Shown one piece after another: positions 1 through 64,000 of a stretch of DNA of 64,000 nucleotides. Below the pieces are notes generated by a model that saw only the letters and a program-made list of their open reading frames with translations, made no database searches and was not told where the DNA came from. The DNA is taken from positions 1,682,840 to 1,746,839 of the forward strand of contig RPFO01000231.1 of the NCBI GenBank assembly GCA_009746045.1, given 5' to 3'. The DNA comes from Mesostigma viride. Lineage: Eukaryota > Streptophyta > Mesostigmatophyceae > Mesostigmatales > Mesostigmataceae. The translations under genes were made by a program, and so were the position numbers. How positions within the stretch are numbered: the stretch's first letter is position 1; every line of letters starts with the position of its first letter.

Positions 1-1030
1 TCGTATATGCTCTCTGCCAAGCATTCACATCATATCCATCTCAATAATGCCTTGCTGCACACATAGCAGGGAAGTCTTTCATCTAAATGCTTATCAAGAA
101 AAAAAATGGAAACACGTATCTGATACAATGCCACTTATGCAGTATGGCCAGCGAAAGAAGCATTGTCACCTTCCTTTCCAACATGGTAATTTGCTACTAT
201 AAGCTAATGCCAGCTTGTCAGCCTCTATGTTTCTAGCCATAGGCCTTCCGGACATTCATGTTCTAACATACTCTAAAAGCAGTCAAAACTCATCCAAAAT
301 CTGGCCGAGGTAACATAATTACTACCCAACCATCACAAGCCTATGCACAGAAGCAATAAAACAACAAAAAGACAGTCATAAAGCCTCGATTATAGCCCCA
401 AGACTGGTATCGAAACAATATATGACTCATGCGCGGTCACTGAGACATGATAAAAGGCTAAAACGTACCTGGTTGAAACCGCAGATTACCTTGTTTGCAG
501 GAGCTAGCACGCCTACCCCATGAACGTAGCCGCAAGCATGTCCTGGCCGCCATTGATGATCAGCTGTGCTAGGAACGACGTAACTAACTCATCCATGTGC
601 AAAAATCCGAACATTTCCTGCCGAGCAACAAGTACAGCTTGCACCAGGTCATCGCCTGGCCGCTCACGCGATTTGCTGCGCCGCCACATAACCTCGAGGC
701 ATATATAGGCATTTGTAATTGTTGCACGGCTAGGCATATAGCATTTACAAGACCTAGGGATGATGCCTACAAAGTTTCAGTCGAGTACGTCAAGCCATGC
801 TCTCGCCCTAGTCAGTTGTTTGTGCCACCATAGCCGCTGACGTGAATAATTTTTATTCACGTCGTCCTCGTTTGGCCATGGTACCCCCCCTACTTTCCTT
901 GACCGTAGGTCCCTGTCCAGGTGTCCAAAAGTAGTAAACCAGGGGTGTACGTGAAAGTACAAATCTAGATCTCAAATCTGGCCCAAACAGAATCTTAAAA
1001 AGTTTGCTAGAATCTGAGCTAGTTCTGCCA
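1..1030. other. Left-edge region without recognised gene
   Basis: No exon module or retroelement motif is visible here. Short open frames of about 60 to 80 codons overlap on both strands without conservation elsewhere in the window, so none is accepted. No E-type exon that would precede A1 in the repeating order is seen. Confidence 0.5.
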
Positions 1031-1032
1031 CA

Positions 1033-1087
1033 AACTCGGTCCGATTTTTAGGACTGAGAAAAACTCAGTCCTTCAAATCGGACCGAG
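1033..1087. repeat. Short palindromic hairpin element
   Basis: Two arms of about 25 bases (CTCGGTCCGATTT... and its inverse ...AAATCGGACCGAG) surround an AAAA-type loop, so either strand can fold into a nearly perfect hairpin. A related design with a different stem is seen at 24312-24352. It resembles a tiny MITE or a hairpin left by one. Confidence 0.6.
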
Positions 1088-1213
1088 TACGGTTTAATTA
1101 AGGGCTAGGGCAAGCTGAAATAGGCTTAACATCACTAGTTTGTTGGTGGCTGCCTCCTAGAATGCATGCCTTGCGTAGGGTATCCGTACCACGTTCCCTA
1201 CGTGCATGGACAA

Positions 1214-1240
1214 GGTGGCACCTGCACATAGGTGCCATGT
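1214..1240 (+). promoter_or_regulatory. Hairpin upstream of the secreted-protein start (copy 1)
   Basis: GGTGGCACCTGCACATAGGT is followed by GCCATGTAAGG, giving an inverted repeat GGCACCT/AGGTGCC with a short loop, about 65 bases before the ATG. The same hairpin is found in the three minus-strand copies. Copy 4 has nine-base arms and an adjoining ATATAAG. Confidence 0.35.
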
Positions 1241-1303
1241 AAGGGCAGTGTGATGATGCTGCCAGTTATGTTTCCCCATCATTGTGGAAGGGAAATGTAT
1301 TGT

Positions 1304-1691
1304 ATGACATGGTTGGTGGCCTTATTAGTAGGTAGTATGCCCACCCCTACCCCCTTTGTTGCTTTTTACCAACGGTACCCCTATGGGCTGTACTGGGTGC
1401 AACTGCTGTATATACCCAACATGTGTTATACCCAACCGAATGATGACCCCTTGGAATAGCTCAAACTGTTCAGCAACTAATTGTTTATCATCCCTGAAGT
1501 GGCAGGTGCCTAGCTCTTATAACATAATTCAAAATGCACATTCTACCAAAAATGAAAACGCGCGTCTTGACCCCCCTGACTTTGACGGTAGTTATACATG
1601 GCCTACCCTGCATATATGTTAGGTTGTGATGTATCAACCCGAAGGGCAACTCATGGACATGCTTGGCCCCCAAGGACAGCCATTGGATATG
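1304..1691 (+). pseudogene. Degenerate copy 1 of the small secreted-protein gene (plus orientation)
   Basis: This is the only plus-strand copy of a four-member family; the others lie on the minus strand at 6308-6671, 24497-24843 and 49553-50200. The first exon (about 1304-1505) begins MTWLVALLVGSMPTPTP, a hydrophobic signal-peptide-like start. It then shifts frame by one base relative to the 49.5-50.2 kb copy before the FTNGTPMGCTGCN segment. The second exon (about 1614-1691) retains PEGQLMDMLGPQGQPLDM, but the acceptor AG present in the other copies has become AT. It is probably a pseudogene. The upstream hairpin and a TATA-like sequence are present in diverged form at 1214-1240. Confidence 0.5.
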
Positions 1692-1739
1692 GGTACATAG
1701 GTTGGATGGCATCTGGTTTGCAAAATTGTGAAGTTACAG

Positions 1740-2089
1740 CCGGTGCATCGGCAGTATTTCTGCCCATTTAGGGGTTAAGTACCTTATTAAGTACTGAGTA
1801 TGTGCCTACCCGACTGATAAGAAGCCCTTTTGCTTTTGCCGGGCTAAAGCTGGGGATGCTTTTGGATGAGTAGACCCCTGTAGTCGCGAAAATTCGTGCG
1901 AGAGGTCCCGTCTTCGAATCCGGTATTGATCATACCAAAATTTTTACTGTGTGTTTGGCATGTTGTGGTATTTGAAGGGATTTCTAAATATTACTTACAG
2001 TAGTGCTGACCAGTCCATGCATGCTGTGTCCGATCAATCGTACAAACTGGAATTCATGTGTTCCTTTTGGCTCTCCTGTCACCATGCAG
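1740..2089 (+). other. Intron or upstream region of exon A1, with tRNA-like stretch
   Basis: The last 250 bases before A1 are homologous to those before A2 (about 15830-16137) and A3 (about 38600-38899). Each contains a conserved GAGAGGTCC...TTCG.ATCC stretch (here about 1895-1922, GTCTTCGAATCC) resembling a tRNA B box. A full cloverleaf could not be drawn, so no tRNA is called. Confidence 0.4.
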
Positions 2090-2185
2090 TCTGTCAGAAC
2101 ACGCAACCAGGGGGCAATACAGACCTAGGCTGCGGCGGTGCCCTACCCATCTGCGACCCCAGTGTCGTTGGAGGGCAGTGCGTGG
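2090..2185 (+). CDS. Cys-module exon A1
   Basis: This 96-base exon lies between acceptor ACCATGCAG and donor GTAAGT, in phase 1-1. It encodes a module beginning VCQNTQPGGNTDLGC and ending GGQCV, with cysteines at residues 2, 15, 22 and 31. It is the shortest of the 15 modules: the acidic N-D-G/S-D-G loop between the third and fourth cysteines is missing, leaving 8 residues instead of 14 to 16. The following 900-base intron separates it from B1. The family is not recognised with certainty. The spaced C...D.GC...P.C...C pattern recalls tandem cysteine repeats of large secreted or cell-surface proteins. This is the first complete module in the window; preceding exons, if any, lie to the left. 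Confidence 0.7.
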
Positions 2186-2337
2186 GTAAGTACTGCAGTG
2201 CAGGCACCTCCTCCCATCTACCATCGCACACCCATGCCTGCATTTACGTTACGATGTGAAGCCACGTCTGTTAATTTATTACTATGGTGCTAGCTGGTCA
2301 TATATGTACGAGCTTCTGCGCGCTCGGTTAGCAGCCA

Positions 2338-2739
2338 GTGCTCATTGATATGATGATTTTTAGGTTGTGGACGTGCATGACAGCCCACAAAACTGATTTC
2401 TACTTGGCCCACCCAGCGAAGCCTGTTATTCTTGCTGTTCCATTTTTTTGGTGCTTCACAAGTCCTAACATAGAATGCCCTTACACCCGTGGTCATATCT
2501 TGCAAATGCCTGATTATAAAGGGACTAAATATGTCGCACAAGATCCTTTGGAATGGGATTTATGGTGGCCAAGATCCCCCTTCTGTGTTGGCACCCAGGG
2601 TGGCTGTTGGTACATGTGCCGACCACTTGTGAAGGGAAAGCTCTACGTTGGTCTTCATGCCTTAACTACCAAAGAGTCGAGCTTCTTGTTGCACCAGTGC
2701 GATGTTACTATCACAGCTGTTGATAAGGTTATGAACTAA
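2338..2739 (+). CDS. Open frame in A1-B1 intron, partly conserved in the other units
   Basis: The 133-codon frame contains ECPYTRGHILQMPDYKGTKY and then a W-rich stretch (DPLEWDLWWPRSPFC). The same stretch is readable after A3 (about 39305-39460, TKYVAQDPLEWDSWWPGCPFC) but ends at a stop after A2 (about 16560-16650). Protein-like conservation between units 1 and 3 suggests either a once-coding exon or an old mobile element inside the duplicated intron. No GT/AG pair common to all three copies was found, and no function can be assigned. Confidence 0.25.
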   Translation: MLIDMMIFRLWTCMTAHKTDFYLAHPAKPVILAVPFFWCFTSPNIECPYTRGHILQMPDYKGTKYVAQDPLEWDLWWPRSPFCVGTQGGCWYMCRPLVKGKLYVGLHALTTKESSFLLHQCDVTITAVDKVMN

Positions 2740-3085
2740 TGGACGATACACATTTCATATGTACACGGACCAGTTGGTGAATGCTGCATGGGACAAGAGC
2801 ATATGGTGGCATGACAGTTGGTGGAAGATCTGCAGTACGGAAGTTGCAATCTTGAAATCATTTGGTCTCCTGAAGTGCGTAGGTCATCTTGCATCTATAG
2901 TGTGGTTCAATATCTGGGTACCACAGTCTGGTGTGTTGCGCATATTATATACTAAACACGCCACCCATGTCTGCATGCTTTGTTGGACGGTTGCTGACTT
3001 GAATACACTCTAAGGCAAGTGCTCCTGTTCACACTGATGTAATCACATTACGCCCACCTCATGCGCATCTTTTGGCTGACACCAG

Positions 3086-3205
3086 AGTGCCTGGATTCTT
3101 CAGGCCCTGAGCAGAGAGACGACGGCTGCAACACCCCTTCCATTCTAAAATACTGCGATGATGGCGTTAGCAATGATGCAGACGGATCAGCGGGTGTTTG
3201 CGTGG
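3086..3205 (+). CDS. Cys-module exon B1
   Basis: This 120-base phase 1-1 exon has acceptor GCTGACACCAG and donor GTACGT. Its module starts ECLDSSGPEQRDDGC and continues through ILKYCDDGVSNDADGSAG to VCV, with cysteines at residues 2, 15, 24 and 39. The upstream intron matches that of B2 and B3. The downstream intron instead matches the sequence after the broken B' copies at 23.7 and 49.2 kb. B1 is therefore a recombinant between the B and B' positions, or the state before B was duplicated. The acidic loop (DDGVSNDADGS) could bind calcium, but this is only suggested by composition. Confidence 0.75.
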
Positions 3206-4062
3206 GTACGTGCTTATGTACTTCTGTACCAGAAAGAGCTGCCAGGTACATTAAATAACGCACTCCATGTCCAGCCTATGAACCTATAGTATCTGCAGCC
3301 CTGGCTATTATCTTCAGTTAGCCCATGCAGGTGTCCTGCCCAAATTATGTCGTTATTGAAACTTGGCCGATGTTGTATGTAAAGAGAGATAGAATAAGCC
3401 CACCTGCTCTGTTTCAGGCCGGTAGATTAATCGACTGGGCAAGTTGTGATTATGCTGACAATGTCGCAATTTATGCGGCACAACTTAAAGTTAGTACTTG
3501 AAAAATTTTCAAGTATTTCAAAAGTTCTATAGAGTACCGAAGTTATAATAATCGTCACAAAACAACTTTGCGTGATGTAGGTGCCGTTTCCACTACAGTA
3601 CCCCGGTGACTTTGACCAGGGTTTTTCACCCCGTCCGGTGGTCAGATCTATACGTTCAGACAAACTTGTGTGCTATGGACAGAGTAAATGTAGAATTTTT
3701 CGTTGGTCTAGTTCATTCCCGCCAAAACCTTCCCGCCACATCCCTTACAGGGCGTGCACAAACTCGTGCCGATTTCCAGTCACGAGAAAAACTCGTGGTC
3801 GAAAATCATCACGAGGTCGGTTTATGTACAGGGGAGTCTCACTTCGGTGGGATGCATTTCAATCCATGCAGTGTACAAGAACAAGTGGGACAAACTCGGG
3901 AACGTGGAACGTTCCTCCGACGTGGTGAATTCGTGTTCCACCTCATCTTGTTTCGTTTAAGTGGCCAGCCGGAGCGGCTGCTTAGGTTTTAGCGGGCAAG
4001 TGTTCGAAGCGCGTCATTGGTGGATTACTGGGGAACTTGGGTTTCCCCGCGAAACTCCAACC
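3206..4062 (+). other. Start of the B1-C1 intron, no gene seen
   Basis: The first 100 bases match those after B'2 and B'3 (GTACCAGAAAGAG-type sequence). Further right, CACGAG...CTCGTG inverted repeats occur near 3781-3802. The overlapping frames at 3581-3992 show no conserved protein and are read as chance. Confidence 0.45.
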
Positions 4063-4563
4063 GCACGTTCAGATTTCCAAATCTCAAGTAAAGTTCGGTG
4101 GAGCTTTCTGAACGGGGGTAGTTGACGAGCAGCATTCCTCCGGACGAATAAATTGCGTTCCATACTTGCGAAAAATTTTGAAAGGTAGCTTGCGTGCAGC
4201 CCTACTAAAATTTGCGCGGACGTTCAGATTTCCAAATCTCAAGTAAAGTTCGACGAAAATTTCTGAACGGGGGTAGTCGGCGGGCAGCGTTCCTCCGGAT
4301 GAATGAAATGCATTCCATACTTGCGCAAGATTTCGAAAGGCAGCTTGCGTGCAGCCCTACTAAAATTTGCGCGAAGTGTGGGACTGAAAATTCGTAACGG
4401 AACCTTTTTGGTAGTTGCCGTCACTTTCTTTTGCGCCAGAGTGTGGGACTGAAAATTCGTAACGGAAACGTTTTGGTAGTTGCCGTCACTTCCTTTTGCG
4501 CAAAGTGTTGGACTGGAAATTCGTAACGGAAACTTCTTGGTAGTTGGCGTCACTTCCTTTCGT
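4063..4563. repeat. Compound tandem repeat: about 156 bp x2, then about 63 bp x3
   Basis: Two adjacent units (about 4063-4219 and 4220-4375) each run from CGTTCAGATTTCCAAATCTC to the CAGCCCTACTAAAATTTGCG end with few differences. They are followed by three shorter units (about 4375, 4439 and 4503 onward), each built on GGACTGAAAATTCGTAACGG and GGTAGTTGCCGTCACTT. They lie inside the B1-C1 intron and are absent at the equivalent place in units 2 and 3. Confidence 0.75.
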
Positions 4564-4756
4564 TCGACTGAAAATTCGCTGATATTCGCTGAATTCACAC
4601 CGTAGCCTAATTTTTAGTACCTCGAAGTGATGGAGCACCTAAAATTTTGCCCACAAGTACACTTGGCAGCGCGCTCACTGGGAAAAATTGTACAGCCGCT
4701 CCGGCGGGCCACTTGAACGAATTGTAATGTTGTTGAGTTGAGAAAAATGGCCCGTT

Positions 4757-5024
4757 GTCCCACCGAGGTGAGTTGGGGTGTTCCACCGACGTGAAATCGT
4801 CCCACCAGCGTCCCACGGAAGTGAGACTGCCCTTGTAATGGGGTGTTCCACCTATACCTCTAGTGAGTTAGGGAGAACTAGGTGTCCTACCGAGGTGAGT
4901 GTAGGACGTGTTTCACCTATGTAGGAGTGTTTGGGAAAATGGGGTATACCACCAAGGTGAGTTGGGGTGCTCCACCGACGTGAAATCGGCCCTCCAGTGT
5001 CCTGCGGAAGTGAGACTCCCCTGT
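4757..5024. repeat. Two-copy direct repeat with CCACCGAGGTGAGTTGGGG motif
   Basis: About 76 bases starting at 4757 (ACCGAGGTGAGTTGGGGTG, CCACCGACGTGAAATCG, GGAAGTGAGACT) recur at about 4948-5024. Shorter CACC.A.GTGAG motifs lie between them. The motif looks like a consensus 5' splice site, but its repetition points to a local minisatellite. Confidence 0.6.
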
Positions 5025-5771
5025 ACTCTGGTGCATGCACAACTATCACTCTAGAGGGAAAAGCTATATTTAGCACATATAATTTTTGCACTAGTTATCT
5101 TGTGGGTCCCTGGGCTGGTTACAGTTTTTAGCACTGTTGGTATCCCATCCTAACTAACATATCTATCCACAAAACCAACCCCAGAGTCAACTTATTCAGG
5201 AAAGCCTGGGTCTATCATCCATTGTAAGGGTGTCATCACGCACACTCACCGTACCCCCCTGAGGGGGGGGGGGGCTATTTATAGAGCAGGGGAACCTAGT
5301 ACTGGGACCACCCACTTACCCCCAGGTGGGCCCTTATATGGTTATGCTTGGTACCTAGTATGGTCTAGAAATAATAATAATCAGGCTAAATTGGGACAAC
5401 TGTGGCGTATGGTGCAACTGACCTGACTCATTCTAGGTACCAGTCAGAGACGGTTGAGGGGTTGAATTCGAAACATGAGGAGTCATTTCAATTGCTGACA
5501 TGTTAACGTCGCGGTACTGGTATACTCTTTTTTGGATTAACATTGCATCGCACTTCAAGATCATATGTATCAAATGCTTGCATGAGCCCAATGTATAGCA
5601 AGTGCTTACTGAATGTAGTCACCCGTTGTATCCATTTCTGGCCTTGCTTTGCTTAATCGCATGCATCACCACAAAACATCAAATTTATTACTTAACTGTA
5701 CATACACTACATTTTCGGGTGTTCCAAGGCTAGTGATTTGTTCTCGCCCGAAGAGGCCAGGTTTCAGATAA
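5025..5771. other. B1-C1 intron segment, no gene seen
   Basis: It contains a run of ten G (about 5265-5274). Around 5632-5700 there is a CATCACCACAAAA..TCAAATTTATTA segment that recurs near 41415 and, shortened, after each C exon (8060, 26280, 51508). This indicates one more dispersed repeat family. Confidence 0.4.
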
Positions 5772-5917
5772 AGGTTAATATCGTGCGGCAGCCTTTTGCC
5801 ACTCGGCTTCTATTAAAGGTTCCGCACAAAATTTCCAGCGAGTGGTTATCACTGGTAATATTATGCAAAACCTTTAAGAAGCGGAATGGCAGAAGGTTGC
5901 CGCACAATATCAACTTT
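5772..5917. repeat. Palindromic MITE-like element with about 50-bp arms
   Basis: The left arm (TATCGTGCGGCAGCC... to ...CTTCTATTAAAGGTT) is inverted in the right arm (AACCTTTAAGAAGCGG... to ...GTTGCCGCACAATATCAAC), with a loop of about 45 bases. The 154-codon open frame covering it (5738-6202) follows from the hairpin and is not accepted as a gene. Confidence 0.65.
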
Positions 5918-6307
5918 GTAACTGGTGCACATATGTGTCCATGCAGTGCATGCTTGGTGAACAACAAACCTGACTTGAGGACTTTGTACACAAAGAGATA
6001 CGTTACAACAAGTCTAACAGGTAGTACATTTAGTCATACAGTTAGTGATACATCGTCTAGCGCCTTAGTAACTGTCCTCATGCAGAGTTTTTACCACGAG
6101 TTCAACTCATGGTCGAAAATCGGCATGAGTTTGTGCCAGAACTGCAAATCGCACGGGAGGGAAAGTTCATGGGAAATTTCACTGCTTATAATCACTTCAT
6201 AGGAAATTTCACTTGCACATTTGCAGTCTGAACTATAAATCGGCTGATAAATCGGCTGTAATTTCACTATAGTTGTAATAATGCCACCCCACAACTAACC
6301 TAAGTAT

Positions 6308-6671
6308 CAACATCCAAGGTCTGTCCTTGGGAGTCAAGCATCTCCATGACTTGCCCTTCGGGGTGAGCTATCATAAGCCCAAATATCTGAAGGGTAAGCC
6401 ATAGGAAAATAGCGCCAAAGTCACGGGGGTCAAGATGCGCAGTTTCAGTTTTGGTAGATTGTGCATTTTGAATTATGGATAAGACTACCAGTTCAAGGAT
6501 GCTGAACACTTAGTTGATGAACAGTTGGAGGCCTTGGGGTCATCGTTTGGGTGGGTATACCAGTAGTTGTACACTCTGTACAACGTACAGGCGTGTACAC
6601 CGTTGGTGAAAAGCAACCAAGGGGGTAGGGATGGGCATACTACCTACTAACATGGCCACCAACCATGCCAT
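6308..6671 (-). pseudogene. Degenerate copy 2 of the small secreted-protein gene
   Basis: On the minus strand the first exon starts at 6671 with MAWLVAMLVGSMPIPTP. It then reads LVAFHQR instead of the expected TNGTP because of the same one-base shift found in copies 1 and 3. In the shifted frame YNYWYTHPNDDP is still recognisable. A short intron (donor GTAGTC about 6489, acceptor CCCTTCAG about 6387) leads to the 79-base second exon (6308-6386) with IFGLMIAHPEGQVMEMLD. The donor after exon 2, GTAGGT in copies 3 and 4, is lost. It lies between B1 and C1, pointing away from the C exon, and is probably not functional. Confidence 0.5.
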
Positions 6672-6743
6672 ACTGTACCACACATTTCCCTTCCCCAAGC
6701 ATGTTTAAGAATTAACATAGCTGCATCATCCCACTGCCCTTAT

Positions 6744-6768
6744 ATGGCACCTTTGTGCAGGTGCCACC
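6744..6768 (-). promoter_or_regulatory. Hairpin and TATA-like site of copy 2
   Basis: TGGCACCTTTGTGCAGGTGCCA has arms of about nine bases with one mismatch, beside CCATATAAG on the minus strand. This is about 75 bases upstream of the minus-strand start at 6671. Confidence 0.35.
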
Positions 6769-6879
6769 TTGCCCATGCGCGTCAGTAATCTGGGACGGAT
6801 ACCCCCGGGCCACTCAAGGAATGCATTCTAGGCACGGCAACCACCAAGAAACTGGTGTAATTAAGCCCATTTAAGCTTC

Positions 6880-7150
6880 TCCTTAGCAAGGATAAATTAG
6901 GCTGCTATTGGTTGCCAGGTGATGGCCAACACACCTGGTGGCACATGCTGACCTCGGGAAGTTTTTACTCACCGTTACATGTACATATGGTTGATGGTCC
7001 CACATACATAGAGTAGCCTGCTGCCCCACACTCATGCAGTATGTGTGAGGGAAATAAATAACAAACATACATATGTACATGGAGGTATTCGCACCCATAC
7101 CTGTAGCCTCTAAATATCAGCGCCATCACACTTTGGCGAGTAAATTGACT
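6880..7150. repeat. Segment conserved in all three B-C intervals
   Basis: The stretch from TTAGCAAGGATAAA through CAGGTGATGG and the CACACTTTGG end recurs at 25140-25410 and 50395-50655. It lies between the minus-strand secreted-protein copy and the plus-strand signal-peptide frame, where a shared promoter region would be. No intact frame is common to the three copies. Confidence 0.45.
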
Positions 7151-7304
7151 GGGGGGAGCATCTAAGAAGTGTGTTTTACATAGGAAGGGGCCAGGCCGTG
7201 GTCATCGGTCAAGAAAGAGCACGAATATCGAAAAAAGAATGTGCCACACAAGCTAGAATGTGCCACATAAGCATATATACATGTCCAAACATTTATAAAA
7301 AACG

Positions 7305-7586
7305 ATGCTTCACCGTTGCCTGGCATGGCTGGCGTTATGTACCTTGGCGGGCCAGGCGATGGCCATGAAATGGCACGTTGCACGGCACACCAAAGTTGTG
7401 CAGCATGGTCGCTTGATTGTGATGTCCGGCCACCCTTGCACGTTTATGGCTACATTCCATGCATCAAAACAAGTACAAAGAAACCGACATATCCCTTACA
7501 TTATTAAAATAGGCCGGAAAAGTATTGCTGTCAACATTTGTATCAGCCTGCCTGATCACAGTTTTTTCCAACAAGAACACTGCTGA
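7305..7586 (+). CDS. Signal-peptide-like ORF upstream of exon C1
   Basis: The frame begins MLHRCLAWLALCTLAGQAMA, a positively charged, then hydrophobic, then A-M-A sequence expected of a cleavable signal peptide. It continues for 93 codons. Homologous DNA begins at about 25554 (MLQLYLAWLA...) and 50793 (MHQLYLAWLA...), each about 480 bases before a C exon, but both are frameshifted. If real, it would be a first exon and the array would be a set of separate genes starting here. The possible donor T|GTACCT after the first 11 codons is in phase 1, matching C1, but it is not conserved in the other copies. The evidence is suggestive only. Confidence 0.3.
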   Translation: MLHRCLAWLALCTLAGQAMAMKWHVARHTKVVQHGRLIVMSGHPCTFMATFHASKQVQRNRHIPYIIKIGRKSIAVNICISLPDHSFFQQEHC

Positions 7587-7810
7587 GACCTATGTATTTA
7601 ACATTAATCCCACGTGCCAGTAATTGGGCTGTACATACAGTACCATATAATCTTTAGAATGCATATAATCTACTTCCTTGGTTTTGCCAGCAAATTCCAT
7701 CGCAAGCGTGTTGAACCAGTGAAATTTGGACACTCCTGGACTAACTTCATGGTGAATTTATTTGTTTTTTACCGCACACGCGTGTGGTCTTTTGTGTTCC
7801 CTGATATCAG

Positions 7811-7927
7811 CCTGCTATGACACGCAAAGTGGTAATAATCGAGACGACGGCTGCACTGCTTCTGTTGGCCTATGCGTTGACCTCGGTCCCAACGATGGGG
7901 ACGGCTCGTCCGGGGCCACATGCGCAT
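7811..7927 (+). CDS. Cys-module exon C1
   Basis: This 117-base phase 1-1 exon has acceptor CTGATATCAG and donor T|GTACGT. The module starts ACYDTQSGNNRDDGC and contains CVDLGPNDGDGSSG before the final TCA, with cysteines at residues 2, 15, 22 and 38. C exons are the only ones with Tyr after the first cysteine, and their last base is T rather than G. The residue formed at the junction with D is therefore Ser instead of Ala. The sequence upstream of the acceptor (CTTTTATGTTCCCTGAT type) is nearly identical in all three C copies. Confidence 0.78.
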
Positions 7928-8743
7928 GTACGTCTTTTAACGCACACCTAAGCAGCCTGGTACCGCACTCGTGTTCTCATAATAAGCCCACACGTACCTT
8001 TTTCAATTATAGAGATTACAGGATCCATTTCTGTCCTTGCTTTGCTTTGCATTCATCACCACAAAAGCGGATTTCTTTGAAAATAGTTTAGTCTATGTAC
8101 AGGGAAGTCTTGACTCTGACATCTAATAGTAATAATATACGAATCCACCTCATTATGTAGTAAGATTCATCCGAATGAACTGAAGTTGAAGCTTAAAACG
8201 ATCTCAACTGCTCAAGGGCCAGGTACATGTGGTCTGCCTCTACTCATGACTACAGTGACGCTTGCATAGATCCCACTCAGGTACCCGACCCAATCCTTGA
8301 GAACGTATCGGGAAAAATGTCGTTCGTACTAAATTTGTTCGATAATCTTGTAAGACTTCCCTGTAGTGGTACGAGAGAGACCGCCACAGGCGGTTGGGAC
8401 TGCTGGCCACGCTGATGGCAGGTCATGACAAGTCATGAATTAAAAATGGGAAATTTTGGGCTGTTTATCCTTGGTCAGGCCGCGTGCCACTGGTCCTTGG
8501 GCTGTACATAGTACGGAATTTACGACATTGCTGAAAATAAGGCGTCACATGCAGGTTGCGTGACGGTCGCCACTTTTCAGTGGCCATATTTTTGTGACGG
8601 ATACAGTTTGCGTGGCAAGCCCAATTGGGCTTGGGAACTAGGAGTAGGAATAGTTCAAAGCTTGTGCATTTCGATTGTAGGGAGTTTGTGATGCAAGTCT
8701 TACCAGATGATCACACGGCCATCTGCATGCTAGGGTGAGCACA
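7928..8743 (+). other. Start of the C1-D1 intron, duplicated segment
   Basis: The sequence after the exon (CACACCTAAGCAGCCTGGTA, TTCATCACCACAAAA, GCGTGACGGTCGCCAC, AGTAGGAAT) is collinear with that after C2 and C3. The region 8100-8350 is additional in unit 1. No gene is seen. Confidence 0.5.
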
Positions 8744-9205
8744 CTAAGTGGAGATGCAGGGCCAGCCCACAACAGCTGTGCCCATGCTCTGCCCACATCT
8801 CCTTACATGGCTAACAGCCGAAAATACGTAGGACATGCAAAAAAGAAAACTCTCCAGGAGGCTGCGGTGGAGGCTGATGTAGCCCATGGCCGAAAGGGCC
8901 GAAGCCCACCGGCCGCACAGCAGACTAGCCTCCAGGGACTGCCCAGCAGTGGCGTCATGTGTGGCCCCCCCATGCCGTAGACTGGGTACATAAAGATAAC
9001 ATTCCTGGGATGCCCAGATGGGACTGCACTGTCTCCCACTGCTGCCTAGCCTGGTTGTACGCCAAGCCCTGAAAAAGGAGTCGTTTAGGGGCTGCCCAGC
9101 CGTCAAGCGCCGCAGGAGCCATAAAGAAAGGTTTTCCCAGATGAGGACCATCTGGGCCGCCCCCTGCACAGTTTTGGGGTTGCCCAGCACAAGGGCACCT
9201 GCCAT
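8744..9205 (-). pseudogene. Tyrosine recombinase remnant (copy 1)
   Basis: The minus-strand frame of 153 codons contains SLWLLRRLTAG near its start. Further on come SLRHGGATHDATAGQSLEA and then CGRWASALSAMGYI. This order (Arg in an R-x-G-G-A-T box, GRW, then Tyr) is that of the C-terminal catalytic half of the tyrosine recombinases of DIRS-like and Crypton elements. The N-terminal half and a clear start are missing. The last 30 codons probably run past the real end. A second, more broken copy is at 52492-53007 in the same intron of unit 3, so the insertion preceded the duplication. It is unlikely to be active. Confidence 0.55.
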
Positions 9206-9754
9206 CCCCCCTACAGTATCTCGAGAAGGGGGTGTCCTGGATGAGCCACATCCCGAACCAGCAGCTTTCGCTCCTCGTTACTGTGGTAATACTGCTGGAA
9301 AGCAGTACTAATAATCAACGCACTCAATGCACCTGGCCGCATGAAATATGTAAGCAACAGGGAACACCAATATGCTTCTCAAATTATATAATACGTCCCT
9401 TGTGGTTCACACTGTAATAAGTAAGTTCTGATGTCCTCAAAATCATTGACTATGTAGTGGCCTACAGGGGACATGTGAAGAGGCCATGTATTTACCATGC
9501 ATGCTCAACTAGCCTGCCTACCACATGTACGTAGTGTGTTTGTGTGTCCTAGGCACTAGTTACTGTATGCAACTTGATGACTTGGCAGAGACTTTCGTCA
9601 CGTGGCTATGGCTTATATATGTGCTGGCTGTTAGCCTACAGAACAAAAGGAATTTCCAGCAGTGGCAGGAATTGCTGCAAAGCGCCCACTTAGATGTTCC
9701 GTGTCAGCAATGTGATTTTTTTAGAATCCAAAAGATAGTCACTGTTATGATAAT
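9206..9754 (+). other. C1-D1 intron segment conserved in units 2 and 3
   Basis: The region 9500-9760 matches 30070-30310 and 53290-53520 closely (GCTGTTAGCCTACAGAACAA, GAATTGCTGCAAAGCGCCCA). Small insertions and deletions break all frames differently in the three copies, so it is read as conserved intron, or an old element, rather than coding sequence. Confidence 0.45.
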
Positions 9755-10210
9755 TGTTGAGCTTAGCTCATTTTATATATGACGCGTGGACGGGCTCAAA
9801 GGGGACCGACCTGCCGTAGGTAGCGTAAGACTAGTGCTTGTCCCGAGGGTACTGCACCGGCTGGCCCATTTTGTGCCGATGCTGAGTGTGGTTCCGAAGT
9901 GCAGGCCTAAGTAGCTTCCAACGTACGTCACTAGATCTTATGCCTGCGCCAGCCGCCAGGCGTGGCGCAACTGTGATGGGGCAGTCAGTACACCTTGTAC
10001 CTGCACCAGCCAGCAGGCCTGCGTAGCGCAATGTGAATGATAGTCAGTACTTAGAGTGGTGTACATAGGGGACGTAGGGAGGCCTCTTTTCAGCTTCGCA
10101 ACTTTATCCCAGCATTTGCTGGCAAGGTCGGCTGGCCGGTATGGCGGCTGCGCTGAATGTAAGACGATGCTATCGGCCTCTCCGGGCGTGGGGGCCTAGA
10201 ATAAAATTCT
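9755..10210 (+). mobile_element. Dispersed repeat T, copy 1
   Basis: It starts with TGAGCTTAGCTCATTTTATA and carries GGACCGACCTGCCGTAGGTA about 55 bases on. It ends with the GGGAGGCCTCTTTTCAGCTTC region and CCTAGAATAAAATTC. Related copies are at 33155, 34748, 49332, 57312 and 59293. No protein is encoded. The constant left part and variable right part suggest a non-autonomous element. Confidence 0.55.
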
Positions 10211-11268
10211 TTATGTTGGCCACCAGCCATTACAGGCCACGGTAATGGTTGTTGGGTGGGGGGCTCTACGATTTGAGTAAAAGGGTGTGATTTCCGGCGC
10301 TGGGCTAAGTGACGATTCCCCTGTACCCCTGGGTGCGGCAAGCGGCTTCCTGACACTGGGGAGCTGCGTTTTAAGTCGGACAACGTCAGGGAAGGAGCCA
10401 CACAAGCCAGGGCCAGCGGTTACGGTGGAAAGCACCACAGGTGGAGGCGAATGCCTGGAGATAGAGGCGAAGGAGATAGAGGCGAATGCGTGGAGATGGC
10501 TAGCCCGGGGTGCCAGGGTAGCCCATAACTGCCAGGAGCCTGACATGCAGCGGACCCGATCTTTCGGCCTGGACATGGCCAGACGGGAGTTACGGGAAGG
10601 ATGCGGGGCTGGAGCAAATCTTGGTGGGAGGAGCGCGCTCTTCATCACTGCCCAGTTTTTCAGCAAAGAATGGTCGCCTGGCGGGGCTGACATTCTGGCT
10701 GTTTTAGCGCCTTTGTTTTTATTCTGTATGATGCATTATGGGAAAGGCAATAAAGAGTTTGGGTCTGCAAGGCGGGCAGATCTATGCCATAAAAATTTCC
10801 CTACCAAAACACAAGCCCTGGTAGGGTTTTTGGCTAAGCGGTTTCCAAGCCAACGCCTCGGTAGGGTAGAGGGCCTATCAGTGTTTCTGCTAAGGGGTGG
10901 GGGGTTTCCGGTAACTCCGGTAAGGGGGGGGGTCCGGCCGAGGCCGCGAAGCGGCCGAGGCCGGGGGGGGGTCCGGGGGGGCGGAGCCCCCCCGGATGTT
11001 GGCGAATTTTTTTTTAGAAAAATAAAAACCCAATAGGATTTCTTATACAGTTATATAATTTATCCTAAACTGTGAAGCCTTGCCTTAGTGGGCTGCTTGT
11101 GCCCTGAATCCTGATTCACATAGCCTTGGCATACGCAGGGCTCCCTAATAAAACATACGAAAATGATAACTTAGCATGCATACAAGCATGCCTAGTCACA
11201 ATAGGAGGTTACAAAACATAGTTGTCATCACTTGTAGGCTATGTAGCTCACATTAGCTCACCCATACA
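10211..11268. other. C1-D1 intron segment with GC-rich palindrome
   Basis: A 249-codon plus frame (10287-11036) covers this region, but it lacks conservation and includes G-run sequence, so it is not accepted. At about 10925-11000 the sequence GGCCGAGGCCGCGAAGCGGC is followed by GTCCGGGGGGGCGGAGCC and a C run ending CCCCGGAT. These are nested palindromes typical of organelle-derived or mobile GC clusters in green algae. Confidence 0.4.
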
Positions 11269-11631
11269 TTATTGGCGTGACCTCACACGATGCCGCCTTA
11301 GGGTTTGCATGCACCATATACACCCATAGGCCGGAGTCGAAACAACCTGCTCCGACATGGCCTGCTCCGGAACATCACCGCCATGAATTTCGCGCTGTGG
11401 GTGCGCTGAGCCACCTGCATCGCCCTGCTCTACGGCACCCTCATCCCCATTCGTCTTATCAGTGTCGTCCCCTTCTAACTCGTCGCCTGCCTGCGCCTGG
11501 TGTGTAACGACCGTGCCCAAAGCCCGGCGACCGCTCGTACCGCCAGCCAAGGTCAAAACGCCACCACCTCGTGTGAAATGGTCCTTGAACTTGTAGCCCA
11601 GGGGAATCGGGGGCTCTTTCTTCTTCGTCAT
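11269..11631 (-). CDS. Acidic low-complexity ORF
   Basis: The 120-codon minus-strand frame starts MTKKKEPPIPLGYKFKDHF, followed by a Gly/Thr stretch and an acidic region (GDELEGDDTDKTNGDEGA). Protein-like composition and a clear ATG favour a real exon or the first ORF of an element. No homologue occurs elsewhere in the window, and no downstream exon could be joined. The family is not recognised. Confidence 0.3.
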   Translation of the reverse strand: MTKKKEPPIPLGYKFKDHFTRGGGVLTLAGGTSGRRALGTVVTHQAQAGDELEGDDTDKTNGDEGAVEQGDAGGSAHPQREIHGGDVPEQAMSEQVVSTPAYGCIWCMQTLRRHRVRSRQ

Positions 11632-12500
11632 GATTCACTTCTCTAGCGCACTATCGAAAAATGTAGGATTAGAAAACACGCAAAACAAAGTCAGCTGGCT
11701 CGATTGCCGTGAACTTTATGCATCGTCTAGCGGCTCAGCACCTTTACATCGTGTTGCGTACCTACTGCTGCAGCCTGCAGGCATGCTGCAGCGCATTTGT
11801 TACCCGCTCAAGTCTACGCACTTGACAGACATTGCCGGCTGCCAAGTGCTGAGTGCTGACCCATTCGTTATAGGGTCAGATCTGCACCGCGCCACGCCTT
11901 TTGTTACTTGGGTACGGATAATCTATTTGCTCACAAATTGAAGTTGAAACTTTAGCCCCTCCTCGATCAACAGTAGTTGTTAGCACGTCCAACAACTCAA
12001 CTCAACTCGACATCAACAACAACGAGATTTGTGCTGGTAAAGCTCACACCTTGCTCACACCGGTAATAAAAGTGGGCAACAACAACGACAACTGAAGTCG
12101 CGAGCGAGCAATGTTTGTGCAAATTCGCCTAGCCTTGACGAGCCGTTGCCCATGATATTTTTTTAATACTGCATCTGAGGGTCACGCACTACTATTTTAA
12201 CCTCATCAGTAGGGTATCTTGTACTGTAGCTACGATAGGACCGTCGCGAGATTCCATGCCCTGGCGCACTGGTTTTCGTCGGGCATTCAGCAGGGCTCTG
12301 CTGTGTCGGAATTTACATTCGGTGGAGGTGTTAGCATGGCAGCAATGTGCAAACTATTTGTAAGTGCCGGGAATAGTAACATATAGTAATCGAAATTGAT
12401 ATTTTGTAATAGTCAGTATATAAGTACCGGGTTTGTCTGACGGGGAAACCGGGTAACCCCGGCCGGCATTATTTGCTTCCCGGTCGACCAGGTCAGCCCG
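11632..12500. other. Region without recognised gene
   Basis: An AC-rich stretch (about 11960-12070, CAACAACAAC) precedes the acidic minus-strand frame. No TATA box stands out on that strand. The rest shows no repeated or coding signal. Confidence 0.4.
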
Positions 12501-12504
12501 GGGA

Positions 12505-12702
12505 TGGCTTACCGGTCGGCCGGGGGGGGTTTCCTGCTCTGAACACAGCATACCGGTCGGTCGGGGGGGGGGTTCCTGCTTGACATATAGCATACCGGTC
12601 GGCCGGGGGGGGGTTCCTGCTTGGCATATAGCATACCGGTCGGCCGGGGGGGCTTACCGGTCGGCCGGGGGGGCACCGGTAATTACCGGAGAATTACCGG
12701 TA
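12505..12702. repeat. ACCGGTCGGCCGGGG minisatellite
   Basis: Five or so units share ATACCGGTCGGCCGGGGGGG followed by TTCCTGCTTGGCATATAGC, giving a period of about 55 that shortens at the right end. ACCGGT palindromes continue to 12702. The preceding 80 bases hold degenerate units. Confidence 0.65.
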
Positions 12703-12729
12703 CCGGTGCGTTAGCAGAAACACTGGGGC

Positions 12730-13200
12730 CTATCGCCACAATGGCTTCAATGCCGGGAAATGCCACCCTCAGGGATGGGGCTGGTGATGGGTCCTGGGCT
12801 TGTGAGAGACGGTCCAGGGGCGTAAGGCCTAATGAGCAGCCGCTGGAAACCGCCCCCCTGGGTGCCGGCCTGCGTCCGCCGGGAAACCGTAGCAAAAAAA
12901 CGGGGGCGGCAGTACAGCTGCGGCAGTGTGCAGGAGGGGGGCCAGGGGCGGAAAGAAACTCGGCACCAAGGCTGGCGACAACCTTGGTGGCCAGGTAGGA
13001 GGTGTGGGGGCAACACTGTGTGTTTGAGTATGCTGGGACCCCAGCATGGTGCTACAATAACCAACTTGATAATGATGTGCACTGAGTTTGAAGGTGTGGT
13101 ATAGGCTGTCCGTATAAAGCCTTGCACAAAAAACGTAAGATACATGTTTCTCTTGGTGGGAAGGAACTCCAATGGACCAAAAACAAGAAATGTATCTGCC
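12730..13200 (+). mobile_element. 3' fragment related to R2 retroelement
   Basis: CCTGCGTCCGCCGGGAAACC and GGCCAAGGTGG-type motifs, followed by CATGGTGCTACAATAACCAA, match the segment downstream of the R2 reverse transcriptase at 56960-57310 and fragments at 34370-34750 and 59995-60190. All frames are broken. Confidence 0.45.
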
Positions 13201-13358
13201 ATTCCCTCCTAGTAGTTTTGACACTTTTGTAAGGTACACCTCCTACCCATGACTGCCTTGGTTTGCAAACTTAAGGTGAAGCAATCTTTGGAAATTTCTG
13301 CCGTATCCATGCTGGCTGCGTGCTTCACGCATGCCCTCTGTCCTTTTCCTGAAATCAG

Positions 13359-13484
13359 CCTGTTTGGACTCATCATCGGCTGGTGGGGAAGACGACGGGT
13401 GCTATGGTGATGCTGGCACACCCTTCTGTCCGGATGGTTCTGCAAACGATGGGGACTACTCGCCCGGGGTCGGCCCATGTGCGG
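13359..13484 (+). CDS. Cys-module exon D1
   Basis: This 126-base phase 1-1 exon has acceptor CCTGAAATCAG and donor GTATGT. The module is CLDSSSAGGEDDGC, then GTPFCPDGSANDGDYSPG and GPCA, with cysteines at residues 2, 15, 24 and 41. D modules have the longest loop between the last two cysteines (16 residues). D1 differs from D2 and D3 by EDDGC in place of PDLGC. It is separated from E1 by an intron holding the R2 promoter and gag-like region. Confidence 0.78.
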
Positions 13485-13766
13485 GTATGTTACTTTCAGT
13501 ATAGGCAGCCAGCCTAGTGCTGCACTCAACTTCAGGCACGCAGGCACGTCTAAGTTTTCATTCGCATTGTATTGCTGAATCTTTCGTGGACTGCATTGTT
13601 TGTAGATATCTTCCAGCCTTGTCAGCCTTGTTCATACCAAGTGATGTCGCCAATCACCGGTTTCAATCTTGCATGTGCCACCTTTAGGAGGGATAGCATG
13701 CTTGTTCATCACACATGACAGCCATGGTAAGCAAACTTTTTTCTGGATGCTCTTATTATGGCTTAG

Positions 13767-14009
13767 ATGTCTCTCAAAAGCGCGAATTGCTCTAATTCTG
13801 CACCGGAGCAGATGATAATGCAACGAGATCTGATGCGACTATTGAGTTACAGGCTGGTACGTGTAGAGCCACAGATGGTAGTTTCAGTCTACAGGTGCAA
13901 CGTTCCGGAGCGAGCCACTGCACTGTGTGAGCTCCCGCTCATTGTATCTTGTGAAACATGTGGGTGGGGAGGGCTAGCATGCACACCGCTAGTCTTTGGT
14001 AGATTTTGA
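13767..14009 (+). CDS. Conserved 80-codon frame upstream of R2
   Basis: It contains VEPQMVVSVYRCNVPERATA, then LPLIVSCETCGWGGLAC and VFGRF. Homologous frames are at 30911-31210 and 54233-54448, where the variable Asn-Val/Asn-Leu-Val site differs by exactly three bases. The amino-terminal parts are shifted relative to each other. It lies 60 bases before the R2 promoter in each unit, so it may belong to the 5' part of that element. The function is unknown. Confidence 0.3.
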   Translation: MSLKSANCSNSAPEQMIMQRDLMRLLSYRLVRVEPQMVVSVYRCNVPERATALCELPLIVSCETCGWGGLACTPLVFGRF

Positions 14010-14049
14010 AGTAATGCTACATACTCTTGGCAGAGGTTACACCCATCCT

Positions 14050-14077
14050 CCGCCCACATTCCGTAAGAGTATAAAGG
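14050..14077 (+). promoter_or_regulatory. TATA/GC-box promoter of R2 copy a
   Basis: CTCCGCCCAC lies about 15 bases upstream of AGTATAAAGGGG (TATAAAG 14070-14076), about 80 bases before the gag-like ATG. The same layout is present at 54400-54430, whereas in the 31.2 kb copy the TATA is disrupted by a small insertion. Confidence 0.55.
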
Positions 14078-14149
14078 GGAAGGAGGGGAGGAGACCTAGC
14101 CGGTAAAACACTGCAAGAATAAACATCAACGGCGAAAACAGACCAGAAC

Positions 14150-14640
14150 ATGATGGAGGGAAGACGAAGAGGGCACAGCTTCTGCAAAAATGTCCTGGAA
14201 ACGTTGATCCGGATGGACGGGGAGATAATGGCGAGGGACAATGTCATGAAGGCGAGGAGGTGCCTGGGGGGGGGGGGGGGGGAAGGGGCAGGGCAGAGCG
14301 AATTCTAGCACTGATAAACAAACGGCGAATAGAGAACTTGGACAACGTTAGGGGTACTGTACTTTGTGGAAACCGGAGAGTCAGGTTGCATCCTAGAAGT
14401 GATAGCCGCAGTTCTTGCTGATGCCATCAATGACCCCGATGCTAACACAGAGAGCGACAAGGAAGAGGTGCCTCGGGCTGGCTATGTGCGGTAGAACTTA
14501 AGAACACCGTCCGTTCCACGACCTCACGGACTGCGCTGGCATTTTTGTGACAGGCAAGGGTGCTGCCGCGAGCCAGGCCAGCCGGCTGCCCGCTCGAATT
14601 CCCACCTTTACTGCTGGCCTTACGTCGCCGATTCAAGACT
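14150..14640 (+). pseudogene. R2 gag-like ORF remnant, copy a
   Basis: It begins MMEGRRRGHSF and reaches LIRMDGEIMARD, then a run of 15 G (about 14268-14282) disrupts the frame. Further right, GESGCILEVIAAVLADAIND is readable. This copy has lost about 13 bases before the GYFVETGES motif seen in the others. The element is cut soon after 14640, with no polymerase part. It is the oldest-looking of the three copies in D-E introns. Confidence 0.45.
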
Positions 14641-14988
14641 GAGCCTCTTTCTGCATTGTGGAGACAACTGTGCTTTTTTCAGCTGCTCGCTTGCCACGTT
14701 CGACAGGGCCAGGAAAAATAGTTTCAACACCAAATCTTACGGAACTAATGTTCTGAGGGCATGACATGCGGTGTCAGGATGGGCTTTATGTAGTGCATAG
14801 CTCAGGAAGCACTCGCTAAACCTACGGGTGGGTCATCTTGATGATGGTGTAGGCCACCTATTCTCCCCATGACTGCCTTGTGGTGATAGTACCTTGTGAC
14901 ATTCCTTCTGCTGCTGCATGCTCCTGGACGCGCACACTGACTTGATATATAAACTTCATGTGCGACGTTTGTGTTTGCCTGGAATCAG

Positions 14989-15108
14989 CCTGTTTGGACA
15001 CAGCCCCCGGAGTTCTACCGGACGATGGTTGTGGTAATCCTTCTTATCCCGTCTGCGTCACTGGTGGTCCTAGTAATGGGGGCGGGACGGGGGGGGCCTC
15101 ATGCGAAG
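14989..15108 (+). CDS. Cys-module exon E1
   Basis: This 120-base phase 1-1 exon has acceptor CTGGAATCAG and donor GTGAGT. The module starts CLDTAPGVLPDDGC and ends GGTGGASCE, with cysteines at residues 2, 15, 23 and 39. Unlike E2 and E3, its loop has lost the acidic residues (PSNGGGTGG rather than PSDGD). If these modules bind metal ions, this one may not. Confidence 0.75.
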
Positions 15109-15342
15109 GTGAGTTACATTCAGGCAACTAATCTTGACAATCTATACACATGTGCGCTCATACCTAATACCCAGATTTGATTGTGTCAACTAATGCTGGG
15201 TCCTGTGCTTGTCTGTATTTTTCCGTAGACTCGTTCTTGCGCGCCAAGGGTTTTCAATGCTTGAAATGCACTCCTAGCCATGAACCTTGTTTAGTAATGT
15301 GCGTAGAATGAAATATTCCCTAAACCTCTAGCTATTTCACGT

Positions 15343-15420
15343 TATGCGCCAATTATTTATGCACAGGGATTTGTGCCGATGAGAAATTGGTGCAAGACGT
15401 GGAAATAGCCAGAGGATACT
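15343..15420. repeat. Hairpin MITE of the E-A introns, copy 1
   Basis: TAGCTATTTCACGTTATGCG and the inverted CAAGACGTGGAAATAGCCA enclose CAATT...AATTG arms, giving a foldback of about 35-base arms. Related foldbacks are at 37507-37613, 37850-37955 and 58965-59062, always downstream of an E exon. Confidence 0.6.
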
Positions 15421-16137
15421 TCAACTCAAACCTTAACGTCTTTCATTGAAAGGCCAACTAAAAATGTGGCTAGAGAATACGACAACTCATACCTTAACAT
15501 CTGGCGGAGCAGCAATTTATCCTAGACGTTTTCTCGCGGGGCTGCATGCACTGTATGTAACAATGCCACCGCACCCTGCTCATCAGTGCCCTGCCCGCCT
15601 TGAGCTTAGTGCAGCATGCTGGTGAAACAAGTGGTATTCTTCCGACGCCAATCAATGCATATAGGAACCCATGCACATAAATGGCATGGGTTCAGGAAAC
15701 TCAGCAGGATATGTTTGCGTATTGTAGATTTGGTCATGTAGAAAATATGTTGTGTATTTTCGTCGAATGCAAGTACAATATCTACACACCGCCGTTGCGT
15801 GACCTAGTCAGTAGCACATTCATTCCTATGGGGCTAGCGTTTAGATTCGCTCCACTTTTATATATTCTGGGATTTCAGACACATTTGCACCGCTCTCGGC
15901 TCTCCGGTAAAAGGCCTTTTTGCAGATGGATATACCTTGGGATGCCTTGGATCGGGAGACCCCTGTAAGAATGAAGTGGTGAGAGAGGTCCTGTGTTCGC
16001 ATCCAGCATCGTATCAAAATTTTCACGTTGTGTTTAGCTTGCTGTGGTATTTGAAGGGATGAGTGCTCCAGCCCATACTGATTTCGATCTAATATAGAAA
16101 CTGGCATTCATGCGTGCCTTTTGTTCTCCTGATGCAG

Positions 16138-16254
16138 CAATGTGTGCGGACACGGAGACAGGGGGCGGTAAAGACCAGAGCTGCACCAATGCCTTTCCCA
16201 TCTGCAATGATGGAACAAATGACGGGTCCTTTGCCTTTAACGGTTTTTGCGTGG
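16138..16254 (+). CDS. Cys-module exon A2
   Basis: This 117-base phase 1-1 exon has acceptor CTGATGCAG and donor GTACGT. The module reads AMCADTETGGGKDQSC, then TNAFPICNDGTNDGS and GFCV, with cysteines at residues 3, 16, 23 and 38. One residue more than in other kinds precedes the first cysteine, as in A3, so the junction motif is C-x3-C. The D-x-G-C signature is changed to DQSC here, the only module where Gly before the second cysteine is replaced. The huge simple-sequence array follows in the next intron. Confidence 0.73.
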
Positions 16255-16830
16255 GTACGTACTAGTAGCGTAGTTACAGGCGGCACCATCTCCCATCTAT
16301 CATCGCATACCAATGTCTACATTTACGCTAGGATGTGGAGCCACATCGGATAATGTATTAATGTGGCGCTAGCTGGTCGTATACCAACCTGTACACGCTC
16401 GCTTGGTAGCCATGGCCCCCTAGCGCTATGAAATAATTCTTAGGTGTTTGTGGTGGACGGCCCACTGAACTGATTTCTACTGGGCTCACTGAGCGAAGCC
16501 TGGCACTCGCTTGCTAGCCATTCTATGGTTTCTGGTACTTCATAAGGACACAGAATGCCCTTACACCCAGGGTCCTCTCTTGCAAACGGCTGATTATCCT
16601 GGGACTAAGTATGTCGCACTAGATCCACTGTAATGAGATTCATGGTGCCCAGGATCCCCCTTCTGCGCAGGCGCCCAGGGTGACCCCCGGTTCACGTGGT
16701 AATCGATTGTAGTGCTGAGGGGGCAGCGCCTGTAGAGGCCAGATCTCACTGTACCGTGTATTCCATGTCGCTAGGTCCATACCAATAATAATTTATTTAT
16801 CTTCTCCATTCATTTCCATATCTGAATCTG
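16255..16830 (+). other. Start of the A2-B2 intron
   Basis: It is collinear with 2186-2600 and 39017-39568. The frame corresponding to 2338-2739 is broken by stops here. The last 60 bases (CATGTCGCTAGGTCCATA) also precede the array at 39.57 kb. Confidence 0.55.
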
Positions 16831-18867
16831 CCTCCCTCTCCCTCTCCCTCTCCCTCTCCCTCTCCCTCTCCCTCTCCCTCTCCCTCTCCCTCTCCTCTCC
16901 CTCTCCCTCTCCCTCTCCTCTCCCTCTCCCTCTCCTCTCCCTCTCCCTCTCCCTCTCCTCTCCCTCTCCCTCTCCCTCTCCCTCTCCTCTCCCTCTCCCT
17001 CTCCCTCTCCCTCTCCCTCTCCCTCTCCTCTCCCTCTCCCTCTCCCTCTCCCTCTCCCTCTCCCTCTCCCTCTCCCTCTCCCTCTCCCTCTCCCTCTCCT
17101 CTCCTCTCCCTCTCCCTCTCCTCTCCCTCTCCTCTCCCTCTCCCTCTCCCTCTCCCTCTCCTCTCCCTCTCCCTCTCCCTCTCCTCTCCCTCTCCCTCTC
17201 CCTCTCCCTCTCCCTCTCCCTCTCCCTCTCCCTCTCCCTCTCCCTCTCCCTCTCCCTCTCCTCTCCCTCTCCCTCTCCCTCTCCCTCTCCCTCTCCCTCT
17301 CCCTCTCCCTCTCCCTCTCCCTCTCCCTCTCCTCTCCCTCTCCCTCTCCCTCTCCCTCTCCCTCTCCCTCTCCCTCTCCCTCTCCCTCTCCCTCTCCCTC
17401 TCCCTCTCCCTCTCCCTCTCCCTCTCCCTCTCCCTCTCCCTCTCCCTCTCCCTCTCCCTCTCCTCTCCCTCTCCCTCTCCCTCTCCCTCTCCCTCTCCCT
17501 CTCCCTCTCCCTCTCCCTCTCCTCTCCCTCTCCCTCTCCCTCTCCCTCTCCCTCTCCCTCTCCCTCGCCCTCGCCCTCGCCCTCGCCTCTCGCCCTCGCC
17601 CTCGCCTCGCCCTCGCCCTCTCCCTCTCCCTCTCCCTCTCCCTCTCCCTCTCCCTCTCCCTCTCCCTCTCCCTCTCCCTCTCCCTCTCCCTCTCCCTCTC
17701 CCTCTCCCTCTCCTCTCCTCTCCCTCTCCCTCTCCCTCTCCCTCTCCCTCTCCCCTCTCCTCTCCCTCTCCCTCTCCCTCTCCCTCTCCCTCTCCCTCTC
17801 CCTCTCCCTCTCCCTCTCCCTCTCCCTCTCCTCTCCTCTCCCTCTCCCTCTCCCTCTCCCTCTCCCTCTCCCTCTCCCTCTCCCTCTCCCTCTCCCTCTC
17901 CCTCTCCCTCTCCCTCTCCCTCTCCCTCTCCTCTCCCTCTCCCTCTCCCTCTCCCTCTCTCCCTCTCCCTCTCCCTCTCCCTCTCCCTCTCCCTCTCCCT
18001 CTCCCTCTCCCTCTCCTCTCCCTCTCCCTCTCCCTCTCCCTCTCCCTCTCCCTCTCCTCTCCCTCTCCCTCTCCCTCTCCCTCTCCCTCTCCCTCTCCCT
18101 CTCCCTCTCCCTCTCCTCTCCCTCTCCCTCTCCCTCTCCTCTCCCTCGCCTCGCCCTCGCCCTCGCCCTCGCCTCGCCCTCGCTCGCCCTCGCCCTCGCC
18201 CTCGCCCTCGCCCTCGCCCTCGCCCTCGCCCTCGCCCTCGCCCTCTCCCTCTCCCTCTCCCTCTCCTCTCCTCTCCCTCTCCTCCCTCTCCCTCTCCCTC
18301 TCCCTCTCCCTCTCCCTCTCCCTCTCCCTCTCTCCCTCTCCCTCTCCCTCTCCCTCTCCCTCGCCCTCGCCCTCGCCCTCGCCCTCGCCCTCGCCCTCGC
18401 CCTCGCCCTCGCCTCGCCCTCTCCCTCTCCCTCTCCCTCTCCCTCTCCCTCTCCCTCTCCCTCTCCTCTCCCTCTCCCTCTCCCTCTCCCTCTCCCTCTC
18501 CCTCTCCCTCTCCCTCTCCCTCTCCCTCTCCCTCTCCCTCTCCCTCTCCCTCTCCCTCTCCCTCTCCCTCTCCCTCTCCCTCTCCCTCTCCCTCTCCCTC
18601 TCCCTCTCCCTCTCCCTCTCCCTCTCCCTCTCCCTCTCCCTCTCCCTCTCCCTCTCCCTCTCCCTCTCCCTCTCCCTCTCCCTCTCCCTCTCCCTCTCCC
18701 TCTCCCTCTCCCTCTCCCTCTCCCTCTCCCTCTCCCTCTCCCTCTCCCTCTCCCTCTCCCTCTCCCTCTCCCTCTCCCTCTCCCTCTCCCTCTCCCTCTC
18801 CCTCTCCCTCTCCCTCTCCCTCGCCCTCGCCCTCGCCCTCGCCCTCGCCCTCGCCCTCGCCCTCGCC

Positions 18868-18898
<31 letters not shown>

Positions 18899-19385
18899 CT
18901 CGCCCTCGCCCTCGCCCTCGCCTCTCCCTCTCCCTCTCCCTCTCCCTCTCCCTCTCCCTCTCCCTCTCCCTCTCCCTCTCCTCTCCCTCTCCCTCTCCCT
19001 CTCCCTCTCCCTCTCCCTCTCCCTCTCCCTCTCCCTCTCCCTCTCCCTCTCCCTCTCCCTCTCCCTCTCCCTCTCCCTCTCCCTCTCCCTCTCCCTCTCC
19101 CTCTCCCTCTCCCTCTCCCTCTCCCTCTCCCTCGCCCTCGCCCTCGCCCTCGCCCTCGCCCTCGCCCTCGCCCTCGCCCTCGCCCTCGCCCTCGCCCTCG
19201 CCCTCGCCCTCGCCCTCGCCCTCGCCCTCGCCCTCGCCCTCGCCCTCGCCCTCGCCCTCGCCCTCGCCCTCGCCCTCGCCCTCGCCCTCGCCCTCGCCCT
19301 CGCCCTCGCCCTCGCCCTCGCCCTCGCCCTCGCCCTCGCCCTCGCCCTCGCCCTCGCCCTCGCCCTCGCCCTCGCCCTCGCCCTC

Positions 19386-19416
<31 letters not shown>

Positions 19417-19874
19417 CTCGCCCTCGCCCTCGCCCTCGCCCTCGCCCTCGCCCTCGCCCTCGCCCTCGCCCTCGCCCTCGCCCTCGCCCTCGCCCTCGCC
19501 CTCGCCCTCGCCCTCGCCCTCGCCCTCGCCCTCGCCCTCGCCCTCGCCCTCGCCCTCGCCCTCGCCCTCGCCCTCGCCCTCGCCCTCGCCCTCGCCCTCG
19601 CCCTCGCCCTCCCCCTCGCCCTCCCCCTCCCCCGCGCCCGCGCCCGCGCCCCCGCTCTCGCCCTCGCCCTCGCCCTCGCCCTCGCCCTCGCCCTCGCCCT
19701 CGCCCTCGCCCTCGCCCTCGCCCTCGCCCTCGCCCTCGCCCTCGCCCTCGCCCTCGCCCTCGCCCTCGCCCTCGCCCTCGCCCTCGCCCTCGCCCTCGCC
19801 CTCGCCCTCGCCCTCGCCCTCGCCCTCGCCCTCGCCCTCGCCCTCGCCCTCGCCCTGGCCCTGGCCCTCGCCCT
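16831..19874. repeat. Giant (CCCTCT)n / (CCCTCG)n array
   Basis: About 3.0 kb is built of CCCTCT hexamers, interrupted by single CTCTCCTC slips and by blocks of CCCTCG (about 17563-17620, 18144-18243, 18360-18416, 18820-18922 and 19130-19860). The plus strand contains almost no A. The 1112- and 1187-codon minus-strand frames (EG, RE, RG and AR dipeptide repeats) arise only because the hexamer has no stop, and they are not called as genes. The pure pyrimidine part could form triplex DNA. Confidence 0.95.
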
Positions 19875-19901
19875 TGAGTTCCCGTCCCTTTCTGTCCTCA
19901 G

Positions 19902-20343
19902 ATCCATATCCATATCCATATCCATATCCATATCCATATCCATATCCATATCCATATCCATATCCATATCCATATCCATATCCATATCCATATCCATATC
20001 CATATCCATATCCATATCCATATCCATATCCATATCCATATCCATATCCATATCCATATCCATATCCATATCCATATCCATATCCATATCCATATCCATA
20101 TCCATATCCATATCCATATCCATATCCATATCCATATCGATATGTATCCATATCCATATCCATATCCATATCCATATCCATATCCATATCCATATCCATA
20201 TCCATATCCATATCCATATCCATATCCATATCCATATCCATATCCATATCCATATCCATATCCATATCCATATCCATATCCATATCCATATCCATATCCA
20301 TATCCATATCCATATCCATATCCATATCCATATCCATATCCAT
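19902..20343. repeat. (CCATAT)n array
   Basis: About 70 hexamers of CCATAT are interrupted once by CGATATGTATC near 20138 and degenerate at the right end (CATTTCCGTATTCATATCC). The array directly follows the CCCTCG array. A short relic of the same order is at 39914-39950. Confidence 0.95.
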
Positions 20344-20377
20344 TTCCGTATTCATATCCATGTGCACATCCACATCC

Positions 20378-20790
20378 TGCGCAGGATGTCTGCCAATCAG
20401 TAAATGGCGGATAAAAAGTAATAGCTAGATGCTATACAACTGCGCTGCCTGTGCGGCTTACATGTTAGTCACGGGTTAGAAACCGCACGGGGACAGCAGT
20501 TTTTTGTAGTGGCCTAGCGGTATGATTCGCCGGCTTGCCTATTTAATCGCCGCACGAGCTAGATATCGAACCTAATCCCGGTGTTTGAATATTGAATTAC
20601 ATAGCATGCAATTCCATGCGGAATGAGAGCCCTAGATAGACAGCCGCCTAATATTTCGTCCCACACGCAAAGGTGTCAAGTTGTATAGCCCCTAGCTATT
20701 CCTTTTTATCCGCCAATCTCTTTTTGGCAGACATCCTGCACAGGATGTCTGCCAATTGGTGATTGGCGGGTAAAAAGGAATGGCTAGTCT
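20378..20790. mobile_element. MITE-like element with terminal GGATGTCTGCCAAT motifs
   Basis: CAGGATGTCTGCCAAT...GGCGGATAAAAAG at the left recurs at the right. There it also forms a perfect foldback (about 20693-20786) with GCTATTCCTTTTTATCCGCC, with arms of about 45 bases. The middle part (about 20500-20570) is present inverted at about 38085-38170. No coding frame is seen. Confidence 0.55.
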
Positions 20791-21143
20791 ATCTACTTAG
20801 GCTATAAGCGTTAACTTCACGTGAACTAAGCGCGGAATAGATTCCGGCAAGTGGTTTCCGCCGGATAAATAATGACGTACCTAATTGCCCAAGTGGCAAG
20901 AAGGTTCCGACACATTTTAAAATGACTAACACCTCGTAAGTCGGGGGGTCGGATCACCGTGGTGACGCAGGTATTCCGAACACCGGAAGGGATCCATACC
21001 AGAAAACCGAAACGAAAGTGCCAGAAGGGAAAATATGGCCGGTTAGAATATCACTAAGGCGAGATTCGGTACTGTAGTAGGCTCCAACAGTACGATAGTC
21101 ATCGACTCCCACACTACGACATTTGAGTTATCATACTTAATGA

Positions 21144-21322
21144 TGGAATCTTTTTGCCTCTTGGGCAGTTAGGTCCGTCACTTTTTATCTGGCAAAAAAC
21201 ACTCGGCGGTATCTATTCCGTGTAAGTTCACGTGAACTAAGCGCAGAATTGATACAGGCTAGTGGTTTTCGCCGGAAAAATAGTGCCGGACCAAAGTGCC
21301 CAGGTGGCAAAAAGGTTCCGTC
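21144..21322. repeat. Full palindromic MITE (GGAACCTTTTTGCC family)
   Basis: Arms of about 85 bases meet at GTTCACGTGAAC. The outer ends are GGAATCTTTTTGCC and GGCAAAAAGGTTCC. Single arms or half elements occur at 20810-20915, 24980-25080 and, inverted, 40662-40745. The 86-codon minus frame over it is a by-product. Confidence 0.65.
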
Positions 21323-21329
21323 CATAGGT

Positions 21330-22110
21330 ATAAGAACTTCCACCAGTTCAATTCGTGCTGTGTTCCACCGTGCTGTGTTCCGCTTCATACATGTGTCATG
21401 TCCCACCATGTAATTTGACACTGTTATGAATGTGGCTTCTAACATCCTAATGCACCAACCATCATTTCAACAAGTACTGTACATAATAGAATGATAAATT
21501 GCACAAGCGATCATTCTAATAAATATATTTCACCCGTATGGAGTATTGTGTATTGTAGTTAATGCCAGATTTAATAGTAGTGTATTCTTTATAACGGTAC
21601 CTTGAGACAACCTTGGGCATTTGTGGTTTACATTGGCGGACCACTTGTGAATGGAATGCTTTGTGTAGCTCTTCGTGCCTTGCCATCCTTGCTACCGAAT
21701 AGTCAGGTTTCTCGCACTGCGATGTAATTATAACAGCTGTTGGTAAGTATATATTTCAATGGACGAGATACACACTTCATCCATGGGCTTGTGAAATGCT
21801 TGGACAAATTCATATAAACGGTGGCATTACATACGTAGTTGGCTGATCTATGTATAGTATGTATCGCAAGAAGTGATTTAACCACCGTAAGTGCGTACAT
21901 AGGTCAACTTGCATGGCGTGTTTCAGTATTTGGGCACCACTGGTGTGTTGCCCTTATTATACACTAGACAAGTGCTCCGCCCATGGCTGCATGCTTTGTT
22001 GGGTGGTTGCTGACTTAAGTGTTGTACACTGTACCGCAGGTCCCCCTGTTGATACTGATGTCATCACATTGCGCCCATCTCATGTGCATCGTCGATGTTG
22101 CTTACACCAG
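21330..22110 (+). other. Segment before exon B2, shared with B3
   Basis: The stretch up to the acceptor matches 43470-44230 closely and 2618-3085 more weakly (GGCGGACCACTTGTGA, CCCTGTTGATACTGATG). No conserved frame is seen, although small open frames cross it. Confidence 0.5.
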
Positions 22111-22230
22111 CGTGCTTGGACTCGGCAGCCCCTGGGAACAGAGATGACGGCTGCAACCCCCCCTCCATTCTAAAATACTGCAATGATGGCGTCTCAAACG
22201 ATGGAGACGGATCATTTGGTGTTTGCGTGG
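22111..22230 (+). CDS. Cys-module exon B2
   Basis: This 120-base phase 1-1 exon has acceptor GCTTACACCAG and donor GTACGT. The module starts CLDSAAPGNRDDGC and contains ILKYCNDGVSNDGDGS before FGVCV. Cysteines are at residues 2, 15, 24 and 39, as in B1. Its flanks on both sides resemble B3 rather than B1. A second, broken B-like copy follows 1.4 kb downstream. Confidence 0.77.
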
Positions 22231-23648
22231 GTACGTGGTCATGTGGTTATGTCAGTGTTTTTGCCAAGGTGGGGGGTGATTCAGAAGGTGTGGAAGAGGC
22301 CGCGAGTTGGGCCGAGTGGGGAGTTCGGGAGGGGGAGGGGGCACGGGGGCCTCCACCGGCCCTCCCCAAAAGCTTGCAACATTTTTATGGCCAAAGCAAA
22401 ATGGAAATAGGATTTCTATCGTGGTTTGATGCTTCCTTCAGCATTTTAATAAAACTGGGTCAGCGCGTCAAGATTGTGACCAAACCCCAGAAGCTGATGG
22501 CCCTAGGCAGACTTAATGCACCAAACATGATTTTGGAGTATGCACTAGTTGCAGCCAATCCACCCAGCAGGCAAGCACCAAGGCCAAATAAGGAAGATCA
22601 CGGGCTATGTGGCTGTGGAATGTGGGCCAAGTCACATATCCATTACGTAACAAATGGTCTAAAGGTAGTTTAGTTGGGGTGTAAACCAAACCAAACCAAC
22701 AGATTCTGCCATTGAACTGATGACAAATCTTAGCAGTCTCCGATCAAATACCATTCCTTGAACCCCCTGGATTCATTCTAAAAAGCCTCATATCAAGTTG
22801 CCGGTCCCTTCCCGTTGACGCCCACTCGCCAGCATATTCCTATACATAGCCGCTTTCTCGTCCCTGTTATTCAACCCCCTGCTTTTTGTGTGTCTCCTCT
22901 GTACTTTCACTGACAAGTGAGCAGTCCCCCACTCTAATACACGGGCTCCATGCTGTTTTTGTAATCCGCAGCGCCGCAACCCCCTGTTCCTCCTTATCAG
23001 AACCCAAAATTAAGTTCTCGGACTGACAGCAGGGTTGGAACCAACAAGTTAAAAATCGCTCCGAACAGGCTCCTTTTCTTTCTGTGCATCAGCATGATTG
23101 CAGAGAGTTTCGTTGCTGTAACCATCGGTAGCATCCATTTAGCAAACGTGTAGAAGCGTTCTGAAAACGCTTGCAGAAGCATGCACGTCCCTATGTATGT
23201 TTACTATCCATTCTCTAGCGCAATATTAGGCCAATACATCACCCTAATCCGACATGGTTTAGGTGTGTTACTGCCAATGATGTTCGCAGCCTGTGTTTCG
23301 GGCAAGGGAGAAAGCGGGCATGACCTTCGTATGGTTGCCCAGAGCCCAGCACCTACTGACAAACATGTGCTACAAGTATCCCTACAGACTGACACCCACG
23401 AAAGGAATGTACCAAGTATTTTGATTGGTGACGGGGCAAACATAGGTATCAAGCGGCACTTCATAGAATCTTGCATAGATTCCGGCAGGCTGGTCCAGTG
23501 CCCCGCCGCTTGGTGGCGGCCAGAGGCCCAGCTTGCTGCCTGCTGGCTGCAAAACTCGGCTGGTGGCGGCCCCCCCAGACACTTGCCTGACGGGCACTTG
23601 GCCTGTCCGAACGCCCGCGCGGCCTCCAGATAAGTGTGTCCGGACGGT
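22231..23648 (+). other. B2 to B'2 interval
   Basis: The first 120 bases match the sequence after B3. GGGAGGGGGAGGGGGCACGG near 22330 sits where the G-rich tract of unit 3 begins. From about 23460 to 23635 a GC-rich stretch unlike its surroundings abuts the broken exon B'2. It may be the end of an inserted element. Confidence 0.4.
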
Positions 23649-23727
23649 TGCCGAGACTAAGGCTGGAACATCCCCTCCATTCCAAAATACTGCGATGATG
23701 AAGACACATTGCCTGGTGTTTGCGTGC
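23649..23727 (+). pseudogene. Broken B-type module B'2
   Basis: The right half of a B module is readable: CRD, stop, GWNIPSIPKYCDDED, LPGVCV. The second cysteine codon has become TGG (Trp) and a TAA replaces Glu or Asp just before it. About 12 bases of the acidic loop are missing. The donor is changed to C|GTACGC. No acceptor is seen. It shares the same internal deletion with B'3 (49094-49175), so both descend from one damaged exon. Confidence 0.6.
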
Positions 23728-24496
23728 GTACGCACTTGTGTACTTATGTACCAGAAAGAGCGACCAGGTAACGTACGCCATGTCCGGCCTATGTACCTAT
23801 ACCTGCATGTGTCACGCTGCCTCTTTATTTTTTTTGGGTGGGCCATTAAAACAGGTAAAAAAAGAAGTTTATAAAAGGTATGGACATATAGCGTCGCACT
23901 TCAAGATCGTATGTAATGCTTGCATGAGCCCCATACGCAACAACTGGTGTCAATTCGAGCATTATCTGGTGGGTCCATGGGGCAGTTACAATTTTTTGCT
24001 GGCATGATGATGGCATCCTAGTTTTTGAAATGTACGTACAAAGCCAACCGCAAGGTCAACACATCAAGGTGTGGGATCTTCGCGCATCTCAACGGTTTTA
24101 CATACAACAAGCTCGTTGTACCTCCATGCTGGGGAATCCATTTATAGAGCTAAGGGGCCATGTGCTCGGACCGTCCATTATACCTCAAGTGGGTGCACAC
24201 ATGTGAATGCGTGGTGTCAGAACAATGTAAATCTGACTTTGGGACTTTGTACATGGAGATAACGACAAATGTAATAGTAGTAATACATCCTCTAGCCCCT
24301 AAACTATCCTCATGCGGATTTTCGACCACGAGTTCAACTCATGGTCGAAAATCGGCATTGGTTTGTGGCAGAACTGCAAATCACACGGGAGGTTAAATTT
24401 CATCGGAAATTTAATCGATAAATGGGCAGATTTATAGCCGACAAGTCGGCTGCAAGTTCACCATAGTTGTTGACTGCCCCATGTAAACTAACCTAC
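23728..24496 (+). other. Interval after B'2
   Basis: The start (GTACCAGAAAGAG) matches the sequence after B1 and B'3. At 24312-24352 a perfect foldback TTTTCGACCA...TGGTCGAAAA occurs, diverged at 6093-6125. No gene is seen. Confidence 0.4.
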
Positions 24497-24843
24497 CAAC
24501 ATCCAAGGGCTGTCCTTGGAGGTCAAGCAATCATTGCCCATGACTTGCCGTTCAGGGTGAGCTATCATAAGCTTAAATATCTGAAGGATATGCCATGGAT
24601 AATAAGTCAAAGGGGTTCAAGACCCACGTCATTTTGGTAGAGTGTGCAAATTTTGAATTCATGCAGCAAGAACTAGGCACCTACCTCTTAAAGGACGACA
24701 AATAATGATTTGGTGAACGACTTGAGCCATTGGGGTCATCATTTGGTGGGCTATGCCAGTAGTTACACCCTGCACATCCCACAGGGGTACCGTTGGAAAA
24801 AGCAGCAGAGGGGGTCTACTAACATGGCCACCAACCATGCCAT
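24497..24843 (-). pseudogene. Degenerate copy 3 of the small secreted-protein gene
   Basis: The minus-strand start at 24843 gives MAWLVAMLVDPLCCFFQRYP. The expected frame resumes one base away as NGTPVGCAGCNYWHSPPNDD. Exon 1 ends at donor GTAGGT (exon end 24685). Exon 2 (24497-24580, acceptor CCTTCAG, donor GTAGGT) contains MIAHPERQVM, but an insertion of five bases shifts it out of frame. Both the shared one-base shift and this private insertion argue for a pseudogene. Confidence 0.5.
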
Positions 24844-26037
24844 ACCACAAAATCCTCTTTCACAATGATGGGCAAGCATAGCTGCATCATCAGACTGCTC
24901 TTATATGGCACCTTCATGCTGTTGCCATCTTGTCCATGCCCGTAAGTAACCTGGTACGGATACCCCACTTAAATCATAGATAGCTCTCAAAAACGCCGGA
25001 ACTTGAGTGTACCGGCCAGTGGTTATTGCCGGCTAAATAGCTCCGGACCTAATGGCCGCAGTGGCAAAAAGGTTCTGGCGCTATTTCGAGCTAACTGGAG
25101 GCAACCACCAACGAACTATTGTAGTTAAGGCTATTTCAGCTTTCCTTAGCAAGGATAAACTAGGCCTGAGCTGCTATTGCTTTCCAGGTGATGGTCAGCA
25201 CACCCGGTGGCACATGCTGACCTTGGGAAGTTTTTACTTACTGTACCATTACATCCTTGATGGTGCGGGGTGCCTCATAGAGCAGCCAACTGCCTCACAC
25301 TCATGCAGTATGTGCGAGGGAAATGTCTAACAAACATATATTTAAGTATTACAAATCGGTACAGCCTCTGAATATCAGCGCCATCACACTTTGGCAAGTA
25401 AATTGACAGGGGGGAGCATCTAAGAAGTGTGTTTTAGGAAGGGGCCAGGCCATGGTCAAGAAAGAGCACGAATAATGAAAAAAGAATGTGCCGCACAAGC
25501 TAGAATGTGCCACACAATAATAAATTAATGTCGAAACATTGACTAGAAAACAATGCTTCAGCTTTACCTTGCTTGGCTGGCGTGTTCACCTTGGCCTAGG
25601 CAGTGGCCATGAAAGTGCACTTTGCGGCGCATGAGATATGGCACCAAAATTGTGCAGCATGGTTGCTAGATTCGGCAATTTTTGGCCACCCTTGCTCGTT
25701 AATGGCTACCACTGGGCATCAACACAAGCGCGAAGAAACCGATATTTCCCTTGATCAATGCACGCCAGAAAGGTTTTGCTGTCAACGTTTCTGACGGCCT
25801 GATGGCAGTTTTTTTTCTAACAAGCACGCTGCTGACTCGTATTGAATATCAATCCTACGTGTCAATATTGGGGGGGTATAATCTTAGAATGTACAGAATC
25901 TATTGCCTGAGTTTGGCCAGATTCAATCGCAAACATGTTGAACCAGTGAATTTTGGACACTGCTGGACTAACTTCATGATCCACTTATGCTGTTTTGCCA
26001 TGCGTGCGTGCGTGTCTTTTATGTTCCCTGATATCAG
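24844..26037 (+). other. Interval before exon C2, with decayed signal-peptide frame
   Basis: It contains the third-family MITE arm (24980-25080), the segment shared by all B-C intervals (25140-25410), and at about 25554 MLQLYLAWLA, the relative of the 7305 frame. That relative is broken by a two-base loss and a TAG. Confidence 0.45.
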
Positions 26038-26154
26038 CCTGCTATGACACGCAAGCTGGTGGTGCTCGAGACGACGGATGCACTGCTAGTGCCCCCATCT
26101 GCGGTGACCTCGGTCCCAGCGATGCGGACGGCTCACCCGGGGCCACATGCGCAT
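26038..26154 (+). CDS. Cys-module exon C2
   Basis: This 117-base phase 1-1 exon has acceptor CTGATATCAG and donor T|GTACGT. The module starts ACYDTQAGGARDDGC and contains TASAPICGDLGPSDADGS before ATCA. Cysteines are at 2, 15, 22 and 38. All substitutions relative to C1 lie in the loops (SGNN to AGGA, VGL to API). Cysteines, the DDGC box and the acidic loop are unchanged, as expected for selection on protein. Confidence 0.8.
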
Positions 26155-27540
26155 GTACGTTTCTTAATGCACGCCTAAGCACCCTGGTACCGCACTGGTG
26201 AACTCATACATGAGACCCGCATGTACCTTTTTCAATAAGATATTACCGGATCCATTTCTGTCCTTGCTTTGCTTTGCATTCATCACCACAAAATCGGATT
26301 TCCTTGAAAATAGTTTAGTATAGTGGTACGAGAGAGACCGCCGCAGCTGTCTGGGACAGCCAGCCGCACGAATGGCAGGCGTTAGACAAGTCGTAAATTC
26401 ACTATGGGACATTGTGGGCTGGCTACCCTTGGTCAGGTCGCGCGCCACTGGTTCTTGGGCTCTGGTACAGAATGTAGGACATTGCTGGAAATCCGGCGTC
26501 ACATGCAGGTGACGTGACGGTCGCCACTTGTCAGTGGCCCTATTTTGTGACGTAAGCACTTTTCGTGGCAAGCCTAAGCGGGCTTTGTAACTCGAAGTAG
26601 GAATCGTTCAAAGCTAATCTATTTGAAAGGGAGTTTGTGCCACAAGTCTGACGTAACATGGAAATTGAACATGGAAATTGAGTTGACGGTTGTCAACGGC
26701 TGTCCTGCTTGGTCAAAGGGGAATATAGCCAAACGTAGTTGGTCGTCTGGGTATTTTTTTTCACCCGCCCACCCACCCCTTTTTTCTCTGTTGCTTTGGG
26801 GCATGCACTGTCTAGCCGCTGGCAATTGGAACGCCAAAATAGGTGATAAATTTACAATTAGTGTGTGCAGGCTTTGACAGTTGAGCCTAGCCACACCCTC
26901 ACTGCCGATTGTTCAAGTCATAGTGGAGTTAGGCAGTTCACCATGAGCACTGGGGCCCAGCACATGCCCCCTCGGTCCGATCTTGTCCCACATCTCCATG
27001 TCTGGCCACCCAGGCCGTTTCCAGCTCTGGTGGTAGGAACGCAACCACTTGGAATTCTGGGCTCTTGTTGGCATGAGGATGGCTCCCCTCCCGCCCTCGT
27101 GTGGCCGCTACGGTTTCCCGCAGGCCAGAGCCACATGCGTTCCCCTGTATAGAGGGGTGCATCCCAGTGCTGCCGCTTTAGGACCTATGCCACCTGGGAA
27201 CGTCTCCAGCTCACCCAACCACCAGCACCAGCCCCCTGTCAAGGCCGCTGGGATTCCCCGGGGGTAGAGCCACTGCCACTGGCTCTATGTGCCCCCTATG
27301 TACTGTACGTAATGACGATGATGGCTCCGGACCTCCTGACGCCCCGGCTCACCATCACCATGGTCTCACGAGCCTTGACGCTGCCACAGCCAAGTCGAGC
27401 TTTAGGGTACATATATGATGCATTTTATGAATCATTTTATACAACAACCCCTGACCTCACTGCCGGGTTCCGTGCACACTGCCCCTCGCGGGAGTGCGCT
27501 GGAAAATGGCAAAGACATAGCGGAGCTGCCGCCTTATTTT
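26155..27540 (+). other. C2-D2 intron, left part
   Basis: To about 26780 it is collinear with C1 and C3 introns. The region 26850-27000 (GTGTGCAGGC..TGACAGTTG, GGGGCCCAGCACATGCCCCC) recurs at 35636-35760 in the D2-E2 intron. The tyrosine recombinase present in units 1 and 3 is absent. Confidence 0.45.
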
Positions 27541-27655
27541 CCAGGCTTGCCAGTCGTGTAGCATGTTTAAAAGATATTTATTAAACGCGCGCCGATACCC
27601 ACGGTTTTCCGAAGCCCCCCAACTTTCCCTTATTGCCAAGGGAAGAAGGGGCCTG

Positions 27656-27686
<31 letters not shown>

Positions 27687-28540
27687 GAGCACCTTGAGGA
27701 TACGGGCGCCTGTTCCCTCCCCATGCCGCCAGCACGCCCTGACCCACAGCAGCCGCTGCCATTGGTGCACCCCTTTCTCTGCCTCTGGTTTCCTTAGACC
27801 CCACTCCATCTGAAAACGCCCTGCTTCCCTCGTGCATGCCGCTATGCGAAAGAAATCCCCGGTGGACACTATACCCGAGGGCAAAACTAGGGCTCCCTTC
27901 AGGAATCGTCACCTCGCTCTTTCCTTTCGCAGGGCTCTCCGCCAAAATCCACCGTCTCTAAAAAACCTCCTTCCCTCTTCCCTGACTTTCGAAACCAAAG
28001 TCACTACGGGCTCCTAACTGGAGCCCGGCCGGCGCACCCCAGCGCCATGATGGAACATCCCAGGACCAGCGCTACAGCCATTCACCAATATCTCAAAAAA
28101 CAGCAGGTCACCTCCCTGTAAATGGGGAGGCCAGCAGCGTTGACTTACATTGGGCGTAGCCGCCATAGTGGCCGCAAAGCGGCCCCCATGGGGGCCAGCC
28201 CACCTTTCCTCACGTCGGAACGTTGCAAGCTGCAAAAAGGCCTCCCGACCTTCACCACACCACTTAAAGTATGTGTGAAAATGAATAACAGAGCACATGG
28301 TCTCAAGGCGCCGCGCCCCCCTCAAAAGGGTGGGCACGGTTGACAGAAGGCACTATGTAGTACTGGCACAGCGCCGGTCCCCTTCTACTCTAGTCCTATG
28401 TAGCACAAGCACCTCACATGGCGCATGTGACGGACAGTAAAGCTACGCTACAGGCGGCAGATTGGCCCCCTTTGAGCCCGCTGCAACATGACTATAATAA
28501 CATGAGCAGGTAGCTCGGAAGTTGCGTCATTTATTCAGAC
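27541..28540. repeat. About 0.9-kb repeat, copy 1 (second at 35860-36790)
   Basis: The stretch from AAAGATATTTATTAAACGCG through CTCTGCCTCTGGTTTCC and GGGTCACCTCCCTGTAAATG-like sequence to GGCGGCAGATTGGCC occurs again in the next intron with moderate divergence. Both carry a minus-strand frame starting MAESPA.G and EVTIPEGSPSFAL (27457-27945 and 35927-36241). Copy 1 has a (CT)n run at 27653-27682 inside that frame. It is probably an unclassified mobile element. Confidence 0.55.
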
Positions 28541-28725
28541 GCAAAATTTGCATGGTGAAAAAATGCTGTCCGGGCCGAGGCCGCGTGACACCCAAAAATG
28601 ACAAAAGCAAACCCACCTAGCTAAGCTCGGCCGCTTTCCTTTTCACAAGGACAGCATGCAAGGGAAAGCGAACCTTTGCTTTAATGGAGCTTCACTGTCG
28701 AAGCCATTTCTGGCCCTGAGCAGCA
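28541..28725 (+). mobile_element. R1 retroelement 5' leader, copy a
   Basis: TGCGTCATTTATTCAGACGC, then GGCCGAGGCCGCGTGACAC and CAAACCCACCTAGCTAAG, also precede the gag-like frames at 45755-46033 and 60600-60824. It marks the left end of the R1 family. Confidence 0.5.
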
Positions 28726-29544
28726 ATGCCGAAGGGGCGCAAGGCAACAATAAGACAGGCAGCGCGCAAGGGCGGGACGCCCATGCCGCGTGCTGCAGCC
28801 AGTCACGCGCCAGTCGCCTTCAGCGCCGAAAAGAAGCAGCTCGCCGCTCTGCTCGCCAAGTGCACCAGCCCAGCAGAGGCTGTGGATGCAGTCGTGCTGG
28901 TCTTCGGTACCGAGGACTGGGTGACGGAGGCCAGCTCGTGGAGCTCAAGCCAGCCGAAGTCTGCTGTGCAGTTGCTGGCCGATCACGTCGAAGTTGCCGA
29001 TGTGTTGGACACACGCGATTCAAACGAAGCATTGGTGGCAAAACTGCTGGCTGTGACAGATCTCATGGCGGAGGACGAGGAGGCGCGGCCACCATCAACC
29101 CCTTCGCAACGAAAAATGACCAAGCCGCAAGGCAAGGCCGAAAATTCGGCAGCTGGGGGGGCTCTCAGAAAGGAAACGAGGGCGAGGTTGGCGACATTTG
29201 TTGGGGCACCTCCGGAAGCCGATAATCAGGATGACGAGGAGCTGGAGGAGGTGGGGACGCAACCCAGAAATTCATGAATGCGAGGTTTGAAGGCAGCGCT
29301 GGGAGGAATGGAGGGGGTGGGAAGCCAATTCAAGGCCTGGAAAAGGGTGCTGCTGCTGAGCCGAGCCAAGAGCGTGAAATATCGGATGTCAGACCGGGTG
29401 CTGCCGGCATGGTTAGAGGATGCCAGCGACAATTGGATGGGAATCTGGGAGGTAGTTGACACCAGCATGGGTCACGCGCTGGCCGAAACGGTGCTGAAAA
29501 CGCCACTAAAACTATCCTGGCCACGCACCCCCAGGATACTGTAG
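28726..29544 (+). pseudogene. R1 gag-like ORF, copy a (one stop)
   Basis: The frame runs from MPKGRKATIRQAARKG through FSAEKKQLAALLAKC, LLADHVEVADVL and an acidic linker to TQPRNS. A TGA (29275-29277) follows, and the same frame continues with MRGLKAALGGMEGVGS and DASDNWMGIWEV up to 29544. In copy b the corresponding position is read through without a stop, so the TGA is a mutation. The total is about 270 codons. By position this is the first ORF of a retrotransposon. No zinc knuckle is visible. The polymerase part is missing here. Confidence 0.6.
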
Positions 29545-30485
29545 TCCAGTAAGCGTACCGGTAGTTATACAAGGTCCCTAAAATTAACAAACACAAATCT
29601 CGCCCATTGACCCCTTGGGCCGCTCCGAGTCCACTAAACAGTAATCAATCACGGCTTTCTGAAAACCATTCAGTCAAAGCTTTGTTAGGCAACAGGCCGA
29701 CCTTACAGGTCCCTAGCTTCACAGCCGGTGCACTACAAACAAAGCAATCAGGAATCTTTGTCAGCAAGTCATATAATTTCTACTATTGATTTTTCGGAGC
29801 ACTAAACAATATTTGCCGACCCTTATGAACAACTGGGTATTTTAAGGAGAATTAGACGAGCATGAAACCCTTTGTAAAAATCGGATTAGTCATCCCATGT
29901 CGCAGACAGCGTTCCACATCGCAGGCCAAGCATACATAGCGGCTCTATGTTTCCCGCATGTGTTAATTGAGCTACATTCAGAAAAAAACATTTCTGATGT
30001 CCTCAGAATCATGAGTAATGGACTGCCTGCAGGGGACATGCAAAGAGGCCATGTATTTACCATGCACGCTCACCTAGCCTGCCTAGCATACGTCGTCTGT
30101 TTGTGTGTTCTAGGCACTACTGTATGCAACTTGATGACTTGGCAGAGAGTTTCGTCATGTGGCTTTGGCTTATATGTGCAGGCTGTTAGCCTACAGAACA
30201 AATGGAATTTCCAGCAGTGGCAGGAATTGCTGCAAAGCGCCCACTTAGATTTTCCGTGTCAGCAATGTCAGTTTTTTGTGGTCCAAAAGATAGTCACTGT
30301 TCTCAAATTATTACAAAGTTCTGCCATTTCCCTCATAGTAGTTTTGAAACTAATGTATGGTACACCTTCTGCCCATGACTGCCTTGGTTTTGCAAACTTA
30401 AGGTGAAGCAATCTTTGAACATTTCTGCCGTATCCATGCTGGCTGTGTGCTTCATGCATGCCTTCTGTCCTCTCCCTGAAATCAG
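29545..30485 (+). other. C2-D2 intron, right part
   Basis: It holds the segment conserved in all C-D introns (30070-30310). The 169-codon plus frame 29897-30406 crosses it but is not kept open in the other two copies. No gene is called. Confidence 0.45.
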
Positions 30486-30611
30486 CCTGTTTGGACTCAG
30501 CAGGGGGAGATACCCCAGACCTTGGCTGCACCAGTGATGCTGCCAAGCCCTTCTGTCCGGATGGTTCTGCAAGCGATGGGGACAACTCGCCCGGTGCCGG
30601 CCCATGCGCGG
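30486..30611 (+). CDS. Cys-module exon D2
   Basis: This 126-base phase 1-1 exon has acceptor CCTGAAATCAG and donor GTATGT. The module starts CLDSAGGDTPDLGC and continues TSDAAKPFCPDGSASDGD to GPCA. Cysteines are at residues 2, 15, 24 and 41. It is nearly identical to D3 over the first half and differs clearly from D1, so units 2 and 3 are the younger pair or have exchanged sequence. Confidence 0.8.
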
Positions 30612-30910
30612 GTATGTTACAGTACAGGCAGCCAGGCTGGTGCTGCACTCAACTTCAGACACGCACGCACGGCTAAGTTTTCATTCGCAATGTATTGCTG
30701 AATCTTTTGTGGGTTGCAACGTTTTGTAGATATCTTCCAGCCTTGTCAGTTTTGTTCATGCCGAGCGATGTTGTCAGTCACCGGTTTCAATCTTGCATGT
30801 GCTGCCTATAGGAGGGATAGCATGCTTGTTCCTCACACACGACAGCCATGGTAAGCCAACCTTTTTCTGGATGCTCTTAACATGGCTTAGATGTCTCTCA
30901 AAAGCGCGAA

Positions 30911-31210
30911 TTGCTCTACTTCTGCACTGGAGCAGATGATACTGCAACCAAACCAGATCTGATACGACTAAAGAGTTTCAGTCTGATGCGTTTAGAACCA
31001 CAGATGGCAGTTTCAGTCTGCAGGTGCAACTTGGTTCCGGAGCGCGCCACTGCACTGCGTGAGCTGCCGCTCATTGTATCTTGTGAAACATGTTTGTGGG
31101 GAGGGCTAGCATGCACACGGGTAGTCTTTGGTAGATTTTCTAGTAATGCTACTCTTAGCAGAGGTTACACCCATCCTCCGCCCCCACTCCATAAGAGTAC
31201 ATACATATGA
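30911..31210 (+). CDS. Conserved frame upstream of R2, copy b
   Basis: It holds LEPQMAVSVCRCNLVPERAT and then LPLIVSCETCLWGGLACTR. It has three more bases than copy a at the Asn-Leu-Val site, which keeps the frame. It extends past the end of copy a into the promoter region. See the 13767-14009 relative. The function is unknown. Confidence 0.28.
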   Translation: MLYFCTGADDTATKPDLIRLKSFSLMRLEPQMAVSVCRCNLVPERATALRELPLIVSCETCLWGGLACTRVVFGRFSSNATLSRGYTHPPPPLHKSTYI

Positions 31211-31329
31211 AGGGGAAGCAGGGGAGGTGACCTAGCTTGTGTTTTTCTAGCCCCGATACTCATAGGCTCAAGCATTGCGGTACAATACAATTAGAATAGA
31301 CATCAACGGCAAAAGCAGTACCGGAACGT

Positions 31330-32115
31330 GATGGCAGTGTCAGGGAAGACGAAGAGGGCGCAGCCCCTCCCAAATAAGTCCTGGAAATGTCGATCCGGAT
31401 GTACAGGTAGGTAGTGTGGAGGGACATCGCTATGAAGGGAGGTGCTACGGGCGGGGAGGGGGGGAGTGGAGAAGCTGGGCCTTGTGAATCCTAGCACTGA
31501 CAGACAAGCGGCGAGTAGAGGACTTGGACAACGTCCTGAGGCATCCAGGGTACTTTGTGGAACCGGAGGGTCAGGTTATGTCCTAGAAGTGATAGCCGCA
31601 GTTCTTGCTGATGCCATCAATGACCCCGACACTGAGCGAAGAGTAGGAGGTGCGCCGGGATGGCTATGTGTGGGAGAAGCTTAAGAACACCGGCCGTTCT
31701 ACACGACCTCGCGGACCGCGCCGCCGCTTTTCTTACAGGCATGGATGCTGCTATGAGCCAGGCCAGCCGGCTGCCCGCTCTAATTTCCACCTTAACTACT
31801 GGCCCTTCATGGCTGATGCCAGATGATGAAACCATTGATTTGACATTGAGTTTGGGACGACTTGTGCATGGCAGCCTCCCCGAGGAGGCAGTGGCTATGG
31901 CTGTCCAGTCGCAGGTGCTGCCCAGGCAGCGCTGGAATGCGGGGGTTCAGCTGCTCCAGGGCGAAACGCCATTCCCCAGTTGAGATGACCTCCAAGAAGA
32001 GCCTGCCGGAGTCAGTAACTGAAGTACAGTCAGCCGAGGCGGTGTCGGGCGGAAGCATCATGGGTTGGCTGCACGCCACGTGTCCAAAGTGGAAGGGACC
32101 TGCGTGAGACTGCAA
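31330..32115 (+). pseudogene. R2 gag-like ORF remnant, copy b
   Basis: It starts MAVSGKTKRAQPLPNKSWK and stops soon after at TAG unless spliced at the GT in GGTAGGTAG. The main frame resumes with a GYFVEPEGQ-like segment, then GYVLEVIAAVLADAIND and PGWLCVGEA. Downstream SLPEEAVAMAVQSQVLPRQR is read in another frame. Several shifts show it is inactive. Related sequence continues to about 32815 (RTWKGADLQNRLEKGKELR near 32280), where homology to copy c ends. Confidence 0.45.
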
Positions 32116-32199
32116 GCTCTTTGCACATCACTGAGCTGGCACTCGCACTGGACACGCTGAGAGGATAGTCAGGCTGGCAGAAGCAGGGAAAGGGCAGCG

Positions 32200-32815
32200 A
32201 GGCAGTGCTGGGCCGGGCTCAGCGCTGGACTAGCTCGTGCAGACAATTGCGCCCAAATTCTGGTCAACAGCCCTAGGACGTGGAAGGGGGCCGACCTGCA
32301 GAACCGGCTGGAGAAGGGGAAGGAGCTAAGGACGGGGAAGGACTATGTAGGGATCTGTGGCGAGTGAGAGAATCGGGGGAATCTGGATACAGGATGGTGG
32401 GACTGACCGGGACTTACCCGATCGGATTGCTGATTTCAGGACTACGGTGCAGGGCACTCCCCATGTCACGGTGGGGCTAAACCAGAAGCTGGTTTTCGGC
32501 ATCAAATCCTCAACACGACCCGCAGGTGGAGACAGTCGAACTGCCTGCAGAGGTCAGTACAACTCCAGTTTGGGATGGGCTACGTGATGTCTGGGAAGCG
32601 ATCGTAGCTGTGAAATAGATAGCAGTCCCTGCTTCCGCTGCCGATCCCAGGTGACTTGGCACCACGGCGGTGGTGCGATCTTGGGTCCGTCCGGCGGTGT
32701 CTGTGGGCGTTGTTGGCCCGTCACGGCCAGGCAGCCGTCTGTTCGACGGCGCGCCAGGGCCCTGAACCGGCTACGCGACTCTGTCTGAAACCCGCTTTCT
32801 GTGCAGACCCAGGCG
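32200..32815 (+). pseudogene. R2 second gag-region remnant, copy b
   Basis: It matches 55417-56010: a basic N-terminal part (GADLQNRLEKGKELRTGKDY), then frames that are shifted against each other. It breaks off at CAGACCCAGGCGACAG. No polymerase motif follows in this copy. Confidence 0.4.
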
Positions 32816-33154
32816 ACAGTGATGCCCGGCCGATTCTGACCAATGGGTACAGTACCCATTCACAGACGTCATTCCGCCGCATGTGATGGTGATTAGCCAA
32901 TACATGTGTAACCTGCCGGGGTACCTGGAAACATCCTGCGGTCTATAAAGCGTACAGAATCTGTCTGCCAACAGCTCCCCGGAAACCAACATACCTGATA
33001 GAACACGTAATACCATGGGCAGGTACATAAGCACAACCCAAGATAGATGAAGTGAGCACCAGGTACTTATCACTGCTTGCACGGCACCTGATCTGTTGAG
33101 CCATGGCACAGTCCGTACATGAAAGTGATATCATGCAGCCTATATAGCCGCTTG

Positions 33155-33550
33155 AGTTTTCGAGGTTTGCTCATTTTTTATGTGACATCCGGACGGGCCG
33201 GAAGAGGACGAACCTGCCGTAGGTAGCTTAGTATTAGTGCCTGTCACTGCGGTACTGCACCTTCCGGGACTTTGTGTTTGCAGTCCGCAGAGGGTGGACT
33301 TGTGGCACATGGCTTGGTAGCTAGTACTGTTACATCACTAGACCATGGACCAGCTCCTAGGCGCGGCACAAGTCTATGGACAGTCAGTCAGTACCTAAGT
33401 GATGTAGGGGACGCAGGGAGGCCTCTTTCCAGCTTCAGGGCTTCCCAGCATTGGCTGGCAAGGGCGGCTGGCTGCCATGGTGGCTGCGCCGATCAGTAGG
33501 CGATGCTATCGGCCTCTCTGAGTGCGGAGAGGCCTGGAATAAATTTTTAT
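33155..33550 (+). mobile_element. Dispersed repeat T, copy 2
   Basis: GTTTGCTCATTTTTTATGTG, GGACGAACCTGCCGTAGGTA and, at the right, GGGAGGCCTCTTTCCAGC and GGAATAAATTTTTAT match copy 1, including its right part with GCTGGCAAGG and CGATGCTATCGGCCTCTC. Confidence 0.5.
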
Positions 33551-34747
33551 TAGTGGCTGTGTGACGGAGGTCGGCCACTGGCCCACCGCCATTCAAAGTG
33601 CAGCGTATGGCTTCGAATGTATGATTCCGGTAAGACAGGACCCTTCAGTCACGAGGGCGATGCTACATAGTGGCTTCCTACCTCGAAGCCTTCAGATAGA
33701 TGAAAAGAGCTTAGGTGTGTCAATTTCGGACACCTAACGGGCGTAAGAGTCTCACAAATCCATGATAAGGGCGATGCTGACAACATTAGGGTGGTACAGG
33801 CCCCAAGCAGAGGGGGATGAACTGCGGGCAGGCGGTGGCTGCATGGGGAGGGGGGCCCTGGTCGGGTTTGGTGACACCCCACAGGCGCCTGCAGCTGATG
33901 TACTAGGGACTCCCGAGATTGAGCGCGGCTTCTTACACTCCGTCCAGGTCAAGGAAATGCGGGATTTTTGTGATGATCTTTTACTGTATGCAGATCCCTC
34001 ATGCAGTGTTGGCACCTTTTTTAACGATGGGTGAGCGTCTCATGCTGTATTTACAAGCCCTGGTCAGGGCTTGGCTACACCTTTTTTCTAGCCTATTTTT
34101 CGATAGTCGAGAGATTCAGGGGAACTGTTTTTGTTTCTGTTTCCCATTTATGCCGGGTTCCCGCTGCGCTGTGAACCTGGACTGGTCCGGATCAGATTGG
34201 GAATCGCCACCAATTGTTAGGCATGGCTTGCTTTTGTGAGCGGCGTTGTTAGGGCCCAGAGAATCCTGCTGCGCGCGCCGGTTTGCTGTGTAGGCCGGGG
34301 CTGGCGATGGGCCCTTGCCTTGTGAGAGACACCTCCCGTTTCCGGATGTGCCCCCTATGTAACAGGGGTGACAAGATGGGTTCGCCCTGCGTCCGCCGGG
34401 AAACCGTAGCAGCCACATGGGGGCGGCGGTGGAGCCTTGGCAGCATGCAGTGGTGGGGGCCAGGGGAGAGAACTGAACCGAAGTGCGTCCCTGCTATGTA
34501 TCAAGGTTTGAGACGGCCTTGGTGGCCAAGTCGAAGGGAATGTGGGACAACTCAAGCATTTTCATATATGTGCTGGATGGGCCCCTGCATGGTGTTACAA
34601 CAACCAGCCTGATGATGATTTGTACAGAGACTTAGAATGGTATGGTATATGCTCAACTTTATAATGCCTACAGCATACCGCACTTCGATTCCAAGGGTTT
34701 CTGTAGGTGGGAAGGAACTCCAAGGGACCAAAAGCTAGGAATGTGTT
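33551..34747 (+). other. D2-E2 intron with R2-type 3' fragment
   Basis: The left half shows no recognised content. From about 34370 the CCTGCGTCCGCCGGGAAACC segment and, at about 34575, a frame with WCYNNQPDDDLYRDLEWYG match the region after the R2 reverse transcriptase in unit 3. The 100-codon frames in between are not conserved. Confidence 0.4.
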
Positions 34748-35180
34748 TGTTGAGCTTTGCTAATTTTTTATTTAATATGTGTACGGGCTCCAAGGGGACC
34801 AACCTGCCGTAGGTAGCGTAGAACTAGCACCTGTCACAGGGGTACTGCACCTGCCGGCTTTACAGAGGGTGGACCCGTGGTACAGGGCTTGGTAGCTTTG
34901 GTACGCCACTAGACCATAGACCAGCGCCTAGGCCAGGCGCAAGTGTATGGACATTCAGTACCTTAAGTGGTTTAGGGGACATAGGGAGACCTCTTTTCAG
35001 CTCCCACCACCCGCCCGCCCACCCACCCGCCGGCCCGCCCACCCGCCCGCCCGCCCGCCCGCCCGCCCACCCATGCTGCTCAGAGGAACTGAAATGTTTG
35101 GAGATGTTTGTTTTTACAACAACCAGCACGATAATGGTTTGTACCAGGACTTTGAGTGGTGTGGTATAGGCTCTACTCTA
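34748..35180 (+). mobile_element. Dispersed repeat T, copy 3, with CCCG/CCCA tract
   Basis: It is typical on the left (GGACCAACCTGCCGTAGGTA). On the right, after CTCTTTTCAGCTCCC, there is a CCCG/CCCA tetranucleotide tract at about 34988-35073. It is followed by a frame with CFYNNQHDNGLYQDFEWCG that is also present, as CYNNQPDDDLYRDLE, just left of the element. Confidence 0.55.
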
Positions 35181-35859
35181 TGTAGCCTAGCACACTTCAC
35201 TGGGCCCGAATGTCGTCAGGTACAAATGCGACAATTGAATAGGCACGGATCCTACTGGCATCACTTCGCCCGATATGTGATAAATGAACGATGCTCCAGG
35301 CGCAACGTCGTGTGATGACTGTGAGCAGCAAGTGTTCTCTATGATCAGAGTCCCACCACCAGTGTGAAGTCATAGTAGTATAGTTTTTAATGCATGCCTG
35401 TATGGCAGGATAGCTTGATGCAAGGCCGGGTTGTTCCCATGCATCTCAAAACCTCTTCGCAGCATGACCTCCTGCGTAGTGCACTGGTTGTGCTGGTCCT
35501 TGCAGCAGGTGTGCAGAGATGTCTTCACTGAGCAGCAGTGACTGGTTTTGGCTTCTTCACATGAACACCATATAGATGCTGAAGCTAAGGTCCATGGGAG
35601 TGCCTTCCTGCCAGCGAACCAAGTTAATTACAATTGGTGTGTGCAGGCGTTGACAGTTGTGCCTAGACACACCCTCAAAATCGTTGTTCAAGTAATTGTG
35701 GAGTCAGGCCAGTTCACCATGCTGGGGCCCAGCACATGCCCCCTTGGTCCAATCTTGTGCCCAACAGCAGGGAGGGTGGGTGGGTGGGAGCTGCAAAAAG
35801 GCCTCCCTACGTTCACCACACCAGTTAAAGGGCAGTGGAAAACGGAAAAGGCAAAGCGG

Positions 35860-36790
35860 AGCCCCCCGCCTTTGGGGTTGCGAGGTCCTGTTGCATTTTT
35901 CAAAGAGATTTATTAAATGCGCACCATTACCCACGGTTTTTCGAAGCCTCCCAACTCTCCCCCATTGCCAAGGGCGTTAGGGTCCTGCTCACTGGAGCAC
36001 CGTGAGTGTACGGGGCGCCTGCCGCCAGCACGCCCTGACCCACAGCAGCCGCTGCCATTGGTGCACCCCTTTCTCTGCCTCTGGTTTCCTTAGACCCCAC
36101 TCTATCTGAAAATGCATTGCTTCCCTCGTGCACGCTGTTACGGGGAAGAAATCCCCGGCAGACACTGTACTCGAGGGCAAAACTAGGGCTTCCTTCAGGG
36201 ATCGTCACCTCGCGCTGTCCATTCGCAGGGCTCTCCGCCAAAATCCACCTCTAAAAACCTCTTTTACTCTTCCCTGACTTTCGAAATCAAAGTCACTCCC
36301 AACTGGAGCGCGACCGGCGCACCCCAGCGCCACCGGTGAACAGCCCAGGGCCAGCGCTACAACCATTCACCTATATTTCAAAAAATAGCGGGTCACCTCC
36401 CTGTAAATGGGGAGGCCGGCAGTGATGACTTACATTGGGCGTAGCCGCCATAGTGGCCACAAAGCGGCCAGCCCACCTTTCCTCACGTTGGAAAGTTGCG
36501 AGCTGCAAAAAGGCCTCCCGACGTTCACCACACCACTCTAATTACGTGTGAAAATGAATAACAGAGCACATGTCTCAAGGCGCCGCGCCCCCCTCAAAAG
36601 GGTGGGCACAGTTCACAGTAGGCACTAATACCGGCGCAGCGCCGGTCCCCTTCCACTCTAGTCCTATGTAACACGAGCACCTCACATGGTGTATGTGACG
36701 TACGATAGAGCTACACTACAGGCGGCAGATTGGCCTTCTTTGAGCCCGCGGCAACATGACTTAAATATGAACAGATAGCTCAGAAAATCA
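35860..36790. repeat. About 0.9-kb repeat, copy 2
   Basis: It is collinear with 27541-28540. The minus-strand frame 35927-36241 starts MAESPANGQREVTIPEGSPS and lacks the CT run of copy 1. The two copies keep the same frame over about 70 codons, which favours a once-coding element. Confidence 0.5.
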
Positions 36791-37156
36791 CGTCATAGAC
36801 TGAGCCTCTTTCTGCATGGTGGACACAATTGTGCGTGTTTCAGCTACAAGTTTGCCATGAACATCTACAGGGCCTGGAATGTAGTTTCAACACCAAATCT
36901 TACGGAACTAATGTTCTGAGGGCATCACATGCGGTGTCAGGATGGGCTTTATGTAGTGCATAGCTCAGGAAGCACTCGCTAAACCTACGCGTGGGTCATC
37001 TTGATGATGTTGTAGGCCACCTATTCTTCCCATGACTGCCTTGTGGTGATACAGCACTACCTTGTGACGTTCCTTCTGCTGCTGCATGCTCCTGCACGCG
37101 CACACTGACTTGATGTATAAACTTCATGTGCGACGTTTGTGTTTGCCTGGAATCAG

Positions 37157-37276
37157 TTTGTTTGGACTCAGCCCCCGGAAATTCAGCGGACCTCGGCTGT
37201 AATGATGTTGCTGCACCCGTCTGCGTTGATGGTGGTCCTAGTGATGGGGACTTCACGGGGGGGGCCTCATGCAAAG
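37157..37276 (+). CDS. Cys-module exon E2
   Basis: This 120-base phase 1-1 exon has acceptor CTGGAATCAG and donor GTTAGT. The module starts VCLDSAPGNSADLGC and continues NDVAAPVCVDGGPSDGDF to ASCK. Cysteines are at 2, 15, 23 and 39. The first two bases are TT instead of CC, so the split codon gives Val. This is the only module besides A1 where that residue is Val. Confidence 0.78.
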
Positions 37277-37394
37277 GTTAGTTACATTCGGGCAACTAAT
37301 CTGGACCATCTGCACGTGTGCGCTGATGCGTAATACATACTTAGATGTGATTGCGTTGATTACCTCTTGGTCCTGTGCTTGCAGTGTTCCCAAA

Positions 37395-38060
37395 TTTTCC
37401 TGTAAAGTCGTTCTTGCTCGCCAAGGTTTTTTGGTGCTTTGATAGCACTCCTAGCAATGTTAGTTGCTTCGTGTCTAGTATGACATAGTCCCTAGACCCT
37501 TCACCTCTAGCTATCACATCTTATGCGCCAATTACTCATGTGCACACATCCTTGCGCGGGGACGTGTGCCGATGAGTAATTGGCGCAAGACATGGAAATA
37601 GCCAGAGGCTACTTCAACTCAAACCTTCACATCTTGCACCGAAATGTAATCTATAAATGCGACTCCCTATCTAGTGCACTGTTTCCGTAACGAAGTGCTA
37701 TTACTTTATTACCCCAGGGTAGATTGGAGTGTTTTCTGCATTTTCCCGTAGAGTCATTCTTGCTCGCAAAGAGTTTTTGGTTCAGCACTCCTGTAGCACT
37801 GCAAGTTGTTTACGTGTGCAGTATGAAATAAGTCCTAAACCCTTAACATCTAGCCAATGCATTTAATGCGCCAATTTCTCATCAGCCCACATCCTTGCAC
37901 AGGGGTGTCTGCTGATCGATGAGTAATTGGCACATAACTTGGAAATAGCTAGAGGCTACTACAGCTCAAACCTTAACATCTTGCACTGAAAGGCAAACTA
38001 AAAATGTGGCTCCCTATCTGGGGCACTTTTTCCGCCACAAATTGCTATCAGTTTATTGCT
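37395..38060 (+). repeat. Two-unit direct repeat with foldback MITEs
   Basis: About 330 bases (TCGTTCTTGCTCGCCAAGG..., foldback, ...CTCCCTATCT) occur twice in tandem. Each unit contains a foldback with TGCGCCAATTACTCAT or its relative (37507-37613 and 37850-37955). The E1 and E3 introns have one unit each. Confidence 0.55.
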
Positions 38061-38409
38061 CCCCAGGGTAGGTTCGATATCTACCTCGCGCGGCGATTAA
38101 ATATATAGGCCGGCCGGCGATACTCGCAGGGCCAGAATAAATAATCCCACACGGCACTGTCCGCACAAGGTTTCTAACCCATTTCCTTTCAGTGCGCACA
38201 TGTCTTACTTGTAGTAGCTAGCATCCCTTTTTATGCGCCAAGTACTCATTGGCATACAACCTTGCGCGCTAGGCCTTAGTTGCAGTAACCTCTAGCGATC
38301 AATTTCATGCGACAATTACGCATCAGCATCCTTGCACAAGGGATGTGGCCTGCCTTTTGTATGTGCTCTACTGATTGTTTTAATAAAGAGTCTGGTTACC
38401 CTGGAATTC

Positions 38410-38530
38410 CACGGTCAAAAAGAAAATATTTTTTCTGAAGAATAATTCTTCTTTTTGTGCTATATGTATGGCGTTGCATTCTCAGCTCAGCAGGTTGGTC
38501 ATTGATAAAATGAGCTTAGCTCATCGTATA
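38410..38530 (+). repeat. Inverted repeat arm left of A3
   Basis: CAAAAAGAAAATATTTTTTC, then CTTTTTGTGCTATA and GGCGTTGCATTCTCAGCTCA and TGAGCTTAGCTCAT, is inverted at 41205-41300. The arms are about 100 bases long and 2.7 kb apart, and they enclose exon A3. They may be two MITEs in opposite orientation. Confidence 0.6.
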
Positions 38531-38899
38531 TTTGTTCAATGTAACAGTGTGCACACACCACCGTCGCATGACCCCATGAGTAGAAGTACCGACATTCGTC
38601 TTTATGGGGCTAGCAGATTCGCTCCACTTTCATAAAAATGTTGGGTATTCAGACACATTCGCCCCGCCCCGGTAAAAAGCCTTTTTGCACCTGGGCTATG
38701 CCTTGGGATGCCTTAGATAAGGAGACCCGTGGAGTTGCAAAATTGTGGGAGAGGTCCTGTGTTCCCATCCAGTTTAGTACCAAAATGTTTATCTTGCTGT
38801 GGTCTTTAAGGGATTTTTTTTAGTGCTCCAGTCCATATGCTGATTTCGATTGGATATAGAAACTGGTATTCATGCGTGCCTTTTGTTCTCCTGATGCAG

Positions 38900-39016
38900 C
38901 ACCCTGTGTGGACTCGGCGACAGGGGCCAATAAAGACACTGGCTGCACCGATGCCTTTCCCATCTGCAACGATGGCACAAATGATGGAGTGGATGACACG
39001 AACGGTTATTGCGTGG
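38900..39016 (+). CDS. Cys-module exon A3
   Basis: This 117-base phase 1-1 exon has acceptor CTGATGCAG and donor GTACGT. The module starts APCVDSATGANKDTGC and continues TDAFPICNDGTNDGVDD to GYCV. Cysteines are at 3, 16, 23 and 38. It shares the TxAFPICNDGTNDG core with A2 but keeps D-T-G-C, the regular form of the signature. It lies between the two inverted repeat arms. Confidence 0.78.
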
Positions 39017-39568
39017 GTACGTACTACAGTAGGCGCCTCCGCCTTCCATCTACCATCGCATACCCATGCCTAAATAAATTTATGTCACGATGTGGACCTA
39101 CATCGCTTAATGTATTAATGTGGAGCTAGCTGGTCGTATACCAACCTGTACACACTCCCTTAGTAGTCATAGCCCCCTAGCGCTATCTAATAATGCTTCT
39201 GAGGTTGTGGTTGACGGCCCACCGAACTGATGTCTACTTGGCCCCCCGAGAGAAGCCTGGAACTCTCTTGCCGTTCCTTGGTTTCTGGCGCTTCGTAAGA
39301 AAATAGATTACACCCGTGGTCGTATCCTGCAAAGGCCTGCTTATCCTGGGACTAAATACGTCGCACAAGATCCACTGGAATGGGATTCCTGGTGGCCAGG
39401 ATGCCCCTTCTGTGCGGGCGCCCGGGGTGACCCTCTGTACTATGGTCATCGATTGTAGTGCTGCGGGGGCAGGGCCTGTAGAGCCGGGCCGGATCTCACT
39501 GTACCATGTACTCCATGTCGCTAGGTCCATATTAATCATCATACATTTATCTCTTCCGTGCATTTCGG
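39017..39568 (+). other. Start of the A3-B3 intron
   Basis: It is collinear with the A1 and A2 introns, including the remnant frame KYVAQDPLEWDSWWPGCPFC near 39360-39420, which stays open to a TAG at about 39459. Confidence 0.5.
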
Positions 39569-39950
39569 TCTCCCTCCCCCTCCCCATCCCCCTCCCCCTG
39601 CCCCTCCCCCCCCTCCCCCTCCCCCTCCCCCTCCCCCCCCCTCTCCCCTCCCCCTCCCCTCCCCCTCCCCCTCCCCCTCCCCTCCCCCTCCCCTCCCCCT
39701 CCCCCTCCCCTCCCCCTCCCCTCCCCTCCCCTCCCCCTCCCCTCCCCCTCCCCCTCCCCCTCCCCTCCCCCTCCCCCTCCCCCTCCCCCTCCCCCTCCCC
39801 CTCCCCTCCCCCTCCCCTCCCCTCCCCCTCCCCCCCCCCTCCCCCTCCCCTCCCCCCCTCCCCCTCCCCTCCCCTCCCCCTCCCCCTCCCCCCTCCTCCC
39901 TCTCCCTCTCCACGCCCATATCCATATGTATCCATATCCATATCCATGCA
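39569..39950. repeat. C-rich (CCCCT)n tract with short CCATAT end
   Basis: About 340 bases of CCCCTCCCCCTCCC-type sequence are followed by CTCTCCACGCCCATATCC and a few CCATAT units. It sits at the same place, with the same flank, as the 3.5-kb array of unit 2. Proline- and glycine-rich frames over it are by-products. Confidence 0.9.
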
Positions 39951-41204
39951 TAGAGTACGTGCATAGTACGTGACAGAGCTCTAGCTTTTACTTTACGCCT
40001 GGATCTACATGAATCGACTAGCACATGACCATGTTGAGATTATAAGAGTCGTATTAATATCCCATGATTCTCAAGCCGCCTTTTAGCGATCAGACTAACA
40101 CCTACATACATGTATGGGAGCATGGCAATGTGCCTGCATTGTGCATCAGTGCATACACATATGTGAACTTATGAACACACACGCTGATGAAGCGATCCTT
40201 GGTTCAGCATGTATATGACGATGACATGAGGAGAAAGAGATGAATTTTATTTGGGGGGCATGCCCTCAAGGTGCATAACCATGCCCGCTGCTTACATATA
40301 CAGTACTACACACATACCCAGTTCCCACAAGACCCCCCGTTATTCCAGAAATTGAAGAAGACAATTGCAACTAGGTCACAACGTAGATCATTTCAAGGGC
40401 TTTCTGTTGAGCCCACAACGAGTAAATTCTCAGTACTGAGCGGTTTGTAACGCAGCAAGTACGTTGCAAGCTCAGAAGAAGTATGTTACACGTATAAGTT
40501 TCTGAGCTGTCTGCTCATTTTATAGTTATGTTGCGGCAGCCGCTCAAAGTGGGCCGATCTGTAGCGTAGCTCTACCGTACGTCACCTACACTGTGTGAGG
40601 TGGTCGTGTTACATAGGACTCGAGCAGAAAGGGATCAGCGTTAGTTAGACTAGTGACGGAACCTTTTTGCCACCTGGCAATCAGGTTCGGCACTACTGTA
40701 TTTACCCGGCGATAACCACTCGCCGGTACACGCAAGTTAATGCTGCCATGGCTAGCAATCGTAGGTTTCCAAAATGCACTTCTTACTTGAAAAAAGACCG
40801 TTGCCCCTTGTGCATTGCCCCTTGTACTTGGACCGTACAGAACACCTCTCTAAGTTCGTCAGAAGTATGCTCACCCTGGTATTTATCATGCTGTGAGGAA
40901 AATGATAAATTTTTTATCTTTTAAAGCTAAAATTTTCCGAATTCTCAATAGTTTTTGTCAACAGTACAGTATAGTGGGTCAAACTGCTCCGATTGATTGG
41001 CTTATTCGGCTGGCCGATTCATTAAGGGACAAGGGATTGGTCGAGTTCCGCCTTCTTTGATGAATTTAGTGTGACAGTGCAGTACACAGGCTGATTGTCG
41101 TATGACAGTATGCACATTTTTCCAGGCCATGTGTCGTTTGTTTTCTGACCTAAGTTGGCGCTGCGCTTTCCGGTCCATGATACTGTGAGGACTTGGTGAG
41201 CTAT
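39951..41204. other. A3-B3 intron segment
   Basis: A half palindromic MITE lies at 40662-40745 (GGAACCTTTTTGCCACCTGG). A T-like end (CTGAGCTGTCTGCTCATTTT) lies near 40503. No gene is seen. Confidence 0.4.
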
Positions 41205-41300
41205 GCTCATTTTATCTATGACTAACCTGCTGAGCGGAGAATGCAACGCCGTATAGCACAAAAAGAAAAAATAATTTTAGAAAAAATATTTTTTGTGCTG
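41205..41300 (-). repeat. Inverted repeat arm right of A3
   Basis: This is the reverse complement of 38410-38530 with about 85 percent agreement by eye. Its outer end is itself a foldback (AGCACAAAAAGAAAAAATA against ATATTTTTTGTGCT). Confidence 0.6.
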
Positions 41301-41679
41301 GCACCTGTACCCCAGCCACCCAGGTAGGGGTTGGCTTGACAGGTGGTTGCTATAAAAGGTGGGCTTCCATTCTACAGTACTGTAGGGAAGCAGGTTGTTT
41401 CTTTTGCCTGCATCACCACAAAATATCAAATTTATTACAATCAGATGCTACGCATTTTCAAGGCCCATTAGCATTATTTTTGGGCCCGGACCTTATGTTC
41501 AAGCGATTATACGAGTGTTTGGACCTGCGCCGGTGCGCCGCTGGTGGTACTGCATGTTGGGATGTTTATTTAGCTGTTGGACAATTTGTCTGGGATCCGT
41601 GCGTGCTTTGCGCAAGTTATATGTGTCCGGTGCTGCCATGCCGACGCCACGCTTACACTTTTGGGCTTGAGTGTGTCTT

Positions 41680-41765
41680 TTGCGGATTGGGAACCTAGTT
41701 GTTGCATTTATAAGTGATCCTAGGTCAGCACTTAAGCGCTGCGCCACCCAGGCGTGCCCGCCGCT
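41680..41765 (-). other. tRNA-like (SINE-like) stretch
   Basis: On the minus strand GGGTGGCGCAGCGCTTAAG resembles a tRNA A box and GGTTCCCAATCC, about 45 bases before it in plus coordinates, resembles a B box. The expected acceptor stem does not pair, and a base is inserted in the B box. It is more likely a tRNA-derived element than a working tRNA. Confidence 0.3.
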
Positions 41766-43255
41766 CCATACACATGATGTTTGTGGAGAAAAAGTGTGTT
41801 GTGGACTAGACTCGTCCAATGCGTAGATTTTACATCGACGGCTATTGCTAGTGTTTTGCCTCGCATAAAGGCGGCTGTGTTTCTCTTGTCCATTTAATCT
41901 TAGCTATTCGCACCTTGGCTATTTACCTGGCTACTTAATAGGTGAACCGACCTAGTTTGGATCGGAATTTACTGGTTGATGCTGGTTCCTTTTTAAAGCA
42001 TTAATAAAGTGGAAGAGCGTTATCTTTCCTCCAATACCGGGAAAACACAACAATTTTTGTGAAACTTTGATCCCCCGGGAGCAGCCTATCAATCAGCTCG
42101 AAGTCAATATCTGGCGGAAAATCGGCTGCCAGACCATTCAGTTTAGGGTTTAAAGTGCTTGGGCGCTAATTCTAGCGTCCTGGGCTCAGTTTCTGGCTGA
42201 GTTTCATCCATACTGTACTATCGCGCAACTCACAAGTTACTTACCACATTTTCATCCACTCCCCTAGGTACAAGTAATTTCTCTAGTAAAGGGACACACG
42301 TGTCAGCCGCAGATGCGCCAGCGCTCGACGTGTCAGGAGTTTTACTTACCCGGCGCGTCAGACGTCTGACGCGTAAATTTAGGCTGGCGCGCACCTGTCC
42401 TGATGCGTCAAGCACGTAAATTCGTCCTAGGCTAGCCAGGTTTGCTGCGTCAGCCTCCAGATGCTGCGGCAATCGGATGACGGTTGGCACATTTTCATAC
42501 TGAACTGGAGGTTAAACTTACCAACTTGTACCACAGATTTCATCAAACGGCACGATGTCCGAGGGGATGTGCCAGGCCATGCCAGCCCATGACCTTGCCT
42601 CAACCTTGTTGACGAAGGGCTAAACTAAAAATCATTCTCGTGCAGCCAATTAATAACAGTGCAGCCAGGCAACAGATGAAGATGATGGCGGTATAGTAAT
42701 GAACCACGATAGCGGTCAACGTCACCCAGACTTTTGTGACAGACGCCCTTTGCAGCTTTTCTAAATACAGTCAGCTATTCATGTGGTGAAACTCAGCTTA
42801 TTTGGCTATCCCATGCCCGATCTGTCGGCCACAAAGTTGATAGCATCAGTCACTTGGCCCAGCTGCGCCAGAGCACCGCTGGCGAAAGGATGATTTTTGG
42901 TCGGTATAGCATACTGATGTACAGTGTTCTTGTGAACCATAAAGCACTTCCCAGGTGGCACGGCGTCGGTTTATTGGTCGTATGAAAACGCTAGACTGAT
43001 GTTGCGCCTGTCATCTATGTAAGCAAACCAGCGACCTGGGCCCGATGATGTTGCTGACCTAGGAGTTGGCCATAAAGAAATGTTCAAAAGGGTGGGGAAA
43101 AGGTGGGATACTGTATGGCCAGGCGGTGGAGAATGGGGTGGATATGGCAGCCAGCGTTGCAAACTTGTCAGCACAAATATATGTAAAAGCCCCGCCGGGA
43201 GGGCCTGCAAGTGGATTGTCCGGATCAACATCTATGGCTGACACACCACTTTTAT
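41766..43255. other. A3-B3 intron segment with CGTCAGACGTCTGACG palindrome
   Basis: Near 42354-42376 there is GCGCGTCAGACGTCTGACGC, surrounded by further TGACG/CGTCA words (42282-42420). A related cluster lies at 43260-43305. An 86-codon minus frame crosses it without conservation. No gene is called. Confidence 0.4.
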
Positions 43256-44230
43256 AGGCACGTCAGATGTCTGACGTGACGCGTCAGCCGACTGACGTGT
43301 GCCTACACACTGCAATAGAAACACTGCCCTTAGGACAGCACACGTCATCCAAATCATTAGATAAATCCTTTGATCTTGATCTCCATTTTTGCCTTCATCG
43401 TAACATGTTTACTTAATATACGATCCACCTATTTGATGTATGATCCTTGGACTACGTGTTTCCTTTCCGAAGCTTTCACCCCACTAGTTGAATTTGTGCT
43501 GTGTTCCGCTGTGCACAGGTGTCGTGTCCCACCATGCAGTTGTCCACGTTGTTGTGGGCATCTCACATGCTCATTTACACACACCATCATTGTAATAAGT
43601 AATAATTTTACTACTTGTGTAGTGTTAAATGATAAATTGCACAAACGATCATTATAATAAATTATACTTTCTCACCAGCATTTAGTATTATATGTTGTAG
43701 TTGTAAATGCAAGTTGTAATATATTCTTATGACACCGTTTAGACAAGGGCGTTATCGGTCTACATAGGCGGACCACTTGTGATTGAAATGCTTTGTGTAG
43801 TTCTTCGTGCCTTGCCATCCTTGCTACCGAATAGTCAGGCTTATTGCACTGCAGTGTAATTATCAGAGCTGGTGAGGTCATCATTTAATGGACGAGATAC
43901 ACACTTCATACATGGGCTGGAGAAATTCTGGGGCAAAAGCATATGAACGGTGGCATGACATTTTTAGGTGGCTGATCTATGTATAGTCTGTAACGCAACA
44001 AGTTATTTTCTCACCGTACGTGCGTACACAGGTCAACTTGCATGGTGTGTGTCAATATTTTGGCGCCACTGGTGTGTTTCGCTTATGGTACACTAAACAG
44101 TCCGCCCATGGCTGCATGCTTTGCTGGATGGTTGCTGACTTTAGTACACTATACCGCAGGTCCCCCTGTCCATACTGATGTCATCACATTGCGCCCATCT
44201 CATGTGCATCGTCGATGTTGCTTACACCAG

Positions 44231-44347
44231 CGTGCTTGGACTCGAACGGCCCTGGGAACAGAGACGACGGCTGCAGCATCGCCTCCAAATACTGCTATAA
44301 TGGTTACAACGACAATGATGCAGACGGACAAGCGGGTTTTTGCGTGG
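44231..44347 (+). CDS. Cys-module exon B3
   Basis: This 117-base phase 1-1 exon has acceptor GCTTACACCAG and donor GTACGT. The module starts CLDSNGPGNRDDGC and continues SIASKYCYNGYNDNDADG to GFCV. Cysteines are at 2, 15, 22 and 38. Relative to B2 it has lost two codons between the second and third cysteines (PPSILKYC to IASKYC) and gained one in the loop. All changes are multiples of three, which supports selection for an open frame. Confidence 0.77.
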
Positions 44348-44435
44348 GTACGTGGTCATGTGGCTATGTCAGTGTCTCTGCTAAGGTTGGGGGTGACGCG
44401 AACGGTGCAGACGAGGCCGCGAGGGTTCTGGGGGC

Positions 44436-45325
44436 CGAGTGGGTTTTGGGGTTTTGGGGTTTCGGGGTTTTGGGGTTTCGGATGTGGGGTGGGGTGGGGG
44501 GGTCTGGGGTGGGGTGTGGGGTGTGGGGGTTGGGGGGTGGGGGGTGGGGGTGGGGGTGGGGGTGGGGGGTGGGGGTGGGGGGTGGGGGTGGGGGGTGGGG
44601 GTGGGGGTGGGGGTGGGGGGTGGGGGGTGGGGGTGGGGGTGGGGGGGGGGGGTGGGGGTGGGGTGGCGGGTGGGGGATGCGGGGTGGGGGTGGGGGGTGG
44701 GGGTGGGGGGTGGCGGGTGGGGGATGCGGGGTGGGGGTGGGGGTGGGGGTGGGGGGTGGGGGTGGGGTGGGGGTGGGGGGTGGGGGTGGGGGTGGGGGTG
44801 GGGGTGGGGGGTGGGGGGTGGGGGTGGGGGTGGGGGGGGGGGTGGGGTGGGGGTGGGGGGTGGGGGGTGGGGGTGGGGGTGGGGGGTGGGGGGTGGGGGG
44901 TGGGGGGTGGGGGTGGGGGTGGGGGGTGGGGGTGGGGTGGGGGGTGGGGGGTGGGGGTGGGGGGTGGGGGTGGGGGTGGGGGGTGGGGGTGGGGGTGGGG
45001 GTGGGGTGGGGGTGGGGGGTGGTGGGGGGGTGGGGTGTGGGGTGGGGGGGTGGGGGGGGGGTGGGGGGGGGGTGGGTGGGTGGTGGGTGGGTGTGGTGGT
45101 GGGTGGTGGGGTGTGGGGGCGGGGGGTGGGGGTGGGGGTGGGGGGTGGGGGGTGGGGGGTGGGGGTGAGGGTGGGGTGTGGGTGGGGGTGTGGGGTGAGG
45201 GGGTGGGGGTGAGGGGGTGGGGGTGAGGGGTGGGGGGTGGGGGGGAGGGTGTGGGTGTGGGGTGTGTGGGGGCGGGGGTGGTGGGGGTGAGGTGTGTGTG
45301 TGTGTGGGTGTGTGTGGGGGGGGGT
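44436..45325. repeat. G-rich (GGGGT)n tract starting with TTTTGGGG units
   Basis: About 890 bases are almost free of A and C on the plus strand. It starts GGGTTTTGGGGTTTTGGGG and passes into GGGGGTGGGG units, then GTGTGG near the end. Long Gly/Trp/Val frames on plus and Pro/His frames on minus are artefacts. It lies 90 bases after exon B3 and should form G-quadruplexes. Confidence 0.93.
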
Positions 45326-46033
45326 ATTATATATATTAATTGTGAAAGTGACCTCTAAAAAACTTACGAACGAAGCAAGTGAACAACGCAACAAAAAAGG
45401 AACTACAACCTAGATAGCAGGTAAAGCCCAGCCGCAACAATATATATAATAATTGTGGTTCTCTGACAGTTTCTTTATAGTGAGATGGAAGGGTAGCCGC
45501 TATAGCTAGGTTATAGGCTTCACTTGACATACCTTTTGAGGCCGGTGTGGCCTGATCCGGATCGGTAGTGACAAATGATTTGGCCAGTTCCCTGGCAAGG
45601 TGGCAGGAGCTACGTTGAGATGTAAACCTTCTTCTGTCTAGTGTTTTTTTTAATGACATAGTGATTAGCTAGATCTAGATTCTTTCTCTCACGCAATATG
45701 TATGTGACCTAATAACCCCGGAAAACTTACGAAAGCCGCCAGCAGTTAGAACGCCGATTTGCGTCATTTGTTCAGACGCAAGTTTTGCGTGGCGAAAAAA
45801 TGTCCGGGCCAAGGCCGCGTGACACGCAAAAAAGACAAAAGCAAACCCACCTAGCTAAGATTGGCCTCTTTTCTTTTCACAAGGGCGGCGACAGCAAGCC
45901 AGGGGAAACGCACCTCTGGTTGACAAACCTTCACTGTCGGAGCCATTTTCGGCCCTGAGCAGCAATTCCAAAGGGGCGCAAGGCTACAGCAAAGCAGGCA
46001 GCGGGCGAGGAGGACGGGACGCCCACACCGTGA
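45326..46033 (+). mobile_element. R1 5' region, copy b
   Basis: From about 45480 (TAGTGAGATGGAAGGGTAGC) to 46033 it matches 60300-60820, so the R1 family includes at least 550 bases before gag. GCGTCATTTGTTCAGACGC (hairpin GCGTC/GACGC) is at about 45761. The ATG of gag seen in copy a is changed to AATTCC here. Confidence 0.5.
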
Positions 46034-47006
46034 GCTGCTGCCGCCAGTCACGCGCCAGTTGCCTTCAGCGCCGAAAAGAAGCAGCTCGCCGCTCTGCTCG
46101 CCAAGTGCACCAGCCCTGCAGAGGCTGTGGGCGCAGTCGAGCAGGTCTTCGGTACCGAGGACTCGGTGACGGATGCCAGCTCGTGGAGCTCGAGCCAGCT
46201 GAGGTCTGTCGTGCAGTTGCTGGCCGATCACGTCGACGTTGCCAACGTGTTCGACGCACGTGACCCAAAAGAAGTGTTGGTGGCAAAACTGCTGGCCGTG
46301 GCAGATCTCATGGCGGAGGACGAGGAGGCGCTACCACCACCGACACCTGCGCAACGAAAATGGCCAAGCCGAAAGGCACGGCCGAAAATTCGGCAGGTGG
46401 GGGGGCCGTCGCAAAAGAAACGAGGGAGAGGTTGGCGACATTCGTTTGGGCACCTCTGGAAGCCAAAAATCAGGACGATGAGGAGGACGAGGGGGAGGTC
46501 GCAGCCGAGAAAATCATACAAGGTGTGAAGGCAGCACTGGGAGGAATGGAGGGGGTGGGAAGCCACCTCAAGGCCTCGAAAGGGGTGGGGCTGCCGAGCT
46601 GAGCCAAGAGCGTGAAATATTGGATTTCGGAGTGGGTGCTGCCGGGAGTGCTGAAGGACGCCAGCGACAATTGGATGGGAATCCGGCCATGGGTCATGAC
46701 AATCAAGCCTGGAAATTGGCGGAACATGGAGAACAGGAAAATTGTCATGAACATTTCACTGGCCATGGACACCCTTCTCAAGGAGCTGGGCTCAGCAGCC
46801 GGGGAGCTTGTGGGCATGGAGCACCTAATGAGGGTGGTGGCCGCCTTGCTGCAGGCGGAGGGGCAAGGAGGGGGGGGGGGAAGGCGGCGAGCCACCTCCT
46901 GCCATTCGGGGAGGCTGCACTTTCAGCCACCCCGGCGGTCAAGGCAGCCCTCCAAACTGCGATCCTCTTGGACAAGCTCAGCAAGGCCCAAGAAGTAGGA
47001 AAATAG
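46034..47006 (+). pseudogene. R1 gag-like ORF, copy b
   Basis: The frame begins ASHAPVAFSAEKKQLAALLA and runs through SSWSSSQLRSVVQLLADHVD. Near 46357 one A is missing from a run of five, which shifts it to the frame MAKPKGTAENSAGGG and EKIIQGVKAALGGMEGVGS, ending at 46602. It resumes at about 46612 (DASDNWMGI, LAMDTLLKELGSAAGEL). A 12-G run at about 46869 shifts it again to the C-terminal LLDKLSKAQEVGK. It is the longest gag of the family but is broken three times. Confidence 0.6.
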
Positions 47007-47343
47007 AATCCCAGCGGGACCGCTCCCTTTTCCCACTGCCATACCCACTTAGGCCAGCGTACACCGTGTGGGGCAGGGTGAGATCGGCACGCCGGCGACA
47101 GCGTGCCATGCGCTGCCACAGTGAGTACTCACTGCAATGCAAGGTAGTACGTTGGCTTAATTGGCTGGGGGGGGGGGGGGGAGCAGACCACCCTCCTAAC
47201 CCTAGAGGGGCGTGCTCTAAGGGGAGGGAGGAGGCCCTTGCGAGGGTCAAGAAGCACTGCACCTGGCACAGTCGCCGCGAAGGTGGCGTTGCGACAGGCC
47301 AGGTGCAAGAAGGCGCTGATGCAATATAGGGAAAGCATAATAA

Positions 47344-48777
47344 ATACGAACAACCGCTCACGGACGCGGTCAGTTTACCAAAAAGGAGGTGGCGGGGAAG
47401 GCACGGCTGCTCGGCCTGTTGGCTATGCCGCCGAGCTGGCGGGAGATATATGCCAGCAAGGAAAACTGCGTCAAGCCAGCGGTCGTGGCGAGCGCAAGGA
47501 ATTGGAATGTGCCTAAGCCCAGCCGGGGCTGCTCCATGGCTGAATGGGGAAAGCTCATGAGCGGGGCAGCAGATGTGGGCTTGGTAACGTTCCGGGAGAG
47601 GCGGCCCAAGTGGGTGGATGGCTGCTTTGGAGTTGCCAAGGGGGTGGGTGAGCTACGTTTCATCGTCAACAGGATGCTGGGCAACCTGCTGTGGGTGGAC
47701 CCCCCCAAGATCCTGCTCCCCCACCTGGGCATCCTCGTGGAGGTCTACATCAAGGGCTGGTGCTACAGCGCCAAGAGCGACCTCGTGTCATACTACTGCT
47801 CCATCGAGGTGCCCGAGTGGTGGTGGGACTACCAAGGCCTTCCTAGTGTGTGGTCTACTAGCGTGGGCCTGGCAGGGCCGAGGCGGAGGGTGTGGCCCGT
47901 GCTCAAGGTGCTGGCCATGGGGCATTCCCATGCGGTGCTGGGGGAGGCCATCCATGAGATGGTGCTCTACAGGAGCGGTGCTCTGGATCCGAGGCGCCAG
48001 GTCGACTACCTCGCAAGCGGAGGTGAGCTCACCTTGGTGAGCGACGAGTGTGGCCAGCCACTGAGCTTGGTCATGGAGTACAAGGAGGAGCTCGCTGTGG
48101 AGCTTCAGATCGCCCTGGAAAACCCCCCTGCCCCCATGCTGTCCATCACCATCGATGACATGGTGGCCAGCAACGAGCAGACCTGCGATGCGGTGAACCA
48201 GCTCATCACGCGCGCTATTGAGGAAGGCTGCCTTCCTAACAACCTTGTGCCGTCTAAGGAGAAGACTAAGATGACCAGCCTGGGAGGGGATGAGCTAGGA
48301 GCCGTGGGGGTGGTGCACCGACGGAACGGCGTGCTGGAACCAACGGTCAAGCAGCTCAACCTTGTGATCGCCCTCACACAGGCTGTACTCACTCGTGACC
48401 GAGCTACTGAGGGTTGGCTGCCATCTTGGGGCGGTGATTGTGGCTGCAGATGTTTAGTCAAAGCTGCCTCTCCATCTGGCGGTAATGTTTCAGATTCATC
48501 AGCCTGCAAGGGTGGGGGCAGCGATTGTGGGTGCTGTGGGCGGGGGTGCAGGAGGATTTGTGTCCTGGCCTTGGCTCCTATGCTAAGGGTTGACCGAAGG
48601 GCACCTTTGGCTGGTGAGGTTGTCGCTTCTGACGCGTTGACCTACGGGCAAGGTGTCGCCTACGCGACGATGGAGCCGGGCGATGTGACGGAGCTGGCGC
48701 GGGCACGCGAGGTTCGGGGGTACCTGACTTTGCTCATACCAACCGAGGTGGCCGACACTGGCCCCAGGCCGCTGAGC
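47344..48777 (+). CDS. R1 reverse transcriptase ORF
   Basis: The frame is open from 47344 and ends at 48942. No good ATG is seen, so translation as a fusion or by frameshift from gag is likely. In order it shows VAKGVGELRFIVNRMLGN, the finger-side KSDLVSYYCSIEVPEWW with the first catalytic Asp (47779), VLKVLAMGHSHAVLGEA like the L-P-M-G-x-S motif, and SITIDDMVAS (IDD at 48151-48159) for the Y-x-D-D box. CLPNNLVPSKEKTKM follows as in the thumb. The N-terminal 517-codon frame has no stop, the best preserved retroelement ORF in the window. It resembles DIRS-like polymerases. The YxDD tyrosine replaced by Thr-Ile is unusual. Confidence 0.6.
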
Positions 48778-49098
48778 GTGCGGGCGCAACAAGCAATCAC
48801 TAGCCAGCAATGGCATTGGGTTCAGGAGTCGTCGGCGGGATCCGGGGATGCACATCGACGAGAAGGAGGTGCAGGCTGCAGTGAAGGGCAAGCATGGAGA
48901 GGAGTTTGCGCAGCCTGGCAAACCGAGCCAAGCGGGTGGTGAGGTTGGTGGATCCCACTGCGGCATTTGGCTGCTTGGCTAAGGGGCGGTCATCCTCCTA
49001 CAAGCTCAACAAGCAGTGCCGCCGCTCGTGCGCACTGACCCTCGCCACTGGGAGTCGTTCCCAGTGGGTGTGGACGCCGAGTGCTCTTCAACCTGCCG
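48778..49098 (+). pseudogene. R1 RNase H region, copy b, truncated
   Basis: VRAQQAITSQQWHW opens it. A frameshift near 48830 leads to GMHIDEKEVQAAVKG (the Glu motif), a second one to RSLANRAKRVVRLVDPTAA and GCLAKGRSSSYKLNKQC, then SQWVW. Homology to the copy at 63334 stops near 49098, exactly where the broken exon B'3 begins. Confidence 0.55.
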
Positions 49099-49175
49099 AG
49101 ACGAAGGCTGAAACATCCCCTCCATTCTAAAATACTGCGATGATGAAGACGCCTTACCTGGTGTTTGCGTGGTTA
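49094..49175 (+). pseudogene. Broken B-type module B'3
   Basis: It reads CRDEG, stop (TGA where the cysteine codon TGC is expected), NIPSILKYCDDED, ALPGVCVV. It has the same 12-base loss in the acidic loop as B'2. The donor GTACGT is changed to GTTATG. The left half is replaced by the R1 RNase H end. Confidence 0.6.
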
Positions 49176-49331
49176 TGGGCTTGTGTACTTTTGTACCAGA
49201 AAGAGCTACCAGGTAACTTACGCCATGCCCAGCTTATGTACCTATACCTGCATGTGTCGCGCAACCAGTATTTTTTTTTTTGACACATAACGTCGCACTT
49301 CAAGATCGTAGTGCTTCCATGAGCCCCATAC

Positions 49332-49510
49332 ATAGCAACATTTGTTGAGCTTTGCTCATTTTGTATGTGACACGCGGGCGGGCTCAAATGGGACCGACCT
49401 GCCGTAGGTAGCGTAGTACTAGCGCTGGTCACGAAGGTACTGCACGGGCTGGCCTGTTTGTGCCGGCGCTGAGTGTGATCCCGACGCGCAGGCCTAGGTA
49501 GCTTCTAACA
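49332..49510 (+). mobile_element. Dispersed repeat T, copy 4 (left part only)
   Basis: TTGAGCTTTGCTCATTTTGT, GGACCGACCTGCCGTAGGTA and GTGCCGGCGCTGAGTGTGAT are present. It is cut next to the end of the minus-strand secreted-protein gene. Confidence 0.5.
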
Positions 49511-49552
49511 TATGTCAGTAGACCTTCACCAACCGCCCCACAACTAACCTAC

Positions 49553-50200
49553 CAACATCCAAGGGCTGTCCTTGGAGGTCAAGCATGTCCTTGACTTGTC
49601 CTTCAGGGTGAGCTATCATAAGCCCAAAGATCTGTGCAGGATTAAGAAAATTAAATTGGAACGCATCTCCGTTGGGAGTATATGTAGCACATATCCCTGA
49701 GAAGGGGCGTATGGCTTTTAATACATTCTGGGCTACTTCCTGCAAGGGTAGGGTGTAAACTACACGTGCTCTGGGTGCACAAGGTGCACCTGCACCACAA
49801 TGTATTCCAGCATCTAATGTGCGGACATAGGGTGGAAGATCACCATGGCTAAACAATGGCTAGGGCATGGCATCTCAGCAGAGAGTAGCTCTCTGCATAG
49901 GCAAAGCTCGGCTAATTTCTTCTGCAGGATAGGCCATAGAAAAATTAGCCACGGGGTTCGGAGGCACGTTTTCATTTTGGTAGATTGTGCATTTTGAATC
50001 ATGGAATGATGCTTATGCACCTGCCACTTACAGGGCGACAAATAATTAGTCGGTGAACAGATTGAGCCATCGGGGTCACCATTTGGGTGGGTATACCAGT
50101 ATTTACACTCTGTACAGCCTGCAGGAGTACCGTTAGTACAGGCAGCCGAGGGGGTAGGGGTGGGCATACTAACTACTAACATGACCACCAACCATGCCAT
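49553..50200 (-). CDS. Small secreted-protein gene, intact copy 4
   Basis: On the minus strand exon 1 (50021-50200) starts at the ATG of MAWLVVMLVVSMPTPTPSAA, a signal peptide with likely cleavage before Cys. It continues CTNGTPAGCTECKYWYTHP and SICSPTNYLSPCKWQ. The donor is either GTAAGT inside the last codons or CAG|GTGCAT. Exon 2 (49553-49859) follows acceptor CCCTAG and encodes DAGIHCGAGAPCAPRARVVY, a middle part with LQEVAQNVLKAIRPFSGICA, and IFGLMIAHPEGQVKDMLD up to donor G|GTAGGT in phase 1. More exons should lie beyond 49553, where repeat T now sits. The protein family is not recognised. The paralogues at 1.3, 6.5 and 24.7 kb lack most of exon 2. Confidence 0.5.
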
Positions 50201-50254
50201 ACAGCACAATTCTCTGTCACAATGATGGGCAAAGATAGCTGCATCATCAGACTG

Positions 50255-50290
50255 CACTTATATGGCACCTTTGTGAAGGTGCCACCTTGC
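50255..50290 (-). promoter_or_regulatory. Perfect hairpin and TATA-like site of copy 4
   Basis: TGGCACCTTTGTGAAGGTGC plus CA forms nine-base arms with a TGTG loop. On the minus strand it is followed by CATATAAGTGCAG, about 60 bases before the ATG at 50200. Confidence 0.45.
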
Positions 50291-50394
50291 CCATGCGCGT
50301 CAGTAATCTGGTACGGATACCCGGCGGCCACTGAAGGCATGCATACTAGGCACGGCAACCACCGACAAACTAGTGTAGCTATGCCTATGTAAGC

Positions 50395-51263
50395 TTTCCT
50401 TAGCAAGGATAAACTAAGCCTGAGCTGCTATTGCTTGCCAGGTGATGGTCAGCACACCCGGTGGCACATGCTGACCTTGGGAAGTTCTTATTCACCGTTA
50501 CATGCTTGATGGTGCCTCATAGAGCAGCCAACTGGGCAGCTCACACTCATGCAGTATGTGGGAGGGAAATGTGTAGCAAACATATATGGAGGTATTTCAA
50601 ACGTATACAGCCTCTAAACATCAGCGTCATCACACTTTGGCAAGTCACTTGACTGGGGGCAGCATCTATGAAGGGGGTTTAGCAAGGGGCCAGGCCATGG
50701 TCAAGAAAGAGCATGAATAATGAAAAATGTGCCGCGCGAGCTAGCATGTGCCATACAAGCATGAATAAAGGTCGAACATTGATTTGAAACGATGCATCAG
50801 CTTTACCTGGCATGGCTGGCGTTACCTTGGCCTAGGCGGTGACCATGAAAGGTTATGTGGCGGCACTCAAAAATTGTGCAGCACGGGCGCTAGATTCGGG
50901 GGTTTCTTGCCATGCTTGCATGTTTACGGCTACCAGGCATCAACACAGTGCGAAGAGACCGATATATACCTTGATAAATACACGTCGGAAAGGTTTTGCT
51001 GTCAACGTTTCTATTGACCGGCCTGCTGGCAGTATTTTTCCAGCAAGAACGCTGCCGACACCTATCGAATATCAATCCCACGTGCCAATAATTGGGCTGT
51101 ATGATCTTTAGAATGTTTTTAATCTTCTATCTGAGTTTGGCCAGCTGATTCAATCGCAAACATGTTGAACCAGTGATATTTGGACATTCTTTCCTAACTT
51201 CTTGATCCACTTCTGCTGTTTTGCCACGCATGCGTGTGTGTCTTTTATGTTCCCTGATACCAG
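50395..51263 (+). other. Interval before exon C3
   Basis: It contains the segment shared by the B-C intervals (50395-50655) and the decayed signal-peptide frame at about 50793 (MHQLYLAWLALPWPRR, then stop). The last 250 bases are nearly the same as before C1 and C2. Confidence 0.45.
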
Positions 51264-51380
51264 CCTGCTATGACGATTACACTGGTGTCAATCAAGACGA
51301 TGGCTGCACTGCTCTTGCCCCCATCTGCGTTGACTTCGGTCCCAGCGATGCGGACCACACGCCCGGGGCCACATGCGCAT
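51264..51380 (+). CDS. Cys-module exon C3
   Basis: This 117-base phase 1-1 exon has acceptor CTGATACCAG and donor T|GTACGT. The module starts ACYDDYTGVNQDDGC and continues TALAPICVDFGPSDADH to ATCA. Cysteines are at 2, 15, 22 and 38. It is the most changed of the C modules between the first two cysteines, yet the 12-residue spacing is kept. Confidence 0.79.
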
Positions 51381-52373
51381 GTACGTTTTTTGATGCACAC
51401 CTAAGCAGCCTGGTACCGCACTCGTGTTCTCATAATAAGCCCACATGTACCTTTTTCAATTATAGAGATTACAGGATCCATTTCTGTCCTTACTTTGCTT
51501 TGCATTCATCACCACAAAAGCGGATTTCTTTGAATAATAGTTTAGTCTAGTGGTGCGAGAGAGACTGCCGCAGGCAGCTGGAAGGGTCAGCCACGCGGAT
51601 GGCTGGCATTAGAAAATTCATAAATTTAATTATGGGAAATAGTGGGCTGGCTGCCCTTGGTCAGGTCGCGCGCCACTGGTCCTTAGGCTCTAGTACAGAA
51701 TGTACGACATCGCTGAAAATCCGGTGTCACATGCAGGTGCCGTGACGGTCACCACGTGTCAGTGGTCCTATTTTGTGACGGAAGCACTTTGTGTGGCAAG
51801 CCCAAGTGGGCTTTGGAATTAGGAGTAGGAATCGTTCAAAGTTTCTGTATATTGTAGGGAGTGAGTTTGTGACGCATTTCTGATGTTGCAAGGTGATTGA
51901 CGGTTGTCAACGGCTGTCCTGCTTGGCCGAAGGGGAACATAGCCAGACGTAGTTTGTTGTATAGGCAGTTTTTTTCACCCGCCCACCCACTCCTTTTTTC
52001 TTTGTTGCTTGAGGGCATTCACTACATGCTGGACTGTTTTCGAATTGGGTTCTTCCCTGCCATTCTTTCATGATGGCCCAGTCCACTGATTGCTTCAATA
52101 AAGACGAGTGATTTTTGTGAGTGAACGGGTGTAACATCAAATTTTTAACAATATTATTACAATAGGTGTGCTAGCCGACAGCTGTATACGGTAGAATAAC
52201 ACTGACTTGTCCCCCAGAAGATCACACGGCCATCTGCATGCTAGGGTGAGCACACTAAGTAGATTTGCAGGGCCAGCCCACAACAGCTGTGCCCCTGCTC
52301 TGCCCACATCTCCATATGTCATGGCTAACAGCCGGAAATATGTAGGACATGCAAAAAAGAAAACTTCACTAAA
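51381..52373 (+). other. C3-D3 intron, left part
   Basis: It is collinear with C1 and C2 introns except for 51890-52215, which is absent after C1. No gene is seen. Confidence 0.45.
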
Positions 52374-52491
52374 TTAGCTATGGGGGATTTTTTCCCAACC
52401 CAGGCTCACCCTCGGGCCAGAAACCCATTTCCCCCCTGAGGCCCTGAGGCCCTGTTGCCCCACACAGGGGTGGGGCCCGTTGATACATAGC

Positions 52492-53007
52492 TTAAAGAGG
52501 AGACGAAAAGGAGCCTGGAAGACGTTGACATACGACTCCACCGAAGTGGCGCCGGAGCTTGGCAGGGTCAAAACTCCAGTCCTGGGCCCACATTGCCGGC
52601 GTGACGTCCCACCCCAGTAGGCTGCGGTGGGGGCCAATGTAGCACGTGACCGAAAGTGCCGAAGCCCACCGGCCGCACAGCTGAATGGCCTCCGGGGACT
52701 CCCCAGCAATGGCGTTATGCGTATTGTGTGGGCCCCCACGCCGGGGACTGTGAAAAGAAGACCTTCCCGGGATGCCCATATGGACCTACACTGCCTCCCA
52801 CTGCTGCCTAGCCGGGTTGAACGTCAAGGACTGACTTAGATGTGCGTCCGGGGGCTTGCCAGCTGTCAAGTGCCGCAGGAGCCACAAGGAAAGGTGGTCC
52901 CAGATGAGGACAATTTCTGCACCCCCGCACAGTTTTGGGGTTGCGCAGCACAAGGGCACCCACAGTGGGCCCTGGCTCGCAAACAGGGGGCCGCCTGGAT
53001 GAGCCAC
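52492..53007 (-). pseudogene. Tyrosine recombinase remnant (copy 2)
   Basis: Minus-strand pieces read SLWLLRHLTAGKPPDAH (52786-53007) and, in another frame, SPRRGGPHNTHNAIAGE and LCGRWASALSVTCYIG (52492-52779). The catalytic Arg, the GRW and the Tyr are recognisable. The Gly-Ala-Thr of the box is changed, and at least one frameshift separates the parts. It corresponds to the copy at 8744-9205. Confidence 0.5.
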
Positions 53008-53690
53008 ATCCCGAACCCGCAGCCCTTGCTTCTCGTTACTTTGTAAATAATGCTAGAAAGCAATAATAATCAACGCACTCAAAACGCACCTGTCCACGTG
53101 AAATATGTATGCGACAGGGAACAACAATGTGCTTCTCTACTTCTAGCATGCATCCCTCATGTTTTACGCACATACTGTAATAAATATGTTCTGATGTCCC
53201 TTGAATCCTTGAGTAGGGGACTGCAGGGGACATGCAGACTACAGAGGCCATGTATTTACCATGCATGGCCAGCACGGGCATCTAGCCTGCCTAGCATACG
53301 TTGTGTGTTTGTGTGTTCCAGGCACTACTGTATGCAAGTTTTCAACTTGGCAGACAGTTTCGTCGCGTGGCTTTGGCTAATATGTGCAGGCTGTTAGCCT
53401 ACAGAACAAATGGAATTTCCAGCAGTGCCAGGAATTGCTGCAAAGCGCCCACTTAGATTTTCCGTGTCAGCGATGTGAGTTTTTTGTGATCCAAAAGATA
53501 ATCACGGTTCTCGAGTGATGACAGCTGTCATTTCCCTCCTAGTCGTTTTGACACTTTTGTATGGCACACCTTCTGCCCATGACTGCCTTGTTTTTGCAAA
53601 ATTAAAGGTGAAGTAATCTTTGGACATTTCTGCCGTATCCATGCTGGCTGTGTGCTTCATTCATGCCTTCTGTCCTTTCCCTGAAATCAG

Positions 53691-53816
53691 CCTGTTTGGA
53701 CTCAGCAGGGGGAGATACCCCAGACCTTGGCTGCACCAGTGATGCTACCAAGCCCTTCTGTCCGGATGGCGCTGCAAGCGATGGGGACTTCTTGCCCGGT
53801 GCCGGCCCATGCGCGG
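53691..53816 (+). CDS. Cys-module exon D3
   Basis: This 126-base phase 1-1 exon has acceptor CCTGAAATCAG and donor GTATGT. The module starts CLDSAGGDTPDLGC and continues TSDATKPFCPDGAASDGD to GPCA. Cysteines are at 2, 15, 24 and 41. It differs from D2 at only a handful of residues (Ala to Thr, Ser to Ala, Asn-Ser to Phe-Leu). Confidence 0.8.
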
Positions 53817-54232
53817 GTATGTTACAGGCAGCCAGCCTGGTGCTACACTCAACTTCAGGCACGCACGCACGGCTAAGTTTTTTATTCGCAATGTATTGCT
53901 GAATCTTTCGTGGACTGCAACATTTGTTGATATCTTCCAGCCTTATCAGTCTTGTTCCTGCCAAGCGATGTCATCAATCACCGGTCTCAATCCTGCATGT
54001 GCTGCCTTTAGGAGGGATAGCATGCTTGTTAATCACACGTAACAGCCATGGTAAGCCAAGCTTTTGCTGGATGCTCTAATCATGGCTTAGATGTCTCTCA
54101 AAAGCGCCAATTGTTCTTATTCTCTACCGGAACAGATGATACTACAACCAAACCAGATCCGATGTGACTACAGAAGTTCAGTCCTGTACGTGAAGAATAA
54201 AGAGTTTCAGGCCGGGACGTAAAGAGCCACAG

Positions 54233-54448
54233 GTGGCAGTCTCAGTCTATAAGTGCAACGTGGTTCCGGAGCGCGCCACTGTACTGCGTGAGCTCACGCT
54301 CATTGTATCTTGTGAAAGAAGGTGGTGGGGAGGGCTAGCATGCATACCGCTAGTATTTGGTAGATTTGGAAGTACTCATTCTGGCAGAGGCCACGCCCCT
54401 GCTCCGCCCCCACTCCATAAGAGTATAAAGGGAAAGGAGGGGAGCTGA
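54233..54448 (+). CDS. Conserved frame upstream of R2, copy c
   Basis: MAVSVYKCNVVPERATVL, then LTLIVSCERRWWGGLAC and LVFGRF, is shifted only in the N-terminal half relative to copies a and b. It ends within the promoter region. The function is unknown. Confidence 0.28.
   Translation: MAVSVYKCNVVPERATVLRELTLIVSCERRWWGGLACIPLVFGRFGSTHSGRGHAPAPPPLHKSIKGKEGS
54400..54430 (+). promoter_or_regulatory. TATA/GC-box promoter of R2 copy c
   Basis: CTCCGCCCCCACTCC lies about 15 bases before GAGTATAAAGGG (TATAAAG 54424-54430), and the gag-like ATG is at 54549. It is the best preserved of the three. Confidence 0.55.
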
Positions 54449-54548
54449 CCTAGGCTTGTGCTTTTCTAGCTCCGATACTCACAGGCTCAAGCATTGCGGT
54501 ACAACACAATTAGAATAAACATCAACGGCAAATACATTTTCCAGCACG

Positions 54549-55350
54549 TGATGGCAGTGTCCGGGAAGAAGAAGAGGGTGCAGCCCCTCCAAAAAGAGTT
54601 CTGGAAAGGTCGATCCGGATGGACAGGTAAGTAATCTCGATAGACATCGCAATGACGGCGAGGGAGGCGCTACGGGCGGGAAGGGCGGGAGTGGAGAAGC
54701 TGGGCAAAGTGAATCCCAGCACTGACAGACAAGCGGCGAGTAGAGGACTTGGACAAGGTCGTGAGGCATCCAGGGTACTTTGTGGAAACCGGAGAGTCAG
54801 GTTGTGTCCTAGAAGCGATAGCCGCAGTTCTTGCCGATGCCATCAATGACCCCAACGCTGAGCGACGAGGAGGAGGTGCACCGGGCTGGCTATGTGGGGG
54901 AGAAGCCTAAGAACACCGGCCGTTCTGCACGACCTCGCGGACCGCGCTGGCGTTTTTGTGACAGGAATGGGTGCTGCCGCAAGCCAGGCCAGCCGGCTGC
55001 CCGCTCTAATTCCCACATGTACTGCCGGCCTTACGTGGCCGATTCAAGGTGATGAAACCATTGCTTTGACATTGAGTTTGGGATGACTTTTGCGGAGTGG
55101 CAGCCTCCCTGAGGAGGCGGCGGCTATGGCTGTCCAGTGGCAGGTGCTGCCCAGGCAGCGCTAGAATGCCCCAGCACGCAACACCAGCCCCCAGTTGATA
55201 TGGCCTCCAAGAACAGTCTGCTGGAATCAGTAACTCAGTCAGCCGTGGTGATGTCGGGCGCAAGCATCAGGGGTTGGCTGCACGCCACGTGTCCAAAGTG
55301 GAAGGGACCTGCGGGGGAGGACTGCAAGCTCTTTGCACATCACTGAGCCG
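54549..55350 (+). pseudogene. R2 gag-like ORF, copy c
   Basis: MAVSGKKKRVQPLQKEFWKG leads to G|GTAAGTAA, a stop unless a short intron is removed. The main frame then reads LTDKRRVEDLDKVVRHPG, YFVETGESGCVLEAIAAVLA and DAINDPNAE (about 54722-54905). Later parts lie in other frames. No zinc finger is visible. The alternation of frames indicates a decayed copy. Confidence 0.45.
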
Positions 55351-55416
55351 GCACTCGCACTGGACATGCTGAGACCATAGTCAGGCTGGCAGAAGCAGGG
55401 AAAGGGCAACTAGGCA

Positions 55417-56095
55417 GTGCTGGGCCAGGCTGCGCCGGACTACCTCGCCCAAAGTCTGGTCAACAGCTCTAGGACGTGGAAGGGGGCCGAGCTGCAGAAC
55501 CGGCTGGAGAAGGGGAAGGAGCTAAGGACAGGGAAGGACTATGTAGGGATCAGTGGGCGAGTGAGAGAATCGGGGGAATCTGGAAACAGGGTGGTGGGAC
55601 TGACCGGGACGTACCAGATCCGATTGCTGATTCAGGACTACGGTGCAGGGCACTCCCCATGTCACGGTGGGGCTAAACCAGAAGCTGGTTTTCGGCATCA
55701 AATCCTCAACACGACCCGCAGGTGGAGACAGTCGAACTGCCTGCAGAGGTCAGTACAACTCCAGTTCGGGATGCGCTACGGGAAGTCTGGGAAGTGTTCG
55801 TAGCTGTGAAATAGACAGCAGTCCCTGCTTCCGCTGCCGATCCCAGGTGACTTGGCACCACGGCGGTGGTGCGATCTTGGGTCCGCCCGGCGGTGTCTGT
55901 GGGCGGCGATGGCCCAGCACGGCCAGGCAGCCGTCTGTACGACGGCGCGCCAGGGCCCTGAACGGGCTAGGCAACTCTGTCTGAAACCCGTTTTCTATGC
56001 AGACCCAGGCGACAGGGCCGGTCCAGAGGGAGGCTTTGTGAACCTCGAGAAGGTCTGTCATGGTCAGCTGGTCATTCTTTGCAGCTTCCTGCTGT
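55417..56095 (+). pseudogene. R2 second gag-region ORF, copy c
   Basis: It starts MLGQAAPDYLAQSLVNSSR and includes GAELQNRLEKGKELRTGKDY. Beyond about 55640 two other frames look protein-like (GTPHVTVGLNQKLVFGI and VETVELPAEVSTTPVRDAL), so at least two shifts exist. It matches 32200-32815. Confidence 0.4.
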
Positions 56096-56289
56096 AGCGG
56101 CAGCCAGCCCGGCGACAGACATTGATGGGTTACAACGCCCTTGGTCCATTCACAACGTTACAAGCAGAACACACAACCATGCGCGCGCCTGGGGAGGAAA
56201 GATGGGTGGGTGGATGTGCTGAACCTCCTGCCCTCGTCTATAGCCGCCATATATGCGCACGTGGAGAAGATGGTGGGCTTGTTATCCCC

Positions 56290-57110
56290 GGCAGAGGAGC
56301 GGGGTCGGTTCGGGCGATGCGGCGGTGCTCCCTGCCTGAGTATGCCAGGGTGGTGCTGCGGACCCTAGAGGTGGGGTTGGTCGGGGGCTTCTACAAGCAG
56401 GCACCAGTGGCCCAGAATGGCGCGGCAGGGAGAAAGAGCCGGATGGGTCCCAGCACGTTATCGTCGACAACAGCCCTGGCATTAGTCTGCGGGTCATCCC
56501 CATGATCACCTTCCTTCGACACCTCTGGGTTATGGATGAGCTCTGGGTGCGCATGGGGCAGACAGTCTTTGGGGGTACCTCGGACCTGGTGGGCTACTAC
56601 AACTATCTGCAACCTCCCGAGTGGATGCACGCGCGGCTCCCATTGTGGCTGCGTGACGTCAGCCTAGCGGGGCCCCGGTGAATGGTGTGGCCAAGGATGC
56701 TCTGCTGACCCATGAGTAACACGCCGCTTTCTTGGCACAGGTTACGCACATGGGCGTGCTGTATCGCTCTGGGGCGCTTGACCCACGACGGCACATCCAT
56801 CTAGACATGCCCCGAATCATGCTTGTCGCCGATGCAGACCCACTGAGGCGTTCTGGAGCGCTGCGCTGGGGAGCCAGGACTTCACCCACCCTCTCCCCCC
56901 AGCCGCCGTCTTTGACCCACCACCGAATGGGGATCCCACCTCCTTACAGGGGGAGCGAGATGGATCCGACCTGCGTCCGCCGGGAAACCGTAGCAGCCAC
57001 ATGGGGGCGGCGGTGGAGCCTTGGCAGCATGCAGTGGCGGGGGCCATGGGAGAGAACTGAACCGAAGTGCATCCCTGCTATCAAGGTTTGAGACATGGGC
57101 TTGGTGGCCA
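56290..57110 (+). pseudogene. R2 reverse transcriptase remnant
   Basis: Pieces in changing frames line up with the R1 polymerase: VGLVGGFYKQAPVAQNGA, HVIVDNSPGISLRVIPMI, SDLVGYYNYLQPPEWM with the first catalytic Asp (about 56601), LRDVSLAGPR and then a stop, and GVLYRSGALDPRRHI (R1 has VLYRSGALDPRRQ). The Y-x-D-D part was not found. The frame ends near 57060 with NGDPTSLQGERDGSDLRPPG. Confidence 0.5.
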
Positions 57111-57311
57111 AGTCGAAGGGAATGTGGCACAAATCATGCGTTGGCATATATGTGCTGGATGGGCCCCTGCATGGTGTTACAACCACCGGCCTGATAATGA
57201 TTTGTACAGAGACTTCGAATGGTGTGGTATAGGCTCTAAAGCCTAGCACACTTAGTTCAATGCCAAATGTTTCTGTTGGTGGGAAGGAAGTCCAATGGTC
57301 CAAATTCTAGG

Positions 57312-57790
57312 AATATATTTTTTGAGCTTTGCTCATTTTATATGTGATATGCAGACGGGCTGAAAGGGGACCGACCTGCCGTAGATAGCGTGCTACTAGC
57401 GCCTGTCACGTGGGCACTGCACCTGCCGGGACTTCTGATGGCAGTACCGGGGCTGGACCCGTGGTGCAGGGCTTGGCAGCTTCTGTATGTCACTAGACCA
57501 TGGACCAGCACCTAGGCGTGGTGCAAGTGTATGGACAGTCAGCACTTCAAGTGGTGTAGGGAACGTAGGGATACCTCTTTTCAGTCCACCCACCCACCCA
57601 CCCGCCCGCCCGCCGCCCGCCCGCCTGCCCGCCCGCCCGCCCGCCCGCCCGCGCCCGCCCACCCACCCACCCACCCACCCATGCTGCTTAGAGGAACTGA
57701 CGTCTTGGGAGGTATGTGTTGTTACAACAGCCAGCCTGATGATGATTGGTACGAGAACTACTTAAGTGGTGTGGTATAGGCTGCACTTAA
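57312..57790 (+). mobile_element. Dispersed repeat T, copy 5, with CCCG/CCCA tract
   Basis: TGAGCTTTGCTCATTTTATA and GGACCGACCTGCCGTAGATA are on the left. The tetranucleotide tract is at about 57585-57681. On its right is CCYNSQPDDDWYENY, and left of the element (57160) is WCYNHRPDNDLYRDFEWCG. This is the same arrangement as in copy 3. Confidence 0.55.
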
Positions 57791-58566
57791 TAAAGCCTAG
57801 CACTGTCACTTAACTGGGCCCGATTATCATCAGGTACAAATGCGACAATTGGATAGGCACGGGTCCTTCGTACTGGAATCACTGGGCCAGATATGTGATA
57901 CATGAACGACGCTCCGGCTACAACATCTTCTGGGTTCTAGTCGTGTGGTGACCGTGAGCAGCAAGTGTTCTCTATGATCAGAATCCCACCACCAGTATGA
58001 AGTCATATAGTTCTTAATGCATGCCTGCATGGCAGTATAGCTTGATGCGAGGCCGGGTTGTTCCCATGCTTCTCAAGAGCCTCTTCGCAGCATGACCTGC
58101 GCTCCCGTGTACAGTGCACCTCTTGCGCTGGTCCTTGCAGCAGGTATGCAGAACTGTCTTCACTGAGCAGCAGTGACTGGTGTTGGCTTCTTCACATGAA
58201 CACCATATCACGTCATATAGCCTCTTTCTGCATGGTGGACACAACTGTGCGTGTTTCAGCTGCACGTTTGCCACGTTCTACAAGGGCCAGGAAAAATAGT
58301 TTCAACACCAAAGCTTATGGAGCAAATGTTCCGAGGGCATCATATGCAGTGGCGGGATGGGCTTTACGTAGTGCATAGCTCAGGAAGCACTCGCTAAACC
58401 TACGCGTGGGTCATCTTGCTGATGTTGTAGGCCACCTATCCTCCCCATGACTGCCTTGTGGTGGTACTACCTTGTGACATTCCTTCTGCTGCTGCATGCT
58501 CCTGCACACGCACACTGACTTGATATATATACTTCATGTGTGACGTTTGTGTTTGCCTGGAATCAG

Positions 58567-58686
58567 CCTGTTTGGACTCAGCTTCCGGAATTACAGCGGA
58601 CCTCGGCTGTAGTGATCCTGCTGCACCCATCTGCGATGATGATGGCGTTAGTAACGGGGACTACGGGGCGGGCGCCTCATGCATCG
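58567..58686 (+). CDS. Cys-module exon E3
   Basis: This 120-base phase 1-1 exon has acceptor CTGGAATCAG and donor GTATGT. The module starts ACLDSASGITADLGC and continues SDPAAPICDDDGVSNGDY to ASCI. Cysteines are at 2, 15, 23 and 39. Its loop DDDGVSNGD resembles B modules more than E1 or E2. No A-type exon follows within the remaining 5.3 kb, so either the array ends here or the next unit lies beyond the window. Confidence 0.77.
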
Positions 58687-58964
58687 GTATGTTACATTCG
58701 GGCAACTAATCTGGACATGTCTACTTGTGTACGCCCATGCCTAATACCCAGATTTGATTGCGTTGGGTACTTCCAGATGGGTCCTGTGCTTGCAGTGTTT
58801 TCCGTATTTTTCCGTAGAGTCATTCTTGCTCGCCAAGATTTTTTGGTTCAAGTCCAGAGTTGTCCTTGTGCCCAGTTTTTTTGGTGCTTGAAAAGCGCTC
58901 CTAGCAATGAAAGTTGTTTACATCTGTAGTATGAATAATCCCTAAACCCTTCACCTCTAGCTAT

Positions 58965-59062
58965 TAGATGTTATACGCCAGTTACTCATCAGCACACATC
59001 CTCGCACAGGGATGTGTGCTGATCGATGAGTAATTTGCACATAACATGGAAATAGCCAGAGG
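58965..59062. repeat. Hairpin MITE of the E-A introns, copy 4
   Basis: TTATACGCCAGTTACTCATC and GATGAGTAATTTGCACATAA are inverted around CACACATCC..GGATGTGTG. It is the relative of 15343-15420. Confidence 0.6.
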
Positions 59063-59292
59063 CTTCTACAGCTCAAACCTTTAACATCTTGCACTGAAAG
59101 GCAAACTATAAATGCGGCTCCCTATCTATGTAGGGCACCTATTCCGCAACGAATCGCTATAGTTGATTACTCCCCAGGGTACAGATCTTGCGGTTCCTGG
59201 TGTGCACGGCAGCCTGTGTGACCTTCCCTTTGCTTCCGCTACCCCAAAACTGCACTGCCCCAAAAGGGCTTCCCCTGAACTGGATTTTGTTG

Positions 59293-60190
59293 TTGAGCTT
59301 TTCTCATTTTATATGTGACACGCGGACATTCTCTAAGGGGACCGACCTGCCGCAGGTAGCATGGTACTAGCGCTTGCCACGAGGGTACTGCAACAGTCGA
59401 CATTTCTGTGCCGGCGCTGAGTGTGATCGCAAAGTGCAGGCCTAGGTAGCTTCTAACGTACTAGACCTTGTACCTGCGCCAGGGGAGGAGCAGCTGTGAT
59501 GGGCAGTCAGTGCTTAGAGTGGTGTAGGGGACGTAGGGATGCCTCTTTTCAGCTCCCACCCACCCACCCACGCACCCACCCACGCACCCACCGGCCCGCC
59601 TGCCCGCCCGCCCGCCCGCCGCCGCCCGCCCGCCCGCCCGCCCGCCGCCCGCCGCCCGCCCGCCCGCCCGCCCCCGCCCGCCCGCCCGCCCGCCCGCCCG
59701 CCGCCCCCGCCCGCCCGCCCGCCGCCCGCCCGCCGCCCGCCCGCCCGCCCGCCCGCCCGCCCGCCCGCCCGCCCGCTCGCCCGCCCGCCCGCCTGCCCTC
59801 CCGCCCTCCCACCCACCCGCCTACCCACCCACCCACCCACCCACGCACCCACCCACCCACCCACGCACCCACCCACCCACCCACCCACCCACCCACCCAC
59901 CCACCCACCCACCCACCCACCCACCCACCCACCCACCCACCCACCCACCCACCCACCCACCCACCCACCCACCCACCCACCCACCCACCCTGCTAAGCGG
60001 GGCAACACCTTGTGTTCGAGTATGATGGGCCCCGTGCATGGTGCTACAATAGCCGACTTGATAATGATTTGCATTGATTTTGAAGGTGTGGTGTTAGCTG
60101 TACGTATAAAGCCTAGCACACAAGAATGTAAAATAAATGTTTCTCTCGGTGGGAATGAACTCAAATGGACCAAAAGCTAGAAGTGTGTGG
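59293..60190 (+). mobile_element. Dispersed repeat T, copy 6, with 440-base CCCG/CCCA tract
   Basis: TGAGCTTTTCTCATTTTATA and GGACCGACCTGCCGCAGGTA are on the left. The tract (about 59552-59993) passes from CCCG-rich to an uninterrupted (CCCA)n run on the right. The R2-type 3' fragment CATGGTGCTACAATAGCCGA follows at 60033. Long frames across the tract (Pro/Thr/His or Val/Gly) are by-products. Confidence 0.6.
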
Positions 60191-60299
60191 TTCCTATATA
60201 AACACCCATGCTCGTTATCTGATGTGACACTTGTATATAACTCTTCTATGTAAGACTTGGATAAAGCACTTGTATTTAACACTTGTATACATAGGTGGT

Positions 60300-60824
60300 T
60301 CTCTGAACGTAGTTTTTTTATAGCTAGATGGAAGGGTGGCCGCTATACCTAGGTCGGCTATAGGGCTCACGTGACATGCCTTTTGAGGCCGGTGCGGGCT
60401 GATCATCTGGAGCGGCAGTGGCAATGATTCGGCCAGTTCCCTGGCCAGGTGGCGAGAGGCACCTCGTGAGGCAGGAGTGCCATTTTCTTTGTTAATGACA
60501 TAGTGATTACTTTCTTACATCTAAGACTTTTCTCTCAGGCAATACATATGTTACCTAAGAGCCCCGGCAAACTTAGGTAAGCCGCCGGCAATGAGAACTC
60601 CTATTTGCGTCATTTGTTCAGACGGCAGACAGAATAGAATTTGCGTGGCGAAAAAATGCCGTCCAGGCCAAGGCCGCGTGGCACGCAAAAAAGACAAAAG
60701 CAAACCCACCTAGCTAAGTTCGGCCTCTTTTCTTTTCACAAGGGCGGCGACAGCAAGCCAGGGGGAGCGCACCTTTGGTTTGACCAACGTTCACTGTCGG
60801 AGCCATTTCTGGCCCTGAGCAGCA
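60300..60824 (+). mobile_element. R1 5' region, copy c
   Basis: It is collinear with 45480-46010: GCTAGATGGAAGGGTGGCCG, TGCGTCATTTGTTCAGACGG, CAAACCCACCTAGCTAAG. It leads directly into the gag-like frame. Confidence 0.5.
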
Positions 60825-61333
60825 ATGGCAAAGGGGCTCAAGGCAACAATAAGGCAGGCAGTGCGCAAGGAGGACGAGACGTCCATGCCGTGGGCTGCTG
60901 CGGCCAGTCAAGCGCCAGTCGCCTTCAGCGCCAAAAAGAAGCAGCTCGCCACTCTGCTTGCCAAGTGCTCCAACCCCACATTTAGGCTGTGGTTGCCGTC
61001 GAGCTGGTCTTCAGCACCCAGGACTGGGTGACCGACGCCAGCTCGTGGAGCTCGAGCCAGCTGAGGTCTGTCGTGCAGTTGCTGGCCGATCATGTCGACG
61101 TTGACGGCGTGTTCCAGGCATGCGACCCAAACGAAGCGTTGGTGGCAAAACTGCTGGCCGTGACAGATGTCGCGGCGGACAACAAGGAGGAGGCGCTGCC
61201 ACCATGGACTCCAGCGCACCAAAACATGGCCAAGCCAAAAGGCAAGGCAAGAAATCCGGCAGATAGGGGGCTGATGAAAAGAAAGCGAGGGCGAAGCCGA
61301 TGGGGCATTCGTTGGGGCACCTCTGGCAGTTGA
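60825..61333 (+). pseudogene. R1 gag-like ORF, copy c
   Basis: MAKGLKATIRQAVRKEDETS and FSAKKKQLATLLAKC are followed by a two-base insertion near 60980. The frame continues VAVELVFSTQDWVTDAS and VVQLLADHVDVDGVF to LMKRKRGRSRWG, where a second shift occurs. Homology to copies a and b ends near 61445. Confidence 0.55.
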
Positions 61334-61445
61334 AAATTAGGGCGACGAGGAGGACAAGGAGGCTGGGAGGTCACAGCCGAGAAATTCATGCAAGGTGTGA
61401 GGGCAGCGCCGGGAGGAATGGAAGGGGCGGGAAGCCAATGCAAGG

Positions 61446-62950
61446 CCTTGATTGGATGTCGCTTTTGCGTGCAACTATCCCCTGCGTCACTCTATGACCT
61501 GGCCTCTCAGCTTTTGTCGAACCCAGGTGAGCTATAAAGCTGAAACCTGGCCTGGTCATGCCACATCTTGTGGAGCCGTAGGTCACTGCCTTCTGTGTTA
61601 CATATGAGCAGACGCTTGCCATGCGTCGCTCCGGACCCCCGTTTATTGGCTACGAAATAGGCTACCATCTGAGGACGCCTATTTCGATGTCCGCTGCTCT
61701 AGAAATTGATAGCTCTTGTCTGGACTTGTCTCATGAATAAATCAGATGGTTACAAGCAATTCATCCGAGATATGCAACTTCAGACGAAATTACGATTTCT
61801 AACGATAGTCTACCTCGTACCATCACATCCGTTATTGTGTTGCCCACGACGGAGGACGAACACGCACTACACAAGGAAACGGATGACAACAAACCTTGCC
61901 TCAAGATGTATGGACAACCGAAGGCCCGGAATGATTAGGTACATGCAAGCGACTACCCGCTATTGGTGTCTCTTTCCCACACCTGGTAGTTAAGCCCACA
62001 CGATTCACCAAACCGACACACTCTTAACGCACGCTTGTCAGAACACGCTGAACATCTGTCGTGATTCCAGACACAACAAAAACCGCATCCCAGAAACGCC
62101 GTCCTTGCATTGCCATCACACATAAGAGCATCTAGAAAATGGCATCTTGGCAAACTGGAATTGCTGCCCCATGGCACGTTTTATCTGGCACAAGTCCTGG
62201 CACTTTTTTGTCAGGAACATGTCCAGTGATGATGGCCGAGCGACCACACCCCAAGGTCGCGGCGTAATATCTTTCACACGAGCTGCACTTTCACCCGTGA
62301 CTTGCGGAGCGACCGCTGCTTCAAATGACACGTGTAAAGGGCTGTCGTAAGCTGCGGCATCTGTGCCGTACCAGGTACACCCATGTAGCTGGGTTGACAT
62401 CCTGCCAGAAACACAACCCAGCCTCAGCTGTAGCCTGGCTCCGCCACGCCTTTCCTAATTCCTGGACAACTCACATTATATTGACCGACATATATCAACC
62501 TGTAATAAGTCCTAACTGTGCGTCGCGCCGATGTTGCCTTAGTGCCCACGCTATATTCCAAGTAGACTAACCAGAGCATCTGTGTCCCAATGACCGGTGC
62601 GCTGATTTAATCCTGTCGGATGCAACACCGTGCGTAACTCACGCACTGCGTCCCCACGCTGATTTATTTCTGGCGGACGCAACTCCATGCGTAGCTTACG
62701 CACTGCATCCCTACGCCGAGTTGAAATGAAGTGCAGGTGGCTGTAGAAAGTACCCTTAAACATCCGGGTACAAATTGGTTGAGAGTAATATGGGGGCCGG
62801 CTCTCGGAGCCCCGGTGGCGGGCCCCCAGTCAAGGGCTAGCATATGGGGGCCCAGCGGGTTTGTTAGCGGCGGTCGACACTAACCCTGAGTTGGGTAAGG
62901 GGGCCGGAGAATTTAGGCCGGCGGTGGCGGTCCTGGGCCCCCATTTGTCT
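61446..62950. other. Region between R1 fragments
   Basis: A two-unit direct repeat (about 62602-62716, CGTAACTCACGCACTGCGTC and CGTAGCTTACGCACTGCATC, period about 58) is the only clear structure. Short frames on both strands show no conservation. The stretch 62790-62950 is rich in GGGGGCC and starts the next R1 fragment. Confidence 0.4.
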
Positions 62951-63333
62951 GGGCTGTCACTACTCTTGGGGCGGTGGTTGTGACTGAAAATGTTAATTAT
63001 GCTGCAGCTGCCTATCCATCTGGCAGCAATATTTCACGTTGATCAGCCCGAAAGGTTGGGGGCAGCGACTGCGGGTGGTGTGGCCGGGTTGAGGGACGAG
63101 TGAGAGTGTGCCCTGGCCTTGGCTCCCATGCAAGGGGTTGACCGAAGCGCACCTTTGACAGGAGAGCTGGTCGCGTCTGGCGCGTCGACTTACAGGCAAA
63201 GTGTCGTCTATGCTACGATGGAGCCGGGTAGTGCATGTGACGGAGCCAGTGTGTGCAAGTGAGGTGCATGGGTACCCACCCTTGCACATACTGACTGAGC
63301 TAGGTTGCCTGCACTGGCTCTAGGCCGCTGAGC

Positions 63334-63620
63334 GTGCGGGCGCAACAAGCAATCACTGGCCAGCAATGGCAGTTTGGGGTTAAAATTCGTTGGCGGGATC
63401 TGGGGATGCACATCAGCGAGAAGGAGGTGCGAGCGGCAGTGAAGGGCGTGGAGAGGAGTGTGCGCAGCCTGGCGAACCGAGGCAAGCGGGTGGTGAGGTT
63501 GGTGGATTCCACTGCGGCATTGGGCGGCCTGGCTAAGGGGCGGTCATCAGCATACAAGCTCAACAAGCAGTGCCGCCGCTTGTGTCTGTTTCTCTTGGCT
63601 ACTGGGAGCCGTTCCCAGTG
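63334..63620 (+). CDS. R1 RNase H domain, copy d
   Basis: This is the best preserved RNase H of the family. It opens RAQQAITGQQWQFGVK. It contains GMHISEKEVRAAVKG (Glu), VVRLVDSTAALGGLAKGRSS (Asp) and KLNKQCRRLC, and ends ATGSRSQWVWTLSEYF. The order of motifs fits RNase H of DIRS-like elements, where N-P-A-D-x-x-S-R normally follows W-V-x-T. Here SRRRSSNP is read, so the end is decayed or shifted (a second frame from 63570 gives FLAGWVCDLTARSI). The polymerase part to the left (62960-63300) is broken. Confidence 0.55.
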
Positions 63621-63784
63621 GGTGTGGACGCTGTCAGAGTACTTTTCAACCAGCCGACGGCGTTCATCGAATCCAATCCATCATGGGCGGCCTTCTTGGC
63701 AGGCTGGGTGTGTGACCTTACCGCGAGAAGCATCTATCCTATCTTTCCTAAGTAACCCGGGGCCCCCTGCAACCGTTACTGTAG

Positions 63785-64000
63785 CTGCCTTTCCTGCTCG
63801 AGGGGAAAGGAGAGCTGGCTACCTTGCTGGCGTACCGTCGTGGCCTTGATTCACGGTTGACTTGGTGGGAAGCTAACGACGGGGTAGACAGGTCATCAAC
63901 GCATGTGGTGGCCCTTGAGGACACCTTTTGTGTGGCGGAAGGGTGGCCGAAGAGTATTCGGGTCACAGCCAGTCGTGGCGTCATGGCTGTAGTACACAGG
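63785..64000 (+). CDS. R1 downstream ORF, cut by window edge
   Basis: After a TAG at 63782 the frame is open to the edge for 72 codons: LLEGKGELATLLAYRRGLDS, LTWWEANDGVDRSS, then FCVAEGWPKSIRV. It follows the RNase H in the order expected of the same element and may be the connection to its integrase or recombinase part. No catalytic motif is yet visible. Confidence 0.4.
   Translation, partial: MPFLLEGKGELATLLAYRRGLDSRLTWWEANDGVDRSSTHVVALEDTFCVAEGWPKSIRVTASRGVMAVVHR

Follow-up and report, generated by a model that had tools for sequence, protein, structure and literature searches.

Copied blocks of five cysteine-module exons in a Mesostigma viride gene that probably encodes a secreted protein

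What kind of gene carries 15 short cysteine-rich exons that recur in a fixed order over some 57 kb, and how would such an arrangement arise? The question was put to a single stretch of 64,000 nucleotides of Mesostigma viride (contig RPFO01000231.1), which we refer to as the window. The answer in which we place considerable confidence is that about 57 kb of one gene (Mv16018) lies here, cut at both ends, and that it encodes a probably secreted module protein grown by the copying of blocks.

Tandem exon modules of phase 1-1 are a familiar feature of the mosaic proteins of animals. At this locus, in a single-celled alga from near the base of the plant lineage, what was copied is a set of five different exons, introns included.

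The exon array

A first-pass annotation, made from the letters alone, had proposed three rounds of a fixed A-B-C-D-E order, and all 15 exons are present at the predicted boundaries on the forward strand. Each is bounded by AG and GTnnGT, is open, measures 96 to 126 bases (always a multiple of three), and splits codons at its ends in phase 1-1. Unit 1 consists of A1 (2090..2185, the shortest module), B1 (3086..3205), C1 (7811..7927), D1 (13359..13484), and E1 (14989..15108); unit 2 of A2 (16138..16254, 117 bases), B2 (22111..22230), C2 (26038..26154), D2 (30486..30611), and E2 (37157..37276); and unit 3 of A3 (38900..39016, also 117 bases), B3 (44231..44347), C3 (51264..51380), D3 (53691..53816), and E3 (58567..58686). 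The positions are in general those first assigned, apart from the starts of A2 and A3; the reading of A2 given here is three bases longer than the nearest alternative, and the extra methionine appears in the annotated protein described below. Introns range from 900 to 6916 bases, in keeping with the 0.9 to 6.9 kb read off earlier.

One exon encodes one module, of ∼30–41 residues with four cysteines, and adjacent modules are joined by C-x-x-C or C-x-x-x-C. The first two cysteines are spaced C-x12-C in 15 of 15 modules, followed by x6-8 between the second and third and x8-16 between the third and fourth, and all 60 cysteines are conserved. The D-x-G-C motif around the second cysteine occurs in 14 of the 15, A2 having DQSC instead. 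Exon lengths, phase, spacing, and the A2 exception are thus all as first described. A profile of the 15 modules, run against the window in 2457 six-frame pieces, recovers every one of them at E 7e-9 or better. The only other stretch below E 0.1 (minus strand, 62144-62200, E 0.009) was judged by eye and is not a module.

Could these be exon-like but non-coding repeats, produced by chance or left by mobile elements? The introns are rich in repeats and probable mobile-element remains, but we give this explanation next to no credence, given 15 of 15 open frames, fixed cysteines, and identity to an annotated protein; for units 1 and 2 it is refuted unless that annotation is wrong. Among random 118-base stretches of the window, 29% are open in a given frame. 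Under simulated random mutation, with the exons taken as independent and their present-day sequences as the starting point, all 15 stayed open in 0 of 2000 trials at 15% or 20% and in 7 of 2000 at 10%.

A CTNA motif stands no more than ∼10 bases from the AG at 11 of the 15 acceptors, a short distance for a branch site, should it serve as one; few of these cases are independent because the exon copies are related.

An annotated gene model

The gene is already in the public annotation. Residues 34–425 of M. viride Mv16018 (EukProt jgi/Mesvir1/13884/Mv16018-RA.3, 1138 aa; hereafter P0005) equal the joined exons A1 to E2, letter for letter and across nine junctions. This covers 10 of the 15 window exons, A1 being the first module of the protein and E2 the final window exon present in it. 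With the ten joined exons identical to this part of P0005, a gene model made independently confirms the exons as predicted. Judging from the model names, the Mv models appear to belong to the annotation made with MAKER for strain CCAC 1140, in which assembled transcripts were reportedly used as evidence (PMC7027972).

P0005 has a hydrophobic stretch at residue 8, and neither its first 33 residues nor residues 786–1138 have a convincing match in the window. After E2 it runs A, C, D, E (no B) and then through a complete A-B-C-D-E, none of these being identical to unit 3 of the window. As P0005 is without that unit and has nine modules beyond those matching the window, the number of modules at the locus would be 24 or more, arranged in five units, provided that all are part of a single gene. 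We estimate a gene length of ∼100 kb or more and a protein of about 1140–1340 residues.

On its C-terminal side, outside the window, P0005 carries a putative SEA-like region and a “DPH/root cap” region with a modeled VWD fold, and a Pfam scan of the protein gave no domain at E 0.01. SEA domains have a beta-alpha-beta-beta-alpha-beta fold that is cleaved in the beta2-beta3 loop. The first-pass annotation had pointed to a modular extracellular protein expanding by duplication, and P0005 bears this out with its hydrophobic N-terminus, exons A1 to E2, further modules in the same order, and a C-terminus of extracellular type.

Unit 3

Window positions 38900-58686 (unit 3) are missing from P0005, which continues in register from E2 into a different A module. 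Exons A3 to E3 are without independent support because P0005 contains none of them. Their in-register absence may reflect splicing, a difference in copy number (between alleles, strains, or assemblies), or a gap in the annotation.

It is possible, although we are somewhat doubtful, that only units 1, 2, and those outside the window are used, unit 3 being silent or skipped, or else lacking in the allele or strain from which P0005 derives. The direct passage from E2 to another A module would be explained in this way, and a G-rich array of 0.8 kb (44486-45287), which begins 139 bases past the B3 donor, might influence the splicing of unit 3. The exons themselves argue otherwise, as 5 of 5 have open frames, their splice dinucleotides are undamaged, and none of the 20 cysteines is missing; moreover, annotation pipelines can miss exons across introns of 5–7 kb.

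Origin of the units

Because every module exon is of phase 1-1, blocks can be copied without damage to the frame, and whole blocks could likewise be omitted with the frame intact. Under the block-copying explanation that we prefer, the five-exon block would have been copied to give at least five units, the simplest route being unequal crossing over that involves the long homologous introns.

Self-comparison of the window reveals collinear intron blocks between units, with 69–93% identity by block and insertions between them. For 23 of 24 modules (15 from the window, nine from P0005) the nearest neighbor is of the same letter, A1 being the exception, which argues that copying proceeded by whole blocks rather than by single exons. 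Duplication of a five-exon unit, as first proposed, is therefore upheld; its fixed size of 20 kb is not, the distance from A to A being 14.0 kb and then 22.8 kb. The closest unit varies by letter (A3 with A5, C2 with C4, D3 with D4), and this suggests later exchange between units after copying.

Hexamer-type arrays adjoin homologous sequence in the A-B introns of unit 2 (16832-20377, ∼3.5 kb) and unit 3 (39572-39952, 0.4 kb). Elements repeated at 80–84% identity lie at 28522-29448, 45455-46686, and 60295-61451, and also at 48424-49099 and 62964-63657, in introns and beyond E3; they are probably mobile elements. A stop-free frame of 532 residues at 47344-48942 has no Pfam match, and Pfam returned nothing above cut-off for three mobile-element frames.

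Selection on the modules

A dN/dS below 1 between units had been put forward as support. This was not found. With every aligned codon included, dN/dS is 0.96 (units 1-2), 0.97 (units 1-3), and 1.15 (units 2-3), with 95% ranges that all include 1, and third codon positions are the least different between units. (All triplets of values below follow the same order; the unit pairs are not mutually independent.)

Constraint does show at the cysteines, whose codons hardly change, differing in 1, 1, and 0 of 20 cells. When only the four cysteines are removed, dN/dS is 1.08 (95% range 0.73–1.66), 1.12 (0.75–1.67), and 1.19 (0.73–1.94); since these values are not different from 1, we make no claim of positive selection. 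Removal of the cysteines plus the D and G of D-x-G-C gives 1.37, 1.31, and 1.36, with ranges that include 1, and removal of eight conserved columns gives 1.48 (1.01–2.36), 1.45 (0.98–2.27), and 1.42 (0.89–2.49). Amino acids differ in 63/146, 81/145, and 55/151 loop cells versus 2/40, 1/40, and 1/40 scaffold cells. The eight scaffold columns were those where at least 14 of 15 modules agree, and because conservation in these very data was the criterion for choosing them, both this contrast and the ratios of 1.4–1.5 are inflated.

Substitutions are more frequent in exons than in the nearest upstream intron, at 132/579 versus 108/703 (0.228/0.154), 162/576 versus 122/701 (0.281/0.174), and 110/597 versus 64/709 (0.184/0.090). 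By exon letter, the exon exceeds the intron in 3/5, 4/5, and 4/5 cases. This comparison used all five exons and an intron stretch of up to 147 bases, with nothing dropped; it covers substitutions only, since gap columns are commoner in the intron stretch (52, 41, and 37 versus 18, 21, and 3 in exons). Against pooled flanks the exon excess is weaker for units 1-2, with p values of 0.13, 1.5e-5, and 0.003, where segments with ≤60 aligned bases, ≥33% mismatches, or ≥80 gap columns were dropped, a filter that removed exon A for pairs 1-2 and 1-3.

The loops evolve at a rate close to neutral or somewhat above it, and positive selection is possible. We lean slightly toward regarding them as unconstrained filler between the cysteines, with dN/dS near 1 reflecting neutrality and no diversification; the cysteine-free ratios, whose ranges span 1, fit this. 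The excess of exon over upstream intron substitutions pulls the other way, as do the ratios without the eight columns, but the latter are raised by the choice of columns.

A bolder proposal is that of a self-expanding, frame-safe locus, in which five-exon periods vary between alleles or transcripts while the loops diversify under selection, giving a variable surface protein. Gain, loss, or skipping of periods is hinted at by the absence of unit 3 from P0005. We consider the proposal improbable; were it true, a single-celled, early-branching relative of land plants would possess a surface protein whose variability serves recognition or adhesion.

Possible role of the product

Returning to the block-copied module protein that we favor, the product would be secreted, and its acidic modules might form a disulfide-linked rod, possibly one that binds calcium. 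Both rod and calcium binding are guesses because the modules are poorly modeled: a structure model of a single module reached a mean pLDDT of 51 and was set aside as too poor, and P0005 residues 25–428 fall below 50. Against the favored reading as a whole speak the omission of unit 3 from P0005, the absence of a Pfam domain in that protein at E 0.01, these poor models, and a dN/dS near 1, which weakly constrained sequence would show as well. The C-terminus, with its SEA- and VWD-like regions, could assemble the protein or anchor it in or on an extracellular coat, and the loops, free to vary on a fixed cysteine frame, could serve as a spacer or a binding surface.

M. viride is a scaly biflagellate streptophyte alga (PMC6947507, PMC10762512), and since its cells are covered by scales, a role in coat or adhesion would be natural. 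The locus offers a tractable case for the part that block copying and loop drift play in shaping a secreted protein.

The module family and its look-alikes

In the scans made, neither Pfam (unit 1 and one D module, none at E 1) nor NCBIfam (nothing for three Mesostigma proteins, and only sub-threshold matches for the bacterial protein below) gave a match to the module. EGF-like repeats have six cysteines per module; with four in 15 of 15 modules and no Pfam match, EGF-like modules were ruled out. Sequence searches of the PDB gave two irrelevant matches (E 2.6 and 2.9) in one case and none in another, a fold search of BFVD gave none at E 0.001, and 29 pattern matches in viral contigs included no relative. 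No paper on such an array was recognized among the titles and abstract openings of open-licence PubMed Central articles.

Look-alikes occur among myxobacterial repeat proteins. One from Hyalangium versicolor (P0020) has nine module stretches and scores 118 bits against the profile of the window modules alone. It shares C-x-D-S/T, D-x-G-C, x6-C, the tandem arrangement, and C-x-x-C links; it differs in its shorter spacing between the third and fourth cysteines, its single uninterrupted bacterial frame, and its unrelated C-terminus (Big_5). In a scan of bacterial contigs with two short peptide patterns, 12 loci were confirmed, the majority under myxobacterial titles. With the window profile, nine (L001-L009, mostly myxobacterial) have at least two stretches scoring above 5 bits where the patterns matched, two (L011, L012) have one each outside it, and L010 has none. 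The resemblance may reflect common descent or convergence.

Mesostigma relatives and the C-terminal region

A homolog search with the 15 joined modules returned three proteins, all from M. viride; a profile of those three returned 18, namely 17 from Mesostigma and that of H. versicolor; and the three units as a short profile gave no match at E 0.1 among 8000 candidates scored. No search scored more than 8000 candidates, and these were restricted in length; Mesostigma and one myxobacterium are thus the matches returned, not a census.

There are 19 Mesostigma proteins in all (P0001-P0019). The module is present in 15 of them (two or more stretches above 3 bits with the window profile) and was not found in P0014, P0015, P0016, and P0019. 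Among eight proteins scanned, Pfam identified LRR in P0004, P0009, and P0014, a C-type lectin in P0013, and RTX repeats in P0015; precomputed Pfam annotation adds LRR for P0008 and P0011 and RTX for P0016 and P0019.

The C-terminal family of P0005 (DPH, root cap, BIP2-like) is already known, a BIP2-like multigene family having been reported from Mesostigma in 2006, according to two other papers (PMC1781420, PMC10796529). Like DPH/root cap proteins (PF06830), P0005 has a C-terminal region that begins with DPH (S-DPHF) and is modeled as a beta-sandwich; it differs in the array of four-cysteine modules ahead of that region. Among ten Mesostigma proteins scored with PF06830, P0007 (27.2 bits) and P0014 (29.4) pass the 27-bit cut-off, P0015 equals it as printed, P0001, P0002, P0003, and P0009 fall below it at 15.8–24.7 bits, and P0004, P0005, and P0013 have no match at E 0.01. 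The predicted fold of P0005 residues 930–1124 resembles the VWD of gel-forming mucins and VWF, but sequence identity is 9–16% among the matches listed and there is no Pfam VWD match in P0005, the nearest being P0003 at 21.9 bits against a cut-off of 22.9.

The earlier remark that no described family is known by this exact arrangement needs correction in that the gene is annotated and its C-terminal family described. The gene links a module family unmatched in Pfam and NCBIfam to the streptophyte DPH/root cap family, and the surprise that remains lies in the copying of five exons as a unit and in the absence of unit 3 from P0005.

DPHF is found in 19 of 19 Mesostigma proteins. Upstream of it, R-[HKR]-L-L-Q also occurs in 19 of 19, and a similar R-x-L-L lies near the N-terminus of several LRR relatives.
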